NCBI RefSeq assembly: GCF_006716445.1
Contig: NZ_VFPA01000001.1
Coordinates: 1,674,001-1,738,000, forward strand
Reading direction: 5' to 3'
Source of the DNA: Pseudonocardia kunmingensis
GTDB lineage: Bacteria; Actinomycetota; Actinomycetes; Mycobacteriales; Pseudonocardiaceae
DNA length: 64,000 nt
The first letter of the stretch is position 1, and each line of letters starts with the position of its first letter. Below the pieces are notes generated by a model. That model saw only the letters and a list, made by a program, of their open reading frames with translations. It was not told the DNA's origin and made no database searches. Positions 1 through 64,000 of this stretch are shown here, in pieces. A program made the translations under genes and the position numbers.

Positions 1-683
1 GTCTCGGCCAGCCCGCGGGTGATCAGCGACGCCCTGGTGTTGTCGCCGAACCCCATGCCCGCGGCGATCCCGCAGGCCAGCGCGATGACGTTCTTGCCGG
101 CGCCACCCAGCTCGCAGCCGACGACGTCGGTGTTGGTGTAGGAGCGGAAGTAGCCGGTGGTGCACGCCTGCTGCAGCGCGACGGCGCGGTCGTGGTCGGT
201 GCAGGCGATCACCGTGGCGGTCGGTTCCTCGGCGGCGATCTCCCGGGCCAGGTTCGGCCCCGACACCACGGCCACCTGGTCCGCGGGCACCTCGGCGACC
301 TCCGCGACCACCTCGCTCATCCGCTGCAGCGTGCCCAGCTCGACGCCCTTCGCGAGGCTCACCAGCGTGCGTCCGGGCGGCAGCAGGGGGCGCCAGCCCG
401 CGAGGTTGGCCCGCAGCGTCTGCGACGGGACGGCGAACACCACCGCGTCCGCGCCCTCGAGCGCCTCGCCTGCGTCCGACGTGGCCGTCAGGAGCGTCGG
501 CAGGACGACGCCGGGCAGGTAGCCGGGGTTCGCGTGCCGCTCGTTCACCGTGGCGGCCACCTCCGGCCTGCGCGCCCACAGCCGCACCTCCCGCCCGGCG
601 TCGGCCATCACCTTCGCGAACGCCGTGCCCCACGAACCCGCGCCGAGCACCGCCACCCGGCGGACGTCCACGGCGGCGCTCAC
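1..683 (-). CDS. gpsA: NAD(P)-dependent glycerol-3-phosphate dehydrogenase, C-terminus cut by window edge
   Basis: Makes sn-glycerol 3-phosphate from dihydroxyacetone phosphate, the backbone for membrane phospholipids. Only about the first 227 residues are inside the window. The N-terminus reads [20 protein letters not shown], with the Rossmann motif GAGSWGTA typical of GpsA. The GTG start at 683 overlaps the stop of the upstream acyltransferase by four bases (GTGA), so the two are probably translationally coupled: one makes the backbone, the other acylates it. Neighbouring fbiD and ppk match the mycobacterial gene order around gpsA. The family is certain; the missing C-terminus cannot be judged. 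Confidence 0.93.
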
Positions 684-1387
684 GAGGCGCTCCGCCGGTA
701 GAACTGCGCGGGCGCCTGCTCGCCCCGCACCTCGGCGAGCAGGTCACGCACCCGCACCATGATCAGGTCGGTGACCTCGCGCAGGATCGCGGCATCGATG
801 GGGAGCCCGCGGTAGGCGGACAGGTCGATGGGTTCCCCGCACCGGATCGTGATCGGCTTGCGCGGCAACGGCCGGAACGTCTTGTTGTAGCCGTCGAGCA
901 CCTCGCGCGTGCCCCAGTGCACGAACGGCACCACGGGGACGTCGGTCGACAGGGCAAGCCGGGCCACCCCGGTGCGCGCCTGCATCGGCCAGCCGTCCGG
1001 GTCGCGGGTGATCGTGCCCTCCGGGTAGATCACCACGACCTTGCCGTCCTCCAGGGCCCGGGTGCCCTCGCGCAGGCTCTGCTGCGCATCGGCCGTGTCG
1101 CGGTAGACCGGGATCTGGCCACTGCCCGCGAGCGCCCAGCCGAGGACCGGCGCACGCCAGAGGCTGTGCTTGGCGAGGAACCGCGGCACCCGACGGGCCC
1201 GGTGCACCACGAGCCCGCTGAAGATCGGATCGAGGTGGGACAGGTGGTTCGCGACCATCAGCGCGCCGCCGGTCGACGGGACGTGTTCCTTGCCCTCGAA
1301 CCGCGAGCGGGCCACCAGCCAGCTGATCGGGTAGAAGAAGACCGCGCAGAACGCGATCCAGAACCCGCCCTTCTCACGCCTGACCAC
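680..1387 (-). CDS. plsC: 1-acyl-sn-glycerol-3-phosphate acyltransferase (PlsC family)
   Basis: Transfers an acyl chain to lysophosphatidic acid to give phosphatidic acid at the inner face of the membrane. About 235 residues. The acyltransferase signature NHLSHLD (HX4D) is near residue 50 and the second conserved block YPEGTI is further on; an N-terminal hydrophobic segment ([18 protein letters not shown]) can anchor it. I chose the GTG at 1387 because AGGAAG lies nine bases upstream; a longer open frame reaches 1630 but would run over the start of the divergent fbiD. Its stop overlaps the start of gpsA (GTGA). A second PlsC-type gene sits at 45400. Confidence 0.88.
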
Positions 1388-1456
1388 GCCCAGAGTCTTC
1401 CTGGCGTGGCGCCTCGGGTCCACCACGGGGTCGGGCACGATGGAGGGGTGGGCTCG

Positions 1457-2122
1457 ATGACCTCGACCGTGGACCTGGTGATCCCGGTCAAGCCGCTCGC
1501 CAAGGCGAAGTCCCGGCTCCGCGGTGCCGCCGACGGCGGTATCGGGGAGCCGCGGGCGCACGCCCGGCTGGCGATGGCGCTCGCGCGCGACACGATCGAG
1601 GCGGTGCGGGCCGCCCCGTCCGTCCGGCACCTGCTGGTGGTGAGCTCCGACCCGGTGGTGGCCGCCGAGCTGGGCGTCTTCGGCGTCGACGTGCTCCCGG
1701 ACGGCCCGGTCCCCGGCCTGAACCCCGCCTACGAACGCGGCGCGGGCTTCCTGCGCGCACGCGACCCGGACGCCGTGGTGGGCGCGCTGCAGGCCGACCT
1801 ACCCGCCCTGCACCCCGCGGATCTCGACGACGCGGTCGCCGCCGCGATCGCGCTCTTCGCGGCGGGCGCGGCGCGGGCCTTCGTGGCCGACGCCGAGGGC
1901 ACCGGCACCACGTTCCTGCTGGCCGCCCCGGGCTCGGCCCTCGACCCGCGCTTCGGCGTGGGCTCGGCCCGCCGGCACGAGGCGTCCGGCGCCCTCCCGC
2001 TCGCCGGGGACTGGCCGGGCCTGCGCCGCGACGTCGACACCGCCGACGACCTGCGCGAGGCCACGGCTCTGGGCCTGGGCCCGCACACGAGCGGCGCCCT
2101 GACTCCCACGCCACGCTGCTGA
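1457..2122 (+). CDS. fbiD: 2-phospho-L-lactate / phosphoenolpyruvate guanylyltransferase (CofC/FbiD)
   Basis: Activates phosphoenolpyruvate or 2-phospholactate with GTP for coenzyme F420 synthesis. The 221-residue product starts MTSTVDLVIPVKPLAKAKSR, the usual CofC N-terminus with the nucleotide-binding VIPVKPLxxAKSRL block, and later has LQADLPAL, the family's metal-binding region. ATG at 1457 is preceded by GAGGGG. It is divergent from plsC with about 70 bp between, the same arrangement as Rv2983 beside gpsA. In actinobacteria the substrate is known to be phosphoenolpyruvate; that this applies here is inference. The other F420 genes are not in the window. Confidence 0.9.
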   Translation: MTSTVDLVIPVKPLAKAKSRLRGAADGGIGEPRAHARLAMALARDTIEAVRAAPSVRHLLVVSSDPVVAAELGVFGVDVLPDGPVPGLNPAYERGAGFLRARDPDAVVGALQADLPALHPADLDDAVAAAIALFAAGAARAFVADAEGTGTTFLLAAPGSALDPRFGVGSARRHEASGALPLAGDWPGLRRDVDTADDLREATALGLGPHTSGALTPTPRC

Positions 2123-2137
2123 CCAGGGGATCCGCAT

Positions 2138-2186
2138 GACGAACGGCACTCTCGTCGGCTAGGTACCGACGAGAGTGCCGTTCGTC
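2138..2186. repeat. Family A dispersed palindrome, copy 1
   Basis: A perfect inverted repeat: 21-bp arms at 2138-2158 and 2166-2186 around the 7-nt loop CTAGGTA. The left arm begins GACGAACGGCAC. It follows fbiD by 15 bp. Near-identical copies lie at 12080, 18420, 39378 and 45989. It could end fbiD transcripts, but there is no T-run, and the repeat family suggests more than a simple terminator. Confidence 0.9.
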
Positions 2187-2223
2187 GGCTTGGGGCCCGT
2201 CACCGCTACGACCCATCCTTCCT

Positions 2224-2239
2224 TATCCATCCTCGGATA
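2224..2239. promoter_or_regulatory. Possible operator upstream of the HTH gene
   Basis: Inverted repeat TATCC (2224-2228), six bases, GGATA (2235-2239), in an AT-rich patch (GGGAATAAT follows) just upstream of the ATG at 2257. It is in the right place for autoregulation by the small HTH protein or for a promoter. Position and symmetry are the only evidence. Confidence 0.35.
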
Positions 2240-2256
2240 GGGAATAATGCGGAAGC

Positions 2257-2667
2257 ATGCAGCAGGATTGGTACTCCGTGGAACAGGTCGCCGACCGGCT
2301 CGGCCTGCACGTCCGCACGGTGCGCAGTTACGTGCGGGACGGGCGGCTCGAGGCGGTCCGCATCGGGAAGCAGTACCGGATCGCCCGCGCCGACCTGGAG
2401 GCCCTCACCGGACGTCCGACGGCCGCGCCCACCCGCGGGGTGCAGGTCACGAGCATCGTCGACGTCGATGCGGTCGACGCCCCCGAGGCGGAGCGGATCG
2501 CGGGCGTCCTCACGGGCCTGCCCCGGGGCACCGCCGAGCCGAGACCCCGGATCGAGACCGTCCACGACCCCGCGCGGGCCCGCCTGAAGATCGTGGTCGT
2601 CGCGCGGCTCGACGAGACCGTCGAGCTGCTGCGGTTCGTCCGCACCCTGACCGAGGACGCGGCGTGA
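2257..2667 (+). CDS. Small excisionase/MerR-like helix-turn-helix protein
   Basis: A 136-residue protein with an N-terminal winged helix: YSVEQVADRLGLHVRTVRSY then VRIGKQYRIARADLE, typical of the HTH_17 (excisionase-like) fold, within residues 5-50. The rest has no motif I recognise, but its last 40 residues (KIVVVARLDETVELL) look like a compact alpha/beta domain that may bind a partner or ligand. It overlaps the next gene by four bases (GTGA), so a DNA-binding protein and a tyrosine-phosphatase-like protein are made together. No integrase or phage gene is near, so a role in excision is unlikely; a transcription regulator is the safer reading. Confidence 0.75.
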   Translation: MQQDWYSVEQVADRLGLHVRTVRSYVRDGRLEAVRIGKQYRIARADLEALTGRPTAAPTRGVQVTSIVDVDAVDAPEAERIAGVLTGLPRGTAEPRPRIETVHDPARARLKIVVVARLDETVELLRFVRTLTEDAA

Positions 2668-3110
2668 GCCCGCTCACCGGTGCGGTCGCCCTCCCCGACG
2701 GCACCCTCGTGCGCGGCCGCGGGAGGCGCGAGGGGCTCCCCGCCGGGCCCCTCCCCGACTTCGGCCTGTACCTGGGCCACCCGGACCGCCCGCGGCGCGC
2801 CCCGTGGCGGCCCGACTGGCCCGCCGAGTGGGTCGACTGGCCGGATTTCCGCGTGCCGCGTGATCCCGACGACGCGGCCGCGAAGATCATCGAGGCGTAC
2901 GGGCTCGCCCGGTCCGGGCAGCGCGTCGAGATCGCGTGCACCGGTGGCACCGGTCGGACCGGCACGGTGATCGCCTGCATGGCGGTGCTGGCCGGGCACC
3001 CCGTCGCCGACGCGCGCGCCTGGACACGCCGCCACTACCGCCCCCGCGCCGTCGAGACGCCCGGTCAGCACCGGTGGATCCGGTGGTTCGCCACCCACCG
3101 TTCACCCTGA
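2664..3110 (+). CDS. Protein-tyrosine phosphatase-like protein
   Basis: A 148-residue cytosolic protein with the phosphatase loop IACTGGTGRTG. Cys92 and Arg98 form the C-X5-R signature of cysteine-based phosphatases, followed by the usual Thr. The acidic general acid could be in DPDDAA around residues 67-73, though that is less clear. The GTG start at 2664 overlaps the stop of the HTH gene. At this length it is near the minimum for a dual-specificity fold. The substrate could be a protein, nucleotide or lipid; nothing in the sequence decides. Another phosphatase-like function on the same scaffold is possible. Confidence 0.7.
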   Translation: MSPLTGAVALPDGTLVRGRGRREGLPAGPLPDFGLYLGHPDRPRRAPWRPDWPAEWVDWPDFRVPRDPDDAAAKIIEAYGLARSGQRVEIACTGGTGRTGTVIACMAVLAGHPVADARAWTRRHYRPRAVETPGQHRWIRWFATHRSP

Positions 3111-3161
3111 TGTCGGTCACGGCCACGAGCACTCCCGGCGGTCGTGCGGAACAATCGCGGC

Positions 3162-5519
3162 GTGGGTGAGGACGCGAGCAGGACCCCGACCAACGGTGCG
3201 GGCGAGACGCCGCCCGCCCGACGCACCCGTCCGGCGCGGCGCGCGCCCCGGCCGTCCACGCGCCGGGTCCACGCGGCGAGCAGCACGCTCCCCGCGGGCG
3301 CCTCGGCCCCCGCGGAGCGTGCGGCGCCCGGCCCGGCCGCGCCGGCCACCGGCGTGCGCACCGCGAACCCGCCGCTGGGCTCGTCCTCGACGCCCGCGGC
3401 CGCGGTGCCGATCAGCCCACCGGCGCGCACGCCGGCCCCCGGCTCTGAGCTCCCCGACGACCGCTACCTCAACCGCGAGCTGTCCTGGCTCGACTTCAAC
3501 GCGCGCGTGCTCGCCCTCGCCGAGGACCCCAGCCAGCCGCTCCTGGAGCGCGCCAAGTTCCTGGCGATATTCGCCTCGAACCTCGACGAGTTCTACATGG
3601 TGCGCGTCGCCGGCCTGAAGCGCCGCGACGAGACCGGCCTCGCCGTCCGCAGCGCCGACGGGCTCACGCCGCGCGAGCAGCTGGCCCGCATCGCCGCCCG
3701 CACCCAGGCCATCCAGGAGGCGCACGCCCGCGTGTTCCTCGACCACGTGCGCCCCGAGCTCGAGGAGCAGGGGATCTCCATCCTGCGCTGGCGCGACCTG
3801 TCCGAGCAGCAGCGCGAGCGGCTGTCGGCGTACTTCTCCGCGCAGGTCTTCCCGGTGCTCACGCCGCTCGCGGTCGACCCGGCGCACCCGTTCCCCTACA
3901 TCTCCGGCCTGTCGCTGAACCTGGCCGTCACCGTCCGCGACCCCGACGGGCGCACGGAGCGCTTCGCGCGGGTCAAGGTGCCCAACAACGTGCCGCGGCT
4001 GGTGCGGGTGGCCAACGACGACGACACCGTCACGTTCCTGCCCATCGAGGACCTGATCTCCGCCCACCTGCACGAGCTGTTCACCGGCGTCGAGGTCGCC
4101 GAGGTCCACGCGTTCCGCGTCACCCGCAACGCCGACCTCGAGGTGGAGGAGGACCGCGACGAGGACCTCCTGCAGTCGCTCGAGCGCGAGCTCGCCCGTC
4201 GCCGGTTCGGCCCGCCGGTGCGCCTCGAGGTCACCGACACGATGAGCGAGCACGTGCTGGAGCTGCTGCTGCGCGAGCTCGACGTCGACCCGCACGACGT
4301 CATCACGGTGCCGGGGCTGCTCGACCTCACCGCCCTGTGGGCCGTGCACGGCGTCGACCGCCCCGACCTCAAGGACGACACCTGGGTGCCGGCCACGCAC
4401 CCGGCCTTCGCCGACCGCGAGACCCCGCGCAGCGTGTTCGCCACCCTGCGGGAGGGCGACGTGCTGGTGCACCACCCCTACGACTCGTTCTCCACGAGCG
4501 TGCAGCGGTTCATCGAGCAGGCCGCGGCCGACCCGAACGTCCTCGCGATCAAGCAGACGCTCTACCGCACGTCCGGCGACTCCCCGATCGTCGACGCCCT
4601 CATCGACGCCGCCGCGGCCGGCAAGCAGGTCGTCGCGCTCGTCGAGATCAAGGCGCGGTTCGACGAGCAGGCCAACATCCGCTGGGCGCGCGAGCTGGAG
4701 AAGGCGGGCGTGCACGTCGTCTACGGGCTGGTGGGGCTGAAGACGCACTGCAAGACCTCGCTGGTGGTGCGGCAGGAGGGCTCGACGATCCGGCGCTACT
4801 GCCACGTCGGCACCGGGAACTACAACCCCAAGACCGCCCGGCTCTACGAGGACCTGGGCGTGCTCACGGCCGACCCGGTCATCGGCGCCGACCTCGCCGA
4901 CCTGTTCAACTCGCTCACCGGCTACTCCCGCCAGACCTCCTACCGCAGCCTGCTCGTGGCGCCCTACGGGGTGCGGCGCGGGATCGTGCGGCGCATCGAG
5001 GACGAGATCGAGGCCAAGCGCGCCGGGCGCGACGCCGGCGTGCGCATCAAGGTCAACTCGCTCGTCGACGAGCAGGTGATCGACGCGCTGTACCGGGCCT
5101 CGCAGGCGGGTGTGCCGGTGGACGTCGTGGTCCGTGGGATCTGCGCGCTGCGCCCGGGACGCCCGGGGCTCTCGGAGAACATCCGCGTGCGCTCGATCCT
5201 CGGCCGGTTCCTGGAGCACTCGCGGGTGTTCCACTTCGCCGACGCCGACGAGTACTGGATCGGCAGCGCCGACATGATGCACCGCAACCTGGACCGGCGC
5301 GTCGAGGTGCTGCTGCGCGTCGCCGACCCGCGCCTGGCCGCCAAGCTCGGGGAGATGCTCGACTCCTGCATGGACCCGGCCACCCGCTGCTGGACCCTGC
5401 ACGCCGAAGGCCCGTGGGAACCCTCGCCCTCCCCCGGGTCGGGGGCGTCACCGGTGCGGGACCACCAGGCGGAGATGATGCTGCGCCACGCCGTCACCCC
5501 CGCTGCGGAGGCCGAGTGA
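3162..5519 (+). CDS. ppk: Polyphosphate kinase (PPK1)
   Basis: Reversibly polymerises the gamma-phosphate of ATP into inorganic polyphosphate. About 785 residues. A low-complexity Pro/Ala/Arg leader of roughly 95 residues precedes the conserved core, which begins [17 protein letters not shown]; then come [16 protein letters not shown] and the C-terminal phosphotransfer domains. His529 in LKTHCKTS is the expected autophosphorylated residue and His707 in MMHRNLDRR the second catalytic histidine. Start choice is uncertain: GTG at 3162, or the in-frame GTG at 3144. The gene overlaps mutT1 by four bases, as in the ppk1-mutT1 pair of mycobacteria. The long disordered leader is unusual for PPK1 but common in this kind of genome. 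Confidence 0.95.
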
Positions 5520-6436
5520 CCGCGCCGCGAGTCATGGAGCCCACCGCCGCCGACGTGCTGGCCGCCGGAGCCGTGCTCTGGCGTCCCGGCGCCCGCGGCG
5601 TCGAGATCGCGCTGGTGCACCGGCCCCGCTACGACGACTGGTCCTTCCCCAAGGGCAAGCTCGACGCGGACGAGACGATGCCGTTCGCCGCCGTCCGCGA
5701 GATCGCCGAGGAGACCGGGCAGCAGGCCCGGCTCGGGCCGGTGCTCGGCGACGTCCGCTACACCGTGCCCGACGGCGCGAAGCTCGTGCGGTACTGGGCG
5801 GCCGAGGCGCGCGGGGGCGAGTTCGCCCCCGGCGAGGAGACCGACGAGCTGCGCTGGGTCGACCTCGCGCACGCCGCCGACATGCTGAGCTACAAGCACG
5901 ACGTCGAGGTGCTCGAGCAGTTCGCCCGGATCGGCCCACCCGCATCGGTGATCGCCCTCGTCCGGCACGCGAAGGCCGGCAGCCGCAACCAGTGGGAGGG
6001 CGAGGACGCGCTGCGCCCGCTGTCGGGCTCCGGCCGCGAGCAGGCCCAGCAGCTCGACCCGTTCCTGCGCCTGTTCGGCCCCGACCGGCTGGTGAGCGCG
6101 CCGCCCGTGCGCTGCCGCGACACCCTCGTGCCCCTGGCGGGGCAGCTGGACCTGGCGATCGGCGACGAGCCGCTGTTCGGCGAGGCCGCCTACGGGGACG
6201 ACCAGGCCGGCGCGCTCGCCCGGCTCCGCGAGCTGGCCGAGGTGCCCGGGGTCACCGTCGTGTGCAGCCAGGGCGGCGTCGTCCCCGGCCTCGTCGGCGC
6301 CCTCGCGACCGGCGCCCACCTGCCCGGGGTCGACCCGGACGACCTCCCCTCGAAGAAGGGCAGCACCTGGCTGCTGACCTTCGGGCCGGGCGGCGAGGTG
6401 CGCGCGGCCGACTACTACGAGCGCCCCACCGGCTGA
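5516..6436 (+). CDS. mutT1: MutT1-type Nudix hydrolase with C-terminal histidine phosphatase domain
   Basis: A 306-residue two-domain protein. The N-terminal Nudix box begins GKLDADE near residue 47 and ends REIAEETGQ, matching GX5EX7REUXEEXGU; a C-terminal histidine-phosphatase domain carries LVRHAKAG near residue 150 and a second-half CSQGGVV motif. In mycobacteria MutT1 hydrolyses diadenosine polyphosphates and 8-oxo-dGTP, and the phosphatase half removes further phosphate; that function is inferred here. The GTG at 5516 overlaps the ppk stop (GTGA); an in-frame ATG at 5534 is the alternative. Its 3' end overlaps the convergent phosphatase gene by 22 bp, so no terminator separates them. 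Confidence 0.92.
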
Positions 6437-7017
6437 ACCGCCTCCGCTCCCGCACGGATGTTGTAGCCGTGCAGGCGGGCGCCGTCGACGCCGAGGTCGA
6501 GCACGGTGAGGCTGGCCGGCCCGACCGGCACGATCCGCGCCGGTTCGAGCCCGAGCAGGTGCCGCAGGACCGCACGGATCGGCCCGCCGTGGGTGACGAC
6601 CAGCACCACGCCCCCACCCGGATCGGCCCGCAGGTCGGCCACGCCGGCCGCGACCCGTTCGGTGAGGGCCGCGAACGGCTCACCACCGGGCGGGGTGAAC
6701 CGCCCGGCCCGCCAGGCGGCGTAGGCCCCGCCGCGCTCGCGCAGCACCGCGGTGCGCAGGCCGGTCCAGTCCCCGAGGTCGGCCTCCTGCCAGCGCGCGT
6801 CGTGGCGCTCGCCGGGGAAGCCGAGCAGCTCGGCCGTCTCGCGGGTGCGCGCCAGCGGCGAGGTCACCACGCACGCCGGGGCGTGCGCGGCCACCACGGG
6901 GGCGAGTGCGCTCGCCTGCGCGCGTCCGGTGGCGGACAGCGGGATGTCCCGGTCGCCCTGGAGGCGGCGCTCGGCGTTCCACACCGTCTCGCCGTGGCGG
7001 ACCAGCAGCAGCCTCAT
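6415..7017 (-). CDS. Histidine phosphatase family protein (phosphoglycerate mutase-like)
   Basis: A 200-residue cytosolic phosphatase. LLVRHGETVWN at residues 4-14 holds the catalytic RHG; PLARTRETAELL supplies the second Arg, QEADLGDWTG the acidic region, and VVTHGGPIRAV the second His. The start ATG overlaps the stop of the ABC ATPase gene (ATGA), so it is the last gene of the importer operon at 7014-11953. That position suggests it dephosphorylates the imported compound or a product of it. Family members also act on 3-phosphoglycerate-like sugars, alpha-ribazole phosphate and broad substrates, so the precise reaction cannot be given. It meets mutT1 tail to tail with a 22-bp overlap. Confidence 0.88.
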   Translation of the reverse strand: MRLLLVRHGETVWNAERRLQGDRDIPLSATGRAQASALAPVVAAHAPACVVTSPLARTRETAELLGFPGERHDARWQEADLGDWTGLRTAVLRERGGAYAAWRAGRFTPPGGEPFAALTERVAAGVADLRADPGGGVVLVVTHGGPIRAVLRHLLGLEPARIVPVGPASLTVLDLGVDGARLHGYNIRAGAEAVQPVGRS

Positions 7018-8129
7018 GCCGCCCGCACCAGGTCGACCCGGCGGCCGGTCGCGGCGTCGAAGAGCCGGTCGGGCCGCTCGGGGAGCGCGACGAGCAGCGC
7101 GTCACCCGGCTCGGCCGCGGGGCGGCGGTCCTCGAGCACGGACACCCGCACCCGTCGCGCCGGGTCCCCCACGACCCCGGTCACGACGACGCGCCCGGCC
7201 ATCGGGGTGGCCTCGGCGAACGCGACGCGCAGCACCGGCCCGCCGGCGCCGGCCGAGGTGAGCCACAGGGACTCGGGCCGGTACATCGCACGGACGGCGG
7301 TGCCGTCGGCCAGGCCGCCCGCCGGGCCCAGGTCGGTGCCGTCCCCGGGGCCGCCGTGCTCGACGCGGCCGCCCCGCACGACGGCGTCGAGGACGTTGGC
7401 CGCGGGTGTGCCCATGAACGTCGCGACGAAGTCGCTGGCCGGGTCGTCGAGCAGGTCGGCGGGCGGGCCGAACTGCTCGACCCGGCCGTCGCGCATGAGT
7501 GCCACGTGCGTGGCCATGGTCATCGCCTCCACCTGGTCGTGCGTGACGTAGACGCTGGTCGCCCCGGTCGCCCGGTGGATGCGCAGCAGCTCGGCGCGGG
7601 TCTCCACCCGCAGCTTGGCGTCGAGGTTGGACAGGGGCTCGTCGAACAGCAGCACGCTCGGCCGCGGCGCGATCATCCGGGCGATCGCCACGCGCTGCTG
7701 CTGGCCCCCGGAGATCTCGCCGGGGTAGCGGCCGGCGAGCCGTTCGATCGCGAGCAGCTCCAGCACCTCCGCCACGCGCTCGCGGCGCCGCGCCGCAGGC
7801 GTCCGCGCCACCGTCAGCGGCCACTCGACGTTGCCGCGCACCGTCATGTGCGGCCACAGCGCGTAGCTCTGGAACACCAGCCCGGCGTCACGCCGGCCCG
7901 GCGCCAGTGCCACACCCGGTCCCGCGACCACCCGGTCGCCGAACCGGATCTCTCCGCCCGTCGGGTGCTCGAGGCCCGCCAGCATGCGCAGGGTCGTCGT
8001 CTTCCCGCAGCCGGACGGGCCCAGCAGCACGAGGAACGCCCCTGCGGGCACCTCGAGGTCGATCCCGTCGACGGCGGCCGTGGCGCCGAAGTCCTTGCGC
8101 AGCCCGGCCAGCCGGATGCCCGTCGTCAT
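7014..8129 (-). CDS. ABC transporter ATP-binding protein (Fbp/Pot type)
   Basis: A 371-residue importer ATPase. Walker A is GPSGCGKTT at residues 37-45, the signature SGGQQQRVAIAR near 139-150, Walker B LLFDEP near 159-164, with LSNLDAKL (D-loop) and YVTHDQVEAMTMA (H-loop). The C-terminal third, about 130 residues, is a TOBE-type regulatory domain. Both ends overlap neighbours by four bases (ATGA), so it is co-translated with the permease upstream and the phosphatase downstream. The architecture fits iron, spermidine or phosphonate importers; the substrate is not settled by this subunit. Confidence 0.92.
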   Translation of the reverse strand: MTTGIRLAGLRKDFGATAAVDGIDLEVPAGAFLVLLGPSGCGKTTTLRMLAGLEHPTGGEIRFGDRVVAGPGVALAPGRRDAGLVFQSYALWPHMTVRGNVEWPLTVARTPAARRRERVAEVLELLAIERLAGRYPGEISGGQQQRVAIARMIAPRPSVLLFDEPLSNLDAKLRVETRAELLRIHRATGATSVYVTHDQVEAMTMATHVALMRDGRVEQFGPPADLLDDPASDFVATFMGTPAANVLDAVVRGGRVEHGGPGDGTDLGPAGGLADGTAVRAMYRPESLWLTSAGAGGPVLRVAFAEATPMAGRVVVTGVVGDPARRVRVSVLEDRRPAAEPGDALLVALPERPDRLFDAATGRRVDLVRAA

Positions 8130-9901
8130 CTCTCCTCCTGCCAGGGTTGCGCCGCGCCCTCCAACCGGCGCGCCAGCACGGTGGCGGCCACGGAGATCAC
8201 GACGATGATCACGGTGATGGCGTTCGCGAACTGCGCGAAGCCCTCGGACGCGTAGCGGTAGGTCAGCACGGAGAGCAGCGGGGTCGCCGGCGTGACGAGC
8301 AGGACCACGAGCGACAGGTCGCGCACGATGTTGACGAACACGAGCACCGCACCGGCCAGCAGCCCGCGCGCGGCGAGCGGCACGACGATGCGGCCTGCCC
8401 TCCGGGCGAGGCCCGCGCCCGCCATCACGGCCGCCTCCTCCACGTCCGGCGCGATCTGCCCGACCGCGGAGCGCCCGGCCTGCGCGGCGAACGGGAGCGT
8501 GTACGCCGCCCCGGCGACCACCAGCAGCGCGAACGTCCCGTAGAGGGCGGGCAGCGGCCCGATCGGCCGGCCGAACTGCGCGATGAACGCCGCTCCCAGC
8601 GCGATGCCGGGGATCAGGAAGGGCAGGTAGGACAGGGTCGACAGCGCCCCGGCCAGCGCCCGCGGGGCCCGCTCGTGCCGGGTCCGCAGCCGCACCACGG
8701 CGTAGCCGACGGCCGTGCCCAGCACGGTGGCGGCCACGGCCACCGCCAGCCCGAGCCCCACCGTGGTCAGCACCGCGTCCACCACCTGCGGGTTGCGCAG
8801 CACGCCGCGCTGCCCCTGCGCGATCCCGGGATCGGACTCGCCCGTCCAGAAGTGCGTGGTGAAGCCGCCGAGGAACGAGTTCGTGCGGCGGGCGAAGCTG
8901 GAGGCGAGCAGCACCAGGCCGGGCAGCACGGTGGTGGCCAGGCACAGCGTCACGGCCAGCACCGTCAGCGGGACCCGCCACGGCCCCAGCCGCACCCGGC
9001 TGCGCCGTCCGCCCTTGCCGGTGATCGTCGCGTACGAGCGGCGCCCGCCCGCCAGCCGGTTGCTCGCGAACAGCACCGTCGCGGCCACCGCGATGAGCAG
9101 CAGCGCGAGCACGTAACCGCGGGCCGTCTCACCGGTCGAGATCGCCCCGTAGAGGCGCGTGGAGAGCGTCTGGAACCGGACCGGCAGCCCGAGCAGGGCG
9201 GGCGAGGCGAAGTTGCTGACGCCCTCGGCGAACGCGAGCAGCCCGCCGGACACCAGCGCAGGCGCCACCACCGGCAGCGCGATGGAGCGCGCCACCCGCA
9301 GCCGGCTCGCACCCGTCATCTCGGCGGCCTCCATCAGCTCCCCGTTCACGGTGGCGAGCGCGGCGGCGGCGAGCAGGAAGGTCAGCGAGTAGTAGTGGGC
9401 CACCAGCGTGGCCGAGATCGGCAGCGGCCCCCAGGCGATCCAGTCGGGCACGACGACCCCCAGGTCGGCGAGCAGGCCCACCCGCCCGCCGACCAGGTCG
9501 TTGCGGAACACCGTCTCCCAGGCCAGCGCCAGCGCGAAGCTCGGCAGCGCGAACGGGACCGTCGCCAGCAGGGCGATCGTGCGGCGCGCCGGCGCGTCGG
9601 TCATCACGACCAGCCAGGCCATCGAGCCGCCCAGCAGCACCGACCCCACCGCCGTGGCGGTGCCGACGAGCAGCGAGTTCGCCAGCGGCTCGTGGAACAG
9701 CGACGGGGCGAGCCGGCCGGTGAGCACGTCGGCCCAGGCGCCGATCCCGTCCGGGCGCAGGGTCGTGGCCGCCAGCCCGATCACCGGCGCGAGCACCAGC
9801 ACCACGAGCACCAGCGCGACGACGCACCCGAGCCGCACGACCGGATCGGCCGCGGCCGCCCGCAGACCGGGCGCCCGTTCCCGCGTCGCCGGCACCGTCA
9901 C
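8126..9901 (-). CDS. ABC transporter permease with two fused MetI-like domains
   Basis: About 591 residues with some 12 predicted hydrophobic helices, two copies of the importer permease domain in one chain, as in FbpB-type iron(III) permeases. EAA-loop-like stretches occur in both halves: AAEMTGASRLRVARSIALPV in the first and AAVMAGAGLARRAGRIVVPL in the second. The GTG start at 9901 overlaps the stop of the binding protein (GTGA), and the stop overlaps the ATPase start. A single fused permease means one gene supplies the complete membrane pore. Substrate assignment rests on the binding protein. Confidence 0.9.
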   Translation of the reverse strand: MTVPATRERAPGLRAAAADPVVRLGCVVALVLVVLVLAPVIGLAATTLRPDGIGAWADVLTGRLAPSLFHEPLANSLLVGTATAVGSVLLGGSMAWLVVMTDAPARRTIALLATVPFALPSFALALAWETVFRNDLVGGRVGLLADLGVVVPDWIAWGPLPISATLVAHYYSLTFLLAAAALATVNGELMEAAEMTGASRLRVARSIALPVVAPALVSGGLLAFAEGVSNFASPALLGLPVRFQTLSTRLYGAISTGETARGYVLALLLIAVAATVLFASNRLAGGRRSYATITGKGGRRSRVRLGPWRVPLTVLAVTLCLATTVLPGLVLLASSFARRTNSFLGGFTTHFWTGESDPGIAQGQRGVLRNPQVVDAVLTTVGLGLAVAVAATVLGTAVGYAVVRLRTRHERAPRALAGALSTLSYLPFLIPGIALGAAFIAQFGRPIGPLPALYGTFALLVVAGAAYTLPFAAQAGRSAVGQIAPDVEEAAVMAGAGLARRAGRIVVPLAARGLLAGAVLVFVNIVRDLSLVVLLVTPATPLLSVLTYRYASEGFAQFANAITVIIVVISVAATVLARRLEGAAQPWQEER

Positions 9902-11091
9902 TCCAGCGTCAGCAGCAGGTCGGCGACCTCGCGGCGGCGCTCGGCGACGGCGGCCGGGTCGATCGACCACGCCCCGAGCTCCTCGAGGGACACGGCGTCG
10001 GCGGGCGCCGTGACGTCGGTGCGCGTCGGGTAGTCGCCGGGCACGTAGAAGGGCGCGTAGCCGGGACCGCCGGTCGCGGAGCCGTCGCCCATCAGGAAGT
10101 CGACCAGCAGCCGCGCGGCGGCCGGGTGCGGGGTGTCCGCGGTGAGGGCCAGCAGGGCCGGGAACGCGATGCCCGGAGCCGGTGCGACGCCCGTCGCGGC
10201 CTGCAGCGCCCAGCCCTCGTCCTCGTTGTCGCGCCGGTCGGAGTAGGAGGTGAACCCGATCGGCGGCGCCGCTTGCCCACGCTGCCCGATCGCGGCGTTG
10301 ACGTTGTCGGTGTCGTCGACCAGGACCACGCCGTTCGCGTAGAGGTCGGCGATCCACTGCTCGCCCGCGCCCGTGATGCCCTCGTCGAGCTGCACCGGGG
10401 CGCCGCGCAGCTGCTCGTGGGCGGCCGCCATCTCGTCCGAGCGCAGCACCACCTCGGTCATGAGGTCGAGGTAGTCGCCGCGCACCTGCGGGTCGACCAT
10501 GACGACCCGGCCGTTCCACTCCGGGTCGGTGAGCTGCCACAGGTTGGTGACCGGCGGCCCGTCGGGGTGGGCCTCCTCGTTGTACACCAGGGTCTTGGTC
10601 GACAGCCGGTTCGCCAGCAGCGGCGCGGCGTGCTCGGCGGGGAGCGCGCCGGCCACCCGCGGCGGCACGTAGTTGCGCAGCAGACCCGCGGCCAGCAGCT
10701 CGTCGAGCACGACGGGGGCGTCGGAGAGGTAGGCGACGTCGGCGCCCGGTGCGCCCGCCGCGGCCTCGGCCTTGATGCGCGCGATCTGCTCGGTGGAGGA
10801 GATGTCGGTGGCGACGACGTCGACGCCGGGGTACGTCGCCTCGAACTCCGCCTCGACCTCGGCGATGCGGCTGGTGAACGAGTACACCGCCACCTGCCCC
10901 TCCTGCCGGGCCTGGGCGTGCAGCTCCTCGACGGTGGCGGTGTCGAGGGGGTCGGCCGCCGGGGGTGGCGTCGGAGCCGGGGTGGGGCTGCCGCCGCCGC
11001 AGGCGGTCAGCAGCAGCGCGAGGGCGGCGGCGCCCGCGGCGAGGCAGCGCGTGGAGTGGTGGTCCACAGTGGACGGACGGGACGCGGTCAT
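9898..11091 (-). CDS. ABC transporter substrate-binding lipoprotein (iron/phosphonate-like)
   Basis: A 397-residue exported lipoprotein: positively charged start, hydrophobic stretch and lipobox LLTAC with Cys31 as the lipidated residue, then a Pro/Thr linker. The body has the layout of type II binding proteins (VAVYSFTSRIAEVEAEFEA early; later TDISSTEQIARIKAEAAAG and PGADVAYLSD). This resembles Fe(III) and 2-aminoethylphosphonate binding proteins; sugar phosphates are also possible. I cannot point to an iron-binding Tyr pair with confidence. GGAG precedes the ATG at 11091. It follows the RpiR gene by 25 bp and starts a chain of overlapping genes. Confidence 0.87.
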   Translation of the reverse strand: MTASRPSTVDHHSTRCLAAGAAALALLLTACGGGSPTPAPTPPPAADPLDTATVEELHAQARQEGQVAVYSFTSRIAEVEAEFEATYPGVDVVATDISSTEQIARIKAEAAAGAPGADVAYLSDAPVVLDELLAAGLLRNYVPPRVAGALPAEHAAPLLANRLSTKTLVYNEEAHPDGPPVTNLWQLTDPEWNGRVVMVDPQVRGDYLDLMTEVVLRSDEMAAAHEQLRGAPVQLDEGITGAGEQWIADLYANGVVLVDDTDNVNAAIGQRGQAAPPIGFTSYSDRRDNEDEGWALQAATGVAPAPGIAFPALLALTADTPHPAAARLLVDFLMGDGSATGGPGYAPFYVPGDYPTRTDVTAPADAVSLEELGAWSIDPAAVAERRREVADLLLTLE

Positions 11092-11116
11092 GGTCGCTCC
11101 GCAGAGAAGGGTCGGG

Positions 11117-11953
11117 TCAGGTGTCGAAGCGCTCGAGCAGCTCCTCGAGCCGCTCGAGCGCGGTGGTGGTGCGGCCCGCCGCGGCGCGGGCGATGGTCAG
11201 CACGAGGGCGTTGACCACGGCCATCGGCACGGTGAGGGACTGGAACTCGCGGCCGTTGCCCCGCGGGGCGGCCAGCACGGTCGTCGACGCGGCGCCGAGG
11301 TCGTCGCCCAGCACGTCGGTCACCAGCACCACCGGGGCGCCGACCTCGTGCGCCGTCGCGAGCAGGGGGCGCAGCGTCCGCGGCGGGCGGCGAAAGGCGA
11401 GCGCGACGACGAGGTCGTCCCGGTGCAGGGACACCAGCTCCTCGGCGAGGTCGCGGTCGGAGCCGGGGAGGTCGACGACCGGCAGCCCGAACCGGCGCAG
11501 CCGGCGCGCGAGCAGGGCCGACAGGACGGTGGCGTTGCCGCGCGCGTAGACCAGCACGCGCCGCGCGGCCAGGACGCGCGCAGCCACCCCGTCGAGCTCC
11601 TCCTGGGCCACCGCCCGCGCCACCCCCCGCAGTGCGGCTACCTCGTCGTCGACCAGCCCGGCGACCAGGTCCTCGTCCGGGCTGCGGTCCAGGCGCCTGC
11701 GGACGCGGGCGGCGGCGTCGACACCCTCGAGCAGCTCGGACTGCAACGCCGAGCGCAGCTGCGGGTAGCCCGCGTAGCCCAGCTTCTTGGCCAGCCGGGT
11801 GGCGGTGGCCACGTGCACCCCGGCGCGCTCGGCGACCTGCTCGGCGGGCAGGAAGGCCGCCTCGGTGGGGTGCGAGAGCAGGACGTCGACGACGCTGCGG
11901 TCCGCGGGCGACAGGCGCCCGCGGTGCTCGTCGATCCGGTCGCGGAGGGGCAC
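11117..11953 (-). CDS. MurR/RpiR family transcriptional regulator
   Basis: About 278 residues: an N-terminal HTH_6 domain (LSHPTEAAFLPAEQVAERAG and VATATRLAKKLGY) then a SIS sugar-phosphate-binding domain (RRVLVYARGNATVLSALLAR, LVVALAFRRPPRTL). RpiR proteins sense phosphosugars. It heads the same-strand series with the importer genes and is their likely regulator. I chose GTG at 11953 (MPLRDRIDEHRGRLSPADRS, the normal family N-terminus); a longer frame runs to 12091 but crosses the repeat at 12080. A strong palindrome lies 27 bp upstream. A phosphosugar sensor, an importer and a phosphatase together suggest uptake of a phosphorylated compound. Confidence 0.88.
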   Translation of the reverse strand: MPLRDRIDEHRGRLSPADRSVVDVLLSHPTEAAFLPAEQVAERAGVHVATATRLAKKLGYAGYPQLRSALQSELLEGVDAAARVRRRLDRSPDEDLVAGLVDDEVAALRGVARAVAQEELDGVAARVLAARRVLVYARGNATVLSALLARRLRRFGLPVVDLPGSDRDLAEELVSLHRDDLVVALAFRRPPRTLRPLLATAHEVGAPVVLVTDVLGDDLGAASTTVLAAPRGNGREFQSLTVPMAVVNALVLTIARAAAGRTTTALERLEELLERFDT

Positions 11954-11967
11954 GGCGCCGACGGTAT

Positions 11968-12003
11968 CTGCAAAGAAACTTGCAGCCAATGGCTGAGCTG
12001 CAA
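11968..12003. promoter_or_regulatory. Candidate RpiR operator
   Basis: TTGCAGC (11980-11986), ten bases, GCTGCAA (11997-12003): a perfect 7-bp inverted repeat just upstream of the RpiR start. A further CTGCAAA half-site lies at 11968-11974. The cluster of identical half-sites in an otherwise AT-richer patch fits an autoregulated operator for a dimeric or tetrameric regulator. Confidence 0.5.
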
Positions 12004-12079
12004 ATTTGCCCTCAACAGCAGGCGTCGCGGAGGTGACGAGCCGGCGGCCGGGAGAAGCGGTCGTGCGCAGGATTCGCAT

Positions 12080-12128
12080 GACGAACGGCACTTTCGTCGG
12101 CTAGGTACCGACGAAAGTGCCGTTCGTC
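12080..12128. repeat. Family A dispersed palindrome, copy 2
   Basis: Perfect 21-bp arms at 12080-12100 and 12108-12128 around CTAGGTA. Relative to copy 1, the stem has CTTTCG in place of CTCTCG and the opposite arm has changed to match (CGAAAG), so pairing is kept by a two-sided change. The right flank CGGGTGGGAGCCTGTCGCCG is shared with copy 3. Confidence 0.9.
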
Positions 12129-12162
12129 CGGGTGGGAGCCTGTCGCCGTGACACCGCTCCTG

Positions 12163-12228
12163 GCGATCACCGCGGCGAGAAGTATGTGAGCGCCTCGCGA
12201 GGACCCTCGTGTGCGACTCGAGCCGATC
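12163..12228. repeat. Family B imperfect palindrome, copy 1
   Basis: A roughly 65-bp element running from GCGATCACCGCGGCGAGAAG to GTGCGACTCGAGCCGATC. It shares layout and several blocks with the elements at 17830-17955, 18540-18602 and 44041-44480. It sits 35 bp past family A copy 2, between rpiR and the end of hupB. This is the most diverged of the copies. Confidence 0.55.
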
Positions 12229-12270
12229 TTCCGGTCGGCTCGTCCAGCCAGCCACGCCGTCCCGCCGGTG

Positions 12271-12876
12271 CTACTTCTTCGGCTTGGCCTTCTTGCCCTT
12301 GTCGGCCTTGGCCGCCTTCTCGGGGTCCTTCACCGGGCCCTTGACCGGAGCCGCCGGCTTCGCCTTCGCGGCCTTCTCACCCTTCCCCGCCTTCGCGGGC
12401 GCGGCCTTCGCGGGCGCGGCCTTCGTGGGAGCGGCCTTCGTGGGCGTCGCCGCCTTGCGGGCCCTCGCGGGCTTCCGGGGCTCCGGGGCGGCGGGCGCCG
12501 CGTCGTCCGCCGCGTCCCGCGACTCCGCGAAGGAGGCCGCCGCCCGGGCCGTCTGCGCCGGGCGCGAGCGGGTGGCGGCGGCCCGCGGGGCGGGCGTCGC
12601 GCTCCCGCCGACGGCGCTGCGGAACGACGCACCCGGCCGGAAGGCGGGCACGGTGGTGGCCGGCACGTCGACGGCCTCGCCGGTGCGCGGGTTGCGGGCG
12701 GTGCGCGCCGCCCGGGCCCGGCCCTCGAAGACCCCGAAGCCCGTGATCGTCACCGAGTCGCCGGAGCGGACGGTGTCGACGATGGTTCCGAGCAACCCCT
12801 CGACGGCGGCGGCCGCCGTGCGCCGGTCGCCCCCGAGGCGCTCGGCGAGCGCGTCCACGAGCTGGGTCTTGTTCAT
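12271..12876 (-). CDS. hupB: HU-family nucleoid protein with lysine-rich tail
   Basis: A 201-residue DNA-bending protein. Residues 1-90 are the HU fold ([39 protein letters not shown] with the DNA-arm NPRTGE). The remaining 110 residues are a basic Ala/Lys/Pro tail with [17 protein letters not shown]-type repeats, the histone H1-like extension seen in mycobacterial and streptomycete HupB. It compacts the chromosome and shields DNA. It follows leuD by 24 bp on the same strand, as in M. tuberculosis, and may be read partly from the leuCD promoter. The gap upstream of its own ATG is too short to show a clear promoter. Confidence 0.95.
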
Positions 12877-12900
12877 GCCCGCGAACCTACCCCGGACCGC

Positions 12901-13494
12901 TCAGACCTGGGCAGTCGTGGGCATCCGGGACGGGCGCGCCGCCTCGAACGTCGCGATGTCGTCGGCGTGCCGCAGCGTCAGGCCGATGTCGTCCAGGCCC
13001 TCCAGCAGCCGCCAGCGCGTGTAGTCGTCGATGTCGAAGGGCACGGTCAGGTCGCGCGCCTGCACCGTCTTCTCCTGCAGGTCGACGGTGACCTCGGTGC
13101 CGGGCTCGTTCTCCAGCACCTTCCAGAGCAGCTCGACGTCGGGCTGCGCCACCTGCGCGGTGAGCAGCCCGCCCTTGGCGGAGTTGCCGCGGAAGATGTC
13201 GGCGAACCGCGCGGAGATCACGACGCGGAACCCGTAGTCCATCAGCGCCCAGACGGCGTGCTCGCGGGAGGAGCCGGTGCCGAAGTCCGGGCCGGCCACC
13301 AGCACCGAGCCGCGGGAGAACGGCTCGGTGTTGAGGATGAAGTCCTCCTGCTGGCGCCACGCCGAGAACAGGCCGTCCTCGAAGCCGGTGCGCGTGACGC
13401 GCTTGAGGTAGACGGCCGGGATGATCTGGTCGGTGTCGACGTTCGAGCGCCGCAGCGGTACGCCGATGCCGGTGTGCGTGCGGAATGCGTCCAT
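12901..13494 (-). CDS. leuD: 3-isopropylmalate dehydratase small subunit
   Basis: Partner of LeuC in converting 2-isopropylmalate to 3-isopropylmalate in leucine synthesis. 197 residues, normal family length. The swivel domain is recognisable from [20 protein letters not shown] and [20 protein letters not shown], with the substrate-reading region near residues 30-90. Its ATG shares one base with the leuC stop (TGATG), so the two subunits are translationally coupled. hupB follows 24 bp later. Confidence 0.97.
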
Positions 13495-14906
13495 CAGGCC
13501 AGGTCCTCCGGGCTCGACAGGGTGCCCCGGACGGCCGTCGCGGCGGCCACCAGCGGGGACACCAGGTGCGTGCGGCCGCCCTTGCCCTGGCGGCCCTCGA
13601 AGTTGCGGTTCGACGTGGACGCGCTGCGCTCGCCCGGCGCCAGCTGGTCGGGGTTCATGCCGAGGCACATCGAGCAGCCCGCGGAACGCCACTCGGCGCC
13701 CGCAGCGCGGAAGACCTCGTCGAGCCCCTCGGCCTCGGCCTGGAACCGCACCCGCATCGAGCCCGGCACCACCAGCATCCGCACGCCGTCGGCGACCTTG
13801 CGACCCCTGATGACGTCGGCCGCGGCACGCAGGTCCTCCATGCGCCCGTTGGTGCAGGAGCCGACGAAGACGGTGTCGACGGCCACCTCGCGCAGCGGCG
13901 TGCCGGCCTCCAGGCCCATGTAGGCGAGCGCCTTCTCGGCCGCGACGCGCTCGTTCTCGTCGACGATCCGCGCCGGGTCCGGCACCCGCTCCCCCAGCGG
14001 CAGGCCCTGCCCCGGGTTGGTGCCCCAGGTGACGAACGGGGTGAGCGTGTCGGCGTCGATGTCGACCACGGCGTCGAACTCGGCGTCGTCGTCGGTGCGC
14101 AGCTCGCGCCACGCCGTGACGGCCTCGTCCCAGTCGGCGCCCTTCGGCGCGCGGTCGCGGCCCTCCAGGTACGCGAACGTGGTGTCGTCCGGCGCGATCA
14201 TCCCGGCGCGGGCGCCCGCCTCGATCGACATGTTGCAGATCGTCATCCGGGCCTCCATCGAGAGGTTCTCGATGACGTTGCCGCGGTACTCCAGCACGTA
14301 GCCCTGGCCACCGCCGGTGCCGATCTGGGCGATGATCGCCAGCACGACGTCCTTGCTCGTGACGCCGGGGCGCAGGGTGCCGTCCGCCGAGTTGACGTTG
14401 ATCGCCATGGTCTTGAACCGCTTGAGCGGCAGCGTCTGCGTGGCGAGCACGTGCTCGACCTCGGAGGTGCCGATGCCGAACGCCATCGCGCCGAACGCGC
14501 CGTGGGTGGAGGTGTGGCTGTCGCCGCAGACCACGGTGGTGCCCGGCTGAGTGAGCCCGAGCTGCGGCCCGACGACGTGCACGATGCCCTGCTCGGCGTG
14601 GTTCATCGGGTAGAGCGGGACGCCGAACTCGGCGCAGTTCTTGCGCAGCGTCTCCACCTGCGTGCGCGACACGGGGTCCGCGATCGGCAGCTCGACGTCG
14701 GTGGTGGGGACGTTGTGGTCCTCGGTGGCGACCGTGAGGTCGGGCCTGCGCACGCGGCGCCCGGCGAGGCGCAGCCCGTCGAACGCCTGCGGGCTGGTGA
14801 CCTCGTGCACCAGGTGCAGGTCGATGTAGAGCAGGTCGGGTTCCTGACCCTCGCCCTTGCGGACCAGGTGCTGGTCCCAGACCTTCTCGGCCAGCGTGCG
14901 TCCCAC
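13494..14906 (-). CDS. leuC: 3-isopropylmalate dehydratase large subunit
   Basis: The 470-residue aconitase-family subunit carrying a [4Fe-4S] cluster. Cluster cysteines are in [10 protein letters not shown] and [11 protein letters not shown]; other conserved blocks are ATEDHNVPT and [18 protein letters not shown] at 14906 has GAGGAGG seven bases upstream and gives the usual N-terminus [15 protein letters not shown]. It is divergent from ndgR; the 51-bp gap contains an inverted repeat (14927-14964) that is the likely operator. Leucine-pathway control by the neighbouring regulator is known in Streptomyces and Mycobacterium. Confidence 0.97.
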
Positions 14907-14926
14907 GGCGGCCCTCCTCGCTGGAC

Positions 14927-14964
14927 GTCTCACATTTCGGGAAGTTAGTATCGGCTCGTGAGAC
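14927..14964. promoter_or_regulatory. leuC/ndgR divergent operator and promoter
   Basis: GTCTCAC (14927-14933) and its inverse GTGAGAC (14958-14964) face each other across 24 bases. Between them TAGTAT (14946-14951) is a good actinobacterial -10 for ndgR, six bases before the GTG at 14958, so the ndgR transcript is probably leaderless and the right half-site overlaps its first codons. A regulator bound here could repress both genes. Confidence 0.6.
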
Positions 14965-15659
14965 AGCATAGCGGCATCGGCGTCCTGGACAAGGCCGTGG
15001 GGGTGCTGCGGGCCACCGCGAAGGAACCCTGCGGGCTCGCCGAGCTGTGCGAGCGCACCGGGCTGCCCCGTGCCACCGCCCACCGGCTCGCCGTGGGGCT
15101 CGAGGTGCACGGCCTCCTGCACCGCGGCGCCGACGGCCGCTGGCGCCCCGGGCCCGCGCTCGCCGAGCTCGCGGCCGGCGGCGTCGACCCGTTGCTGGAG
15201 GCGGCGAGCCACGTGCTGCCCCGGCTGCGCGACATCACCGGCGAGAGCGTCCAGCTCTACCGGCGCGACGGGATCCACCGCATCTGCGTGGCCTCCGCCG
15301 AGCCCAGCAGCGGGCTGCGCGACACCGTCCCGGTGGGCACCCGGCTGCCGATGACCGCGGGGTCGGGGGCCAAGGTGCTCGCCGCGTGGGCCGAACCGGC
15401 CGTCCAGCGCGCCGTGCTCGGGGAGGCGACGTTCGGCGACCGCGTGCTCGTCGACGTCCGCAGGCGCGGCTGGGCGCAGAGCGTGGCCGAACGGGAGTCG
15501 GGCGTCGCGAGCGTCTCGGCGCCCGTGCGGGACAGCGCGGGGCAGGTCGTGGCGGCGGTCTCGGTGTCCGGCCCCGTCGACCGCATCGGCAGGCGCCCCG
15601 GCGTGCGCTGGGCGGCGGATCTGCTGGCCGCCGCGGAAGCGCTGCAGCACCGCCTGTGA
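14958..15659 (+). CDS. ndgR: IclR-family regulator of leucine synthesis (NdgR type)
   Basis: A 233-residue IclR protein: N-terminal winged helix at about residues 5-65 ([20 protein letters not shown]) and a C-terminal effector domain ([40 protein letters not shown]). NdgR in Streptomyces and its mycobacterial homologue Rv2989 sit divergently beside leuCD and control it; the same arrangement here supports the name. The start is GTG at 14958, at or just after the expected transcription start, so little or no leader is expected. Autoregulation is likely from the operator overlapping its first codons. Confidence 0.9.
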
Positions 15660-15774
15660 CCGCACGATCGTGGCACGTCGCCGCACCCAGCTGATCGGGT
15701 GAGCCTCCGACCGCTAACGTGGTTTCGTCGTACCCGATGAATACACAGAGTCGTCGGAGGGGCGACGTCATCTG

Positions 15775-15805
15775 GAACACGAAGACAGTCGCCGAACACG
15801 AAGAC
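15775..15805. repeat. Direct repeat upstream of the Hsp70 gene
   Basis: GAACACGAAGAC occurs at 15775-15786 and again at 15794-15805, a 19-bp period, ending eight bases before the ATG at 15814. It could be a regulator site or a duplicated ribosome-binding region (the second copy supplies AAGACGGG). Confidence 0.5.
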
Positions 15806-15813
15806 GGGTGACG

Positions 15814-17706
15814 ATGAGCTACCTACTCGGCATCGACCTGGGCACCACGCGCACGGCTGCCGCCATCGGCCGGCTCGGCGCGCGGCCCGGCGAAACCGAG
15901 ATCGTCAACCTCGGCGACCGGGCCAGCGCGGTGCCGTCGGTGCTGTACGTCGGCGACGACGGCAGCGTCATCGTGGGCGAGGCGGCCGAGCGGCGCGCGG
16001 TGAGCTCCCCCGGCCACGTCGTCCGCGAGTTCAAGCGCCGCATCGGCGACCCCACGCCGATCATGGTCGCCGGGCGCCCCTGGGCGCCGGAGGAGCTGTC
16101 GGCCCGGCTGGTGCGCTGGGTCGTCGACCGCGTCGCCCAGCGCGAGGGCGGGCCCGCGGCGCGCATCGCCGTCACGCACCCGGCGGCGTGGGGCAGCCAC
16201 AAGAAGGAGCGGCTGGGAGGCGCGCTCGCGGCGCAGGGCCTGCCCGTGACGTTCCTCGCCGAGCCGCAGGCCGCCGCGCTGCACTACGCGTCCGCGGAGC
16301 GCGTGGAGCCCGGCTCGACGATCGCCGTCTACGACTTCGGCGGCGGCACCTTCGACGCCGCCGTCGTGCACAAGGACGGCCACAGCTTCACGCTGCTCGG
16401 CCGGCCCGAGGGCGTCGACCGGCTCGGCGGCGTCGACTTCGACGAGATCGTGTTCCAGCACGTCCTGAGCGGGATGCCGGAGGCGTTCGAGGGCCTCGAC
16501 GAGACCGACCCGGCGGTGCTGTCGGCCGTCGCGGCGATCCGGCGCGAGTGCGTCGAGGCGAAGGAGGCGCTCTCCAGCGACACCGACGTCTCGATCCAGG
16601 TGATCACCCCGCTCGCGCAGGGCTCGGTGCGGCTGCACCGTAGCGAGTTCGAGGCGGCGATCCGCCCGGAGGTCGAGGAGACCGTCGAGGCGCTGCGCCG
16701 CGCGGTCGCCTCGGCACGGCTGGCCCCCGCGCAGCTGTCCGCGGTGCTGCTGGTCGGCGGCTCCTCCCGCATCCCGCTCGTCGGGCAGCTCGTCTCCGAA
16801 CTGCTCGGGCGGCCGGTCAGCGTCGACGTCGACCCGAAGAACGCGATCGCGATGGGCGCCGCCCTGTCGCTGGCGCCGGCGCCCCCCGGCACCGGCGCGT
16901 GGGCCCCCCAGGTGCCTGCCCCGCGGGCGAGCGGCTCCGGGCGCAACCCGGTCCGGGCCGCCGCAGCCGGTGCCGCACCACCGTTCGGCGGAGCCGGCGC
17001 GCCGCCCCGCCCGCCCTACGGACCGCCCGCCGCCACCGGCGCCTACGGCCACGCCGGAGCGAGCTCGAGCCTCCCGCCGCACCGGCCCGCCCCCCAGCGC
17101 CCGCCGGCCCCACCACCCCGGCCTGCCGCCGCGGCCTTCGCCCCCGACTACGACGACGAACCCGAGTACGACTACGACTACGCCCCGGAACGCCGTGGCC
17201 GCACCCCCGGCTGGCTGGTGAGCGTCGGCGGCGTCGGCGCCGCCATCGCCGTCATCGCCGCCGTGTTCCTGTGGCCCCAGCCCGACACGCAGCCCACCGC
17301 CAGCACCCCGGCCCCGGTCGCCCCGACCCGCGAGAGCGCCGAACCCGCCGCCCCCGAGACGTCGGAGGAGCCGGCGCCCACCACGGAGCAGGAGCAGCCC
17401 ACCCGCCCCGTCCCGCCGCCGGTCACGACCACCCGGCCGCCGGTGACGACGACGACCGAACCTCCCCCGGTGACGACGACTACACCACCGCCGGTCTCCA
17501 CGACCGAAGACCCGCCTCCCAGCGGTGACCCGACGGGCGACCCGTCCGAGCCGCCCGGTCCGCCGCCGGGCGACGGCGACGGCGGCGGTGGCGGCAACGA
17601 CGGCGGGCCGGGCAGCGGGCCGGGCGGAGGTAGCAACGCCGACGGCGGAGGAACGGACAGCGGCACCGGCACCGGCCCTGGCGCGGACACGGCGCCACCC
17701 GTCTGA
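15814..17706 (+). CDS. Membrane-anchored Hsp70-like ATPase
   Basis: About 630 residues. Residues 1-350 are an Hsp70 actin-fold ATPase: GIDLGTTRTAAAIG (phosphate 1), IAVYDFGGGTFDAAVV (phosphate 2), LLVGGSSRIPLVGQLV (adenosine). There is no recognisable DnaK substrate-binding domain; instead come a Pro/Ala linker, an acidic Tyr-rich patch (DYDDEPEYDYDYAPE, about residues 444-458), one membrane helix at about 467-487, and an outer tail rich in Pro/Thr then Gly/Asp to the stop. The ATPase should therefore face the cytosol and the tail the cell wall. ATG 15814 gives the usual MSYLLGIDLG; GTG 15808 is possible. No DnaJ or GrpE partner is adjacent. Role unknown; a signalling or envelope sensor is only a guess. 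Confidence 0.85.
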   Translation: MSYLLGIDLGTTRTAAAIGRLGARPGETEIVNLGDRASAVPSVLYVGDDGSVIVGEAAERRAVSSPGHVVREFKRRIGDPTPIMVAGRPWAPEELSARLVRWVVDRVAQREGGPAARIAVTHPAAWGSHKKERLGGALAAQGLPVTFLAEPQAAALHYASAERVEPGSTIAVYDFGGGTFDAAVVHKDGHSFTLLGRPEGVDRLGGVDFDEIVFQHVLSGMPEAFEGLDETDPAVLSAVAAIRRECVEAKEALSSDTDVSIQVITPLAQGSVRLHRSEFEAAIRPEVEETVEALRRAVASARLAPAQLSAVLLVGGSSRIPLVGQLVSELLGRPVSVDVDPKNAIAMGAALSLAPAPPGTGAWAPQVPAPRASGSGRNPVRAAAAGAAPPFGGAGAPPRPPYGPPAATGAYGHAGASSSLPPHRPAPQRPPAPPPRPAAAAFAPDYDDEPEYDYDYAPERRGRTPGWLVSVGGVGAAIAVIAAVFLWPQPDTQPTASTPAPVAPTRESAEPAAPETSEEPAPTTEQEQPTRPVPPPVTTTRPPVTTTTEPPPVTTTTPPPVSTTEDPPPSGDPTGDPSEPPGPPPGDGDGGGGGNDGGPGSGPGGGSNADGGGTDSGTGTGPGADTAPPV

Positions 17707-17829
17707 CCCACGAGCGACGACGGCAGCAGCACCGGTAGCCCACCACGGTACGGTGCGGCCCCCGTGGAGCTGCTCGAGCGGGCACCCGTCCGCGTGCCGC
17801 CGCGCCCACTGGCCGCCCGGAAGGCTCGG

Positions 17830-17955
17830 TGATCGCCGCGACCCGCACCTGGTGGCTCCGGCGACCACGCTCACGTACGGATCGCCACGATCAGCCGGCG
17901 CGAGGCGTACGTCAGCGCTGCGAGCACGTCCTTCACGTACGGCTCGACGCGATCA
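17830..17955. repeat. Family B imperfect palindromes, two adjoining units
   Basis: Unit one runs from TGATCGCC at 17830 to CGATCA at 17893. Unit two runs from GATCAGCC at 17889 to GCGATCA at 17955, sharing GATCA with the first. Unit two pairs GAG-gc-GTACGT with ACGTAC-gg-CTC and GATC with GATC, giving a long interrupted hairpin. It is clearly related to the element at 18540 (shared GCGCGAG.CGTAC.TCAG and CACGTAC..CTCGA.GCGATCA). Confidence 0.7.
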
Positions 17956-18419
17956 CGACCGGCGCCGCGGGCGCACAGCCGGCAGCACACCCGGTATCGG
18001 CTCACCCACCCCACCCCGGCCACGCGGCTCATCGACGGGGGTACCCGCGGCCCGGGCAACGGGTTGCGAGCGACCGGACCGACGCGCCCGAGGTCCCCGG
18101 CAGCAGCGGGTGCGCCTGCGCCGGCTCGCCGCCGCGGCCGGGTGTGGGCCGCGGGGGGTGAGGTCTCGCCTTCCGCATCGGCCTCGCGCCGCAGGTCGGG
18201 CGACCGCGCATCGTCGGTGATCGTCGGTTCGGTGCAGAACCGGCCGGATGCTGCCGCTGGTGCGCCGATCCGCTGATCACGGATCGCGAGTCGCGCGGGT
18301 GCCCGATGATCGTCGATCGGGTGCAGCGGCAGCGGCATCGGCATCGAGCCTGTCGCCGATTGTCCCCGGCCGCCTGTGGCGCAGCTGCTGGCTCAGGTGC
18401 TCCGGAACGGGATCCGCAT

Positions 18420-18468
18420 GACGAACGGCACTTTCGTCGGCTAGGTACCGACGAGAGTGCCGTTCGTC
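18420..18468. repeat. Family A dispersed palindrome, copy 3
   Basis: Arms at 18420-18440 and 18448-18468 around CTAGGTA. The left arm has CTTTCG as in copy 2 while the right has CGAGAG as in copy 1, leaving one G-U-type pair in an otherwise perfect stem. Flanks on both sides match the other copies: GGATCCGCAT to the left (as in copy 1) and CGGGTGGGAGCCTGTCGCCG to the right (as in copy 2). Confidence 0.9.
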
Positions 18469-18539
18469 CGGGTGGGAGCCTGTCGCCGTTCGTGCGACCG
18501 CCCGACGATCACTCACCCGCGGCCCCGCCGACGTGCCGA

Positions 18540-18602
18540 TGATCGCGCGAGACGTACCTCAGTGCGGTGGGTACGACCACCACGTACTTCTCGAAGCGAT
18601 CA
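18540..18602. repeat. Family B imperfect palindrome, copy 3
   Basis: TGATCGC (18540-18546) pairs perfectly with GCGATCA (18596-18602). Inside, GAG and GTAC pair with GTAC and CTC across small internal loops. It is about 70 bp beyond family A copy 3, repeating the A-then-B order seen at 12080-12228. Confidence 0.75.
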
Positions 18603-18761
18603 TGACGGCATCGCCTGGCAGAGCCGAGCCGGCCGATGGCCCTCGCATCGGCGCCACCGCGGCCTCCGCGGCCTCCGCGGACCAGCAGCCCGCTGGCGAG
18701 GCGGCGCACCGACACCCGGAGCAGGGACGGCTGATCTGGTCGCCCCACACTCCGCATAACA

Positions 18762-18795
18762 AAAGGCCCGCTCCGGATATCCGGAGCGGGCCTTT
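18762..18795 (-). terminator. Intrinsic terminator after tRNA-Glu
   Basis: A perfect 34-bp palindrome with 17-bp arms (AAAGGCCCGCTCCGGAT and its inverse). Read on the minus strand it follows tRNA-Glu by six bases and ends in CCTTTTGTT, a usable U-run. It should end the gltX-tRNA transcript. Confidence 0.9.
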
Positions 18796-18800
18796 CGATG

Positions 18801-18873
18801 TAGCCCCGACGGGATTTGAACCCGCGCTACCGCCTTGAGAGGGCGGCGTCCTAGGCCGCTAGACGACGGGGCC
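18801..18873 (-). tRNA. tRNA-Glu (CTC anticodon)
   Basis: A 73-nt cloverleaf. The acceptor strand GGCCCCG pairs with CGGGGCT (one G-U) before the discriminator A; the anticodon arm CCGCC-CTCTCAA-GGCGG places CTC at 34-36; GGTTCAAATCC forms the T loop. CCA is not encoded. It lies 50 bp downstream of tRNA-Gln and shares its transcript. Confidence 0.96.
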
Positions 18874-18923
18874 TCGCTGAAACGCTGCGATTGAGTTTAT
18901 CAGACCGCTTCTGGAGCGTTTCG

Positions 18924-18995
18924 CTGGGGTACCAGGACTCGAACCTAGACTAACTGAACCAGAATCAGTCGTGCTGCCAATTACACCATACCCCA
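18924..18995 (-). tRNA. tRNA-Gln (CTG anticodon)
   Basis: A 72-nt cloverleaf with acceptor TGGGGTA pairing with TACCCCA, discriminator G, anticodon arm ACTGA-TTCTGGT-TCAGT placing CTG at 34-36, and T loop GGTTCGAGTCC. CCA is not encoded. It starts 46 bp after gltX on the same strand. With no GlnRS gene in the window, charging is expected through GltX then GatCAB. Confidence 0.96.
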
Positions 18996-19041
18996 AGGGA
19001 TCACGTTCACCCGGGGGTGTCCGTGCCCTGCGTGCACCACT

Positions 19042-20535
19042 CTAGCCGAGGCCTCCAGCGCGTTCCAAACCGGCCCTCAGCCGGGCCAGCGAGCGCTCCC
19101 GGCCCAGCAGCTCCATGGACTCGTAGAGCGGCGGCGAGACCGTCCGGCCGCTGACGGCCACGCGCACGGGGGCGAAGGCCTTGCGGGGCTTGAGCCCGAG
19201 CCCGTCGACGAGCGCGGTCTTCAGCGCCGCCTCGATCTCGCCCGCGGACCAGGCCGGGAGCGCGTCGAGGCCGGTCAGCGCGGCGTCGAGGACCGGAGCG
19301 GCGTCCGTGCCGAGGTTCTTGGCCGCCGCGTCCTCCTCGGGGGCGAAGCCCTCCTCGGTGACGAACAGGAAGCGCAGCATGCGCGCCGCGTCGGACAGCA
19401 CGACGCTGCGCTCCTGCACCAGGGGTGCGGCGGCGGCCAGCAGCGCGCGCTGCTCGTCGGTGGGCGTGCCGGTGATCACACCTTCGGCCTCGAGGTAGGG
19501 CACCACCCGCTGGGCGAAGTCCTCGGCGGACATCGCGCGCAGGTGCGCCGCATTGATCGCCTCGGCCTTCTTGAGGTCGAAGCGCGCGGCATTGCTCGAA
19601 ACACGTGTGATGTCGAACGCATCGACCATCTCGGCGAGGGTGAACACGTCGCGGTCCTCGGCGATCGACCAACCGAGCAGCGCGAGGTAGTTCAGCAGCC
19701 CCTCGGGCACGAATCCGCGCTCGCGGTAGAGGAACAGGTTCGACTGCGGATCACGCTTGGAGAGCTTGCGGTTGCCCTCGCCGGTGACGAGCGGGAGGTG
19801 CCCGTAGCGGAACGGCCCGTTGCCGATCCCGACCCGCTGGAGCGCCTCGAGCAGCGCGATCTGGCGCGGGGTGGAGGAGAGCAGGTCCTCGCCGCGCAGG
19901 ACGTCGGTGATGCCCATCAGCGCGTCGTCGAGCGGGTTGGTGAGCGGGTAGAGCGGGGTGCCGTCGCCGCGGGCGAGCACGAAGTCGGGCACCGTGCCCG
20001 CCTTGAACGTGATCGGGCCGCGGACGAGGTCGTCGAAGGAGATGTCGCGGTCGGGCATCCGCAGCCGGAAGACCGGCGCCCGCCCCTCGGCGCGGAACGC
20101 CGCCTTCTGGTCCTCGGTCAGGTCGCGGTCGGCGTTGTCGTAGCCGAGCTTCGGGTCGCGGCCCGCGGCGCGATGCCGCGCCTCGATCTCCTCGCCCGTG
20201 GAGTACGACTCGTAGACCTCCCCCGCCTGCACGAGGAGCCCGAGCGCGTTGCGGTACGAGTCGCGCCGCTCGCTCTGCCGGTACGGGCCGTACGGGCCGC
20301 CGACCTCCGGGCCCTCGTCCCATTCCAGGCCGAGCCAACGCAGTGCGTCGAGCAGGGCCTCGTAGGACTCGACGGAGTCGCGCTGGGCGTCGGTGTCCTC
20401 GATCCGGAACACGAAGGTGCCGCCGTGGTGGCGGGCGTGCGCCCAGTTGAAGAGGGCGGTGCGGATGAGGCCGACGTGCGGGGTGCCGGTCGGCGACGGG
20501 CAGAACCGGACCCGTACGGCGTTGGCTGCGTCCAT
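19042..20535 (-). CDS. gltX: Glutamyl-tRNA synthetase
   Basis: A class I synthetase of 497 residues. The HIGH-type motif is [20 protein letters not shown] near residues 14-33 and the KMSKS-type loop is NRKLSKRDP near residue 255. It attaches Glu to tRNA-Glu and, in organisms lacking GlnRS, also to tRNA-Gln, which GatCAB then amidates. Both tRNA genes lie directly downstream on the same strand, so enzyme and substrates are probably co-transcribed. ATG at 20535 gives [17 protein letters not shown]. The gene is divergent from the FAD monooxygenase, 60 bp apart. Confidence 0.97.
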
Positions 20536-20582
20536 GATGCCCGCCAGCCTAACGAGGGGTCGCGCGCCGCAGCGTACCGGCG

Positions 20583-20588
20583 TAGAAT
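20583..20588 (+). promoter_or_regulatory. -10 element for a leaderless transcript
   Basis: TAGAAT matches the actinobacterial -10 pattern TANNNT, with seven bases between it and the ATG at 20596. Transcription would then begin at or beside the start codon, giving a leaderless mRNA for the FAD monooxygenase gene. Confidence 0.6.
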
Positions 20589-20595
20589 TCAACGC

Positions 20596-21885
20596 ATGGT
20601 GAACAACGAGCGCACGACCTGCGCCGTCGTCGGAGGTGGCCCGGCCGGCCTGGTGCTGGGGCTGATCCTCGCCCGGGCCGGCGTGGAGGTCACGGTCCTG
20701 GAGAAGCACGGCGACTTCCTGCGTGACTTCCGCGGCGACACCGTGCACGCCTCCACCCTCACCCTCCTCGACGAGCTCGGCCTCGGCCCGCGGTTCGCCG
20801 CCCTGCCGCACCGGCGCATCGAGCGGGCCCGGGTGCAGCTGGACACGGGCACCGCCGCGGTCGCCGACCTGCACCGCCTCCCAGGCGCTCACCAGCACAT
20901 CGCGCTGGTGCCGCAGTGGGACCTCCTCGACCTGATCGCCGACGCCGCCGAGGCCGAGCCCACGTTCACGCTGCTCCGCAACGCCGAGGTCGTCGACGTG
21001 CTGCACGACGGGGGCCGGGTGTCCGGGGTGCGCTACCGGGACCGGGGCGACGGCACCGAGCACGACCTGCACGCCGGCCTCACCGTCGCCTGCGACGGGC
21101 GCGGGTCGGCCGTGCGGGCGGCCGCCGGGCTCGTCCCCCGCTCGTTCGGCGTGCCCATCGACGTGTGGTGGTTCCGGCTCCCGCGCCACGACGACGACCC
21201 GGCGGCCGTGCTCGGCCGCGTCTCCAGCGGCCAGTTCATGGTCATGATCGACCGCGGCGACTACTGGCAGTGCGCCTTCCTCATCCGCAAGGGCTTGGAC
21301 GCGCAGCTGCGCGCGGCGGGCCTGGACCGGTTCCGGGAGCGGCTCGCGGCGCTGGTGCCCTGGACGGCCGACCGGCTCGACGCGTTGGAGTCGCTCGACG
21401 ACGTCAAGCTGCTGGACGTGCGCCTGGACCGGCTGCGCCGATGGCACCGCGACGGGCTGCTGCTGATCGGCGACGCGGCGCACGCCATGTCCCCGGTGGG
21501 GGGCGTGGGGATCAACCTCGCGGTCGCCGACGCCGTGGCGGCCGCCCGGCTGCTCGGGCCCGCGCTGCGCTCCGGCGGGATCGTGCCGCGCTCGGTGCTG
21601 GCGCGGGTGCAACGACGCCGCTGGTGGGCCACCGCCCTCATCCAGGGTGGCCAGCGCCTGGCCCACCGCGTCGTGCTCGGACGCCGGGCCGCCACGGCGG
21701 ACGACCCGCTGCCCCCCACCGCGCCGACGACACCCGCCCCGCTCGACACGCTGCCCCTGCCGCTGCGGCTCGCCCAGCGCTTCCCGGTGCTGCAGGGCAT
21801 CCCGGCCCGGCTGATCGCCATCGGCCCGCTGCCCGAGCACGCTCCGCAGTGGTCGTGCCGCGAGCCGGAGCCCGCCGGCCGCTGA
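20596..21885 (+). CDS. FAD-dependent monooxygenase/oxidoreductase (UbiH/PheA-like)
   Basis: A 429-residue flavoprotein of the aromatic hydroxylase family. The N-terminal dinucleotide motif is [29 protein letters not shown] is the mid-protein DG motif; [20 protein letters not shown] is the ribityl-binding GD motif near residue 290. Hydroxylation of an aromatic or polyketide-like substrate with NAD(P)H and oxygen is the family activity, but nothing near identifies the substrate. It is expressed from its own probable leaderless promoter and meets the MFS gene tail to tail over a palindromic terminator. Confidence 0.85.
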
Positions 21886-21904
21886 CACACCGACAACCGC
21901 GCCG

Positions 21905-21928
21905 GCACACCGACTGCAGTCGGTGTGC
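21905..21928. terminator. Bidirectional terminator palindrome
   Basis: GCACACCGACTG followed directly by its inverse, a perfect 24-bp palindrome, flanked by an outer pair of the same unit (CACACCGA at 21888 and TCGGTGTGCG near 21941). It sits between two convergent genes and can form nested hairpins on either strand. No U-run is present. Confidence 0.6.
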
Positions 21929-21972
21929 GAGCACAGCGATCGGTGTGCGACGCAGCCGGCGGGGCTGCGACC

Positions 21973-23121
21973 TCAGTTCGAGCGGCGGGTCGCGGCCACC
22001 GGGACCGCGAACGCGAGCAGCATGGCCGCCGCGACCCCCAGCGCGCCGAAGCCGGCCGCCTCGTAGAGCGGCCCGGCCAGCGCGCCCGCGACCGCGGCGC
22101 CGCCGTAGGTCGCGGCGGTGTTGAGCGCGAGCACCGCGCCGCGCAGCACGGGCGCCGCCGCGGCGAGGCCGCTGACCAGCACGGTCAGCCCGACGTGGTT
22201 GACCAGCCCCCACACCAGCGCCACCGCGAGGAACGCGCTCAACGAGCCGATCGTCAGCGCGAGGGTCACGTACACCAGCGCGAGCAGCGCGAGCGCGGGC
22301 GCGACCAGGCGCGCGGCGCCCCAGCGGTCCAGCAGCCGGTCGACGACCGCGGCGAGCCCGAACCCGACGCCGTAGCCGAGCGCGAGCAACCCCGCGGTCG
22401 TCGCGCCGCCGCCGTGCGCCTCCCGCACCGCGACCCCGGCGAACGCGAACACGCCGTAGAACGCCGACATGTACGCGAGCACGCCGGCGAGCAGGCCGCG
22501 GACCCCGGGTGCGCGCAGCGCCGCTCCCAGCGCACCGCCCCCGGCGCCCGGCGCCGTCGTCGCCGGGAGCAGCGCGTACAGCGCCATCTGCACCCCGCAG
22601 AGCCCGGCCAGCGCGGCGAACGCCGCCCGCCAGCCGACCGCGTCGCCGAGCACGGTGGCCAGCGGCACACCCGCCACGAGCGCGATCGACCAGCCGGTGA
22701 GCACCCGTCCGGTGGCCCGCGCCGCCGCGCCGGGCGGGGCGAGCTCCGTGGTGAGCGCGTACGTCGCGGGCAGCACGACGCCGACGCCGACGCCGCCGAC
22801 GAGCTGGGCCAGCGCGAGCACGGCCCAGTGCCCGGCGAGCGCGGATCCTGCCGTCGCCACGGCGAGCGCCCCCATCCCGGCCAGCAGGACGGTACGGCGC
22901 GGCACCCCGTCGAGCCGGCGCCCCAGCACCAGCGCCGAGGCGACGATGCCGATCCCGTACGCGGAGAGTGCGCGGCCGGCCTCGGCGGCGCCGGTGCCGA
23001 GGCCGGCGGCGATGTCGGGCAGCAACGGGGCGAGCACGAAGGCCTGCGCGCCGACCACCACGACCCCCGCGGTCAGTACGGCCGTGGCGAGTGCCGAGCT
23101 GCGGTCCCGGACGACGGTCAT
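21973..23121 (-). CDS. MFS transporter (drug or metabolite exporter type)
   Basis: A 382-residue membrane protein with about 12 hydrophobic helices and a short loop GRRLDGVPRRTVLLAG after helix 2, the MFS motif A position. Its size and layout fit the AraJ/CmlR-like exporters. It is divergent from an Lrp/AsnC regulator (start-to-start 90 bp), the common layout of a regulator controlling an amino acid or drug exporter. The cargo is not identifiable. It ends at the palindrome shared with the FAD monooxygenase. Confidence 0.85.
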   Translation of the reverse strand: MTVVRDRSSALATAVLTAGVVVVGAQAFVLAPLLPDIAAGLGTGAAEAGRALSAYGIGIVASALVLGRRLDGVPRRTVLLAGMGALAVATAGSALAGHWAVLALAQLVGGVGVGVVLPATYALTTELAPPGAAARATGRVLTGWSIALVAGVPLATVLGDAVGWRAAFAALAGLCGVQMALYALLPATTAPGAGGGALGAALRAPGVRGLLAGVLAYMSAFYGVFAFAGVAVREAHGGGATTAGLLALGYGVGFGLAAVVDRLLDRWGAARLVAPALALLALVYVTLALTIGSLSAFLAVALVWGLVNHVGLTVLVSGLAAAAPVLRGAVLALNTAATYGGAAVAGALAGPLYEAAGFGALGVAAAMLLAFAVPVAATRRSN

Positions 23122-23211
23122 GTGCTGAAGATGGATCGGCCGGAACCGGCAGGCCAGGCGGATCCGTCAAGTCCGTACCACGTTCGGCCGGAGGAATGTC
23201 AGCATGACCCG

Positions 23212-23655
23212 GTGGACGGGATCGACCGGAGAATCATCGGGCTGCTCCAGGAGGACGCGGGCCGCACGTACGCGCAGCTGGGCCGCGAGGTGTCGCTCTC
23301 GCCCGCCGCCGTGCACGAGCGGGTGCGCCGGCTGCGCACGTCCGGCGTCATCCGGCGCACGACGGTGGAGGTCGATCCCGACGCGCTCGGCAGGCCGGTC
23401 CTCGCGTTCGTCCTCGTCGACAGCGAGGGCTGGGTGAAGGAGGAGTTCTTCGCCGCAACGCGGGCCGAGCCGCGCATCGAGGAGGCGCACTCGGTGGCGG
23501 GCAGCAGCAACTTCCTGCTCAAGGTGCGCGTCGGCGACCCGAACGAGCTGGAGGACGTCCTGCACGACCTCTACCGCGTCGACGGCGTCGTCCGGAGCCG
23601 GACGATCATGGTGCTGCGCCGGGGGTTCGAGCGCGGCCTCGGGCTCGCCGACTGA
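23212..23655 (+). CDS. Lrp/AsnC family transcriptional regulator
   Basis: 147 residues: N-terminal HTH (RRIIGLLQEDAGRTYAQLGR, SPAAVHERVRRLRTSGVIRR) and C-terminal ligand domain (EEAHSVAGSSNFLLKVRVGD, DGVVRSRTIMVLRR). Such proteins sense amino acids and form octamers. GTG at 23212 is the only in-frame start; an ATG at 23204 is out of frame. GGAGG lies unusually far upstream (about 17 bases). Divergence from the MFS gene makes that transporter the probable target. Confidence 0.9.
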   Translation: MDGIDRRIIGLLQEDAGRTYAQLGREVSLSPAAVHERVRRLRTSGVIRRTTVEVDPDALGRPVLAFVLVDSEGWVKEEFFAATRAEPRIEEAHSVAGSSNFLLKVRVGDPNELEDVLHDLYRVDGVVRSRTIMVLRRGFERGLGLAD

Positions 23656-23740
23656 TCTCCCTTACCTGCGACGTCATCGACCCCACTACCCGCGCCAGGA
23701 CATCGTGGAGCCCGTCAACGACGCGCACCAGGAGGCCCCG

Positions 23741-24559
23741 ATGCCGCACTTCACCGCCACCGACGGAACCCGGATCGCCTACGAGGAGTACGGCTCCGGC
23801 GAGCCGATCGTCTTCGTCGCGAGCTGGGTGCTGGACGCGGACATGTGGGAGTACCAGATCCCGTACTTCGCCGAGCGCGGGTACCGCTGCATCGCGCTGG
23901 ACCGGCGCGGCCACGGCCGCTCCGACCGGCCGTCCACCGGCTACGACATCGACACCACCGCGGACGACCTGGCCGCGCTGCTGGAGCACCTCGACCTGAC
24001 CGGCGTCACGCTGGTGGGCCACTCGTTCGGCGGCGCCGAGGTGGCCCGCTACCTGGCCCGCCACGGCGAGGACCGGGTGGCCCGGGTCGCGTTCGTCTCC
24101 GCGGTCGTGCCGTTCCTGAAGCAGACCGACGACAACCCGGACGGGCTCCCCGAGGCCGCGCTCGATGCGGTCATCGCCCAGCTCCGGACCGACCGCCCGA
24201 AGTGGTTCGCCCGGCAGGCGCAGGTCTGGTACGCCACGCACCTGGGCAACGACGTCTCCCCCGAGCTCATCGACTGGACGCTCGCCAAGTGCCTGTCCGC
24301 TTCACCGTGGGCGACCACGCAGCTGTTCCGGTCCATGTTCCACGCCGACCACCGGGCCGGGCTGCGGGAGATCACGGTCCCGACCCTGGTGGTGCACGGC
24401 GCCGCCGACACCTCGGCGCCGATCGAGCTCACCGGCCGCCGCACCGCGCAGCTGGTGCCCGGCTGCCGCTACGTCGAGTACCCGACGGCCGGGCACGGCC
24501 TGCACGTCACACACGCCCAGCAGCTCAACGCGGAGCTGCTGGAGCTGCTGAAGGGGTGA
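23741..24559 (+). CDS. Alpha/beta hydrolase (non-heme peroxidase-like)
   Basis: A 272-residue cytosolic hydrolase with AGGAGG five bases before the ATG at 23741. The nucleophile elbow is GHSFGG near residue 96, the oxyanion region is VFVASWVLDADMWEYQ, the acid is probably Asp in HGAADTSAPIE, and the catalytic His is in PTAGHGLHV. The sequence resembles the haloperoxidase/arylesterase branch (DRRGHGRSDRP). Substrate unknown. No clear partner genes: the Lrp gene precedes it by 85 bp on the same strand, and a convergent membrane gene follows. Confidence 0.87.
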   Translation: MPHFTATDGTRIAYEEYGSGEPIVFVASWVLDADMWEYQIPYFAERGYRCIALDRRGHGRSDRPSTGYDIDTTADDLAALLEHLDLTGVTLVGHSFGGAEVARYLARHGEDRVARVAFVSAVVPFLKQTDDNPDGLPEAALDAVIAQLRTDRPKWFARQAQVWYATHLGNDVSPELIDWTLAKCLSASPWATTQLFRSMFHADHRAGLREITVPTLVVHGAADTSAPIELTGRRTAQLVPGCRYVEYPTAGHGLHVTHAQQLNAELLELLKG

Positions 24560-24596
24560 GCGGGAACAGCCCGTTCCACCGCGTCCTCCTGCCCGG

Positions 24597-25049
24597 CTAC
24601 TCGACCAGGATCACGGCCATCACCGTCGCGAGCATCGCGGGCATCAGCAGGAAGAAGTGGTAGACCACGGCCGGATAGGCGATGGCGCGCGCCACCCCCT
24701 TCTTCGCGCCATGGCGTCGCAGGTCCCGGAACGAGGTCACCGGGCCGAGCCACTCACCCGCGGCCGGCGCGAGCAGCCACAGGAAGGGCGCGGTGACGGT
24801 CAGCCCGACGAGCAGCGCGAGGATCGCCAGGGCGGGCAGGCCTGCGTCGTGGGCGATCGCGGCGGCCAGTCCGCACAGCGCGAGCACCGCCACGAGCGCC
24901 AGGTACGACGCGGTGACCACGACGAGCGCGCGCCGGACGCTCCCACGACCGGCGCGCGCCAGCCTGCGCAGCACCCGCTGCTCGCGGCGAACGGCGACGA
25001 GGACGCTCCACCCCGTGACGACGAGCAGCAACGTGACGCGCAACCACAT
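24597..25049 (-). CDS. Small membrane protein of unknown function
   Basis: About 150 residues with four hydrophobic segments (roughly 2-18, 44-68, 75-95 and 125-149) and a basic loop RREQRVLRRLARAGRGSVRR between the first two. I do not recognise a family. ATG at 25049 is chosen because GAGG precedes it by five bases; a GTG lies two codons upstream. It is convergent with the alpha/beta hydrolase, 37 bp apart. Confidence 0.65.
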   Translation of the reverse strand: MWLRVTLLLVVTGWSVLVAVRREQRVLRRLARAGRGSVRRALVVVTASYLALVAVLALCGLAAAIAHDAGLPALAILALLVGLTVTAPFLWLLAPAAGEWLGPVTSFRDLRRHGAKKGVARAIAYPAVVYHFFLLMPAMLATVMAVILVE

Positions 25050-25180
25050 CGGCACCTCGGGTCACCCTCTTCGCCGTCGACGTCCGACGTGTCTCATCGT
25101 GGCGGAGCCGGTGCGGACGGCGCATCCGCAGCCCTACGGGATCGGGACTGCCGGAGCTGCCGGCGGGACGTCGAGCGCGG

Positions 25181-26110
25181 TCAGCGCGCCCAGGTCGGCT
25201 CCCAGCTCGAGGCGTCGAGCCGGACCGCGCGGCCGAGGTGCTCCCGCAGTGCGCGCAGACCCGGGTGGGGGTTGTCGCGGCGCCAGACCAGCGAGTGCGG
25301 GTAGATCGGCCGGGGCTCGCAGACCGGGATGCGGCGCAGGTCGTAGTGGTCGGGCCAGAGCATCCGGCTCCGGCTGCCGACGAGCGTGGCCACCGTCGGC
25401 GACTCGGCGAGGACGTCCAGGAGGTGCTCCGTGCCGGAGCTCGGCCCGACCGTCTCGATGCCGAGCCCGAACGCCGCCGCGAGGTCCTGGTAGTAGGTGG
25501 CCCACTCGGTGCCCGCGACGGCACCGGGGATCCACAGCCGGTGCCCGACGAGCTGCGCGAGCGTGACCGCGACCCGCCCGGCGTGGGGGTGCCGCGGCCC
25601 GCAGAGCAGGTCGTGGGGCTCGTCGAGCACGCGCGTCGCCGTCACGCCGTCGGGCAGCGCGCGCAGGGGCGCGGCGACCGCCCGGAACGAGGCGTCGATC
25701 GTGCCGGCGGCGACCGCCTCGGCGGCGGCGGCGACGCTGGTCTGCCCCAGTGTCACGACATCGAGTGCGACGTCCGGACGGGCGGCGTGGAAGCCGCGCA
25801 GGAGATCCGCGGGCGCGATCTGGCGGCTGATGACGTCCACGCGCAGGGCCCGTCTGCCGCTGCGCACCGAGTCGGCGGCGCGTTCCTCGGCCCGCAGCAG
25901 CTCGCGGGCGTGCGGCAGGAACGCCTGCCCGTCGATGGTGAGCGCCACCCCGCGGGCGCCGCGGTGGAACAGCGGCACGCCGAGCTCTCGCTCGAGTGCC
26001 GCGACGCGCTTGGAGACCGCCTGCTGGGTCAGGCCGAGGTCCGTGGCGGCGTGCTGGAACTGGCCGCTCCGGGCGGCGGCGACGAACGTGCGCACCGCGT
26101 CGAGGTCCAC
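25181..26110 (-). CDS. LysR family transcriptional regulator
   Basis: 309 residues: N-terminal winged HTH (MDLDAVRTFVAAARSGQFQH; LGLTQQAVSKRVAALERELG) and a periplasmic-binding-protein-like effector domain. The start is GTG at 26110, preceded by TAGGAT eight bases away, which suggests a near-leaderless transcript. It is divergent from an MFS exporter, the usual target of a LysR protein so placed, and the gap holds an inverted repeat at 26128-26142. The effector is unknown. Confidence 0.88.
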   Translation of the reverse strand: MDLDAVRTFVAAARSGQFQHAATDLGLTQQAVSKRVAALERELGVPLFHRGARGVALTIDGQAFLPHARELLRAEERAADSVRSGRRALRVDVISRQIAPADLLRGFHAARPDVALDVVTLGQTSVAAAAEAVAAGTIDASFRAVAAPLRALPDGVTATRVLDEPHDLLCGPRHPHAGRVAVTLAQLVGHRLWIPGAVAGTEWATYYQDLAAAFGLGIETVGPSSGTEHLLDVLAESPTVATLVGSRSRMLWPDHYDLRRIPVCEPRPIYPHSLVWRRDNPHPGLRALREHLGRAVRLDASSWEPTWAR

Positions 26111-26127
26111 GTCGGCAGATCCTAGGT

Positions 26128-26142
26128 ACAACGATCCGTTGT
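26128..26142. promoter_or_regulatory. Candidate LysR operator
   Basis: ACAACG-ATC-CGTTGT, a 15-bp inverted repeat with 6-bp arms in the 121-bp gap between the divergent LysR and MFS starts. It overlaps the region upstream of the LysR -10, as expected for autorepression and activation of the transporter. Confidence 0.5.
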
Positions 26143-26231
26143 GACACACCGATCCTGGCGTTGTTTGTGCTCCTGGTCCTGGTCCCGATCTGATGCGCCT
26201 GCCCCAACAGGTCGTTGTGCGAGGAGGCGGG

Positions 26232-27491
26232 GTGGTGGCGAGGCGGTCGTTGGGCCGGTCGTTCGGCTGGCTGTGGGCGGCGTACGCGGCCGGCGCGTAC
26301 GGGACCGGTCTCGGGTTCGGAGCGCTGTCCCTGATCGCGATCACGGTGCTGCACGCCGGTCCGGCCGCGGTCTCGACGATCGCGGCGGCCGGGCTCGCGG
26401 TCGGCGCGGTGCTCGCCCTCCCGCTGGGGGCCTGGATGGAGGCCCGGCGCAAGCGCCCGGTGATGGTGACGGCGGACCTGGTCCGCTGCGCGGCACTGGC
26501 GAGCGTGCCCGTCGCGTTCGCCCTCGGGTGGCTCGGGCTCCCGCAGCTCGTGGTCGTCGCGGTCGTGGTGGCCGCGGCGAAGATCACCTTCAACGCGGCG
26601 GCGGGTGCCTACCTGAAGACGCTCGTGCCGCCCGCGGACCTGGTCGTCGCCACCGGGCGGTTCGAGGCGACCACGTGGAGCGCCACCACGCTCGGCCCCC
26701 CGCTGGGAGGAGCCCTCGTCGGGCTGCTCGGCCCGGTCGCGGCCGTCGTCGCGAACGCGACCGGCCACCTGCTCTCGGCGCTCGGCATCGCCGCCATCCC
26801 CGACCAGGAGCAGCGCCCCGCTCGCACCGGAGCGCGGGTCCTGCACCACCGCGACCTGCTCGGCGGATGGCGCCACCTGCTCACCCACCCGACGCTGCGA
26901 CCGCTGTTCCTCAACACCGTGCTCGTCAACGCGCTGATCATGGCCACCGAGCCGCTCGTCGCGGTCCTCATGCTCGGCGAGCTCGGGTTCAGCCCCTGGC
27001 AGTACGGGCTCGCGTTCGCCGCCCCGTGCGTGGGCGGGCTCGTCGGGGCCCGGCTGTCCCGCCACGTCGTCGCGCGTCACGGCGCCGACCGCGTCCTGCG
27101 CGTCGCGGGCACTTTGCGCGTGTGCTGGCCGATCGGGCTCGCCCTGGTCCAGCCGGGCACGGCCGGGCTGGTCCTCGTCGTCGCCGTGCAGTTCGGGCTG
27201 GTCACCGCCATCGGCGTCGTCAACCCGGTGCTCGCCGCACACCGCCTCGAACACACGCCTGCCGAGCGGGCCGCCCGCACCCTCACCGCGTGGTCGATCA
27301 CCAGCACGGCGACGACCGCGGCGCTCACCGTGCTGTGGGGCCTCCTGGGCAGCGCCGTCGGCCCGCGTGCCGCCATCGCCGTGGCCGGGGTGCTGCTGCT
27401 GGCCACCCCGGCACTGCTGCCCCGCCGTCCGGCGCCGGTCGGCGCCGCCGAGCCGGCTTCCAAGTCGCGGCGCCCCGCTCGGGAGCCATGA
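26232..27491 (+). CDS. MFS transporter
   Basis: About 419 residues, 12 hydrophobic helices. The motif A loop is GAWMEARRKRPVMVTADLVR and the second-half equivalent is SRHVVARHGADRVLRVAG; this resembles the enterobactin/macrolide exporter group (MFS_3). I prefer GTG at 26232 because GAGGAGG lies four bases upstream; an ATG at 26193 would add 13 residues. Divergent LysR gene and shared operator suggest inducible export of the LysR effector. Confidence 0.85.
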   Translation: MVARRSLGRSFGWLWAAYAAGAYGTGLGFGALSLIAITVLHAGPAAVSTIAAAGLAVGAVLALPLGAWMEARRKRPVMVTADLVRCAALASVPVAFALGWLGLPQLVVVAVVVAAAKITFNAAAGAYLKTLVPPADLVVATGRFEATTWSATTLGPPLGGALVGLLGPVAAVVANATGHLLSALGIAAIPDQEQRPARTGARVLHHRDLLGGWRHLLTHPTLRPLFLNTVLVNALIMATEPLVAVLMLGELGFSPWQYGLAFAAPCVGGLVGARLSRHVVARHGADRVLRVAGTLRVCWPIGLALVQPGTAGLVLVVAVQFGLVTAIGVVNPVLAAHRLEHTPAERAARTLTAWSITSTATTAALTVLWGLLGSAVGPRAAIAVAGVLLLATPALLPRRPAPVGAAEPASKSRRPAREP

Positions 27492-27534
27492 GGGCCCTCG
27501 GCCGCCCCGAGCCGCGTCGACCCAAGGTCCCGCC

Positions 27535-29157
27535 CTACGCCGTGCCGGCACCCACCGGCCCGCGCTCGCGCAGCGCCGCGTAGGCCAGCGCGTCGACCAG
27601 CGCCAGCCAGGACGCCTCGACGACGTTGCCGTGCACGCCCACCGTCGTCCAGGAACCGGCGTGGTCGGTGGACTCCACCAGGACGCGGGTCACCGCGTCG
27701 GTGCCGTGGCTGAGGATCCGGACCTTGTAGTCGGAGAGCTGCACGTCGGCCAGCCACCGGTGGTGCGGGGTGAGTGCGGCCCGCAGTGCGGCGTCGAGGG
27801 CGTTGACGGGGCCGTTGCCCTCCTGCGTGCCGATCAGCCGCTCGCCGTCGAGCAGCACCCGCACCGTCGCCTCCGCGACCACCTCCCCGCCCGCCCGGTG
27901 CTCCATGATCACCCGGTAGGACTCCAGGGTGAACGGTGCCACAGCCCCGTCCCCCATCGCGGAGCGCATGAGCAGCTCGAGCGAGGCGTCGGCGGCCTCG
28001 AACGACCAGCCCGCCGCCTCCCGCTCCTTCACCGTGCGCGCCACCGACGACACCGCGTCGGGATGGCCGGCCAGGTCCAGGCCGAGCTCAGAGCCCTTGA
28101 GCTCGACGCTGGCCCGGCCGGCCATCTCGGTGACCAGCACCCGCTGCCCGTTGCCGACGACCACGGGGTTCATGTGGTTGTACAGCTCGGGGTCCACCTT
28201 GATCGCACTCGCGTGCAGGCCCGCCTTGTGAGCGAACGCTGAGGCCCCGACGTAGGCCTGGTGGGAGTCGGGGGCGATGTTGGCGATCTCCGCCAACGCG
28301 TGCGAGGTGCGGGTCAGCTCGCCGAGCGCGCCGTCCGGTAGGACGGGCATGCCCAGCTTGGTCACCAGGTTCCCGACGACGGCGAACAGGTCGGCGTTGC
28401 CGGTCCGCTCGCCGTAGCCGTTGGCGGTGCACTGCACGTGCGACGCACCGGCCTGCACCGCGGTGACCGAGTTGGCCACCGCTGCGCCCGTGTCGTCCTG
28501 GCAGTGGATCCCGAGGCGGAAGCCGGTGCGCGCGGCCACCTCGGTCACCACCTCGGCGATGCCCAGGGGGAGCATGCCGCCGTTCGTGTCGCACAGCACC
28601 GCGACGTCGGCGCCCGCGGTCATCGCCGCCTCCAGCACGCGCAGCGCCGTGTCCGGGTCGAACTTGTAGCCGTCGAAGAAGTGCTCCGCGTCGAGGAACA
28701 CCCGCCGCCCCTCGCCCCGCAGGAACGACACGGTGTCGGCCACCATCGCGCAGTTCTCGGCGACGTCGGTGCGCAGCGCCCGCTCGATGTGGCGCCGGTC
28801 GGACTTGGCCACCAGGGTGACGGCCGCGGCCTGCGAGTCCAGCAGGGCCCGGACCTGCGGGTCCCGAGCCGCCGTCGTCCCGGCGCGCCGCGTCGAGCCG
28901 AACGCGACGAGCACCGCGTGCCGCAGCTCGAGCTCCCCCGCCGCGGCACGGGCGAAGAACTCGGTGTCCTTCGGCATCGCACCGGGCCAGCCGCCCTCGA
29001 TGAAGCCGACGCCCAGCGCGTCGAGGTGGCGCGCGACGGCCAGCTTGTCGGCCACCGAGTAGCTGATGCCCTCGCGCTGGGCCCCGTCGCGCAGCGTGGT
29101 GTCGTAGACGTGGAAGGCGTCGTCGAGCGGGGTGCCGGCCGGTGCGGTACGGGACAT
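27535..29157 (-). CDS. cimA: (R)-citramalate synthase
   Basis: Condenses acetyl-CoA and pyruvate to citramalate, the threonine-independent entry to isoleucine. 540 residues: a TIM-barrel DRE-metallolyase domain with VYDTTLRDGAQREG near residue 16 and metal-binding HVQCTANGYGERTGNAD, then a linker with GASAFAHKAGLHASAI and a C-terminal LeuA-type allosteric domain, the likely isoleucine sensor. ATG 29157 has AGGAG upstream; the longer frame would start inside the attenuator. LeuC, LeuD and LeuB, also in this window, are known to process citramalate. An isoleucine-rich leader peptide and terminator lie upstream, so control is at two levels. Confidence 0.93.
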   Translation of the reverse strand: MSRTAPAGTPLDDAFHVYDTTLRDGAQREGISYSVADKLAVARHLDALGVGFIEGGWPGAMPKDTEFFARAAAGELELRHAVLVAFGSTRRAGTTAARDPQVRALLDSQAAAVTLVAKSDRRHIERALRTDVAENCAMVADTVSFLRGEGRRVFLDAEHFFDGYKFDPDTALRVLEAAMTAGADVAVLCDTNGGMLPLGIAEVVTEVAARTGFRLGIHCQDDTGAAVANSVTAVQAGASHVQCTANGYGERTGNADLFAVVGNLVTKLGMPVLPDGALGELTRTSHALAEIANIAPDSHQAYVGASAFAHKAGLHASAIKVDPELYNHMNPVVVGNGQRVLVTEMAGRASVELKGSELGLDLAGHPDAVSSVARTVKEREAAGWSFEAADASLELLMRSAMGDGAVAPFTLESYRVIMEHRAGGEVVAEATVRVLLDGERLIGTQEGNGPVNALDAALRAALTPHHRWLADVQLSDYKVRILSHGTDAVTRVLVESTDHAGSWTTVGVHGNVVEASWLALVDALAYAALRERGPVGAGTA

Positions 29158-29198
29158 GGGAGGAGCTCCTGGACGGGTTGCGAGCGCGATCCGGGCAA

Positions 29199-29230
29199 CA
29201 AAAAAGACCCCCCGCGAATGCGAGAGGTCT
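29199..29230 (-). terminator. cimA attenuator terminator
   Basis: Minus-strand stem AGACCTCTCGC / GCGGGGGGTCT (one bulge) followed by six or more T. It lies between the leader peptide and cimA and should stop transcription when isoleucine is plentiful. A competing 11-bp hairpin (arms 29231-29241 and 29254-29264) sits immediately before it and overlaps the end of the leader gene. Confidence 0.88.
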
Positions 29231-29251
29231 GCGCGTCGGCTGTGGTGCTGG

Positions 29252-29281
29252 TTAGCCGACGCGCTCGTCAATAATGATCAC
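29252..29281 (-). CDS. Leader peptide MIIIDERVG of the cimA attenuator
   Basis: A nine-codon frame, GTG ATC ATT ATT GAC GAG CGC GTC GGC TAA, with three Ile codons in a row and one Val. Its stop lies at the left arm of the pause hairpin. A ribosome stalled at the Ile codons would leave downstream RNA free to refold and let transcription reach cimA. No strong ribosome-binding site precedes it, so translation may be leaderless or weak. This has the standard form of ribosome-mediated attenuation. Confidence 0.82.
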   Translation of the reverse strand: MIIIDERVG

Positions 29282-29354
29282 GCTGAGGTGCTGCACGCCG
29301 CGAGTGTGGCACGCGGCGTTCCACGCTGTCACACGCGCTGCCCACATCGTGGGA

Positions 29355-30347
29355 TCACGGCGCCCCTACCTGCGCCGCCGCCGCGAGGTGCGGGACGAAC
29401 GAGTCCAACAGGTGCGGCAGGCTGAGCACGCTGGAGAACTGCAGCGCGTCGTAGTCGGTGCCCTCGAGGAACAGCGCCCGTCCCTGCTGCACGACGGGCT
29501 GCGCGGCGAGGATCGGGTCGGCCTCGATCTCCGCACGCTCCTGGGGCGAACCCGACTGCCAGACCAGCACGTCGGCGTTCAGCATGCTCGCGTTCTCGCG
29601 GCTGATCGTGCCGAAGAAGCTGTCGCCCGCCGCGGCGTCCAGCTCGGGAGGCACGACCATCCCGAGCGCCCCGAAGAACCGCGTGCGGGTGTCGTCGGTG
29701 GCGTGGAAGGGGTAGGTGCCGTCGTACATCGGCCCGGAGAGGACGAGGCTGCGGCCTTCCAGCTCCGGGTGCGCGGCCTTGACCTCGGCGAACTTCGCCT
29801 CGACCCCCGCAACGAGCTCGTCGGCGCGCTCGGGTTGCCCGAGCGCCTGGCCGGTGACGCGCGTCTGCGCCTGCCACGGGGTGCCGAAGTCCACGTACTC
29901 CGCGGGCTGCACGACCGTCGGGGCGATCTTGCTGTAGACGTCGTACTGCTGCTGGTCGAGCCCGGCCGTCACGGCCATGATCAGGTCCGGCTGCAGCGCG
30001 GCCACCTGCTCGACGTCCAGCCCCTCGCGCGGCAGCACCGCCGGGCGGGCGTCGCCGGCCGCGGCGTCGGCCCACGGGAAGAACACGTCGTCCTGCGGGC
30101 CGAACGCGTGGCGCACGCCCACCGGCACCACCCCGAACGCCAGGATCGCGTCCTGCTCGGTGTAGCCGAGGGCGACGACCCGCTCCGGCTGGGCCGGGAT
30201 CACGGTCTCGCCGAACTTGTACGGCACCGTCACGGGGAAAGCCGAGCCCGGCGCCGGGGCCGCGTCCGGCGTCGCCGGCGCGGCTCCGGAGGCGCACCCG
30301 GCGAGGAGCGCGGTGGCGGCGAGGGCGATCAGCAGGCGACGGAGCAC
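29355..30347 (-). CDS. Iron-siderophore ABC transporter substrate-binding lipoprotein
   Basis: 330 residues. Signal peptide with lipobox LLAGC (Cys18), then a FecB/FepB-type (type III) binding fold: ETVIPAQPERVVALGYTEQD, LQPDLIMAVTAGLDQQQYD, and a long central helix (GVEAKFAEVKAAHPELEG). It captures Fe(III)-siderophores at the outer face of the membrane. No permease or ATPase gene is adjacent, so it must share one encoded elsewhere. The start is GTG 30347, and an IdeR/DtxR-like box abuts it, indicating repression when iron is plentiful. Confidence 0.9.
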   Translation of the reverse strand: MLRRLLIALAATALLAGCASGAAPATPDAAPAPGSAFPVTVPYKFGETVIPAQPERVVALGYTEQDAILAFGVVPVGVRHAFGPQDDVFFPWADAAAGDARPAVLPREGLDVEQVAALQPDLIMAVTAGLDQQQYDVYSKIAPTVVQPAEYVDFGTPWQAQTRVTGQALGQPERADELVAGVEAKFAEVKAAHPELEGRSLVLSGPMYDGTYPFHATDDTRTRFFGALGMVVPPELDAAAGDSFFGTISRENASMLNADVLVWQSGSPQERAEIEADPILAAQPVVQQGRALFLEGTDYDALQFSSVLSLPHLLDSFVPHLAAAAQVGAP

Positions 30348-30366
30348 TGAGTATGCCTACCCTAAG
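30348..30366 (-). promoter_or_regulatory. IdeR/DtxR-type iron box
   Basis: On the minus strand the site reads CTTAGGGTAGGCATACTCA, close to the 19-bp iron box TWAGGTTAGSCTAACCTWA. It ends immediately before the GTG of the siderophore-binding gene and would cover the promoter. Confidence 0.8.
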
Positions 30367-30489
30367 TAAGGGCAGCCTGCAATAACGCCGGCCGGTCGGG
30401 CGCCGGCGTCGAGGCACAGGTCACGGCCCGGCGCCTCGCGCATCGTGATCGCGCTGACCAGGGTCACCAGCGCTCACCGCCCTAGGAGG

Positions 30490-30542
30490 TTCAGGAAAGC
30501 CACATTCATGAACCTGCAGGACATGAATGTGGCTTTCCTGAA
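30490..30542. repeat. Family C palindrome, left copy
   Basis: Perfect 21-bp arms (30490-30510 and 30522-30542) around an 11-nt loop that itself contains the palindrome CCTGCAGG. An identical 53-bp sequence lies at 31574-31626, on the other side of the gene at 30598. It is AT-richer than the surroundings. Confidence 0.95.
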
Positions 30543-30597
30543 CCGAGTTCTCTCGTTCTGGCCCGCCTTCCGACCGCTTCCCGGATCATCACCAGGC

Positions 30598-31595
30598 ATG
30601 GCCACGCGGACGCGCGCACTGTCGGAGCAGGTGCGGGCAGCGTTCCCGCAGGGCGTGGCAACGGCGCGGCAACTCGTCGCGATCGGACTCAGCGAGCGCA
30701 CCGTCTACAAGCGCTGCCTTCCTGGCGGACCATGGCGCCGGTTGCTCCCCGGCGTCATCGCGCTCTTCACGGGAACGCCGACTCCGGAGCAGTACGTGCT
30801 GGCCGCGCTGCTGCTGTGCGGTCCTGATGCCGTGGTCACCGGGCTCGAGGCCTGCCGACGGCACGGCTTCCGTCGAGGGCCGGTCAGGGCGGGCCGCAGG
30901 ACCAACGGACCCGTCGAGACCCACATGCTCGTCCCCGCGACCCGTCAGGTGCGCTCAGTGGGATACCTGCACGTCGAGCGGACGAGCCGGTTGCCGCGAG
31001 CGACCGTTCGAGGCGGGGTACCGCTCGCACCGGCGGCGAGGGCCTGCATCGATGCAGCTCGCCGCCTCGACGATCCGGGAGAGGTGACCGAGCTCCTCGC
31101 CGAGGCGGTGCAACAGGGTCACTGCACGGTTGGCGCGCTCCTCCAGGAGCTGGATGACACCACGCGCCGAGGCACGGCGATTCCTCGCGATGTGATGGGT
31201 GACGTCGCCGCCGGCATCCGCTCTGCGGCGAACGGCAGGCGAAGGCGCTCTGGCCACGGACAGGCCTTCCGCCGGCGTGGTGGAACGTCGCGGTGCACGA
31301 CGAGTCCGGCGCGTTCCTGGGGATCGCCGACTGCTGGGTGGACGACGTGGCGATGGTGTGGGAGACCGAGTCGACCGAGTGGCATCTGAGCCCGGCCGAC
31401 CATGATGCGACGGTGGAACGCGCCGCAGCCTTCACGGCGGCGGGAGCGGTCTACATCGCGACGAAACCGCGCAAGCTCCGGTCGGACCCGAATGGCGTCG
31501 CGGCGACCCTGCGCGCGGCGTACGGACGTGCGCGCGCGAGGCCTCGACCGGGCCTCAAGGCCGTCCCGCACGGTTCAGGAAAGCCACATTCATGA
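30598..31595 (+). pseudogene. AbiEi-like / DUF559-like protein, frameshifted
   Basis: Reading from ATG 30598 gives an N-terminal wHTH-like region (TARQLVAIGLSERTVYKRCL) and a middle domain as in AbiEi-type antitoxin-like proteins, up to about DVAAGIRSA near 31226. The frame then degenerates into Arg/Ser/Trp-rich text and stops at 31389. The expected C-terminus continues one frame over from about 31227: GERQAKALWPRTGLPPAWWN, then DCWVDDVAMVWETESTEWHL, the usual nuclease-like ending of this actinobacterial family. Loss of one base near 31225-31229 explains it. The stop TGA (31593-31595) is inside the right family C palindrome. GC content is a little lower than neighbours. A sequencing error is possible. 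Confidence 0.72.
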
Positions 31596-31626
31596 ACCTG
31601 CAGGACATGAATGTGGCTTTCCTGAA
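31574..31626. repeat. Family C palindrome, right copy
   Basis: Identical over 53 bp to the sequence at 30490-30542: arms 31574-31594 and 31606-31626. It overlaps the last codons and stop of the frameshifted gene and lies 12 bp from the end of leuB, so it may also terminate both transcripts. Confidence 0.95.
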
Positions 31627-31638
31627 CCAACCCGAGCC

Positions 31639-32691
31639 CTACACCGACGGGCTCGGGCTGGGCGTGGCCCGCGCGCTCACCAGGGCCGCCAGGCGGTCGC
31701 CGATCGACTGGGTGTGGCCCGTGGCGCTGTGGTCGCGGGTGGCCAGGTCGAAGGCCACCGCGGCCTCGATGCGGCGGGCCGCGTCGCGGTTGCCGAGGTG
31801 GTCGAGCAGCAGGGCCACCGAGAGCACGGCGGCGGTGGGGTCGGCGATGCCCTGGCCCGCGATGTCGGGGGCGCTGCCGTGCACCGGCTCGAACATGCTC
31901 GGGTTGCGCCTGCTGACGTCGAGGTTGCCGCTGGCCGCGAGCCCGATGCCACCGGTGATGGCGGCGGAGAGGTCGGTGAGGATGTCACCGAAGAGGTTGT
32001 CGGTGACGATCACGTCGAACCGGCCGGGGTCGGTGACCAGGTGGATCGTCGTGGCGTCGATGTGCTGGTAGGCCACCGAGACCTCGGGGTGCTCGAGCGA
32101 GACCTCCTCCACCAGCCGCGACCACAGCCGCCCGGAGTAGGTGAGCACGTTGGTCTTGTGCACCAGCGTGAGGTGCTTGCGCGGGCGCCGCGACGCGCGG
32201 TCGAACGCGTCGCGCACGACGCGCTCCACGCCGAACGCCGTGTTGACGCTCACCTCGGTGGCGATCTCGTTCGGGGTGTCCTTGCGCAGCAGACCGCCGG
32301 TGCCCACGTAGGGGCCCTCGGTGCCCTCGCGGACCACCAGCATGTCGACCTCGTTGACGCCCGACAGCGGCCCCCGGACGCCGGGGTAGAGCCGGGCCGG
32401 ACGCAGGTTGACGTGGTGGTCGAGCTCGAAGCGCAGCCGCAGCAGCAGCCCGCGCTCCAGGATGCCGCTGGGCACCGACGGGTCGCCGATGGCGCCGAGC
32501 AGGATCGCGTCGTGCTCCTGGAGCTCGGTGAGCACGGACTCGGGGAGCAGCTCGCCGGTGGAGTGCCACCGGCCCGCCCCCAGGTCGTACGTGGTGGTCT
32601 CCGCTCCTGGTGACACCTCGTTGAGGACCTTGAGCGCCTCGTCGATGACTTCCGGCCCGATGCCGTCGCCCGGAATGACCGCAAGGCGCAT
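31639..32691 (-). CDS. leuB: 3-isopropylmalate dehydrogenase
   Basis: Oxidises and decarboxylates 3-isopropylmalate in leucine synthesis (and the homologous step from citramalate). 350 residues: [20 protein letters not shown] at the N-terminus, substrate region [17 protein letters not shown]-binding and metal region [31 protein letters not shown]. It is separated from leuCD by some 17 kb, as in mycobacteria. No leader peptide or attenuator is visible upstream. Confidence 0.97.
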
Positions 32692-32980
32692 TGCCGATGT
32701 CCTCTCTGCCGTCTGGCCCGAAGCAGCCGGGCGCGCACGTTACCGGCTGCGACGGCACCACTCCGCCGTCCACCACCCGATCGTGGTCATCTGATCGGGT
32801 CGAACTGGTGCGGAGGCGGACCACATGCCCGATCTGCGGGCACGCGAACACCCCCGAGCGGGCCATTCTGCCGCGCCGCGCCATCGGCCCGAACCCGACC
32901 CCCGTCCTCTGCGTGCACCCGGTCGGCGGACACGCGACCCCGGAAGGCGGAGCAGTCGGCGGCACCGGAACGTTGAGTGA
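32692..32980. other. Gap upstream of leuB
   Basis: No gene is called. Part of it must hold the leuB promoter, but no clear -10 is seen. A plus-strand frame from GTG 32808 encodes TCPICGHAN and later VLCVHPVGGH, suggestive of a zinc site, but runs 200 bp into thpR on the other strand. GATCGTGGTCATCTGATC near 32780 is a loose palindrome. Confidence 0.4.
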
Positions 32981-33544
32981 TCAACTAGAGCTCCCGGTCC
33001 CGGCCAGCGGCCAGGTCGCGATCACCTCGTGGCGGGAGGTCCGGTCCGGGCCCGCGCCCAGGTGGCTGCGCACCACGTGCAGCTCCGTCGCGGTCCATGT
33101 GCTACCGCTGAACCCGGCCAGCGCGTCCACCACGGGCCGCAGCGCGACGCCTTCACGTCCGCGGGCGAGGGTGAGGTGCGGCCGGTAGGGCCGGTCCTCG
33201 ACCGCCAGCCGCGCCCGCCGGGCCGCCGCCTGCACGGACGCCGCGAGCCGCTTCAGCCCCGCGACCTCGCCCGTGACCCGCGTCCACAGCACGCGGTCGC
33301 CGAACCGGCCCGCACCCTGCAGCGCGAGCGGCAACGGGGGGTGTCGGCCCGCGGCGCGCGCCAGCCGGACGGTGAGGTCGGCCCGCGCCCGGTCGTCGAC
33401 CTCACCGAGGAAGGCCAGCGTCAGGTGCCACTGCTCCGGCCGCGTCCAGCGCAGGTCCGGGTGCGCGGACCGGACGGCGGCGGCCGCGGCCCGCAGCTCC
33501 TCGACCGCCTCCGGCGGGGGCGTCACCGCCACGAACAGCCGCAC
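32981..33544 (-). CDS. thpR: RNA 2',3'-cyclic phosphodiesterase (2'-5' RNA ligase family)
   Basis: 187 residues with the two HxTx motifs that define the 2H phosphoesterase fold: QWHLTLAF (His40) and RPHLTLARG (about residue 124). The enzyme opens 2',3'-cyclic phosphates or ligates 2'-5' RNA ends. GTG at 33544 lies two bases after the rnz stop, so it is probably co-translated with RNase Z; both act on RNA ends. It is the last gene of the serA-rnz-thpR set. Confidence 0.9.
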   Translation of the reverse strand: MRLFVAVTPPPEAVEELRAAAAAVRSAHPDLRWTRPEQWHLTLAFLGEVDDRARADLTVRLARAAGRHPPLPLALQGAGRFGDRVLWTRVTGEVAGLKRLAASVQAAARRARLAVEDRPYRPHLTLARGREGVALRPVVDALAGFSGSTWTATELHVVRSHLGAGPDRTSRHEVIATWPLAGTGSSS

Positions 33545-33546
33545 GG

Positions 33547-34458
33547 TCAGCTCCGCCGCGACGGCAGCGGCACGCGGCTCAGGTCCTGCGCCACGACGAT
33601 CTCGCCGTCGAACACCGCGGCCGCCTCCGCCGCGAACCGGGACGGGTCGGGGTAGCGCTGCGAGAAGTGGGTGAGCACGAGCTGCCGGACACCGCAGCGC
33701 GCCGCCACCGACGCGGCCTGCCGGGCGGTCAGGTGCCCGTAGTCCCGTGCGAGCGCCTCGTCCTCGGCCAGGAACGTGGACTCGATCACGAGCATGTCGA
33801 CGCCGTCGGCGAGCGCGAACACGGCGTCGCAGAGGCGGGTGTCCATCACGAACGCGAACCGCTGCCCGCGCCGCGGCACGCTGACCTCGTCCAACCCGAC
33901 CACGCGTCCGTCCACGACGAGCTCGCCCGCGCGCTGCAGCCGGCCCACGTCGGGCCCCGCGATGCCGTGCGCGGCGAGCCGTTCGGGCAGCATGCGGCGC
34001 CCGTCCGGCTCGGTGAAGCGGTAGCCGAACGCCTCCACCCGGTGGTCCAGCCGGCGTGCCTCCAGCACGCCCGCCGGGCCCGACGCGAGCACGCCGTCGC
34101 CCGCGACCGGCTCCTCGCGCAAGTCCGCGACCTCCCGGAACGGGGTGGCGTGTCGCAGCCGGGCGAAGTACTCCCGCCCGGACGCGGGGTAGTGCGCGAC
34201 CACCGGGTGCGCGACGCCGTCCAGCGAGAGCCGCTGGACGACGCCGGGCAGCCCGAGGCAGTGGTCGCCGTGGAAGTGCGTCAGGCAGATCCGCGTGACC
34301 GCGCTGACCGCCACCCCGGCCCGCAGCATCTGCCGCTGCGTGCCCTCCCCCGGGTCGAACAAGAAGCCCTGGTCGTCCCAACGCAGGAGGTAGCCGTTGT
34401 GGTTGCGCGTGCGGGTCGGCGCCTGGCTCGCCGTGCCGAGCACGACGAGCTCACGCAT
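33547..34458 (-). CDS. rnz: Ribonuclease Z
   Basis: Removes 3' trailers from tRNA precursors that lack an encoded CCA, such as the two tRNAs in this window. 303 residues of the metallo-beta-lactamase fold: THFHGDH at residues 60-66 gives the zinc ligands, with [15 protein letters not shown] and the C-terminal [17 protein letters not shown] 34458 is two bases after the serA stop and the gene ends two bases before thpR, a tight three-gene unit. Confidence 0.93.
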
Positions 34459-34460
34459 GC

Positions 34461-36083
34461 TCAGCCCTCGAAGGAGATCAGCCGCGTGGTCCTGGCCCCG
34501 ACCGACGCGCCGATCGGCTCCAGCACGCCCGGGTCGACCGGCCGGTCGACGCGCAGCAGCATGATCGCGTCGGTGCCGTCGGTGGTCTGGCTGATCTGCG
34601 CGGCCTCGATGTTGACGGCCGCCTCGCCGAGCAGCGAGCCGACGCGGCCCATGACGCCGGGGCGGTCGGCGTACTCCAGGAGCAGCACCTCCCCCTCGGC
34701 GCGCAGGTCGAAGTGCCGGCCGTTGACCTCCACCAGCTTCTCCACCTGGGCGCGGCCGGTGAGCGTGCCGGACACCGTGATCGCCTCGCCGTCCGGCATC
34801 GCGGCGCGCAGCTGCACGACGCTGCGGTGGTTCTCGCTCTCCGGCGCCGTGGCCAGCTCGACGTCCACACCGCGCTCGGCGGCCAGCGCCGGCGTGTTGA
34901 CGAACGTGACCTGGTCCTCGACGACGTTGGTGAACACCCCGCGGAGGGCGGCGAGCTGCAGCACCGAGACGTCCTCGGCGGCCAGCTCGCCCGCGACGTC
35001 GACGGTGACCGAGGTGGGCACGCGCCCGGCGAGGGCGTAGAGCACGGTGCCGAGCTTCTGCACCAGCGGCAGCCAGGGCCGCACCTCCTCGCCGACCACG
35101 CCGCCGACCTGCACGTTCACCGCGTCCGGCACGAACTCGCCCGCCAGCGCCAGCTGCACGGACCTCGCGACGTCGGTGCCGGCGCGGTCCTGCGCCTCGT
35201 CGGTGGACGCGCCGAGGTGCGGGGTGACGACCACCTGCGGCAGCTCGAACAGCGGGCTCGAGGTGGTGGGCTCGGTGACGTAGACGTCGATCCCCGCGCC
35301 ACCGACGTGGCCGCTGCGCACGGCCTCGGCCAGCGCGTCCTCGTCGACGAGGCCGCCGCGGGCGGCGTTGACGATGATCACGCCGGGCTTCGTGAGCGCG
35401 AGCTGGTCCTTGCCGATGAGGCCCAGCGTCTCGGGCGTCTTCGGGAGGTGGATGGAGATCAGCTCGGCGCGCTGCAACAGCTCGTCGAGCGACACCAGCT
35501 CGATGCCGAGCTGGGCGGCGCGGGCCGGGGCGACGTAGGGGTCGTAGGCGATCAGCTCGACGCCGAACGCCGCGAGCCGCTGCGCCACGAGCTGACCGAT
35601 CTTGCCCAGGCCGACGATGCCCACGACCTTGCCGTTGATCTCGACGCCGGTGAGGGAGCTGCGGGCCCACTTCCCGGCCCGCAGGCTCGCGTCGGCCGCC
35701 GGGATGTGCCGGGCCGCGGCCAGCAGCAGCGCGACGGCGTGCTCGGCGGCGGAGACGATGTTGGACGTCGGCGCGTTGACGACCATGACGCCGCGGGCGG
35801 TGGCGGCGGGGACGTCGACGTTGTCGAGCCCGACGCCTGCCCGGGCCACGACCTTCAGCCGGGTCGAGGCGCCGAGCGCCTCCGCATCGACCTTGGTGGC
35901 CGAGCGGACGAGCAGCGCGTCGGCGTCGGCGATGGCGGCCAGCAGCGCGGGCCGGTCGGTGCCGTCCACGTGGCGGATCTCGACGTCGTCACCGAGGAGG
36001 GCCACCGCGGACGGCGCGAGCTTCTCGGCGAGCAGGACGACAGGGCGGGCGGCAGCCTGTCCTTGGTTGTGAACAGTGCTCAC
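34461..36083 (-). CDS. serA: D-3-phosphoglycerate dehydrogenase
   Basis: First step of serine synthesis. About 540 residues: substrate domain, NAD-binding domain with [20 protein letters not shown], catalytic Arg in [13 protein letters not shown] and catalytic His in [10 protein letters not shown], then an intervening regulatory domain (about 330-460) and a C-terminal ACT domain ([20 protein letters not shown]), the long actinobacterial form inhibited by serine. GTG 36083 is preferred; an in-frame ATG at 36122 would add 13 residues. It leads into rnz with a 2-base gap. Confidence 0.96.
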
Positions 36084-36230
36084 GGCGGTTGCAGGGCTCC
36101 CGGATCGAGGTCTGGTACGCATCCGATCGTAGAGCCGCTGCGTGCGTACGTCCTCGGCGGCGTGGGCGAGGGCGACACGCGAACGGGACGACTCCGCGGA
36201 GCCCTGCCGGGCGGCCGGGGCGGGAGGCCG

Positions 36231-37229
36231 TCAGACACCAACGGGCCGGACCTGCTCGGCGAGCAGGTCGAAGGAGCGGAACCAGGCTGCCCGGTCCACC
36301 ACCGGGAACGTCACGATCAGCTCGTCGGCGTCGGCCTTGCGGGCGAACTCCTCCAGGTAACCGACCACGACGTCGGGCGTGCCCGCGGCCGTGTAGCGGG
36401 TCATCGACCGGACCTGCTCCCCCGCGGGGGCGTCGAGGATGACCTCGGCCTCCTCGTCGGTGAGCTCGTGGCCGCCGCGCGAGAGGAACCGCTTCACCCG
36501 GTCGCGCTGCACGGCGTGCAGCCGCTGCGCGGCCTCGTCGGCGGTGTCGGCCGCGACGACGTTGACGGCCGCGAGCACGCGTGGCGCCGCCAGCTGCGCC
36601 GACGGCCGGAACTCGCGGCGGTAGGTGGCCACGGCCTGCTCCAGCGCGTCCGGGGCGAAGTGAGAGGCGAAGGCGTAGGGCAGCCCCAGCACGGCGGCCA
36701 CCTGAGCGCCGTAGAGCGACGATCCCAGGATCGTGAGCGGCACGCCGGTGCCCCGGCCCGGGAAGGCGTGCACGCCCGGCACGAGGCTCTCGTCGGACAG
36801 GAACGCCTGCAGCTCCTGGACGTCCTGCGGGAACCGGTCGGAGGCCCGGGGGTCGCGGCGCAGCGCGGTGACGGTCTGCTGGTCGGTGCCGGGCGCGCGG
36901 CCCAGGCCCAGCTCGATGCGGCCGGGGTGCAGGGTCGCGAGGGTGCCGAACTGCTCGGCGATCACCAGCGGCGAGTGGTTGGGCAGCATGACGCCGCCGG
37001 AGCCCAGCGTGATCCGCTCGGTGTGCGCCGCGACGTGCGCGATCAGCACGCTCGTGGCCGACGAGGCCACCGCCCGCATGTTGTGGTGCTCGGCGTACCA
37101 GATCCGCCGGAAGCCCTGCTCCTCCGCGCGCTGGGCGAGCGCGACGCTCGCGTCGAGGCCTTCGCGGATCGTCTCGCCGTCCCCGACGGTGGCGAGGTCG
37201 AGGATCGACAGGGGCAGGGGCAGGGACAC
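36231..37229 (-). CDS. LLM-class flavin-dependent oxidoreductase
   Basis: 332 residues of the luciferase-like fold ([74 protein letters not shown]). This subgroup (MsnO8-type, YhbW-like) normally uses FMN rather than F420, although fbiD shows the host makes F420. The reaction is unknown. GTG 37229 gives [13 protein letters not shown] with an AAAGG-type site upstream. No co-transcribed partner is evident. Confidence 0.85.
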
Positions 37230-37259
37230 GGCGGAACCTTTCGTTGCGGGACACGAGGG

Positions 37260-38063
37260 TCAACCGCCGGGCGCGGCGCCGTCTTCCCGCGCCGGGCCGT
37301 CGCCCTCGCCGTCCTCGGCGTGGCGCAGGACCTCCTCGGCGAGATCCCCGATCGGCTGGGCGGGACCGGCGGCGTCCGGGGGCCGGATGTGCGCCGGCTC
37401 CCCGAAGTCGGAGAGGACGAGGGTGATTCGGGAGCGGAGGTCGACCGTTCCGAACAGCCCGTTCTCCCCGCCGGGCAGCTCCAGCCGGCACTCGGTGACG
37501 CGGTTCGCCCCGTCGGTGCGGACCCGGCCGGTCGCAACCGCGTCGAGGTGACCTGCCTGCTGGAAGGCCGTGCGGAGCTCCTCGCGCAGCGGCTCGGGAC
37601 AGTTCTCGACCGCGCGCCGGGCGCTCATCGTCACGTGGTGCTCGCCGCCGTCGCCCGCCCGCGCGTCCACCACGCCGTAGAGCCAGCCGAGCACCGCCAG
37701 CAGGCTCGCCGAACCCCAGCCGCCCATGTCCAGCACGTGCCACCCGTCGCCGGGCTCCTGGCTGTAGACGACGCCCCCGTCGGCGATCTGGAAGATCTCG
37801 GGGACGTCCGCCGGCAGGTCCGTCACCGTGCGGCTCGCCGCGCGCCGGTGGGCGAAGTCGCACACCCCGTGGCTGCGGAACCGCGCGAACCCGGGCGGCT
37901 CGGACACCAGCTCCATCTCGAAGTAGGCCGTGCCGGCGTCCACCGTCGCCTCGACGGCGGCGATCAACCCTGCGTCATCGGTTCCCACCGGTTCCCCCGT
38001 CCCCTGACCGGCGCGCCCGGCCGTGCGCAGGCGCACGATCGCGGTCACCCGGGCACCGATCAT
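37260..38063 (-). CDS. Conserved hypothetical protein, possible effector of the adjacent reductase
   Basis: 267 residues, no signal peptide or membrane helix, no motif I recognise. Beta-rich sequence with alternating charged and hydrophobic residues (YFEMELVSEPPGFARFR, DGGVVYSQEPGDGWHVLDMG) resembles actinobacterial LppX/LprG-like or DUF-type lipid-binding folds without the lipobox; that is speculative. Its ATG overlaps the stop of the aldo/keto reductase (ATGA), so the two are co-translated. Confidence 0.6.
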   Translation of the reverse strand: MIGARVTAIVRLRTAGRAGQGTGEPVGTDDAGLIAAVEATVDAGTAYFEMELVSEPPGFARFRSHGVCDFAHRRAASRTVTDLPADVPEIFQIADGGVVYSQEPGDGWHVLDMGGWGSASLLAVLGWLYGVVDARAGDGGEHHVTMSARRAVENCPEPLREELRTAFQQAGHLDAVATGRVRTDGANRVTECRLELPGGENGLFGTVDLRSRITLVLSDFGEPAHIRPPDAAGPAQPIGDLAEEVLRHAEDGEGDGPAREDGAAPGG

Positions 38064-38968
38064 GCCGCGTGGTCGGTCCTCCCGAAGGCGCCCAGGCGAG
38101 CGAACTGCTCGGCGGTCAGCGCGATGTCGAGCGCGCCCAGGTTCTCCCGCACGTGCCCGGCCGAACTCGTCCCCGGGATCGGGACGATCGTGGGCGAGCG
38201 GTGCAGCAACCAGGCGAGTGCGACCTGCGCGGGGGTCGCCCCGATCTCACGGGCGATCGCCGCGACCGGGCTGTCCTGGCCGGTGTGCGCGCCCATCGCC
38301 ACCGGGAAGAAGGGGATGAAGGCGATCCCGCGCTCGGCGGCGAGGTCGACCACCGGATCGGAGCCGCGCTCGGCGAGGTTGTAGAGGTTCTGGACGGCCG
38401 CGATCGGCGCCACCGCGAGCGCCGCGGTGAGCTGCTCGGCCGTCACCTCCGACAGCCCGATGTGGCGGACCTTGCCCTCGGTCTGCAGCTGCGCGAGCGC
38501 ACCGACCTGCTCCTCCAGCGGGAACGCCGGGTCGACGCGGTGCAGCTGCAGCAGGTCGATCCGCTCGACCCGCAGCCGGCGCAGGCCGAGCTCGGCCTGC
38601 TGGCGCAGATACGCGGGGTGGCCGAGGGGCACCCACTCGGTGGGGCTCGGGCGCGCGATCCCGACCTTCGTCGCCACCACCAGCCCCGGCGGGTACGGGG
38701 CGAGTGCCTCGGCGATCTGCGTCTCCCCGTCACCGAGGCCGTAGGAGTCCGCGGTGTCGAGGAGATCGACACCGAGCTCGACCGCGGCACGCAGGAACGC
38801 GATCGTCGCCGAGCGGTCCTCCTCGGCGTTCCAGATCTCCGCCTCCGCGGCCGGGCGGTGCCGGGCCGAGGCGTTGGTGAGCCGCATGGTGCCGAGACCG
38901 ATGCGCGTGACCGGCAGGTCCCCGCCGATCCGGAAGATCCGGGAGCTGTCCGACGTCGTGGTGTTCAT
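38060..38968 (-). CDS. Aldo/keto reductase
   Basis: About 302 residues, NADPH-dependent carbonyl reductase of the (beta/alpha)8 type. The catalytic tetrad is visible: Asp and Tyr in LLDTADSYG, Lys in VVATKVG, His in LLQLHRVD. The C-terminal FIPFFPVAM and PIPGTSSAGHVRENL bind cofactor. I prefer ATG 38968 (MNTTTSDSSRIFRIG); a start at 38992 is possible. Divergent from a MerR regulator with 41 bp between starts, so it is probably induced by the compound MerR senses. Confidence 0.9.
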   Translation of the reverse strand: MNTTTSDSSRIFRIGGDLPVTRIGLGTMRLTNASARHRPAAEAEIWNAEEDRSATIAFLRAAVELGVDLLDTADSYGLGDGETQIAEALAPYPPGLVVATKVGIARPSPTEWVPLGHPAYLRQQAELGLRRLRVERIDLLQLHRVDPAFPLEEQVGALAQLQTEGKVRHIGLSEVTAEQLTAALAVAPIAAVQNLYNLAERGSDPVVDLAAERGIAFIPFFPVAMGAHTGQDSPVAAIAREIGATPAQVALAWLLHRSPTIVPIPGTSSAGHVRENLGALDIALTAEQFARLGAFGRTDHAA

Positions 38969-39009
38969 GGCCGCGACGCTAGGAGCTGACACCGGTAGGA
39001 GGTTCCAGC

Positions 39010-39360
39010 ATGGGTGAGGGACGTCTCACGATCGGCGAACTGGTGGCGCGCACCGGGGTGGGTCACCGGCTGCTGCGCCACTACGAGGAGCAGGGGCTCC
39101 TCGCGCCCGAGCGCACCGCGGGCGGGCACCGGCTCTACGACCCCTCCGCGGTCGAGGCGGTCCGCCGCATCCGGATGCTGCTCGACGCCGGGCTCCCGAC
39201 CCGGGTCATCCGACAGGTCGTGCCCTGCTTCGACGACGCCGGGGCACGCATCGACGCGTGCGTGGCCGGCGTCCTGCAGGCGCACGTCGCCGCGCTGCAG
39301 CAGCGGATGTCCGACCTCGCCGCGCAGCGGTCGCTGGCCCTGCAGCTGCTCCCCGCGTGA
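39010..39360 (+). CDS. MerR family transcriptional regulator
   Basis: 116 residues: N-terminal MerR HTH (LTIGELVARTGVGHRLLRHY, GLLAPERTAGGHRLYDPSAV), then a short coiled-coil dimerisation helix (AHVAALQQRMSDLAAQRS). It has a single Cys near residue 73 and no paired metal-binding cysteines, so an organic effector is more likely. AGGAGG precedes ATG 39010. Its divergent neighbour, the aldo/keto reductase, is the expected target. Confidence 0.9.
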   Translation: MGEGRLTIGELVARTGVGHRLLRHYEEQGLLAPERTAGGHRLYDPSAVEAVRRIRMLLDAGLPTRVIRQVVPCFDDAGARIDACVAGVLQAHVAALQQRMSDLAAQRSLALQLLPA

Positions 39361-39377
39361 AGATCCCGGCCGGAACT

Positions 39378-39426
39378 GACGAACGGCACTCTCGTCGGTA
39401 CCTGACCGACGGGAGTGCCGTTCGTC
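39378..39426. repeat. Family A dispersed palindrome, copy 4
   Basis: Arms of 22 bp (39378-39399, 39405-39426) around ACCTG; one G-U-type pair (CTCTCG opposite CGGGAG). The loop differs from the others and fits an inverted orientation: read on the minus strand it is preceded by GAGCCTGTCGC, the flank seen on the right of copies 2 and 3. It lies between the convergent merR and ilvC genes. Confidence 0.88.
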
Positions 39427-39435
39427 GCGACAGGC

Positions 39436-42892
<3,457 letters not shown>

Positions 42893-42932
42893 CTGCTGAT
42901 CGCTCCGCATTGGGGTTTCGGGACCTGGACAG

Positions 42933-42971
42933 AAAAAAACCCCCGACCGTCACGCGGGACGGAACGAGGGT
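42933..42971 (-). terminator. ilvB attenuator terminator
   Basis: Minus-strand stem built from ACCCTCGTTCCGTC and GACGGTCGGGGGT, followed by seven T. It lies between the ilvB leader peptide and ilvB. A competing pair, GCGCGTCG (42973-42980) with CGACGCGC (43007-43014), overlaps the leader gene and could prevent or delay it. Confidence 0.88.
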
Positions 42972-42998
42972 GGCGCGTCGACGACCGAGTGACTTCGC

Positions 42999-43046
42999 TC
43001 AGGCAGCGACGCGCCTGCGAAGTACGAGAATCCGGACGGCGGACAT
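42999..43046 (-). CDS. Leader peptide MSAVRILVLRRRVAA of the ilvB attenuator
   Basis: ATG TCC GCC GTC CGG ATT CTC GTA CTT CGC AGG CGC GTC GCT GCC TGA. Val, Ile and Leu codons make up six of 15. Stalling at any of these would uncouple the downstream hairpins, so the operon senses all three branched-chain amino acids. This kind of leader before ilvB is known in Corynebacterium and other actinobacteria. Confidence 0.88.
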   Translation of the reverse strand: MSAVRILVLRRRVAA

Positions 43047-43138
43047 GGGGGCGACGGTAGCTTCCCAGCGGAGCGCACGTCAATTCCGTGAGAAGGCCGT
43101 ACCAGATCGTGGGACGCCGCGGCGCGCCCCGAACCGGC

Positions 43139-43226
43139 GAGTCTCCCGTCCGCACACGGCGAGTCTCCCGTCCGGACAGCGTGAGTCTCCCGTCCGGACA
43201 GCGCGAGTCTCCCGTCCGGGCATCGT
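43139..43226. repeat. Four tandem 22-bp repeats
   Basis: GAGTCTCCCGTCCG begins at 43139, 43161, 43183 and 43205, an exact 22-bp spacing, with the remaining eight bases ACAGCGC-like. Copies 2-4 are the most alike. They lie in the gap between the divergent ilvB leader and the CDP-alcohol transferase gene. A 22-bp period is two helical turns, so repeated sites would face the same side of the DNA. Confidence 0.9.
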
Positions 43227-43261
43227 TGGGCCGGGTGAGCGCAGGGCCCGTAGTTCCCCGG

Positions 43262-43891
43262 ATGTGGCGGCCTCGGCCGCGGAGAACGCTCGGCCGGGTG
43301 AACCGCGGCCTGTACGCCCTCAAGCCCTGGTACGCCGACCGCCTCGCCGGCACCCGCCGTCGCTTGGCCGCGCGCGGGGTGGCTCCCGGCACCGTCACGG
43401 CCGCCGGCGTCGGCTTCGGCGCACTGGCCGGGCTCGTGCTCGCCACGGTGCCCAGCGCGCCCGTGGCCGCGGTGCTCGTCGCCGCGCTGCTCGCGCTGCG
43501 CCTTGCGGCCGCGAACCTGGACGGCGCCCTCGCCCGCGACACCGGCGCCAGCAGCCGCTGGGGCGCGGTCGTCAACGAGCTCGGCGACCGCGCGGCCGAG
43601 CTCGCCGTCCTCGCCGGGTGCCTCGCGTTCGCACCCCCGTGGCTGGTGCTGCTGGCGATGCTGGCGGCCAGCGCCCCGTCGTGGGTGGCGCTCGCCGGTG
43701 CCGCGGCCGGAGCACCCCGCACCAACGGCGGGCCGGTCGGCAAGACCGAACGCTGCCTGCTCCTGGTCGTCGTGGCCGCGCTGCCGGCCCACGCAGGCGC
43801 GCTGCTCACGGCACTGGCAGCCGGCTCGGCGGTGACCGCCGCGCTGCGACTGCGCACCCTGCACCGGACGCTCACCGCGGCCGCGCGGTGA
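43262..43891 (+). CDS. CDP-alcohol phosphatidyltransferase family protein with variant active site
   Basis: About 209 residues with five to six hydrophobic helices. The family signature DX2DGX2ARX8GX3DX3D appears as ANLDGALARDTGASSRWGAV then VNELGD: the first Asp is Ala and the third is Asn, while the second and fourth remain. The enzyme class swaps CMP for an alcohol on a CDP-lipid. With two metal/base ligands altered, activity may differ or be lost. ATG 43262 lies after the 22-bp repeats, which are not multiples of three and so should be non-coding. Same-strand cdsA and plsC genes follow. Confidence 0.75.
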   Translation: MWRPRPRRTLGRVNRGLYALKPWYADRLAGTRRRLAARGVAPGTVTAAGVGFGALAGLVLATVPSAPVAAVLVAALLALRLAAANLDGALARDTGASSRWGAVVNELGDRAAELAVLAGCLAFAPPWLVLLAMLAASAPSWVALAGAAAGAPRTNGGPVGKTERCLLLVVVAALPAHAGALLTALAAGSAVTAALRLRTLHRTLTAAAR

Positions 43892-44569
43892 GCAGGTTCA
43901 CGACGACGGGCAGCGGCCGGAGCAGACGGCGGCGAGCCCGGCCGCCCGGCGAACGGCCCGGCCAGGCAGAGCAGGAAGGTCCGGTGACCCTGCTGCCACC
44001 GAACGGACGGCGCCCAGGCCACGAGCAGACGACCGGTGAGCCGCACACCAGGGCTGCGCCGAGCGCCGTCACGTACGACTCGCACCGATCACCCATTGCT
44101 GATCGATGCGGGTCGCACACCAACGCTGCCGCCACCGCACGCACGTACGACTCGGATCGATCACCGGGTTGATCGATCCGAACGACACACCACGGCTGCC
44201 ACCCCCGCACCCAGGTACGACTCGAAGCGATCACCACCGACATCGATCCGAGCGGCACACCAGCGCTGCGCAGAGCACCGTCACGTACGACTCGGGCCGA
44301 TCACCCATTGCTGATCGATCCGAGCGGCACACCAGGGCTGCGGCGAGCACACTCACGTACGACTCGCAGGGATCACGCCCACCCGGGCCGCGCCGGTCGT
44401 CCGACCACGACCACCGTCACGTACGCCTCACCGCGATCACCCCGGGCGCGGCGGTCGCCATCGCGTGCGACTCGCGTGGATCAACCGGCGGGGCGGCCCG
44501 TAGGACTACGCACCCCGATCCGGTGCTCTCGCGGATGGGCGGCGGACTGATCGGCGACACGCTCTGCCC
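43892..44569. other. Gap dominated by a tandem repeat array
   Basis: No gene is supported. Open frames crossing it on both strands simply translate the repeats. 43892-44040 shows nothing definite; 44041-44480 is the family B array; 44481-44569 must hold the cdsA promoter. Confidence 0.75.
44041..44480. repeat. Family B tandem array
   Basis: ACGTACGACTCG or a close variant occurs at about 44071, 44143, 44213, 44283, 44354, 44419 and 44463, each followed by three bases and CGATCA-like sequence. Spacing is 72, 70, 70, 71, 65 and 44. Full units read GATCGATCCGAGCGGCACAC, CAGGGCTGCGGCGAGCAC, then TCACGTACGACTCG and GATCAC. Ends of each unit (GATC...CGAG and CTCG...GATC) can pair. Later units decay. 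Same family as 17830-17955 and 18540-18602. Confidence 0.88.
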
Positions 44570-45403
44570 ATGGATCCGGTGACCCTCACCCTCGGCGCGC
44601 TCGGCATCGGCGGGGCCGCGGTCGGTGCCGCGCGACGCGCCGAGCTGACGGCCCGCTGGCGGACCTGGTTGGTCGCCGCTCCGCTGGTGCTCGGCCCGCT
44701 GCTGGTCGGGGGCCAGGTCGGTGGGGCGGTGCTCGCGGCCGCGCTGGGGGCCGTCGCGGCCGTCGAGTTCGCCCACCTGGCCGCCCTGCCCCGCGCCGAC
44801 ACCGTCGGGCTGGTGCTGCGGATCGTCGGCGTCCCGGGCGTGGCGCTGCTCCGGCCGGACCTGCTCGGGCTGCTCCTCCCAGTGCTCGCGGTGTCCGCCG
44901 CGCTGCCCGCGCTGCTGGCGGGCGACACGGCGACCGGCGGGCGACGCGCCGCATACGGCACCTTCGGGACCCTGTGGATCGGCGGCGGCCTCGCGGGTCT
45001 CGCCGTACTCGAGCCGGGCGTCGCGGTCGCGGTCTGCCTCGCCGTGGCCGTCGCCGACGTCGGGGCGTGGTGCGGCGGGCGGCTGCTCGGCCGGCGCGGC
45101 CCGGGGGCGCGGCCGCTCTCGCCGCTGTCGCCGTCGAAGACGTGGGGCGGCGTCGTCGGCGCGATGCTCGCCGCGGCCGCGGTCCTGCTCGCGCTGGGGA
45201 GGCCGTCATTCGGGCTGCTGGTCGCGGTCGTGGCCGGCGGTGTGCTGGGCGACCTGCTGGAGTCGATGCTCAAGCGGGAGGCCGGGTGCAAGGACGCAGG
45301 CAGCTGGCTACCGGGCTTCGGCGGCCTGCTCGACCGGGTCGACTCGCTGCTGGTGGCGCTGCCGCTCGCGGTGCTGGTCACGCTGCCGGCGGGGTCGTGG
45401 TGA
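44570..45403 (+). CDS. cdsA: Phosphatidate cytidylyltransferase
   Basis: 277 residues, about seven membrane helices, converts phosphatidic acid and CTP to CDP-diacylglycerol. The C-terminal CDS signature is SMLKREAGCKDAGSWLPG then FGGLLDRVDS; the His normally before GG is Phe here. The usual SPSKTWGG is present (about residue 188). The gene overlaps the acyltransferase start by four bases. Together with the flanking transferase and acyltransferase it forms a three-step lipid set. It is probably a paralogue of the housekeeping CdsA, which would be elsewhere. Confidence 0.85.
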   Translation: MDPVTLTLGALGIGGAAVGAARRAELTARWRTWLVAAPLVLGPLLVGGQVGGAVLAAALGAVAAVEFAHLAALPRADTVGLVLRIVGVPGVALLRPDLLGLLLPVLAVSAALPALLAGDTATGGRRAAYGTFGTLWIGGGLAGLAVLEPGVAVAVCLAVAVADVGAWCGGRLLGRRGPGARPLSPLSPSKTWGGVVGAMLAAAAVLLALGRPSFGLLVAVVAGGVLGDLLESMLKREAGCKDAGSWLPGFGGLLDRVDSLLVALPLAVLVTLPAGSW

Positions 45404-46596
45404 GGGCGCGGGTCGCCGCGGCGCTGCGGCACCTGCTCTGGCGGCTGGTGCTCGCGGTGACCGGCGGTCTCACCGTCACGGGGTCGCTGCCGCGCGGCGG
45501 GTGCGTCGTCGTGGCCAATCACAGCTCGCACGCCGACACCGCGGCCCTCCTGGCCGCGTTGGACAGCCGGCACGCCCCGCGCGTCGCCGCCGCGGCCGAC
45601 TACTGGTTCGCCGGTGGGTGGCGTCCCGCGATCTGCCGGGCGCTGGCCGCGGCGTTCCCGGTGCGGCGCACCGGCGGTGGCAGCGTGGACATGGCCGCTG
45701 CCGTCGCGTTGCTGCGGGCCGGACGCGCCGTGGTCGTCTACCCGGAGGGGACGCGCGGGCAGGGCGCGCCCGGGCGCTTCCACTCCGGCGCGTTCCGCCT
45801 CGCCGAGGCCGCGGGCGTGCCGGTGGTGCCCGTCGGCATCGTCGGCACCCGGGAGCTGCTGCCCAAGCACGGCAGGCTGCGCCGCACGCGCGTGACGGTC
45901 CGCATCGGCGCGCCGATCCCCGCCGACCCGGAGACCGCCCGCGCCGAGGTCACCCGCCTCGCGAGCCTGCCGCGAACGGCACCGCCCGGACGAACGGCAC
46001 GCTCGTCGGCTAGGTACCGACGAGAGTGCCGTTCGTCGCGGGGGCGGGCGCGGGTCGCGCGGCTCGCGGAATCCCGCACGGGCCTCGCGCTCGTCGCGGC
46101 GTGGGCGGCGGCGGAGGCGGTCGTGTGGCCGCTGCTGCCGGAGTGCGTGCTGTTCGCGCTGGTGGTGGCGGCGCCGCGGGCCGGTCTGCGGCTGGTGCCG
46201 ACCGCCGTGCTGGCCAGCATGGCGGGTGGGCTCTGCACGCTGGCGCTGGGCGCGGCCGGCGCCGCACCGGCGGCCCCGCTGGTCACCGAGCGGATGCGCG
46301 TGGCGGTGGCGCAGCAGACGGCGGCGGAAGGTGCGTCCGCGGTGCGGCACCAGCCGCTGTCCGGGATCCCGTTCAAGGTCTACGCGGCCGAGGCCGGCCG
46401 GGCAGGGGCGGCTCCGCTGCCGTTCCTGGTGGCGGCGAGCACGCACCGGGGCGTGCGCATCGCCTCCGTCGGCACGGCGTGCGCGCTGCTCGGCGCCGGC
46501 CTGCACCGGTGGCCCCGCGCGTACCCCGCGGTCCTCCTCGCCGGCTACACCCTGTTCGCCGCGGGCCTCACGCTGGTCGTCCGCTGGTGGGGGTAG
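45400..46596 (+). CDS. PlsC-type acyltransferase fused to a YqaA/VTT-like membrane domain
   Basis: About 398 residues in one open frame. Residues 1-195 are a lysophospholipid acyltransferase: VVVANHSSHADTAAL (HX4D), AVVVYPEGTRGQG, VPVVPVGIVGTREL. Residues 197-213 are encoded by the family A palindrome (RTARSSARYRRECRSS). Residues from about 225 (LAESRTGLALVAAWAAAEAV, LPECVLFALVV, PLSGIPFKVYAAEAG) are a membrane protein normally separate from PlsC. No start codon lies in frame between the repeat and the first membrane helix, so the second domain is made only as a fusion. GTG 45400 overlaps the cdsA stop (GTGA). Confidence 0.8.
   Translation: MRARVAAALRHLLWRLVLAVTGGLTVTGSLPRGGCVVVANHSSHADTAALLAALDSRHAPRVAAAADYWFAGGWRPAICRALAAAFPVRRTGGGSVDMAAAVALLRAGRAVVVYPEGTRGQGAPGRFHSGAFRLAEAAGVPVVPVGIVGTRELLPKHGRLRRTRVTVRIGAPIPADPETARAEVTRLASLPRTAPPGRTARSSARYRRECRSSRGRARVARLAESRTGLALVAAWAAAEAVVWPLLPECVLFALVVAAPRAGLRLVPTAVLASMAGGLCTLALGAAGAAPAAPLVTERMRVAVAQQTAAEGASAVRHQPLSGIPFKVYAAEAGRAGAAPLPFLVAASTHRGVRIASVGTACALLGAGLHRWPRAYPAVLLAGYTLFAAGLTLVVRWWG
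45989..46037. repeat. Family A dispersed palindrome, copy 5, inside a coding frame
   Basis: Arms 45989-46009 and 46017-46037 around CTAGGTA, with one true mismatch (CACGCTCG against CGAGAGTG). It has no stop codon in the frame of the acyltransferase, which reads straight through. A partial extra copy of GCGAACGGCAC lies 15 bp upstream (45972). Confidence 0.9.
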
Positions 46597-46622
46597 GGGG
46601 ACGCGAGTGGGAGGATGGCCGC

Positions 46623-47045
46623 GTGAGCACCACCCCCGACGACGCACCTGCCCCACCGCGCGCGGTGTTCCGCATCAGCCCGCTCGTGGTGCTGGTGGCA
46701 CTGACGCTCGCCGTCTGCGTCACGCCGGTCGCGACCGCCGGCCCGTACCTGTGGCTGGTCTACCTGCTCCCGATCGGGGTCGTGGTGTGGACGCTGCGCG
46801 TGCGCACCGTCGCCGATCCGGACGCGGTGGTCGTGCGGCGGGTCGTCGGCGGGCGCCGCGTGTCGTGGAGCGACATCACCTCGATGCACCTCGGGAAGGC
46901 CCGCAACCCGGCGAGCGCGCGGATCAGCGCGGTGCTCGCGGACGGTTCCGAGGTCACCCTGCCCGCCGTGCACGTCCGCGACCTGCCCCGCCTCGCCGCG
47001 GTGAGCGGCGGCCGCCTCCCCGACCCCACGGCCGAGGGCGAGTAG
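46623..47045 (+). CDS. PH-domain-like membrane protein
   Basis: 140 residues: two adjoining hydrophobic segments (about 18-37 and 40-58) then a small beta-rich domain (DPDAVVVRRVVGGRRVSWSD, ITSMHLGK, ISAVLADGSEVTLPAVHVRD) typical of the bacterial PH_6 (DUF2581-like) family common in actinobacteria. Function of the family is unknown. GTG 46623 follows GGGAGG. Weakly linked to the lipid cluster by position (26 bp after the acyltransferase). Confidence 0.75.
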   Translation: MSTTPDDAPAPPRAVFRISPLVVLVALTLAVCVTPVATAGPYLWLVYLLPIGVVVWTLRVRTVADPDAVVVRRVVGGRRVSWSDITSMHLGKARNPASARISAVLADGSEVTLPAVHVRDLPRLAAVSGGRLPDPTAEGE

Positions 47046-47232
47046 ACCCGCAGCCGTGATGTCGGCGACCACCGTCGGGCGCCGGTCCGGCGGGCGCGTA
47101 GCGTCGGGGACGACCCGCAGCGGCTCGACCGGGTGACGCCCCCGGCCCGGCCGCGCGGAGCGCCGCGACGCCCGGTGTGCCACCGCTCCCGGCCGCCCGC
47201 GCGCACCTTCCGGCTCAGCGAGAGGAAGAACC

Positions 47233-49074
47233 GTGCCGGCACTCCGGTCCCGCGTCACCACCCACGGCCGCAACGCCGCCGGAGCGCGCTCGCTCTGGCG
47301 CGCCACCGGCATGGGCGACGACGACTTCGGCAAGCCGATCGTGGCGATCGCCAACTCCTACACCCAGTTCGTGCCCGGCCACGTGCACCTCAAGGACCTC
47401 GGTGACCTCGTCGCCGAGGCGATCCGCGAGGCGGGCGGGGTGCCGCGGGAGTTCCACACGATCGCCGTGGACGACGGCATCGCGATGGGCCACGGCGGGA
47501 TGCTGTACTCGCTGCCGTCGCGCGAGGTGATCGCCGACGCCGTCGAGTACATGGTCAACGGGCACGCGGCCGACGCCCTGGTCTGCATCTCCAACTGCGA
47601 CAAGATCACTCCGGGCATGCTGAACGCCGCGATGCGGCTCGACATCCCCACGGTGTTCGTCTCCGGCGGGCCGATGGAGGCCGGCAAGGCCGTGGTCGTC
47701 GACGGCGTGGCGCAGGCGCCGACCGACCTGATCACCGCGATCTCCGCGTCCGCGTCCTCCCAGGTGGACGACGCCGGGCTGAGCCTCGTCGAGCAGTCCG
47801 CGTGCCCCACCTGCGGCTCGTGCTCGGGGATGTTCACGGCCAACTCGATGAACTGCCTCACCGAGGCGCTCGGGCTCGCGCTGCCCGGCAACGGCTCCAC
47901 GCTGGCCACGCACGCCGCACGCCGCGACCTGTTCCTCGAGGCGGGCCGCACCGTCATGGCACTGGCGAAGCGCTGGTACGACGAGGACGACGCGTCCGTG
48001 CTGCCGCGCAACATCGCCACCCGCGACGCGTTCGAGAACGCGATGGCGCTGGACGTCGCGATGGGCGGCTCCACCAACACGGTGCTGCACATCCTCGCCG
48101 CCGCACAGGAGGGCGAGATCGACTTCGCGCTCGCCGACATCGACGCGGTGTCACGGCGCGTGGCGTGCCTGGCGAAGGTGTCGCCGAACTCGAACTACCA
48201 CATGGAGGACGTGCACCGGGCCGGCGGCATCCCCGCCATCCTCGGCGAGCTGTGGCGCGCCGGGCTGCTGCACACGGACGTCCACGCCGTGCACTCCCCC
48301 TCCCTGGAGCAGTGGCTCTCGGAGTGGGACATCCGCTCCGGGTCGCCGTCGGAGAAGGCGGTGGAGCTCTTCCACGCCGCGCCGGGCGGGGTGCGCACGA
48401 CGGAGGCGTTCTCCACCGACAACCGCTGGTCGTCGCTGGACACCGACGCCGAGAACGGCTGCATCCGCGACGTCGCGCACGCCTACACCGCCGACGGCGG
48501 CCTCGCGGTGCTGCGCGGCAACATCGCCCCGGACGGCGCGGTGATCAAGACGGCGGGCATCCCCGAGGACATCTGGCGCTTCGAGGGCCCGGCCCGGGTC
48601 GTGGAGAGCCAGGAGGAGGCCGTGTCGGTCATCCTCTCCAAGCAGGTCCAGCCCGGCGACGTGCTGGTCGTGCGTTACGAGGGCCCCGCAGGCGGGCCCG
48701 GCATGCAGGAGATGCTGCACCCCACCGCATTCCTCAAGGGCGCCGGCCTCGGCGCGAAGTGCGCGCTGATCACCGACGGGCGGTTCTCCGGCGGCTCCAG
48801 CGGCATCTCGGTGGGACACATCTCCCCCGAGGCGGCGGGCGGTGGCGCCATCGGCCTCATCGAGGACGGCGACACCGTGCTCATCGACGTCCGCGCGCGC
48901 CTGCTGGAGGTCGGGGTCTCCGAGGAGGTGCTGGCCGAGCGCCGCGCCAAGATGGAGGCGAGCGAACGGCCGTGGCAGCCGAAGCACCGCGACCGCCCGG
49001 TGAGCAAGGCCCTGCGCGCCTATGCGGCCCTGGCCACCAGCGCCGACCTCGGCGCGGTCCGCCGCGTCCCCTGA
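47233..49074 (+). CDS. ilvD: Dihydroxy-acid dehydratase
   Basis: 613 residues, iron-sulfur dehydratase of valine/isoleucine synthesis. Cluster cysteines are in [12 protein letters not shown] and [18 protein letters not shown]; the catalytic region [20 protein letters not shown] is near the C-terminus. GTG 47233 has GAGAGGAAG upstream. Its stop is separated by a single base from the stop of the convergent APH gene, leaving no room for a terminator. No attenuator is seen in the 187-bp upstream gap. Confidence 0.97.
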
Positions 49075-49075
49075 C

Positions 49076-49945
49076 CTAACCCGGGCGCTCTTCGCGCAGC
49101 GCCGGGCCGAGCGCGTCCAGGGCACGGGCCGCGGTCTGCACCATCTCGGTCACCCGCTCGACGCCGAGGTGGTCGGCCGCGAAACCCAGGTACTGGACGT
49201 GCACCTGCACCTGGGCCCAGAGCCGTTCCACCTCGCCCGCGCCCCCGGCGGGTACGGACGCCCCCTGCGCCGCCAGCGTGGCGTGGTCCAGCCCGGCCGG
49301 CGCGACGCGGGCGTTGCCCCAGTCGATCAGCACCGCGCCGCCGTCGGCGAGCAGCACGTTGCCCTTGTGCGCATCGCCGTGGGTGAGCGTGTGCGGGAGC
49401 AGCGCGAGCGCGGCGCGCAGCCGGGCGTCGACCGACCACGCCTGGAGCAGGTCGGCGACCTCGGCGAACCGCGCGTCACCGGTGCGGTCGCGGGCGCCGC
49501 GGACGGCCGGCAGCGTGTGCGTCGCGATCATGTCCCGCCACCAGCGGGCGTCCACGACCGGCACCCCGCGCGGCCGGCGCCCCCGCCAGTGGGCGTGCAC
49601 CCGGCGCAGCATCGCCCACACCGCGGCGGGCACGTCGCCGGCGTCGTCGAGTGCGGGCCCGTCGTAGAACGGCATGACCAGCCAGGACCCGTGCGCGTCC
49701 CGGCCGGCGGCCAGCAGCCGCGGGCGATCGACCCCGGGCACCACCGCGAGCGCGCGCATCGCGGCCACCTCGCGCGGGTGGGTGCGCTTGACGACCACGG
49801 CGGCGCCGGAGTCCAGCGCGACGCGCTCGACGGCGGCCGCGACGTACCCGCCCGCCAGCGGAGCCCGGCCCGTCACCGCGACCGGCGCTCCCGCCCACCG
49901 CGCCGCGGCGGGCAGCCATGCGGCGTCCGGCGGTGGGGGCGTCAC
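49076..49945 (-). CDS. Aminoglycoside phosphotransferase-family kinase
   Basis: 289 residues of the APH/choline kinase fold: LTHGDAHKGNVLL (Brenner-type catalytic loop) and VLIDWGNARVAP (metal-binding DxG-equivalent). VVVKRTHPREVAAM supplies the ATP-binding Lys. The substrate is unknown; such chromosomal kinases usually act on small metabolites rather than drugs. GTG 49945 overlaps the DoxX stop (GTGA). Confidence 0.85.
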   Translation of the reverse strand: MTPPPPDAAWLPAAARWAGAPVAVTGRAPLAGGYVAAAVERVALDSGAAVVVKRTHPREVAAMRALAVVPGVDRPRLLAAGRDAHGSWLVMPFYDGPALDDAGDVPAAVWAMLRRVHAHWRGRRPRGVPVVDARWWRDMIATHTLPAVRGARDRTGDARFAEVADLLQAWSVDARLRAALALLPHTLTHGDAHKGNVLLADGGAVLIDWGNARVAPAGLDHATLAAQGASVPAGGAGEVERLWAQVQVHVQYLGFAADHLGVERVTEMVQTAARALDALGPALREERPG

Positions 49946-50535
49946 CGCAGGAGCAGGAGCACCAGCACCGCGGCGGCCACGCCGACCACGAGCGCGAGCA
50001 CACCCCACGGCGCCGGGCGGCGGTGCCAGGTGCGCCCGTTGTCGAGCGCGATCCGGCCGGGGCCGGTGAGCACGAGCGCGGCCGCGGCCAGCCCGAGCAC
50101 CACGTCGAGCTCGACGGCTCCCGCACCCGCGGGCGAGGCGATGAAGAACCCGTTGCCGAACTTGAGCGCCACCGAGTTGATCATGATGGCGAGCAGCCCC
50201 GCCGCGGCCAGCGGCGTGGCGACCCCGAGCACCACGAACGCGCCCGCCACCAGCTCGGTGACCCCGGTGACCCAGGACAGCGTCACCGCCTCCCGGAAGC
50301 CGAAGCCCTCCAGCACCTGCGCGAACCCGTCGATGCCCGGCCCGCCCCACAGCCCGAAGACCTTCTGCATGCCGTGGGCGAAGAACGTGCCGCCGACGCC
50401 GAAGCGCAGCAGCAGCAGCCCGACGTCGGTGCCGCGGTTCCAGGTGAGCTCGCGACGGTTCGGCCGGGTGGGGGCCGGATCGGTGTCACCGAAGCTCCCC
50501 GCGTTCGGGAAGACCGACGTGGGGTGCTCGCTCAT
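49942..50535 (-). CDS. DoxX family membrane protein
   Basis: 197 residues, four to five membrane helices. LLLLRFGVGGTFFAHGMQKV and FGFREAVTLSWVTGVTELVA are the DoxX core, followed by a C-terminal extra helix. M. tuberculosis has a DoxX gene (Rv3005c) in the same place between ilvB and lppZ; there it forms a membrane oxidoreductase complex with SodA and SseA. That role is only suggested here. Co-translated with the APH gene. Confidence 0.87.
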   Translation of the reverse strand: MSEHPTSVFPNAGSFGDTDPAPTRPNRRELTWNRGTDVGLLLLRFGVGGTFFAHGMQKVFGLWGGPGIDGFAQVLEGFGFREAVTLSWVTGVTELVAGAFVVLGVATPLAAAGLLAIMINSVALKFGNGFFIASPAGAGAVELDVVLGLAAAALVLTGPGRIALDNGRTWHRRPAPWGVLALVVGVAAAVLVLLLLR

Positions 50536-50616
50536 GCTTCCGGAGCGTAGCCCCCCGACGGCGGGCCCGGTGGCTACTCACCGGCCGCTCACCCGCTGCC
50601 GCCTAACCTGGGGCGC

Positions 50617-51771
50617 GTGGGAGGACGGGTGCGGCGTGCTGCGGCCGCGGCGCTGCTCGGGCTGCTGCTCGCCGGGTGCGCCACCTTCCCCGAGCAGGGC
50701 CCGCGGGAGTGGCACGAGCAGCTGGAGGGCGCGGGCGAGCTCGGCGGCCCGCCGGTGGTGCCCGAGCCCTCGCCCCCACCACAGACACCGCCGCAGCCCG
50801 GGCAGGAGGGCCAGGGCGGCGAGCAGCAGCAGCCGTCGGGCTGCGAGGACCCGGACCCCCAGGTCGTGGCCACCTGCCTCGACCCGGTCGGCGCGATCGC
50901 CGTGCTCCCGGACGCCGAGACGGCGCTCGTCGGTGAGCGGCGGACCGGCCGCGTGCTGCGGGTGCAGCAGGACACCGAACCCGAGCTGGTGGCCACCGTG
51001 CCCGTGGACCCGAGCGGCGGTGGCGGCCTCACCGGCCTCGTGCTCTCGCCGTCGTTCGTCGAGGACCAGCTCGTCTACGCCTACATCACCACCCCGCAGG
51101 ACAACCGCGTCGTCCGGCTCGCCGCGAACGACCCGCCCGAGCCCGTCCTCACCGGCATCCCGCGCGGCGCCACGAACAACGGCGGCGCGCTCGCCGTCGA
51201 CGACGACGGGTCGCTGCTCGTCGCCACCGGCAACGCGGGGCAGACCGACCCCGCGCCCGCGTCGCTCGCCGGGAAGCTGCTGCGCATCGACGCGCAGGGC
51301 CGCCCCGCCGACGGCAACCCCGACCCGGTCTCGACGGTCCTGAGCTCCGGGCTGCAGGCCCCCGGCGGGATCTGCGTCGACCCGGCGCGCGGCACGGCGT
51401 GGATCACCGACCGGCGCGCGGGCGAGGACGCCCTGCACCTGGTGGTGCCCGGGCCGCTGCCGGCCCCGGCGTGGCGCTGGCCCGACCGGCCTGGCGTGGC
51501 CGGGTGCGCGGCGCTGGACGGCACCGTGGCGGTGCCCCAGGTCCAGTCCGAGTCGCTCTTCGTGATCCGCTCGGACGTCAACAACCTGTTCGTCGGCGCA
51601 CCCGAGCAGCAGCTCCAGGGGGCCTACGGCCGGATGTCCGCGGCCACGATCGCGCCCGACGGCCTCGTCTGGCTGGGGACGATCAACAAGGCGGGGGGCG
51701 AGCCGGTGCCCTCCGACGACCGCGTCATCCGGATCCAGCCCCTCTCGGCGGGCGGCGACAACCGGCAGTGA
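50617..51771 (+). CDS. PQQ-type sugar dehydrogenase-like lipoprotein (LppZ-like)
   Basis: 384 residues. Signal peptide with lipobox LLAGC (Cys21), a Pro/Gln linker, then a beta-propeller of the glucose/sorbosone dehydrogenase type (GLTGLVLSPSFVEDQLVYAY, NNGGALAVDDDGSLLVATGN, AGKLLRIDAQGRPADGNPDP). It would act at the cell surface. Position next to DoxX and the gat genes matches Rv3006 (lppZ). Whether it binds PQQ or is enzymatically active is unclear. Confidence 0.87.
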   Translation: MGGRVRRAAAAALLGLLLAGCATFPEQGPREWHEQLEGAGELGGPPVVPEPSPPPQTPPQPGQEGQGGEQQQPSGCEDPDPQVVATCLDPVGAIAVLPDAETALVGERRTGRVLRVQQDTEPELVATVPVDPSGGGGLTGLVLSPSFVEDQLVYAYITTPQDNRVVRLAANDPPEPVLTGIPRGATNNGGALAVDDDGSLLVATGNAGQTDPAPASLAGKLLRIDAQGRPADGNPDPVSTVLSSGLQAPGGICVDPARGTAWITDRRAGEDALHLVVPGPLPAPAWRWPDRPGVAGCAALDGTVAVPQVQSESLFVIRSDVNNLFVGAPEQQLQGAYGRMSAATIAPDGLVWLGTINKAGGEPVPSDDRVIRIQPLSAGGDNRQ

Positions 51772-51804
51772 ACGCCGGCCCGTTCGAGTGATCGGGGAAC
51801 TGGA

Positions 51805-52770
51805 CTAGCCGAGGGCCTCGATGACGATCTCGGCGGCCGCGCGCCCTGCGTCGCAGTCCGCGCTGCTGTTGACCTGCACGGTCGCCCCGAGCGCCGGGTC
51901 GGGCGGCGCGTCCCACCGCACCCCGATCCGGCACGAGTACGAGGAGTCGCCGGTGCGCTGCACCGCCGTCCGGCCACCGACCTCGACGACAGCGTTCTCG
52001 GGCCCCGGCACCACCTCGTCGAACGGGTCGACGGCGAAGGAGATCGTCACCACCTGATCGCCGAGCACGACCGCGCAGAACGACGGGCTCGGCATCTCCC
52101 GCAGGTGCACACCCGCGGCGCCCGGGGCGAACCGCCGCGTCAGCTCGGCGGCCGGAGCGCACGGGTCCCGGTCGGCCAGCGGGAAGGGCCGGACGGCCCC
52201 ACCGCCCGGAGGCAGGTCCCACCCTTCGACGACCTCGGTGACGTAGCGCTCGGCGACCTCGCACGGGGGGGCCTCCGGCGGGGCTGCCGCGCTCGTGCGG
52301 ACGTGCAGCTCGACGGCGAACCGATCGCTGACCGGCAGCCGGACCTTGCACTCGTCCTCGTCGGCGGTCCGGACCCGGTACAGGGTCCGGTCGGCCACCG
52401 TGACGGCGGCCAGCGGGTCGCGGTCGGCGCGGTCGAACGGGCTGCCCGCCCGCAGCCGGGCCGACCACGCGTCACTGGTGAACCCGCATTCCGCGACGTC
52501 GGGGTCCGGTTCGCCCGCGCCGAAGACGCGCGCTGCGGCCGCGGTGTCCAGCAGCGCGCACATGTCCCAGCCCCGGTAGCCGGCCAGCTCGGCCGCGATC
52601 TGCTCCAGCTCTGCGCCGCTGACCGGGACGTCGCCGATGCGGTGCGGGGGCGGCGCAGGGGTCGTGGTCGGTGCGGGCGTGACCGTCGGAGCCTGCGGTT
52701 GCGCCGGCGGGCTCCCGCACGCGACCAGCGCCGCCGCGAGCACCCCGCACCACGCCCACCTCGAACCCAC
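51805..52770 (-). CDS. DUF3558-like secreted lipoprotein
   Basis: 321 residues. Lipobox LVACG (Cys18), a Pro/Thr linker to about residue 42, then two halves each with cysteines in DMCALLDTAAAARVFG, VAECGF and DPCAPAAELTRRF, FCAVVLGDQ, a pattern of paired disulfides as in DUF3558 proteins of Pseudonocardiaceae. It probably sits on the outer face of the membrane. No known function. Convergent with the LppZ-like gene, 33 bp apart. Confidence 0.72.
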   Translation of the reverse strand: MGSRWAWCGVLAAALVACGSPPAQPQAPTVTPAPTTTPAPPPHRIGDVPVSGAELEQIAAELAGYRGWDMCALLDTAAAARVFGAGEPDPDVAECGFTSDAWSARLRAGSPFDRADRDPLAAVTVADRTLYRVRTADEDECKVRLPVSDRFAVELHVRTSAAAPPEAPPCEVAERYVTEVVEGWDLPPGGGAVRPFPLADRDPCAPAAELTRRFAPGAAGVHLREMPSPSFCAVVLGDQVVTISFAVDPFDEVVPGPENAVVEVGGRTAVQRTGDSSYSCRIGVRWDAPPDPALGATVQVNSSADCDAGRAAAEIVIEALG

Positions 52771-52835
52771 CCGAACCCCCCAGCCCGATCCAGTGCCCCC
52801 AGGCGCGGAGCTCGCCGGGCTCCGCCGCAGTCACG

Positions 52836-54335
52836 TCAGCTGCAGCGCTCGATCACCAGCTCGCGCACGCGCTTGGCGTCGGCCTGCCCCTTGGTCGCCT
52901 TCATGACGGCCCCGACGATCGCACCGGCCGCCGCCACCTTCCCGCCGCGGATCTTCTCCGCGACGTCGGGCTGGGCGGCGAGCGCCTCGTCGACGGCTGC
53001 GATCAGGGCGCTGTCGTCGGAGACGACGGCGAGCCCGCGCGCGGCCACGACCTCGTCGGGCTCGCCCTCGCCGGCCAGCACCCCGTCGACGACCTGGCGG
53101 GCGAGCTTGTTGTTCAGCTCCCCCGACGCGACGAGCGCGATCACCCGGGCCAGCTGTGCTGGCGTGATCGGCAGCCCGGTCGGCTCGACGCCGCGGGTGT
53201 TGGCCTGCTGCGTCAGGTACGACACCCACCACGAGCGCGCCTCGCCCGCGGGAGCCCCGGCCGCGACCGTGGCCTCGATCAGCTCCAGCACGCCGGCGTT
53301 GACCAGGTCACGCATCTCGGCGTCGCTGATCCCCCACTCGGCCTGGATCCGGCGGCGGTGCTCCCAGGGCAGCTCGGGCAGCGTGGCTCGCAGCTCCTCG
53401 ACCCACTCGGCGGGCGGCGCGATCGGCACGAGGTCGGGCTCCGGGAAGTACCGGTAGTCCTCCGCCGTCTCCTTGGTGCGGCCCGGCGAGGTGCTGCCGG
53501 TGCTCTCGTCGAAGTGCCGGGTCTCCTGCACCACGCGCTCGCCGGCGAGCAGCACCCCGGCCTGGCGCGTCATCTCGTAGCGGACGGCGCGCTCCACCGA
53601 CCGCAGCGAGTTGACGTTCTTGGTCTCGCTGCGGGTGCCGAGCACCCCCGAGTCGCGCGGGGACAACGACAGGTTCACGTCGCAGCGCATGGACCCCTGG
53701 TCCATGCGCACGTCGGAGACCCCGAGCGCCCGCAGCAGGTCGCGCAGCGCCGTGACGTACGCGCGCGCCACCTCGGGCGCCCGCTCCCGCGTGCCCGGGA
53801 TCATCTTCGTGACGATCTCGATCAGCGGCACGCCTGCCCGGTTGTAGTCCAGCAGCGAGTACTCCGCGCCGTGGATGCGCCCGGTGGAGCCGCCGACGTG
53901 CAGCGACTTGCCGGTGTCCTCCTCCATGTGCGCGCGCTCGATCTCCACGCGCACGACCGAGCCGTCGTCGAGCGGCACGTCCAGGTACCCGTCGACGGCG
54001 ATGGGCTCGTCGTACTGGGAGGTCTGGAAGTTCTTGGGCATGTCCGGGTAGAAGTAGTTCTTCCGCGCGAACCGGCCCCACGGGGTGATCGTGCAGTTCA
54101 GGGCCAGACCGATGCGGATGGCCGACTCCACGGCCTTGCGGTTGACCACCGGCAGCGCACCGGGAAGGCCCAGGCACACCGGGCAGACCTGCGTGTTCGG
54201 CTCGGCGCCGAACGTGGTGGGGCAGCCGCAGAACATCTTGGTCTGCGTGTTGAGCTCGACGTGCACCTCGAGCCCGAGCACGGGGTCGAAGCGCTCGACC
54301 ACCTCGTCGTAGGGCACCAGCGTGGGCGCGGTCAT
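52836..54335 (-). CDS. gatB: Asp/Glu-tRNA amidotransferase subunit B
   Basis: About 499 residues. Binds the misacylated tRNA and carries the kinase/transamidase site: [20 protein letters not shown], zinc cysteines in CGCPTTF and [27 protein letters not shown], and the C-terminal YqeY-like tail domain ([20 protein letters not shown]). Last gene of gatCAB; ATG 54335 shares one base with the gatA stop, and a GTG three bases earlier is an alternative. Confidence 0.97.
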
Positions 54336-55831
54336 CACGACACCTCCGGAACGCGGTCGAGCAGCGGGCCACCGTCCTCGGCGTTGCGCGCGGCCTCGTA
54401 CGCCGCCGCCACCCGGTACATCACGGCCTCACCGAGCGCGGGGGCCATCACCTGCAGCCCCACCGGCAGCCCGTCGGCCAGCCCGGAGGGCACCGACAGG
54501 GCGGCGGTGCCCGCGAGGTTGGTGGGGATCGTGGCCAGGTCGTTGAGGTACATGGCCAGCGGGTCGTCGACCTTGTCGCCCAGCGGGAACGCCGTGGTGG
54601 GCGTGGCCGGCGAGACGAGCACGTCGGCCTGGGTGAACGCCGCCGCGAAGTCGCGCGCGATGAGCGTGCGCACCTTCTGCGCCTGCCCGTAGTAGGCGTC
54701 GTAGTAGCCCGACGACAGCGCGTAGGTGCCGAGGATGATCCGGCGCTTCACCTCGGGGCCGAAGCCGGCCTCGCGGGTGGCGGCCATGACCTCCTCCGCC
54801 GACGCGCCCTTGTCGACGCGCAGGCCGTAGCGCATGGCGTCGAAGCGGGCGAGGTTGGACGACACCTCGCTCGGCATGATCAGGTAGTAGGCCCCGAGGC
54901 CGTACTCGAAGTGCGGGCAGGAGACCTCGACGAGCTGCGCGCCGAGCTTCTCCAGCTGCCGCAGCGCCTCGTCGTAGGAGGCCCGCACGCCGGCCTGGTA
55001 GCCCTCGCCACCGAGCTCGCGGACGACGCCGACGCGCAGCCCGGACAGGTCACCGTCGGCGCCGCGCCGCGCCGCCTCGACGACGGCGGGCACCGGCTGG
55101 TCGATCGACGTGGAGTCCATCGGGTCGTGCCCGGCGATCACCTCGTGCAGCAGCGCGGCGTCCAGCACGGTGCGCGCGCAGGGCCCGCCCTGGTCCAGCG
55201 AGGACGCCGCGGCGATCAGCCCGTAGCGGGAGACGCCGCCGTAGGTGGGCTTGACGCCCACGGTGCCGGTGAAGGCGGCGGGCTGGCGGATCGAGCCGCC
55301 GGTGTCGGTGCCGATGGCCAGCGGCGCCTCGAAGGCCGCCAGCGACGCGGCCGAACCGCCACCGGACCCGCCCGGGACGCGCGTGGTGTCCCACGGGTTG
55401 CGGGTGGGGCCGTACGCCGAGTACTCCGTGGACGAGCCCATGGCGAACTCGTCCATGGTGGTCTTGCCCAGGATCGTGATGCCGGCCGCGCGCAGCCGCG
55501 CGGTGACGGTGGCGTCGTAGGGCGGGCGCCAGCCCTCGAGGATCTTCGAGCCCGCCGTGGTGGGCATGTCGGTGGTGGTGAAGACGTCCTTGAGCGCCAG
55601 CGGCACGCCCGCCAGCGGCGACGCGGGTGCCGTGCCAGCGGCGAGCCCCTCGTCGACCAGGGCCGCCGAGGCCAGCGCCGAATCGTGGCCGACGTGCAGG
55701 AACGCGTGCAGGGTGGAGTCGACCTCCGCGATCCGGTCCAGGTGCGCCTGCGCCACCTCGACGGCCGACACCTCGCGCGTGCGGATCTTCTCGGCCAGCT
55801 CGGCGGCGGTGAGCCGGGTGAGCGCGCTCAT
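54335..55831 (-). CDS. gatA: Asp/Glu-tRNA amidotransferase subunit A
   Basis: 498 residues, amidase-signature enzyme that releases ammonia from glutamine. The Ser-cisSer-Lys triad is Lys81 (PLALKDVF), Ser156 ([11 protein letters not shown]) and Ser180 ([12 protein letters not shown]). Overlaps gatC by four bases (ATGA) and gatB by one, so the three subunits are made in step. Confidence 0.97.
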
Positions 55832-56139
55832 GCCTCCTCCCCCAGGATCTGCGGCACGCGGAAGCGCCCGTCCTCCGCGGCCGGGGCGCCCGCCAGGGCG
55901 CGCTCCTGCTCCAGGCTGGGGCGCAGCTCGTCGGGGCGGAACACGTTCTGCAGCGGTACCGCGTGTGAGGTGGGCGGGATGTCCTCGGCGGCGACCTCGC
56001 CGACGCGGGCGACGGCGCCGAGGATCACCTCGAGCTGGCCGGCGAAGACATCGAGCTCCTCGTCCGTGACGGCGAGCCGGGCCAGCCGGGCGAGGTGCGC
56101 GACCTCGTCCCGGGTGATCGGCGCGGGTTCGGCGGACAT
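55828..56139 (-). CDS. gatC: Asp/Glu-tRNA amidotransferase subunit C
   Basis: 103 residues, the belt-like stabilising subunit. [20 protein letters not shown] at the N-terminus and [13 protein letters not shown] near the end are conserved. First gene of gatCAB; GGAGGGAC precedes ATG 56139. Confidence 0.95.
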
Positions 56140-56446
56140 GTCCCTCCAGGACGGTGTGCGTCGGCGGCCCGTTGGGGCGGGCGATGACCTGCGGATGAAT
56201 GCCCGCATCGCGGACCCCACGAGTCTAGTGGTCCCCGCCGGGAGCCCTCTGCGTATATCGGACTTCCGGCGGGGCCACTGGTCGCGGCGGGGGTCGGGCC
56301 CGTCGATCGCATCCACGTGTTGTGCCGAACCGGCCGTGGCCTGACAGAATCTCCGGGGTTGCCGCCGCGCGGACCGCCCCCGCCGGCACGAGCTCCCCCA
56401 CGGCGGAGGGGCCAGGCGAAGGGCGTTGTGCGAGAGGACGTGTGGT
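56140..56446. other. Divergent promoter region of gatCAB and the ACT gene
   Basis: 307 bp without a gene. It contains GTATATCGGACTTCCGGCGGGG near 56250 (the AT-rich GTATAT could be part of a gatC -10) and GGCGGGGGTCGGGCCC-type GC runs. No operator or RNA structure is convincing. Confidence 0.4.
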
Positions 56447-57100
56447 GTGTCGTTCCTGCTCCGGGTCGTGCTGCCGGACAAGCCGGGCAGTCTCGGAGCC
56501 GTGGCCACGGCGCTCGGCAACGCCGGCGCCGACATCCTCGGCGTCGACGTCGTGGAACGGGCCCACGGCCACGCCATCGACGACCTGGCGGTCGAGCTGC
56601 AGGCAGGCCGGCCGCCGGACGTGCTGATCACGGCCGCCGAGTCCGTGCCCGGCGTGGAGGTCGAGTCCGTGCGGCCGCACTCGGGGCGGCTGGAGACCCA
56701 CCACGAGCTGGAGCTGATCGACCAGATCACCGGCGACCCCCGCAACGGGCTGCAGCTGCTGGCCGACGGCGTCCCGCGGATCTTCCGCGCCGGATGGGCG
56801 CTGATCGCGGTGCGGGACGGCGAGTCGTCCTACCGGCTCGCGCAGAGCGCTGCGGCGCCCGAGACGCGCGCCGGCGACCTGCCCTGGCTGCCCCTGGAAC
56901 GCGCCACCGTGCTGGACCCGGCCGTGCACTGGATGCCGGAACCGTGGAGCGCGCTCGACACCGAGCTCGCGGCGGCGCCGTTCGGGCCGAAGGCGCGCGC
57001 GCTCGTCGTCGGGCGGCCGGGTGGGCCGGCCTTCCGCCCGTCGGAGCTGGCGCGCCTCACCCACCTCGCCGGGATCGTGACGACCGTACTGGGGCCCTAG
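56447..57100 (+). CDS. ACT-domain protein
   Basis: 217 residues. An N-terminal ACT domain ([47 protein letters not shown]) should bind an amino acid; the remaining 130 residues form a GAF-like domain ([20 protein letters not shown]) without known motif. GTG 56447 has GAGAGGA eight bases upstream. It is followed after four bases by the PucR-type regulator, suggesting one operon in which this protein senses the ligand. Confidence 0.8.
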
Positions 57101-57104
57101 GACC

Positions 57105-58274
57105 ATGGACCGTCCCTGGTCGCGCGTGCCGAGCTGGGTCGGCGCCGCGCTGCGGCCCGAGCTCGCGGGCACCATCGACGAGATCATCACGGCGGTGCGG
57201 GCGGAGGTTCCCGAGTACGCGCGGCCGCTCACCGGGCGTTTCGGCAGCCGCATCACCGAAGGCGTCTCCGTGGCGCTGGGGCAGTTCGTCGACCTGCTCG
57301 GGCGCGACGAGTCGCTCGGCGACGCCAGCGTCTACCGGGCACTGGGCCAGCTCGAGCACCGCGAGGGCCGCACGCTGGCCGCGCTGCAGTCCGCCTACCA
57401 GGTCGGCACCCGGACGCTCTGGCGCCAGCTCGGCACCAGCGCCACCGCCCGCCAGCTGCCGCCCGAGGTCATCTTCAGCCTGGCCGAGGCGCTGTTCGGC
57501 TACATCGAGGAGCTCAGCGCCGCCTCGGTGGCCGGGTGGGCCGACGAGGAGGCCAGCCAGGCGGGCTCGCTGCAGGCCCGCAGGCACGCCCTGGTCGAGC
57601 TGCTCGCCCGGCCCGGCCCGACGCAGGCGCCGGAGCTCGAACGCGCCGCCGCGGCGGCGGGCTGGACGGTGCCGGCCCGCGTCGCCGCGCTCGTCGTCGA
57701 GGACGCGGTGGCCGTCGCCGCCCGCCTGCCCGGCGCGGTCGGGGCCGACCTGGACCCGGCCGGGCTCGTCGTCGTCGCCGCCCGCGGCGAGCCCGACGCC
57801 GCGTGGCTGGACCGGGTCCGCGCCGCCACCGGCGAGCGGAAGGCCGTGCTGGGCCCCGTCGTCGAGCCGGCGCAGGCGCACCGGTCCGCCGGTCTGGCCC
57901 AGGCCGCGTGGCCGCTGCACGCGTCCGGACGGCTGGACGCGGGCGCGCACCTCGTCCGGGCCGACGAGCACCTGCTCGCCCTCCTGCTGGCGGCCACCCC
58001 CGAGCTCTCCGCCGCGCTGGCCGCACGCGCTCTCGCCCCGCTGCACACGCTCCCGGCCGGTGCGGCCGCCCGCGCGGAGGAGACCCTGCGGGCCTGGCTG
58101 GACGCGCACGGCGACGTCAGCGCGACGGCCGCGGCGCTGCACGTGCACCCGCAGACGGTCCGCTACCGCCTCGCGGGACTGCGCGAGACGTTCGGCGGCG
58201 CGCTGGACGACCCGGCCGCCCGGCTGGAGATCGCCGTGGCCCTGCGCGCCCCCGCCTGCGACCGCCCCGCCTGA
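57105..58274 (+). CDS. PucR/CdaR-type transcriptional regulator
   Basis: 389 residues. A long N-terminal sensor-like region (AYQVGTRTLWRQLG...SLAEALFGYIEELSA), then a GGDEF-like middle domain of the CdaR type, and a C-terminal PucR HTH: LDAHGDVSATAAALHVHPQTV with RYRLAGLRETFG. It probably controls catabolism of an unknown nitrogen or carbon source. Starts four bases after the ACT gene. Confidence 0.87.
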   Translation: MDRPWSRVPSWVGAALRPELAGTIDEIITAVRAEVPEYARPLTGRFGSRITEGVSVALGQFVDLLGRDESLGDASVYRALGQLEHREGRTLAALQSAYQVGTRTLWRQLGTSATARQLPPEVIFSLAEALFGYIEELSAASVAGWADEEASQAGSLQARRHALVELLARPGPTQAPELERAAAAAGWTVPARVAALVVEDAVAVAARLPGAVGADLDPAGLVVVAARGEPDAAWLDRVRAATGERKAVLGPVVEPAQAHRSAGLAQAAWPLHASGRLDAGAHLVRADEHLLALLLAATPELSAALAARALAPLHTLPAGAAARAEETLRAWLDAHGDVSATAAALHVHPQTVRYRLAGLRETFGGALDDPAARLEIAVALRAPACDRPA

Positions 58275-58280
58275 CGCCCC

Positions 58281-58348
58281 GACCGCACCTTGGAGCCATC
58301 CTGCGGTCGGGAACCCCGTCCGGACCGCACCTTGGAGCCGAGGTGCGG
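58281..58348. terminator. Paired terminator hairpins with a 17-bp direct repeat
   Basis: GACCGCACCTTGGAGCC occurs at 58281-58297 and 58323-58339. The first copy pairs GACCGCA with TGCGGTC (58302-58308); the second pairs CCGCACCT with AGGTGCGG (58325-58332, 58341-58348). They lie between convergent pucR and tetR genes and can end transcripts from both sides. Confidence 0.7.
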
Positions 58349-58351
58349 GTG

Positions 58352-58963
58352 TCAGGGCGGCGCGAGCCCGCGCAGGACGATGTCCAGGCCGCGGCGGAAC
58401 TCCTCGTCGGGAGGCACCGCTCGCGCGTCGCTCGCGGTGCGGGCGAGCAGCGGGTAGTCGTCGGGAGGCAGCTCCGACAGCACGATCGTGCCCGGTCCCG
58501 ACAGTGCGGCGGAGTGCTCGCTCTGCAGGAACCCCAGCAGGTAGCCGATCAGGGTGCGCTGCGCGAGCACCCGGTCGACGCCTTCGTGGCCGCCGTCGGT
58601 GAGCACCGCGAGCATGGTCTCGATCAGACGCAGTGAGCCCGGCGCGGCCTGCCGGTGCCGCAGCACCAACGGGACCACGGCGGGGTGCCGCGCCACCGCC
58701 ACCCGCAGCCGGTCCAGCAGCACCCGGACGCGGTCCTGCCAGCAGGCATCGGGTAGCGCGAGGTCCACCGAGCGGAGGACGTGGTCGACCACGAGCAGCT
58801 CGAGCGCCTGGCGGTCGGCCACGTAGCGGTACAGGCCCATGGTCGCCACCCCCAGCTCCCGCGCGACGGCGCGCATCGTCAGAGCCGGGAGGCCGTCGCG
58901 GTCGACGACGGCGAGGGCGGCGGCGACCAGCTGGTCGTCGGTGAGGGAGCGGGGCCGGGGCAC
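58352..58963 (-). CDS. TetR family transcriptional regulator
   Basis: 203 residues: N-terminal HTH (LVAAALAVVDRDGLPALTMR, AVARELGVATMGLYRYVADR), then a TetR_C ligand domain. GTG 58963 gives MPRPRSLTDDQL; a longer frame to 59017 would run through the operator. TACGCT eight bases upstream is a plausible -10. Divergent from the redoxin/YHS pair, which it probably represses. Confidence 0.88.
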   Translation of the reverse strand: MPRPRSLTDDQLVAAALAVVDRDGLPALTMRAVARELGVATMGLYRYVADRQALELLVVDHVLRSVDLALPDACWQDRVRVLLDRLRVAVARHPAVVPLVLRHRQAAPGSLRLIETMLAVLTDGGHEGVDRVLAQRTLIGYLLGFLQSEHSAALSGPGTIVLSELPPDDYPLLARTASDARAVPPDEEFRRGLDIVLRGLAPP

Positions 58964-58981
58964 GGCTTGACAGCGTACAAG

Positions 58982-59008
58982 GTACGCGCATACTGGTCGT
59001 ACGCGTAC
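58982..59008. promoter_or_regulatory. TetR operator
   Basis: GTACGCG (58982-58988) faces CGCGTAC (59002-59008), and GTACGCGTAC at 58999-59008 is itself a perfect 10-bp palindrome; further GTAC units lie at 58975 and 59012. Such a cluster in the 70-bp divergent gap is a typical TetR operator. Confidence 0.65.
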
Positions 59009-59033
59009 TGCGTACACCTAAGGAGCCCGTGCC

Positions 59034-59591
59034 GTGCCGCCTCCCACCGTCGTCCCCGCCCGCACCCTCGACACCGTCGCCGGCGCACGCGTGCCGGTTC
59101 CCGCCCCGGACCACCTGGTGCACCTGCAGTTCCGCCGGTTCGCCGGGTGCCCGGTGTGCAACGTGCACCTGCGCTCGTTCGCCACCCGGCACGCCGACGT
59201 CGTGGCCGCGGGCATCCGCGAGGTCGTGGTGTTCCACTCGAGCGCCGAGGCGCTGCGCCCCTTCACCGCGGACCTGCCGCTCGACGTCGTCGCGGACCCC
59301 GGCCGCGACCTCTACCGGGAGTTCGGGGTGGAGTACGGGCCACGGGCCCTGCTCGACCCGCGCGGCTGGCCGGGGATCGCGCGGGCGGTCGCGCAGGAGG
59401 TGCGGGCGATCCGCGGTCGCGAGCGCCCGGCCGCCCGTGCCCACCCGGAGGACGGCCGTCTCGGCCTGCCCGCCGACTTCCTCATCGCCCCCGACGGACG
59501 GGTGCTCGCCCGCAAGCACGGCGCCCACGTCGACGACCAGTGGTCGGTCGACGAGCTGCTCGCGCTCGTCCCGGCGGGTGAGCGCGCATGA
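59034..59591 (+). CDS. AhpC/TSA-like redoxin
   Basis: 185 residues of thioredoxin fold. The active site FAGCPVCNVHLRSF has Cys39 and Cys42 (CxxC), the peroxiredoxin-like arrangement of this actinobacterial family. LPADFLIAPDGRVLARKHG is the C-terminal part. It probably reduces peroxides or protein disulfides in the cytosol. GTG 59034 has AAGGAG nine bases upstream. Followed with overlap by the YHS-domain gene. Confidence 0.82.
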   Translation: MPPPTVVPARTLDTVAGARVPVPAPDHLVHLQFRRFAGCPVCNVHLRSFATRHADVVAAGIREVVVFHSSAEALRPFTADLPLDVVADPGRDLYREFGVEYGPRALLDPRGWPGIARAVAQEVRAIRGRERPAARAHPEDGRLGLPADFLIAPDGRVLARKHGAHVDDQWSVDELLALVPAGERA

Positions 59592-60196
59592 TGACGATCG
59601 AGGTGTTCGTCACCGGCCCGACGCTCACCGCGGAGGCCGAGCACGATCTCGGCGACCGCGTCCTGCGGGCGCTGACCACCGAGGACGCGGCACCGGACAC
59701 GGTGATGGACGGGGCCCGCGAGTTCATCCACGTCCTGGTCTCGCAGCCACGGACCTGGGTCACCGGAGGCCCGCCGCCGGACGCGGCGCCCCGCTACCTG
59801 GTGCGGCTCACGGTGCCGGGCTCCTGGAGCAACGGCGAGTTCGCCGACCACGTCGTGCCGCTGGTCACCGGGGCCATCGCCGCCGCCGAGCCGGACCCCA
59901 GCCGGCTGCACCGCGAACCGCATTGCGTCGTGCAGGTCGTCGGCCTGCGCGAGCACTGCGTCGGCACGCTGGGCCGGACCACGACGAGCACCGAGATCAC
60001 GCGCCTCATGACCCAGGGCTTCCGCGAGTCCGGCGAGCGTCCGGTCGCCCCCGAGGGCAGCACGATCGACCCCGTCTGCGGGATGCGGGTCGAGTGGGAC
60101 GCGGCGAAGTTCACGCTCACGCACGACGGCGTCGACCACGCGTTCTGCGCCCCGTCCTGCCGCAAGGTCTACGCCGAGGACCACGGACTGACGTGA
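59588..60196 (+). CDS. YHS-domain protein with an N-terminal tautomerase-like domain
   Basis: 202 residues. Residues 1-140 are a tautomerase-like or DUF-type alpha/beta region (MTIEVFVTGPTLTAEAEHDL, YLVRLTVPGSWSNGEFADHV) with His, Cys and Asp residues that may bind metal. Residues 155-200 form a YHS metal-binding domain: IDPVCGMRVEWDAAKF, HAFCAPSCRKVY. ATG 59588 overlaps the redoxin stop. The pairing suggests copper or other metal-linked redox stress, under TetR control; that is inference. Confidence 0.72.
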   Translation: MMTIEVFVTGPTLTAEAEHDLGDRVLRALTTEDAAPDTVMDGAREFIHVLVSQPRTWVTGGPPPDAAPRYLVRLTVPGSWSNGEFADHVVPLVTGAIAAAEPDPSRLHREPHCVVQVVGLREHCVGTLGRTTTSTEITRLMTQGFRESGERPVAPEGSTIDPVCGMRVEWDAAKFTLTHDGVDHAFCAPSCRKVYAEDHGLT

Positions 60197-60216
60197 GGGC
60201 GGGGCGTACTCACGAG

Positions 60217-60260
60217 TATCGGTTGCCCATCGCTGCGTCCGCAGCCATGGACAACCGATA
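60217..60260. terminator. Imperfect palindrome between YHS and desaturase genes
   Basis: TATCGGTTGCCCATCGCTGC, loop GTCC, then the inverse with two differences (18 of 20 pairs). It separates two convergent genes. A partial third TACCGGCGGGTA follows. Confidence 0.65.
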
Positions 60261-60274
60261 CCGGCGGGTAGGGG

Positions 60275-61417
60275 TCAGCCCGCCAGGCGGGCCGGGGCGC
60301 CGACCGGCTTCGGGCGGACCGGGAGCGGGGTGACCTCGGTCTTCGGGCCGCCACCGGGGAAGGCGAGGCGGGCGATCTTGCGCACCACCTTGCCGTACTG
60401 CCGCGGCAGCGGCCCCGTGGTGTAGGGGAGGCCGTAGCGCTCGCAGATCTCCCGCACCTTGGGCGCGATCTCCGCGTACCGGTTGCTCGGGACGTCGGGG
60501 AACAGGTGGTGCTCGATCTGGTGGCTCAGGTTGCCGGTCATGATGTGGAAGAGCTTGCCCCCGGACAGGTTGGCCGAGCCCAGCATCTGCCGGATGTACC
60601 ACTGCCCCTTCGTCTCGCCCTCGAGCCGCTCCTCCTCGAACGTCTCGGTGCCGTCCGGGAAGTGCCCGCAGAAGATCACCGCGTGCGACCAGACGTTGCG
60701 CACGATGTTGGCGGTGAGGTTCGCGGCCGCCGTCTGCAGGAAGCCCGGGCCGGACAGCAGCGGGAACAGCACGAAGTCCTTCGCGAACTGCTTGCGGCTC
60801 TTGCGCCAGAACGTCTTCAGGTCGGCCCTGGCCTCCGCCCGCGTCTTCGTGCCGTCCTTGACCTTGTCGAGCTCGAGGTCGTAGAGCGCGATGCCCCACT
60901 CGAAGATCAGCGACAGGCCGAGGTTGGTGAGCGGCTGGAACAGGTTGGTGGGCTTCCACTCCTGCTCCGGGGTGATGCGCATGATCGTGTACCCGAGGTC
61001 GCGGTCCTTGCCCCGGATGTTGGTGAACGTGTGGTGCTCGTAGTTGTGCGTCCGCTTCCACGCCTCGGCGGGGGTGGCGTGGTCCCACTCCCACGTCGTC
61101 GAGTGGATCTTCGGGTCGCGCATCCAGTCCCACTGCCCGTGCAGGACGTTGTGCCCGATCTCCATGTTGTCGAGGATCTTGGCCACCGAGAGCGCCGCGG
61201 TACCCGCGATCCAGGCCGGCGGGAACCGCGAGAAGATCAGCATGCCGCGGCCGCCGACCTCGAGGGCCCGCTGGACCGCGATCACGCGATGGATGTACTG
61301 GGCGTCGCGCTCGCCGAGGCTGCCGACGACCTCGGCGCGGATCGCGTCGAGCTCGGCACCGATGGCCTCGACCTGCTCGTCGGTGAGATGCGCCGCGGCG
61401 CTGGGGGTGTCAGGCAT
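60275..61417 (-). CDS. Membrane-bound fatty acyl-CoA desaturase (DesA3-like)
   Basis: 380 residues. Three His boxes: HNVLHGQ, HNYEHHTF and HQIEHHLFP, the di-iron ligands of stearoyl-CoA-type desaturases. Hydrophobic segments flank them. It introduces a double bond in a fatty acyl chain using electrons from the reductase gene eight bases upstream. The pair parallels DesA3 (Rv3229c) with Rv3230c in M. tuberculosis. Confidence 0.92.
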   Translation of the reverse strand: MPDTPSAAAHLTDEQVEAIGAELDAIRAEVVGSLGERDAQYIHRVIAVQRALEVGGRGMLIFSRFPPAWIAGTAALSVAKILDNMEIGHNVLHGQWDWMRDPKIHSTTWEWDHATPAEAWKRTHNYEHHTFTNIRGKDRDLGYTIMRITPEQEWKPTNLFQPLTNLGLSLIFEWGIALYDLELDKVKDGTKTRAEARADLKTFWRKSRKQFAKDFVLFPLLSGPGFLQTAAANLTANIVRNVWSHAVIFCGHFPDGTETFEEERLEGETKGQWYIRQMLGSANLSGGKLFHIMTGNLSHQIEHHLFPDVPSNRYAEIAPKVREICERYGLPYTTGPLPRQYGKVVRKIARLAFPGGGPKTEVTPLPVRPKPVGAPARLAG

Positions 61418-61425
61418 GTTCGCTC

Positions 61426-62499
61426 CTACAGCTCGATCTCGACGTCGCCCGCGGCGCCCGAGACGCACGTGCGGACGCTCTGGCCTGGGGTGTCGTGCAC
61501 CTCGCCGGTGCGCAGGTCGGCCACGCCGCCGGAGCGCAGCGCCCCGACGCAGGTGTGGCAGATGCCCATGCGGCAGCCGTTGGGCAGCAGTGCGCCTGCC
61601 GCCTCGCCCGCGGCGAGCAGCGGGGTGCCCGGCCCGGCGTCGGCCGTGATCCCGCTGGTGGTGAACGTGACGCGACCACCGGATCCGGTGTCCGAGGCCG
61701 GCGTGGGCGCGACGAAGCGCTCGAGGTGCAGCGCCTCCGGGTCGCCGAAGCGGTCCCAGTGCGTCGTCAGCGCGTCCAGCAGCCCGGCGGGGCCGCACGC
61801 CCACGTCTGCCGGGCCGCCCAGTCGGGCACGTCGTCGGCGAGCGCGTCCGGCGTGAGCCGCCCCTCGACGGCCGTGTGCCGCTCGACGAGGCGCATCCCG
61901 GTGGCCGCCGCGAGCGCACGCAGTTCGAGGCCGAACACCAGGTCCGCGGGTGTGCGGTCGCAGTGCACGACGACGGCACCCTCGAGGGTCTCGGGCCGGG
62001 TGCTCGCGAGGTCGCGCAGCATGCCCATGACCGGCGTGATCCCGCTGCCCGCCGTGACGAACAGCAGCTTCTCCGGGACCGGGTCCGGGAGCACGAACTC
62101 CCCCGCGGGGGGCCCGATCCGCAGCAGCGCGCCGACGGGGGTGCGGTGCGCGAGCGCTCCCGACACGGTGCCACCGGGCACCGCCGTGACCGTCACGGCC
62201 AGTAACGGGTCCGACGGGCAGGAGGTCGCGGAGTAGGTGCGCCAGTGCCACACGCCGTCGAGCCGGGTTCCGATCCCGACGAACTGACCGGCCCGGTGCG
62301 TCGTGTGCGCCCGGCCGGTGCGCAGCAGCAAGGTGGTCGTGTCCGCGGTCTCCCGCCGGACGCCGACCACGCGCGCGTGCGGCTCACTCGTGGACCACAC
62401 GGGGTTGAGCGTGCCCAGCAGATCGTCGGGCACAAGCGGTTGGGTGAACCAGCCCGCGGCGACGCGGGCCCGTCTGCCGAAGTCGGCCAGAACTCCCAT
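61426..62499 (-). CDS. NADPH-dependent ferredoxin reductase feeding the desaturase
   Basis: 357 residues: FAD-binding domain (WRTYSATSCPSDP), NAD(P) domain (LLFVTAGSGITPVMGMLRDL, TWACGPAGLLDAL) and a C-terminal [2Fe-2S] ferredoxin domain (LPNGCRMGICHTCVGAL, later RTC). This is the Rv3230c-type electron donor. ATG 62499 gives MGVLADFGRRARVAAG; the frame is open upstream but has no convincing start. Confidence 0.92.
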   Translation of the reverse strand: MGVLADFGRRARVAAGWFTQPLVPDDLLGTLNPVWSTSEPHARVVGVRRETADTTTLLLRTGRAHTTHRAGQFVGIGTRLDGVWHWRTYSATSCPSDPLLAVTVTAVPGGTVSGALAHRTPVGALLRIGPPAGEFVLPDPVPEKLLFVTAGSGITPVMGMLRDLASTRPETLEGAVVVHCDRTPADLVFGLELRALAAATGMRLVERHTAVEGRLTPDALADDVPDWAARQTWACGPAGLLDALTTHWDRFGDPEALHLERFVAPTPASDTGSGGRVTFTTSGITADAGPGTPLLAAGEAAGALLPNGCRMGICHTCVGALRSGGVADLRTGEVHDTPGQSVRTCVSGAAGDVEIEL

Positions 62500-62686
62500 G
62501 TGGCTGACGATATTGCGCGCTTCCCACACAGGGCCACGGCGTCGGCCACGGCGGACGGCCGAATTCTGTGGCGGATGCCAAAGGCTGCGGATCTCGCAGC
62601 GATCGGGCCCGCCGGTACCCGCGAACCGGCTTCCCCACACGCCGTGCGGCCGTGTGCCGGGTCTCGCGGCTCCCCGCGCCGGGCGC

Positions 62687-63406
62687 TCAGACCCGGATCC
62701 GCAACGCCTCCGAGACGAGGTGGTCGTTGCCCGTGGCGAGCCAGCCGCGCGGCGTGACGAGCACGTCCTCGAAGCCGATGCGGGTGTCGATGCCCATCCG
62801 CATCGCGTACTCGAGCACGGGCCACGCGCCCGTCTCCTCGCCGTGGATCAGCACCGGGACCGGCAGCGTGCCGAGCGCGCGCAGGATGCGGACACCCTCG
62901 GCGACCGCGGTCTCCGGGTCGGACACGGTGGACTCGGCGAGCACCCGTGTGGTGCCCTGCGGGACCCCGTTGTTGCGCAGCGTGACGGCGTCGCCGCTCG
63001 TCCACACGCCGAGCTCCACGCCGATCCCGACGGCACGGGCCGCGGCGCAGACGTCGATCCAGCCCTTCTCGTGCACGTTGACCGAGCACACGTCCGGCTT
63101 GCCGACGCCCAGGTGCCCCCAGGCGTAGACCGCCTCGATGCGCTTGCGCGGATCGGGCTGGATCCACCGGCCGGTGGTGACCCCGATCTCCATCCCGGGC
63201 ACCTGGGCGCGGATGGCCGCCACCGTGTCGCCGACGTAGATCGGGTCGAGCGTCTCCTGGCCGTCGGGGGCACGCGGGTGCACGTGGACGGCGGTGATGC
63301 CGAGCTCGGCGACCGAGCGCGCGTCGCGGGCGAGGTGCCGGGCGATCACGGGGAGAGCGGGGTGCGCGTCGGCGGGGCGCGACCCGTTCAGAACCGCCTG
63401 CAGCAC
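62687..63406 (-). CDS. 3-keto-5-aminohexanoate cleavage enzyme family (BKACE)
   Basis: About 239 residues, TIM barrel that cleaves beta-keto acids with acetyl-CoA using zinc. VHVHPRAPDGQETLDP has two His, and LIHGEETGAWPVLEYA supplies the Glu and His nearer the end. The particular beta-keto acid cannot be told. GTG 63406 is preferred (MLQAVLNGSRPADAHPAL); a TTG at 63430 gives eight more residues. Confidence 0.85.
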   Translation of the reverse strand: MLQAVLNGSRPADAHPALPVIARHLARDARSVAELGITAVHVHPRAPDGQETLDPIYVGDTVAAIRAQVPGMEIGVTTGRWIQPDPRKRIEAVYAWGHLGVGKPDVCSVNVHEKGWIDVCAAARAVGIGVELGVWTSGDAVTLRNNGVPQGTTRVLAESTVSDPETAVAEGVRILRALGTLPVPVLIHGEETGAWPVLEYAMRMGIDTRIGFEDVLVTPRGWLATGNDHLVSEALRIRV

Positions 63407-63526
63407 GCCGACACCCCCATTCCCCGGCAAGCCTATCCGTCGAACGGCGGGCGTGCGCCGCCGCCGAGCGGAGACCGTCTCGTGTCGGGATCCTACGTGG
63501 CCGCGGTCACCACGATCGGGCGCGGG

Positions 63527-64000
<474 letters not shown>

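Follow-up and report, generated by a model that had tools for sequence, protein, structure and literature searches.

Family A, a 49-bp palindrome present in five places in the window (the whole 64-kb stretch of DNA that was analysed), is a high-copy repeat of fixed layout and register that is biased towards gene ends and restricted in its distribution among lineages. It is probably a dispersed repeat of the REPIN or BIME kind, untagged and without a RAYT, that is retained at the ends of genes, where it would serve both directions as a 3′-end hairpin.

Anatomy of family A in the window

All five palindromes lie where the preliminary description had placed them (Table 1), and its account of a 7-nt loop reading CTAGGTA in four of the five copies also held; the loop of copy 4 is TACCTGA, and the arms, given there as 21-22 bp, are 21 bp. 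The two-sided stem change between copies 1 and 2 (CTCTCG/CGAGAG versus CTTTCG/CGAAAG) was likewise confirmed, one T:G pair is present in each of copies 3 and 4, and the stem of copy 5 contains a G:A mismatch absent from that description. Each palindrome resolves into two inverted units of about 19 bp, placed 30 bp apart with an 11-bp spacer. The unit is itself a weak palindrome, here GACGAACGGCACTTTCGTC, and the 19-mer forms a 6-bp stem with a 7-nt loop in the two dialects that were folded, the G000 (-4.5) and G073 (-6.6) types; the 49-mer doublet folds at -40.1 kcal/mol. The 12-mer GACGAACGGCAC, with at most one mismatch allowed, matched the window 11 times where 1.05 matches were expected, and as none of 100 shuffles reached 11, chance is excluded as the source of these repeats.

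Copy 1 is separated by 15 nt from the stop codon of a CofC-like gene (1457-2122, +), copy 2 sits between two minus-strand genes, and copy 3 is in a long gap between convergent genes; genes for tRNA-Glu and tRNA-Gln are at 18800-18995. An Rfam search of the window returned two tRNAs and nothing else.

Table 1. Coordinates of repeats and of the anchor gene in the window
Feature	Position	Strand	Details
Family A copy 1	2138..2186	+	units 2138-2156 and 2168-2186, 11-bp spacer
Family A copy 2	12080..12128	+	class A flanks on both sides (12070-12079, 12129-12148)
Family A copy 3	18420..18468	+	class A flanks on both sides; long gap, convergent genes
Family A copy 4	39378..39426	-	between convergent genes, 9 nt from ilvC stop
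Family A copy 5	45989..46037	+	within acyltransferase-family open frame (45397-46596)
F2 copy	30488..30544		second palindrome family; units 30492-30510 and 30522-30540, layout 19-11-19
Second F2 copy	31572..31628		identical to F2 copy at 30488
ilvC, ketol-acid reductoisomerase	39436..40440	-	KARI_N and KARI_C domains; anchor gene for cross-species comparison

Dispersal and flanks in the host genome

Across the whole 9.1-Mb genome, assigned to the genus Pseudonocardia from named hits, arm matches with at most three mismatches numbered 232 on the forward and 234 on the reverse strand, and the reversed control gave 0. This supports the REP- or MITE-like dispersal proposed at the outset, and with about 230 copies genome-wide, the foreseen case of few further copies did not arise. 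In a sampled 1.26 Mb, 87 of 90 multi-unit clusters consist of two inverted units spaced exactly 30 bp apart; each of the 60 stretches sampled from the host genome had been picked for holding an exact arm.

The flanks are also shared between copies, as had been noted. GGATYCGCAT is common to copies 1-3 and CGGGTGGGAGCCTGTCGCCG to copies 2 and 3; genome-wide sampling found the left flank GGGATYCGCAT (at most two mismatches) in 44 of 86 aligned copies, and the right flank GGGTGGGAGCC (at most three mismatches) in 33 of these 44 left-flank carriers versus 10 of the other 42. When the two class A flanks were searched in the sampled stretches without requiring a hairpin, 59 and 20 loose matches were obtained, and 39 and 17 of these lie next to an exact hairpin core. 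Among the leftover 20 and 3, two (L042 and L084) border variant hairpins and the others appeared chance-like by eye; loose matches numbered 2 and 1 in the stretches from relatives. Whether copies had inserted into the loops of pre-existing hairpins was tested by comparing how well the two flanks of one copy match each other and how well permuted partners do. The idea was rejected, permuted partners being equally good in 320 of 1000 trials for class A and 485 of 1000 for class B. The latter result also indicates that the C-rich and G-rich class B flanks reflect composition, with no copy-specific pairing. Copy 3 with its flanks had no match among plasmids and phages, and no target-site duplication was noticed in the flanks looked over by eye.

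Ten arms in the sampled 1.26 Mb are unpaired, and three pairs among them flank an insert in the loop, one of 2.7 kb that contains the reverse transcriptase of a group II intron and two of about 170 bp each that belong to an unrelated MITE. No transposase gene was found between family A arms among these inserts, and no parent transposon with family A ends was found among the unpaired arms.

Position relative to genes and features of transcript ends

Copies often lie directly past stop codons. Gene calls from a home-made, unvalidated caller place 83 of 87 sampled copies (the 10 unpaired arms excluded) outside called genes, with 37 in convergent, 37 in tandem and 9 in divergent gaps and 4 inside genes. 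Compared with gap-length shares of 18/46/35% for convergent, tandem and divergent gaps, the 83 placed copies show a convergent excess (P 4e-8) and a divergent deficit (P 4e-7), and the preliminary description's question of position relative to gene ends is thereby answered in favour of gene ends. Convergent placement was also seen elsewhere, in 6 of 9 clusters in G175 and 5 of 5 in G134, and both placed clusters in G060 are far from stops (median 332 nt). Of 168 host gene ends that lack family A, 51 carry some other strong palindrome.

The hairpins are not followed by a U-run; the 10 nt after the hairpin contain 1.40 T on average (111 flanks) versus 1.49 in 571 random intergenic 10-mers, which agrees with the earlier view that family A is unlike a simple terminator. 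The G-U pairs, which had been taken as a sign of selection for folding, did not carry that weight in the host genome. There, T:G is the most frequent state of its position (50 of 86 copies), and in the 37 tandem copies read in the transcript sense this position is T:G in 12 and C:A in 11. Over all stem positions of the same copies there were 18 G-U and 13 A-C pairs, no clear preference; selection for RNA folding is therefore not demonstrated among the host's tandem copies.

Presence in relatives

No family hairpin was found at the places in the related genome G036 that match copies 1, 2, 3 and 5, and the expansion of family A in the host lineage therefore looks recent. The place of copy 1 in G036 holds a different 4.4-kb stretch, and copy 5 has an aligned counterpart without the palindrome; a precise empty site with target duplication was not found. 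More generally, close relatives are without most copies, and presence is patchy among close species. The second palindrome family, F2, has the layout of family A in other letters. Its copy at 31572 has a counterpart at the matching position of G036, where the flanks align on either side, and the counterpart of the copy at 30488 has its right flank aligned and its left flank broken by about 1.3 kb.

Stem covariation at the 3′ end of ilvC

Copy 4 offered a fixed site at which hairpins could be compared across species. The ilvC end was read in 52 of the 62 genomes of the genus, all 52 of which gave it, and the other 10 were left out. The hairpin type of copy 4 is present at this end in 22 of the 52 species, with compensated stem changes, and the others carry different hairpins. 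This count was made by eye from the best palindromes at each site; a motif flag also gave 22 of 52 but for a different set, as it flagged some chance matches and missed some variants. In 45 of the 52 species the palindromes at the ilvC end are stronger than any of 520 shuffles.

For covariation, 15 sites with an offset of 30 yielded 11 49-mers, chosen for equal length and exact register, four sites with shorter stems being excluded. In these 11 sequences 10 of 20 pairs are changed on both sides, a level reached in 0 of 500 shuffles, as was also the case for the 28 stem cells changed on both sides. Pairing is retained in 97.7% of stem cells, as opposed to 31-48% in slid controls. At the ilvC site, read in the ilvC sense, 17 G-U pairs occur versus 6 A-C (P 0.017). 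Folding is thus better supported by cross-species change at the fixed ilvC site than by G-U pairs in the host genome. Template switching during replication can keep palindromes perfect and would mimic covariation.

A wider superfamily with a 30-bp register

A letter-poor signature, GAAN5CTYTC-N17-GARAGN5TTC, matched 72 of 297 genomes of the host family, in 15 of 46 genera and with up to 282 copies each, and its reversed control had a match in one genome of the 297. With gaps of 5-30 nt allowed, 21 of 24 loci from 8 high-count genomes gave 23 full matches, all with a gap of 17 nt, several loci being one element met twice. The five letters between GAA and CTTTC vary between and within genomes, and GAA, CTTTC and the spacing are kept; full stems remain complementary across dialects, outside the kept letters too. 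In g15, a genus of the host family, signature copies number 85-282 in some species and 0-9 in others.

The register also occurs in direct orientation. In G073, from another genus, 26 of 33 neighbour pairs are at 30 bp, 14 of them inverted and 12 direct, with direct arrays and runs of as many as 10 units; the other 7 pairs are at 22-45 bp. Elsewhere the register holds for 8 of 9 neighbour pairs in G175, 5 of 5 in G134 (one direct) and 3 of 3 in G060, clusters being few in these four genomes (14, 3, 9 and 5).

The preliminary description had raised a RAYT-type transposase as a companion, and this was not borne out, as the host genome has 0 matches to Y1_Tnp. Among 12 carriers and relatives only G042 had a match (one), and among 27 further genomes only G088 (three), itself one of 15 high-count carriers in that set; in total, 37 of 39 genomes gave no match, and 12 of the 39 are low-count. 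Literature searches did not find a paper describing these 30-bp-register repeats, and two of six 13-mer words occur in the literature, each in a plant paper.

Interpretation and alternatives

In the favoured reading, the working element would be two blocks of about 19 bp, inverted and 30 bp apart, that form one 49-bp hairpin. The element would have multiplied in the host lineage, perhaps by active movement with a mover supplied in trans, and would settle or survive mainly just past stop codons. Transcribed in either direction, the hairpin would be a 3′-end structure that may stop or protect convergent and tandem transcripts. Family A would then be one local version of a superfamily of the host family, in which the 30-bp register and a skeleton made of GAA, CTTTC and the mirror image of each are kept and the other letters drift. 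The copies in divergent gaps and inside genes, the clusters of G060 and the unclear G-U preference in host tandem copies count against this reading. Beyond it, we tentatively suggest as a possibility that 30-bp-register hairpin modules, which occur with drifting dialects in 15 or more genera of a single actinobacterial family, spread without a RAYT by an undescribed mover, that the GAA/CTTTC skeleton is recognised at exactly this spacing by a protein or RNA-processing machine dedicated to it, and that ends of the ilvC type swap hairpins of this and other palindrome families as 3′-end cassettes.

Because the direct arrays of G073 do not give the long hairpin, it may be DNA binding and not RNA that the register serves. 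The units could then be operator-like sites that a DNA-binding protein occupies in pairs, inverted or direct, at a distance of about three helical turns, with the hairpin a by-product of symmetry. A register kept for direct and inverted neighbours alike, and weak palindromic units in which GAA, CTTTC and spacing are constant around five differing letters, are what such a protein would leave; the explanation is nonetheless unlikely, since divergent gaps, where promoters lie, are avoided (9 of 83 placed copies), full stems are complementary beyond the kept letters, and the patchiness among close species is unlike a conserved chromosome-organising site. Ordinary factor-independent terminators, immobile, spread by gene conversion and alike through GC-rich composition and gene-end position, would explain that position, the strong palindromes found after ilvC, whose family changes between species, and the other palindromes at host gene ends, and long stable hairpins with few U are described for Streptomyces terminators (PMC12207403). 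We regard this as quite unlikely, because one 49-bp sequence recurs at so many places, about half of the aligned copies share a left non-hairpin flank that is not seen away from hairpins, the 49-bp length is fixed across genera, a U-run is lacking, copies occur inside genes and close relatives are without most of them. Near-perfect inverted arms, high copy number, shared flanks and the lack of a Y1_Tnp match in the host would also suit a MITE, in which the arms would be the inverted ends of a transposon reduced to a short remnant and moved in trans by a DDE-type transposase. That origin is very improbable, given that the three flanked inserts hold no transposase gene between the arms and that inverted ends would not give direct arrays in the same register.

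Family A belongs to a large and patchy actinobacterial superfamily with an unusually strict, easily searched rule, GTAG and CGTC REPs being reported mainly from Proteobacteria (PMC3733652). The spread of copy number among g15 species is a natural experiment, in which gene presence could point to a mover or reader. Since the hairpins that follow the conserved ilvC gene vary in family between species, this site provides a direct test of a role as 3′-end cassette.

Comparison with known systems

In Neisseria, paired DNA uptake sequences act as terminators, a short dialect word being repeated genome-wide and often inverted at gene ends; family A similarly repeats a short dialect word inverted at gene ends, but the word and the fixed spacing differ. 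BIMEs are alternating REP clusters of enterobacteria (PMC2817692), in which short palindromic units follow one another at regular distances and switch orientation from one to the next. Family A shares the regular spacing and alternating orientation, but mostly has one doublet per site, and differs in its 30-bp register, its sequence and the lack of a RAYT match. The terminators of Streptomyces, a high-GC actinobacterium, are long stable GC-rich hairpins after genes with few U residues (PMC12207403); they are matched by family A in stability, position and little U tract, and differ in that family A has one sequence and length at hundreds of sites.

The GTAG and CGTC REPs, as Di Nocera (2013, PMC3733652) presents them, come mainly from Proteobacteria, the GTAG types with a RAYT and the CGTC types without a dedicated transposase, how the latter move being stated there as open. 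Neither 'Pseudonocardia' nor any word starting 'actinobacter' appears in its main text. Like family A, they lie between convergent or unidirectional genes near stops, mostly as inverted dimers; they sometimes supply stop codons, and some units are inside genes. Their dimer spacers are mostly 20-100 bp and variable, in contrast to the 30-bp register, and CGTC REPs have an unpaired tag, a stem of 8-9 bp and a loop of 4-5 nt, dimensions that differ from those of the family A unit. CGTC in family A lies inside the paired 6-bp unit stem and is replaced by CGCC, CGCG or other letters in G073, G134 and G175, and the consensus of 86 aligned copies has no GTAG tag at unit ends.

REPINs are REP doublets that form hairpins and are accompanied by a RAYT tyrosine transposase (Bertels and Rainey 2011, PMC3116915). 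Compared with these, family A has no RAYT match in the host and no unpaired REP tag, and in its superfamily the 30-bp spacing of the units stays constant from genus to genus. It nevertheless shares with REPINs and REPs a short, imperfectly palindromic unit in high copy number, an extragenic location biased towards gene ends and an arrangement in inverted doublets that form one hairpin.

Copy number and distribution of family A

The five 49-bp palindromes of family A lie exactly at the coordinates claimed in the preliminary description (see the table), and a 12-mer of the family matches 11 times in the window against 1.05 expected, far above chance. Across the whole Pseudonocardia kunmingensis genome (G000; 9,138,787 bases in 10 contigs), the 21-base arm matches 232 times forward and 234 times in reverse when no more than three mismatches are allowed, which we read as some 230 palindromes; its reversed control yielded no matches in G000 at the same threshold. 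The contig carrying the window by itself accounts for at least 67 arm places among the matches listed for G000. The assembly is reported at 98.56% completeness and 6.83% contamination.

At up to two mismatches, the arm was detected in 32 of 62 genomes of the genus, G000 counted in, with 224/225 matches in G000, 47/48 in the next genome and 34/42 in the one after. A named species collection that possibly lacks G000 itself contained the exact full palindrome, with the loop left free at 5-9 bases, in no more than three stretches, every one labelled Pseudonocardia (two from Pseudonocardia sp. MH-G8 and one from MAG 73-21). Searches of plasmids and phages yielded no match to copy 3 with its flanks, and an exact 15-mer occurred at most once per genome outside the taxonomic family in a sample of the order. 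No published description of these repeats was found among open PMC papers.

Coordinates of repeats and inserts in the window and in fetched genome stretches (L-numbers)
Feature	Location	Remark
Family A, copy 1	window 2138-2186	
Family A, copy 2	window 12080-12128	
Family A, copy 3	window 18420-18468	
Family A, copy 4	window 39378-39426	adjoins ilvC 3' end (KARI domains)
Family A, copy 5	window 45989-46037	
Second palindrome	window 30488-30544	CAGGAAAGCCACATTCATG
Second palindrome	window 31572-31628	CAGGAAAGCCACATTCATG
Further long palindromes between genes	window 21886-21947, 43117-43226, 60216-60261	
Dispersed motif ACGTACGACTCGnnnCGATCA	window 12199, 17863, 44061-44486	similar form in G036
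MITE insert of about 170 bp	L072, about 10022-10193	in family A loop CTAG
MITE insert of about 170 bp	L084, about 10046-10217	in family A loop CTAG
2.7-kb insert	L055, 9996-12731	interrupts the loop of a family A hairpin; ends approximate

Family A: paired units in a 30-bp register

Sixty stretches of about 20 kb, each picked for holding the exact arm, were scanned together with the window (1,258,059 bases), yielding 87 paired copies, 86 of them 49 bp long and one 52 bp, and 10 unpaired arms; because of this choice, the sampled arms are more alike than those of an unchosen sample would be. The arm consists of a 19-bp unit followed inward by an 11-bp spacer, and the unit alone already forms a weak palindrome with a 6-bp stem and a 7-nt loop (-4.5 kcal/mol; -40.1 kcal/mol for the whole 49-mer). 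The palindrome therefore consists of two units 30 bp apart, and units stood inverted at exactly this distance in 87 of 90 multi-unit clusters of the sample.

Class A copies, defined by the left flank GGGATYCGCAT (up to two mismatches), make up 44 of the 86 aligned copies, with consensus GAAgCGGGATtCGCAT ahead of the hairpin and cGGGtGGGaGCctg behind it. The right flank (up to three mismatches) accompanies 33 of these 44 versus 10 of the 42 remaining copies. Class A flanks were not seen apart from family A hairpins, and a test of the outer flanks for copy-specific pairing was negative.

The second palindrome family of the window has the same 19-11-19 layout, and GAA-5 letters-CTTTC is common to the unit words of both families; the signature GAAN5CTYTC-N17-GARAGN5TTC was therefore searched. 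Without mismatches, it was detected in 72 of 297 genomes of the taxonomic family and 15 of 46 genera, reaching a maximum of 282 places (G326; 136 in G000), and its reversed control matched in one genome. With the gap freed to 9-25, all eight chosen high-count genomes matched; among the matches listed for this search, drawn solely from part of G164 and G326, at least six have another length. A set of 24 loci from these genomes, several being one element met twice, gave 23 full matches in 21 loci when gaps of 5-30 were allowed, all with gap 17. One genus of the family (g15) splits sharply by species, at 85-282 signature copies versus 0-9, and would suit a search by gene presence well.

The register extends to one continuous 400 kb of another genus (G073), where 26 of 33 neighbour pairs keep a spacing of 30, of which 14 are inverted and 12 direct; the remaining seven lie at 22-45, and the longest array noted has 10 units. 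It also holds in 3/3 neighbour pairs of G060, 8/9 of G175 and 5/5 of G134 (one of these direct).

Several further long-palindrome families lie between genes across the G000 sample: CACCTTGGAGCCGTACTGCTGTT; arrays of CTCGCACACCGACTGCAGTCGGTGTGCGAG; CGTGAGTGGATACGAGTGC; GGTATCGGTTGC; and GAGTCTCCCGTCCGGACAGC with 22-bp tandem repeats.

Age of the copies and search for a mover

G036 is the nearest relative for these loci (90-94% identity in long matches), and no family A hairpin was detected there at the sites corresponding to copies 1, 2, 3 and 5. The place of copy 1 holds a different stretch of 4.4 kb, and the absence is clearest for copy 5, which has alignable coding sequence to either side. 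The second palindrome is kept in G036 with both flanks at 31572 and with the right flank at 30488.

Y1_Tnp, the family of RAYT (REP-associated tyrosine transposase) and IS200 transposases, had no match in G000, and matched in one genome among 12 carriers and relatives (G042) and in one genome among 27 others (G088, one of 15 high-count carriers there). Two family A hairpins carry, at the loop, an unrelated MITE with ends TGTCCCCCGCCGGAAGT, so that family A appears to serve another element as a target, and the 2.7-kb insert in a third hairpin holds a group II intron reverse transcriptase/maturase. These inserts are passengers, and any mover role for them is putative.

Position relative to genes

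Using a simple codon-based gene caller made for this analysis, the 87 sampled copies were placed in 37 convergent, 37 tandem and 9 divergent gaps and 4 inside genes, compared with 18% convergent, 46% tandem and 35% divergent expected by gap length (P 4e-8 for the convergent excess and 4e-7 for the divergent deficit). Tandem copies lie at a median of 18 nt past the stop and 88 nt ahead of the next start, measured from the unit core, and several genes end within the first letters or the loop of the hairpin (offsets -2, -25 and -28; the sequence there reads as TGA and TAG). Clusters were convergent in 6/9 cases in G175 and 5/5 in G134; those of G073 comprised 5 convergent, 4 tandem, 2 divergent, 1 inside a gene and 2 at edges, and both placed clusters of G060 were tandem and far from stops. 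No U-run follows the hairpin (1.40 T per 10 nt versus 1.49 in random intergenic 10-mers).

The 3' end of ilvC, next to copy 4, was read in 52 genomes of the genus (L102-L113, L194-L233). In 45 of 52 species the best palindrome within 150 nt of this end exceeded all 520 shuffles; among other G000 gene ends without family A, 51/168 were above the 99% level of the same shuffles. Hairpins of differing families stand after one and the same gene in differing species. Assigned by eye, 22 of the 52 are of family A type with differing stems, four are of the second type (G044, G018, G021, G011), five are of the GTGAGTGG/GTGAGCGG type (G058, G037, G016, G015, G024), and those of the remaining species are different again.

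The offset in the 22 family A-type sites is exactly 30 in 15, 29 in two, and 31, 25 and 18 in one each, with two unmeasurable. Eleven of the 15 offset-30 sites were picked because their lengths agree; in these, 97.7% of stem cells are paired (31-48% in slid controls), and double-sided changes affect 10/20 pairs and 28 cells, a result reached by 0/500 shuffles. Read in the ilvC sense, all 22 sites together show 17 G-U versus 6 A-C (P 0.017), which hints weakly at folding of the RNA. Tandem copies in G000 displayed no clear preference, either for G-U over A-C (18 versus 13) or at the main T:G pair (12 versus 11).

Interpretation

The role of family A is most likely that of a two-way 3'-end hairpin, tolerated and then kept after genes. 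A rival explanation takes the family as a pair of protein-bound sites, and the direct arrays favour it. As a system, family A most likely works in the manner of REPIN/BIME. Family A is not classed with the tagged REP families because the tests for a tag and a RAYT were negative. For REPs, PMC3733652 describes a placement like that of family A, down to the stop codons that the repeats provide.
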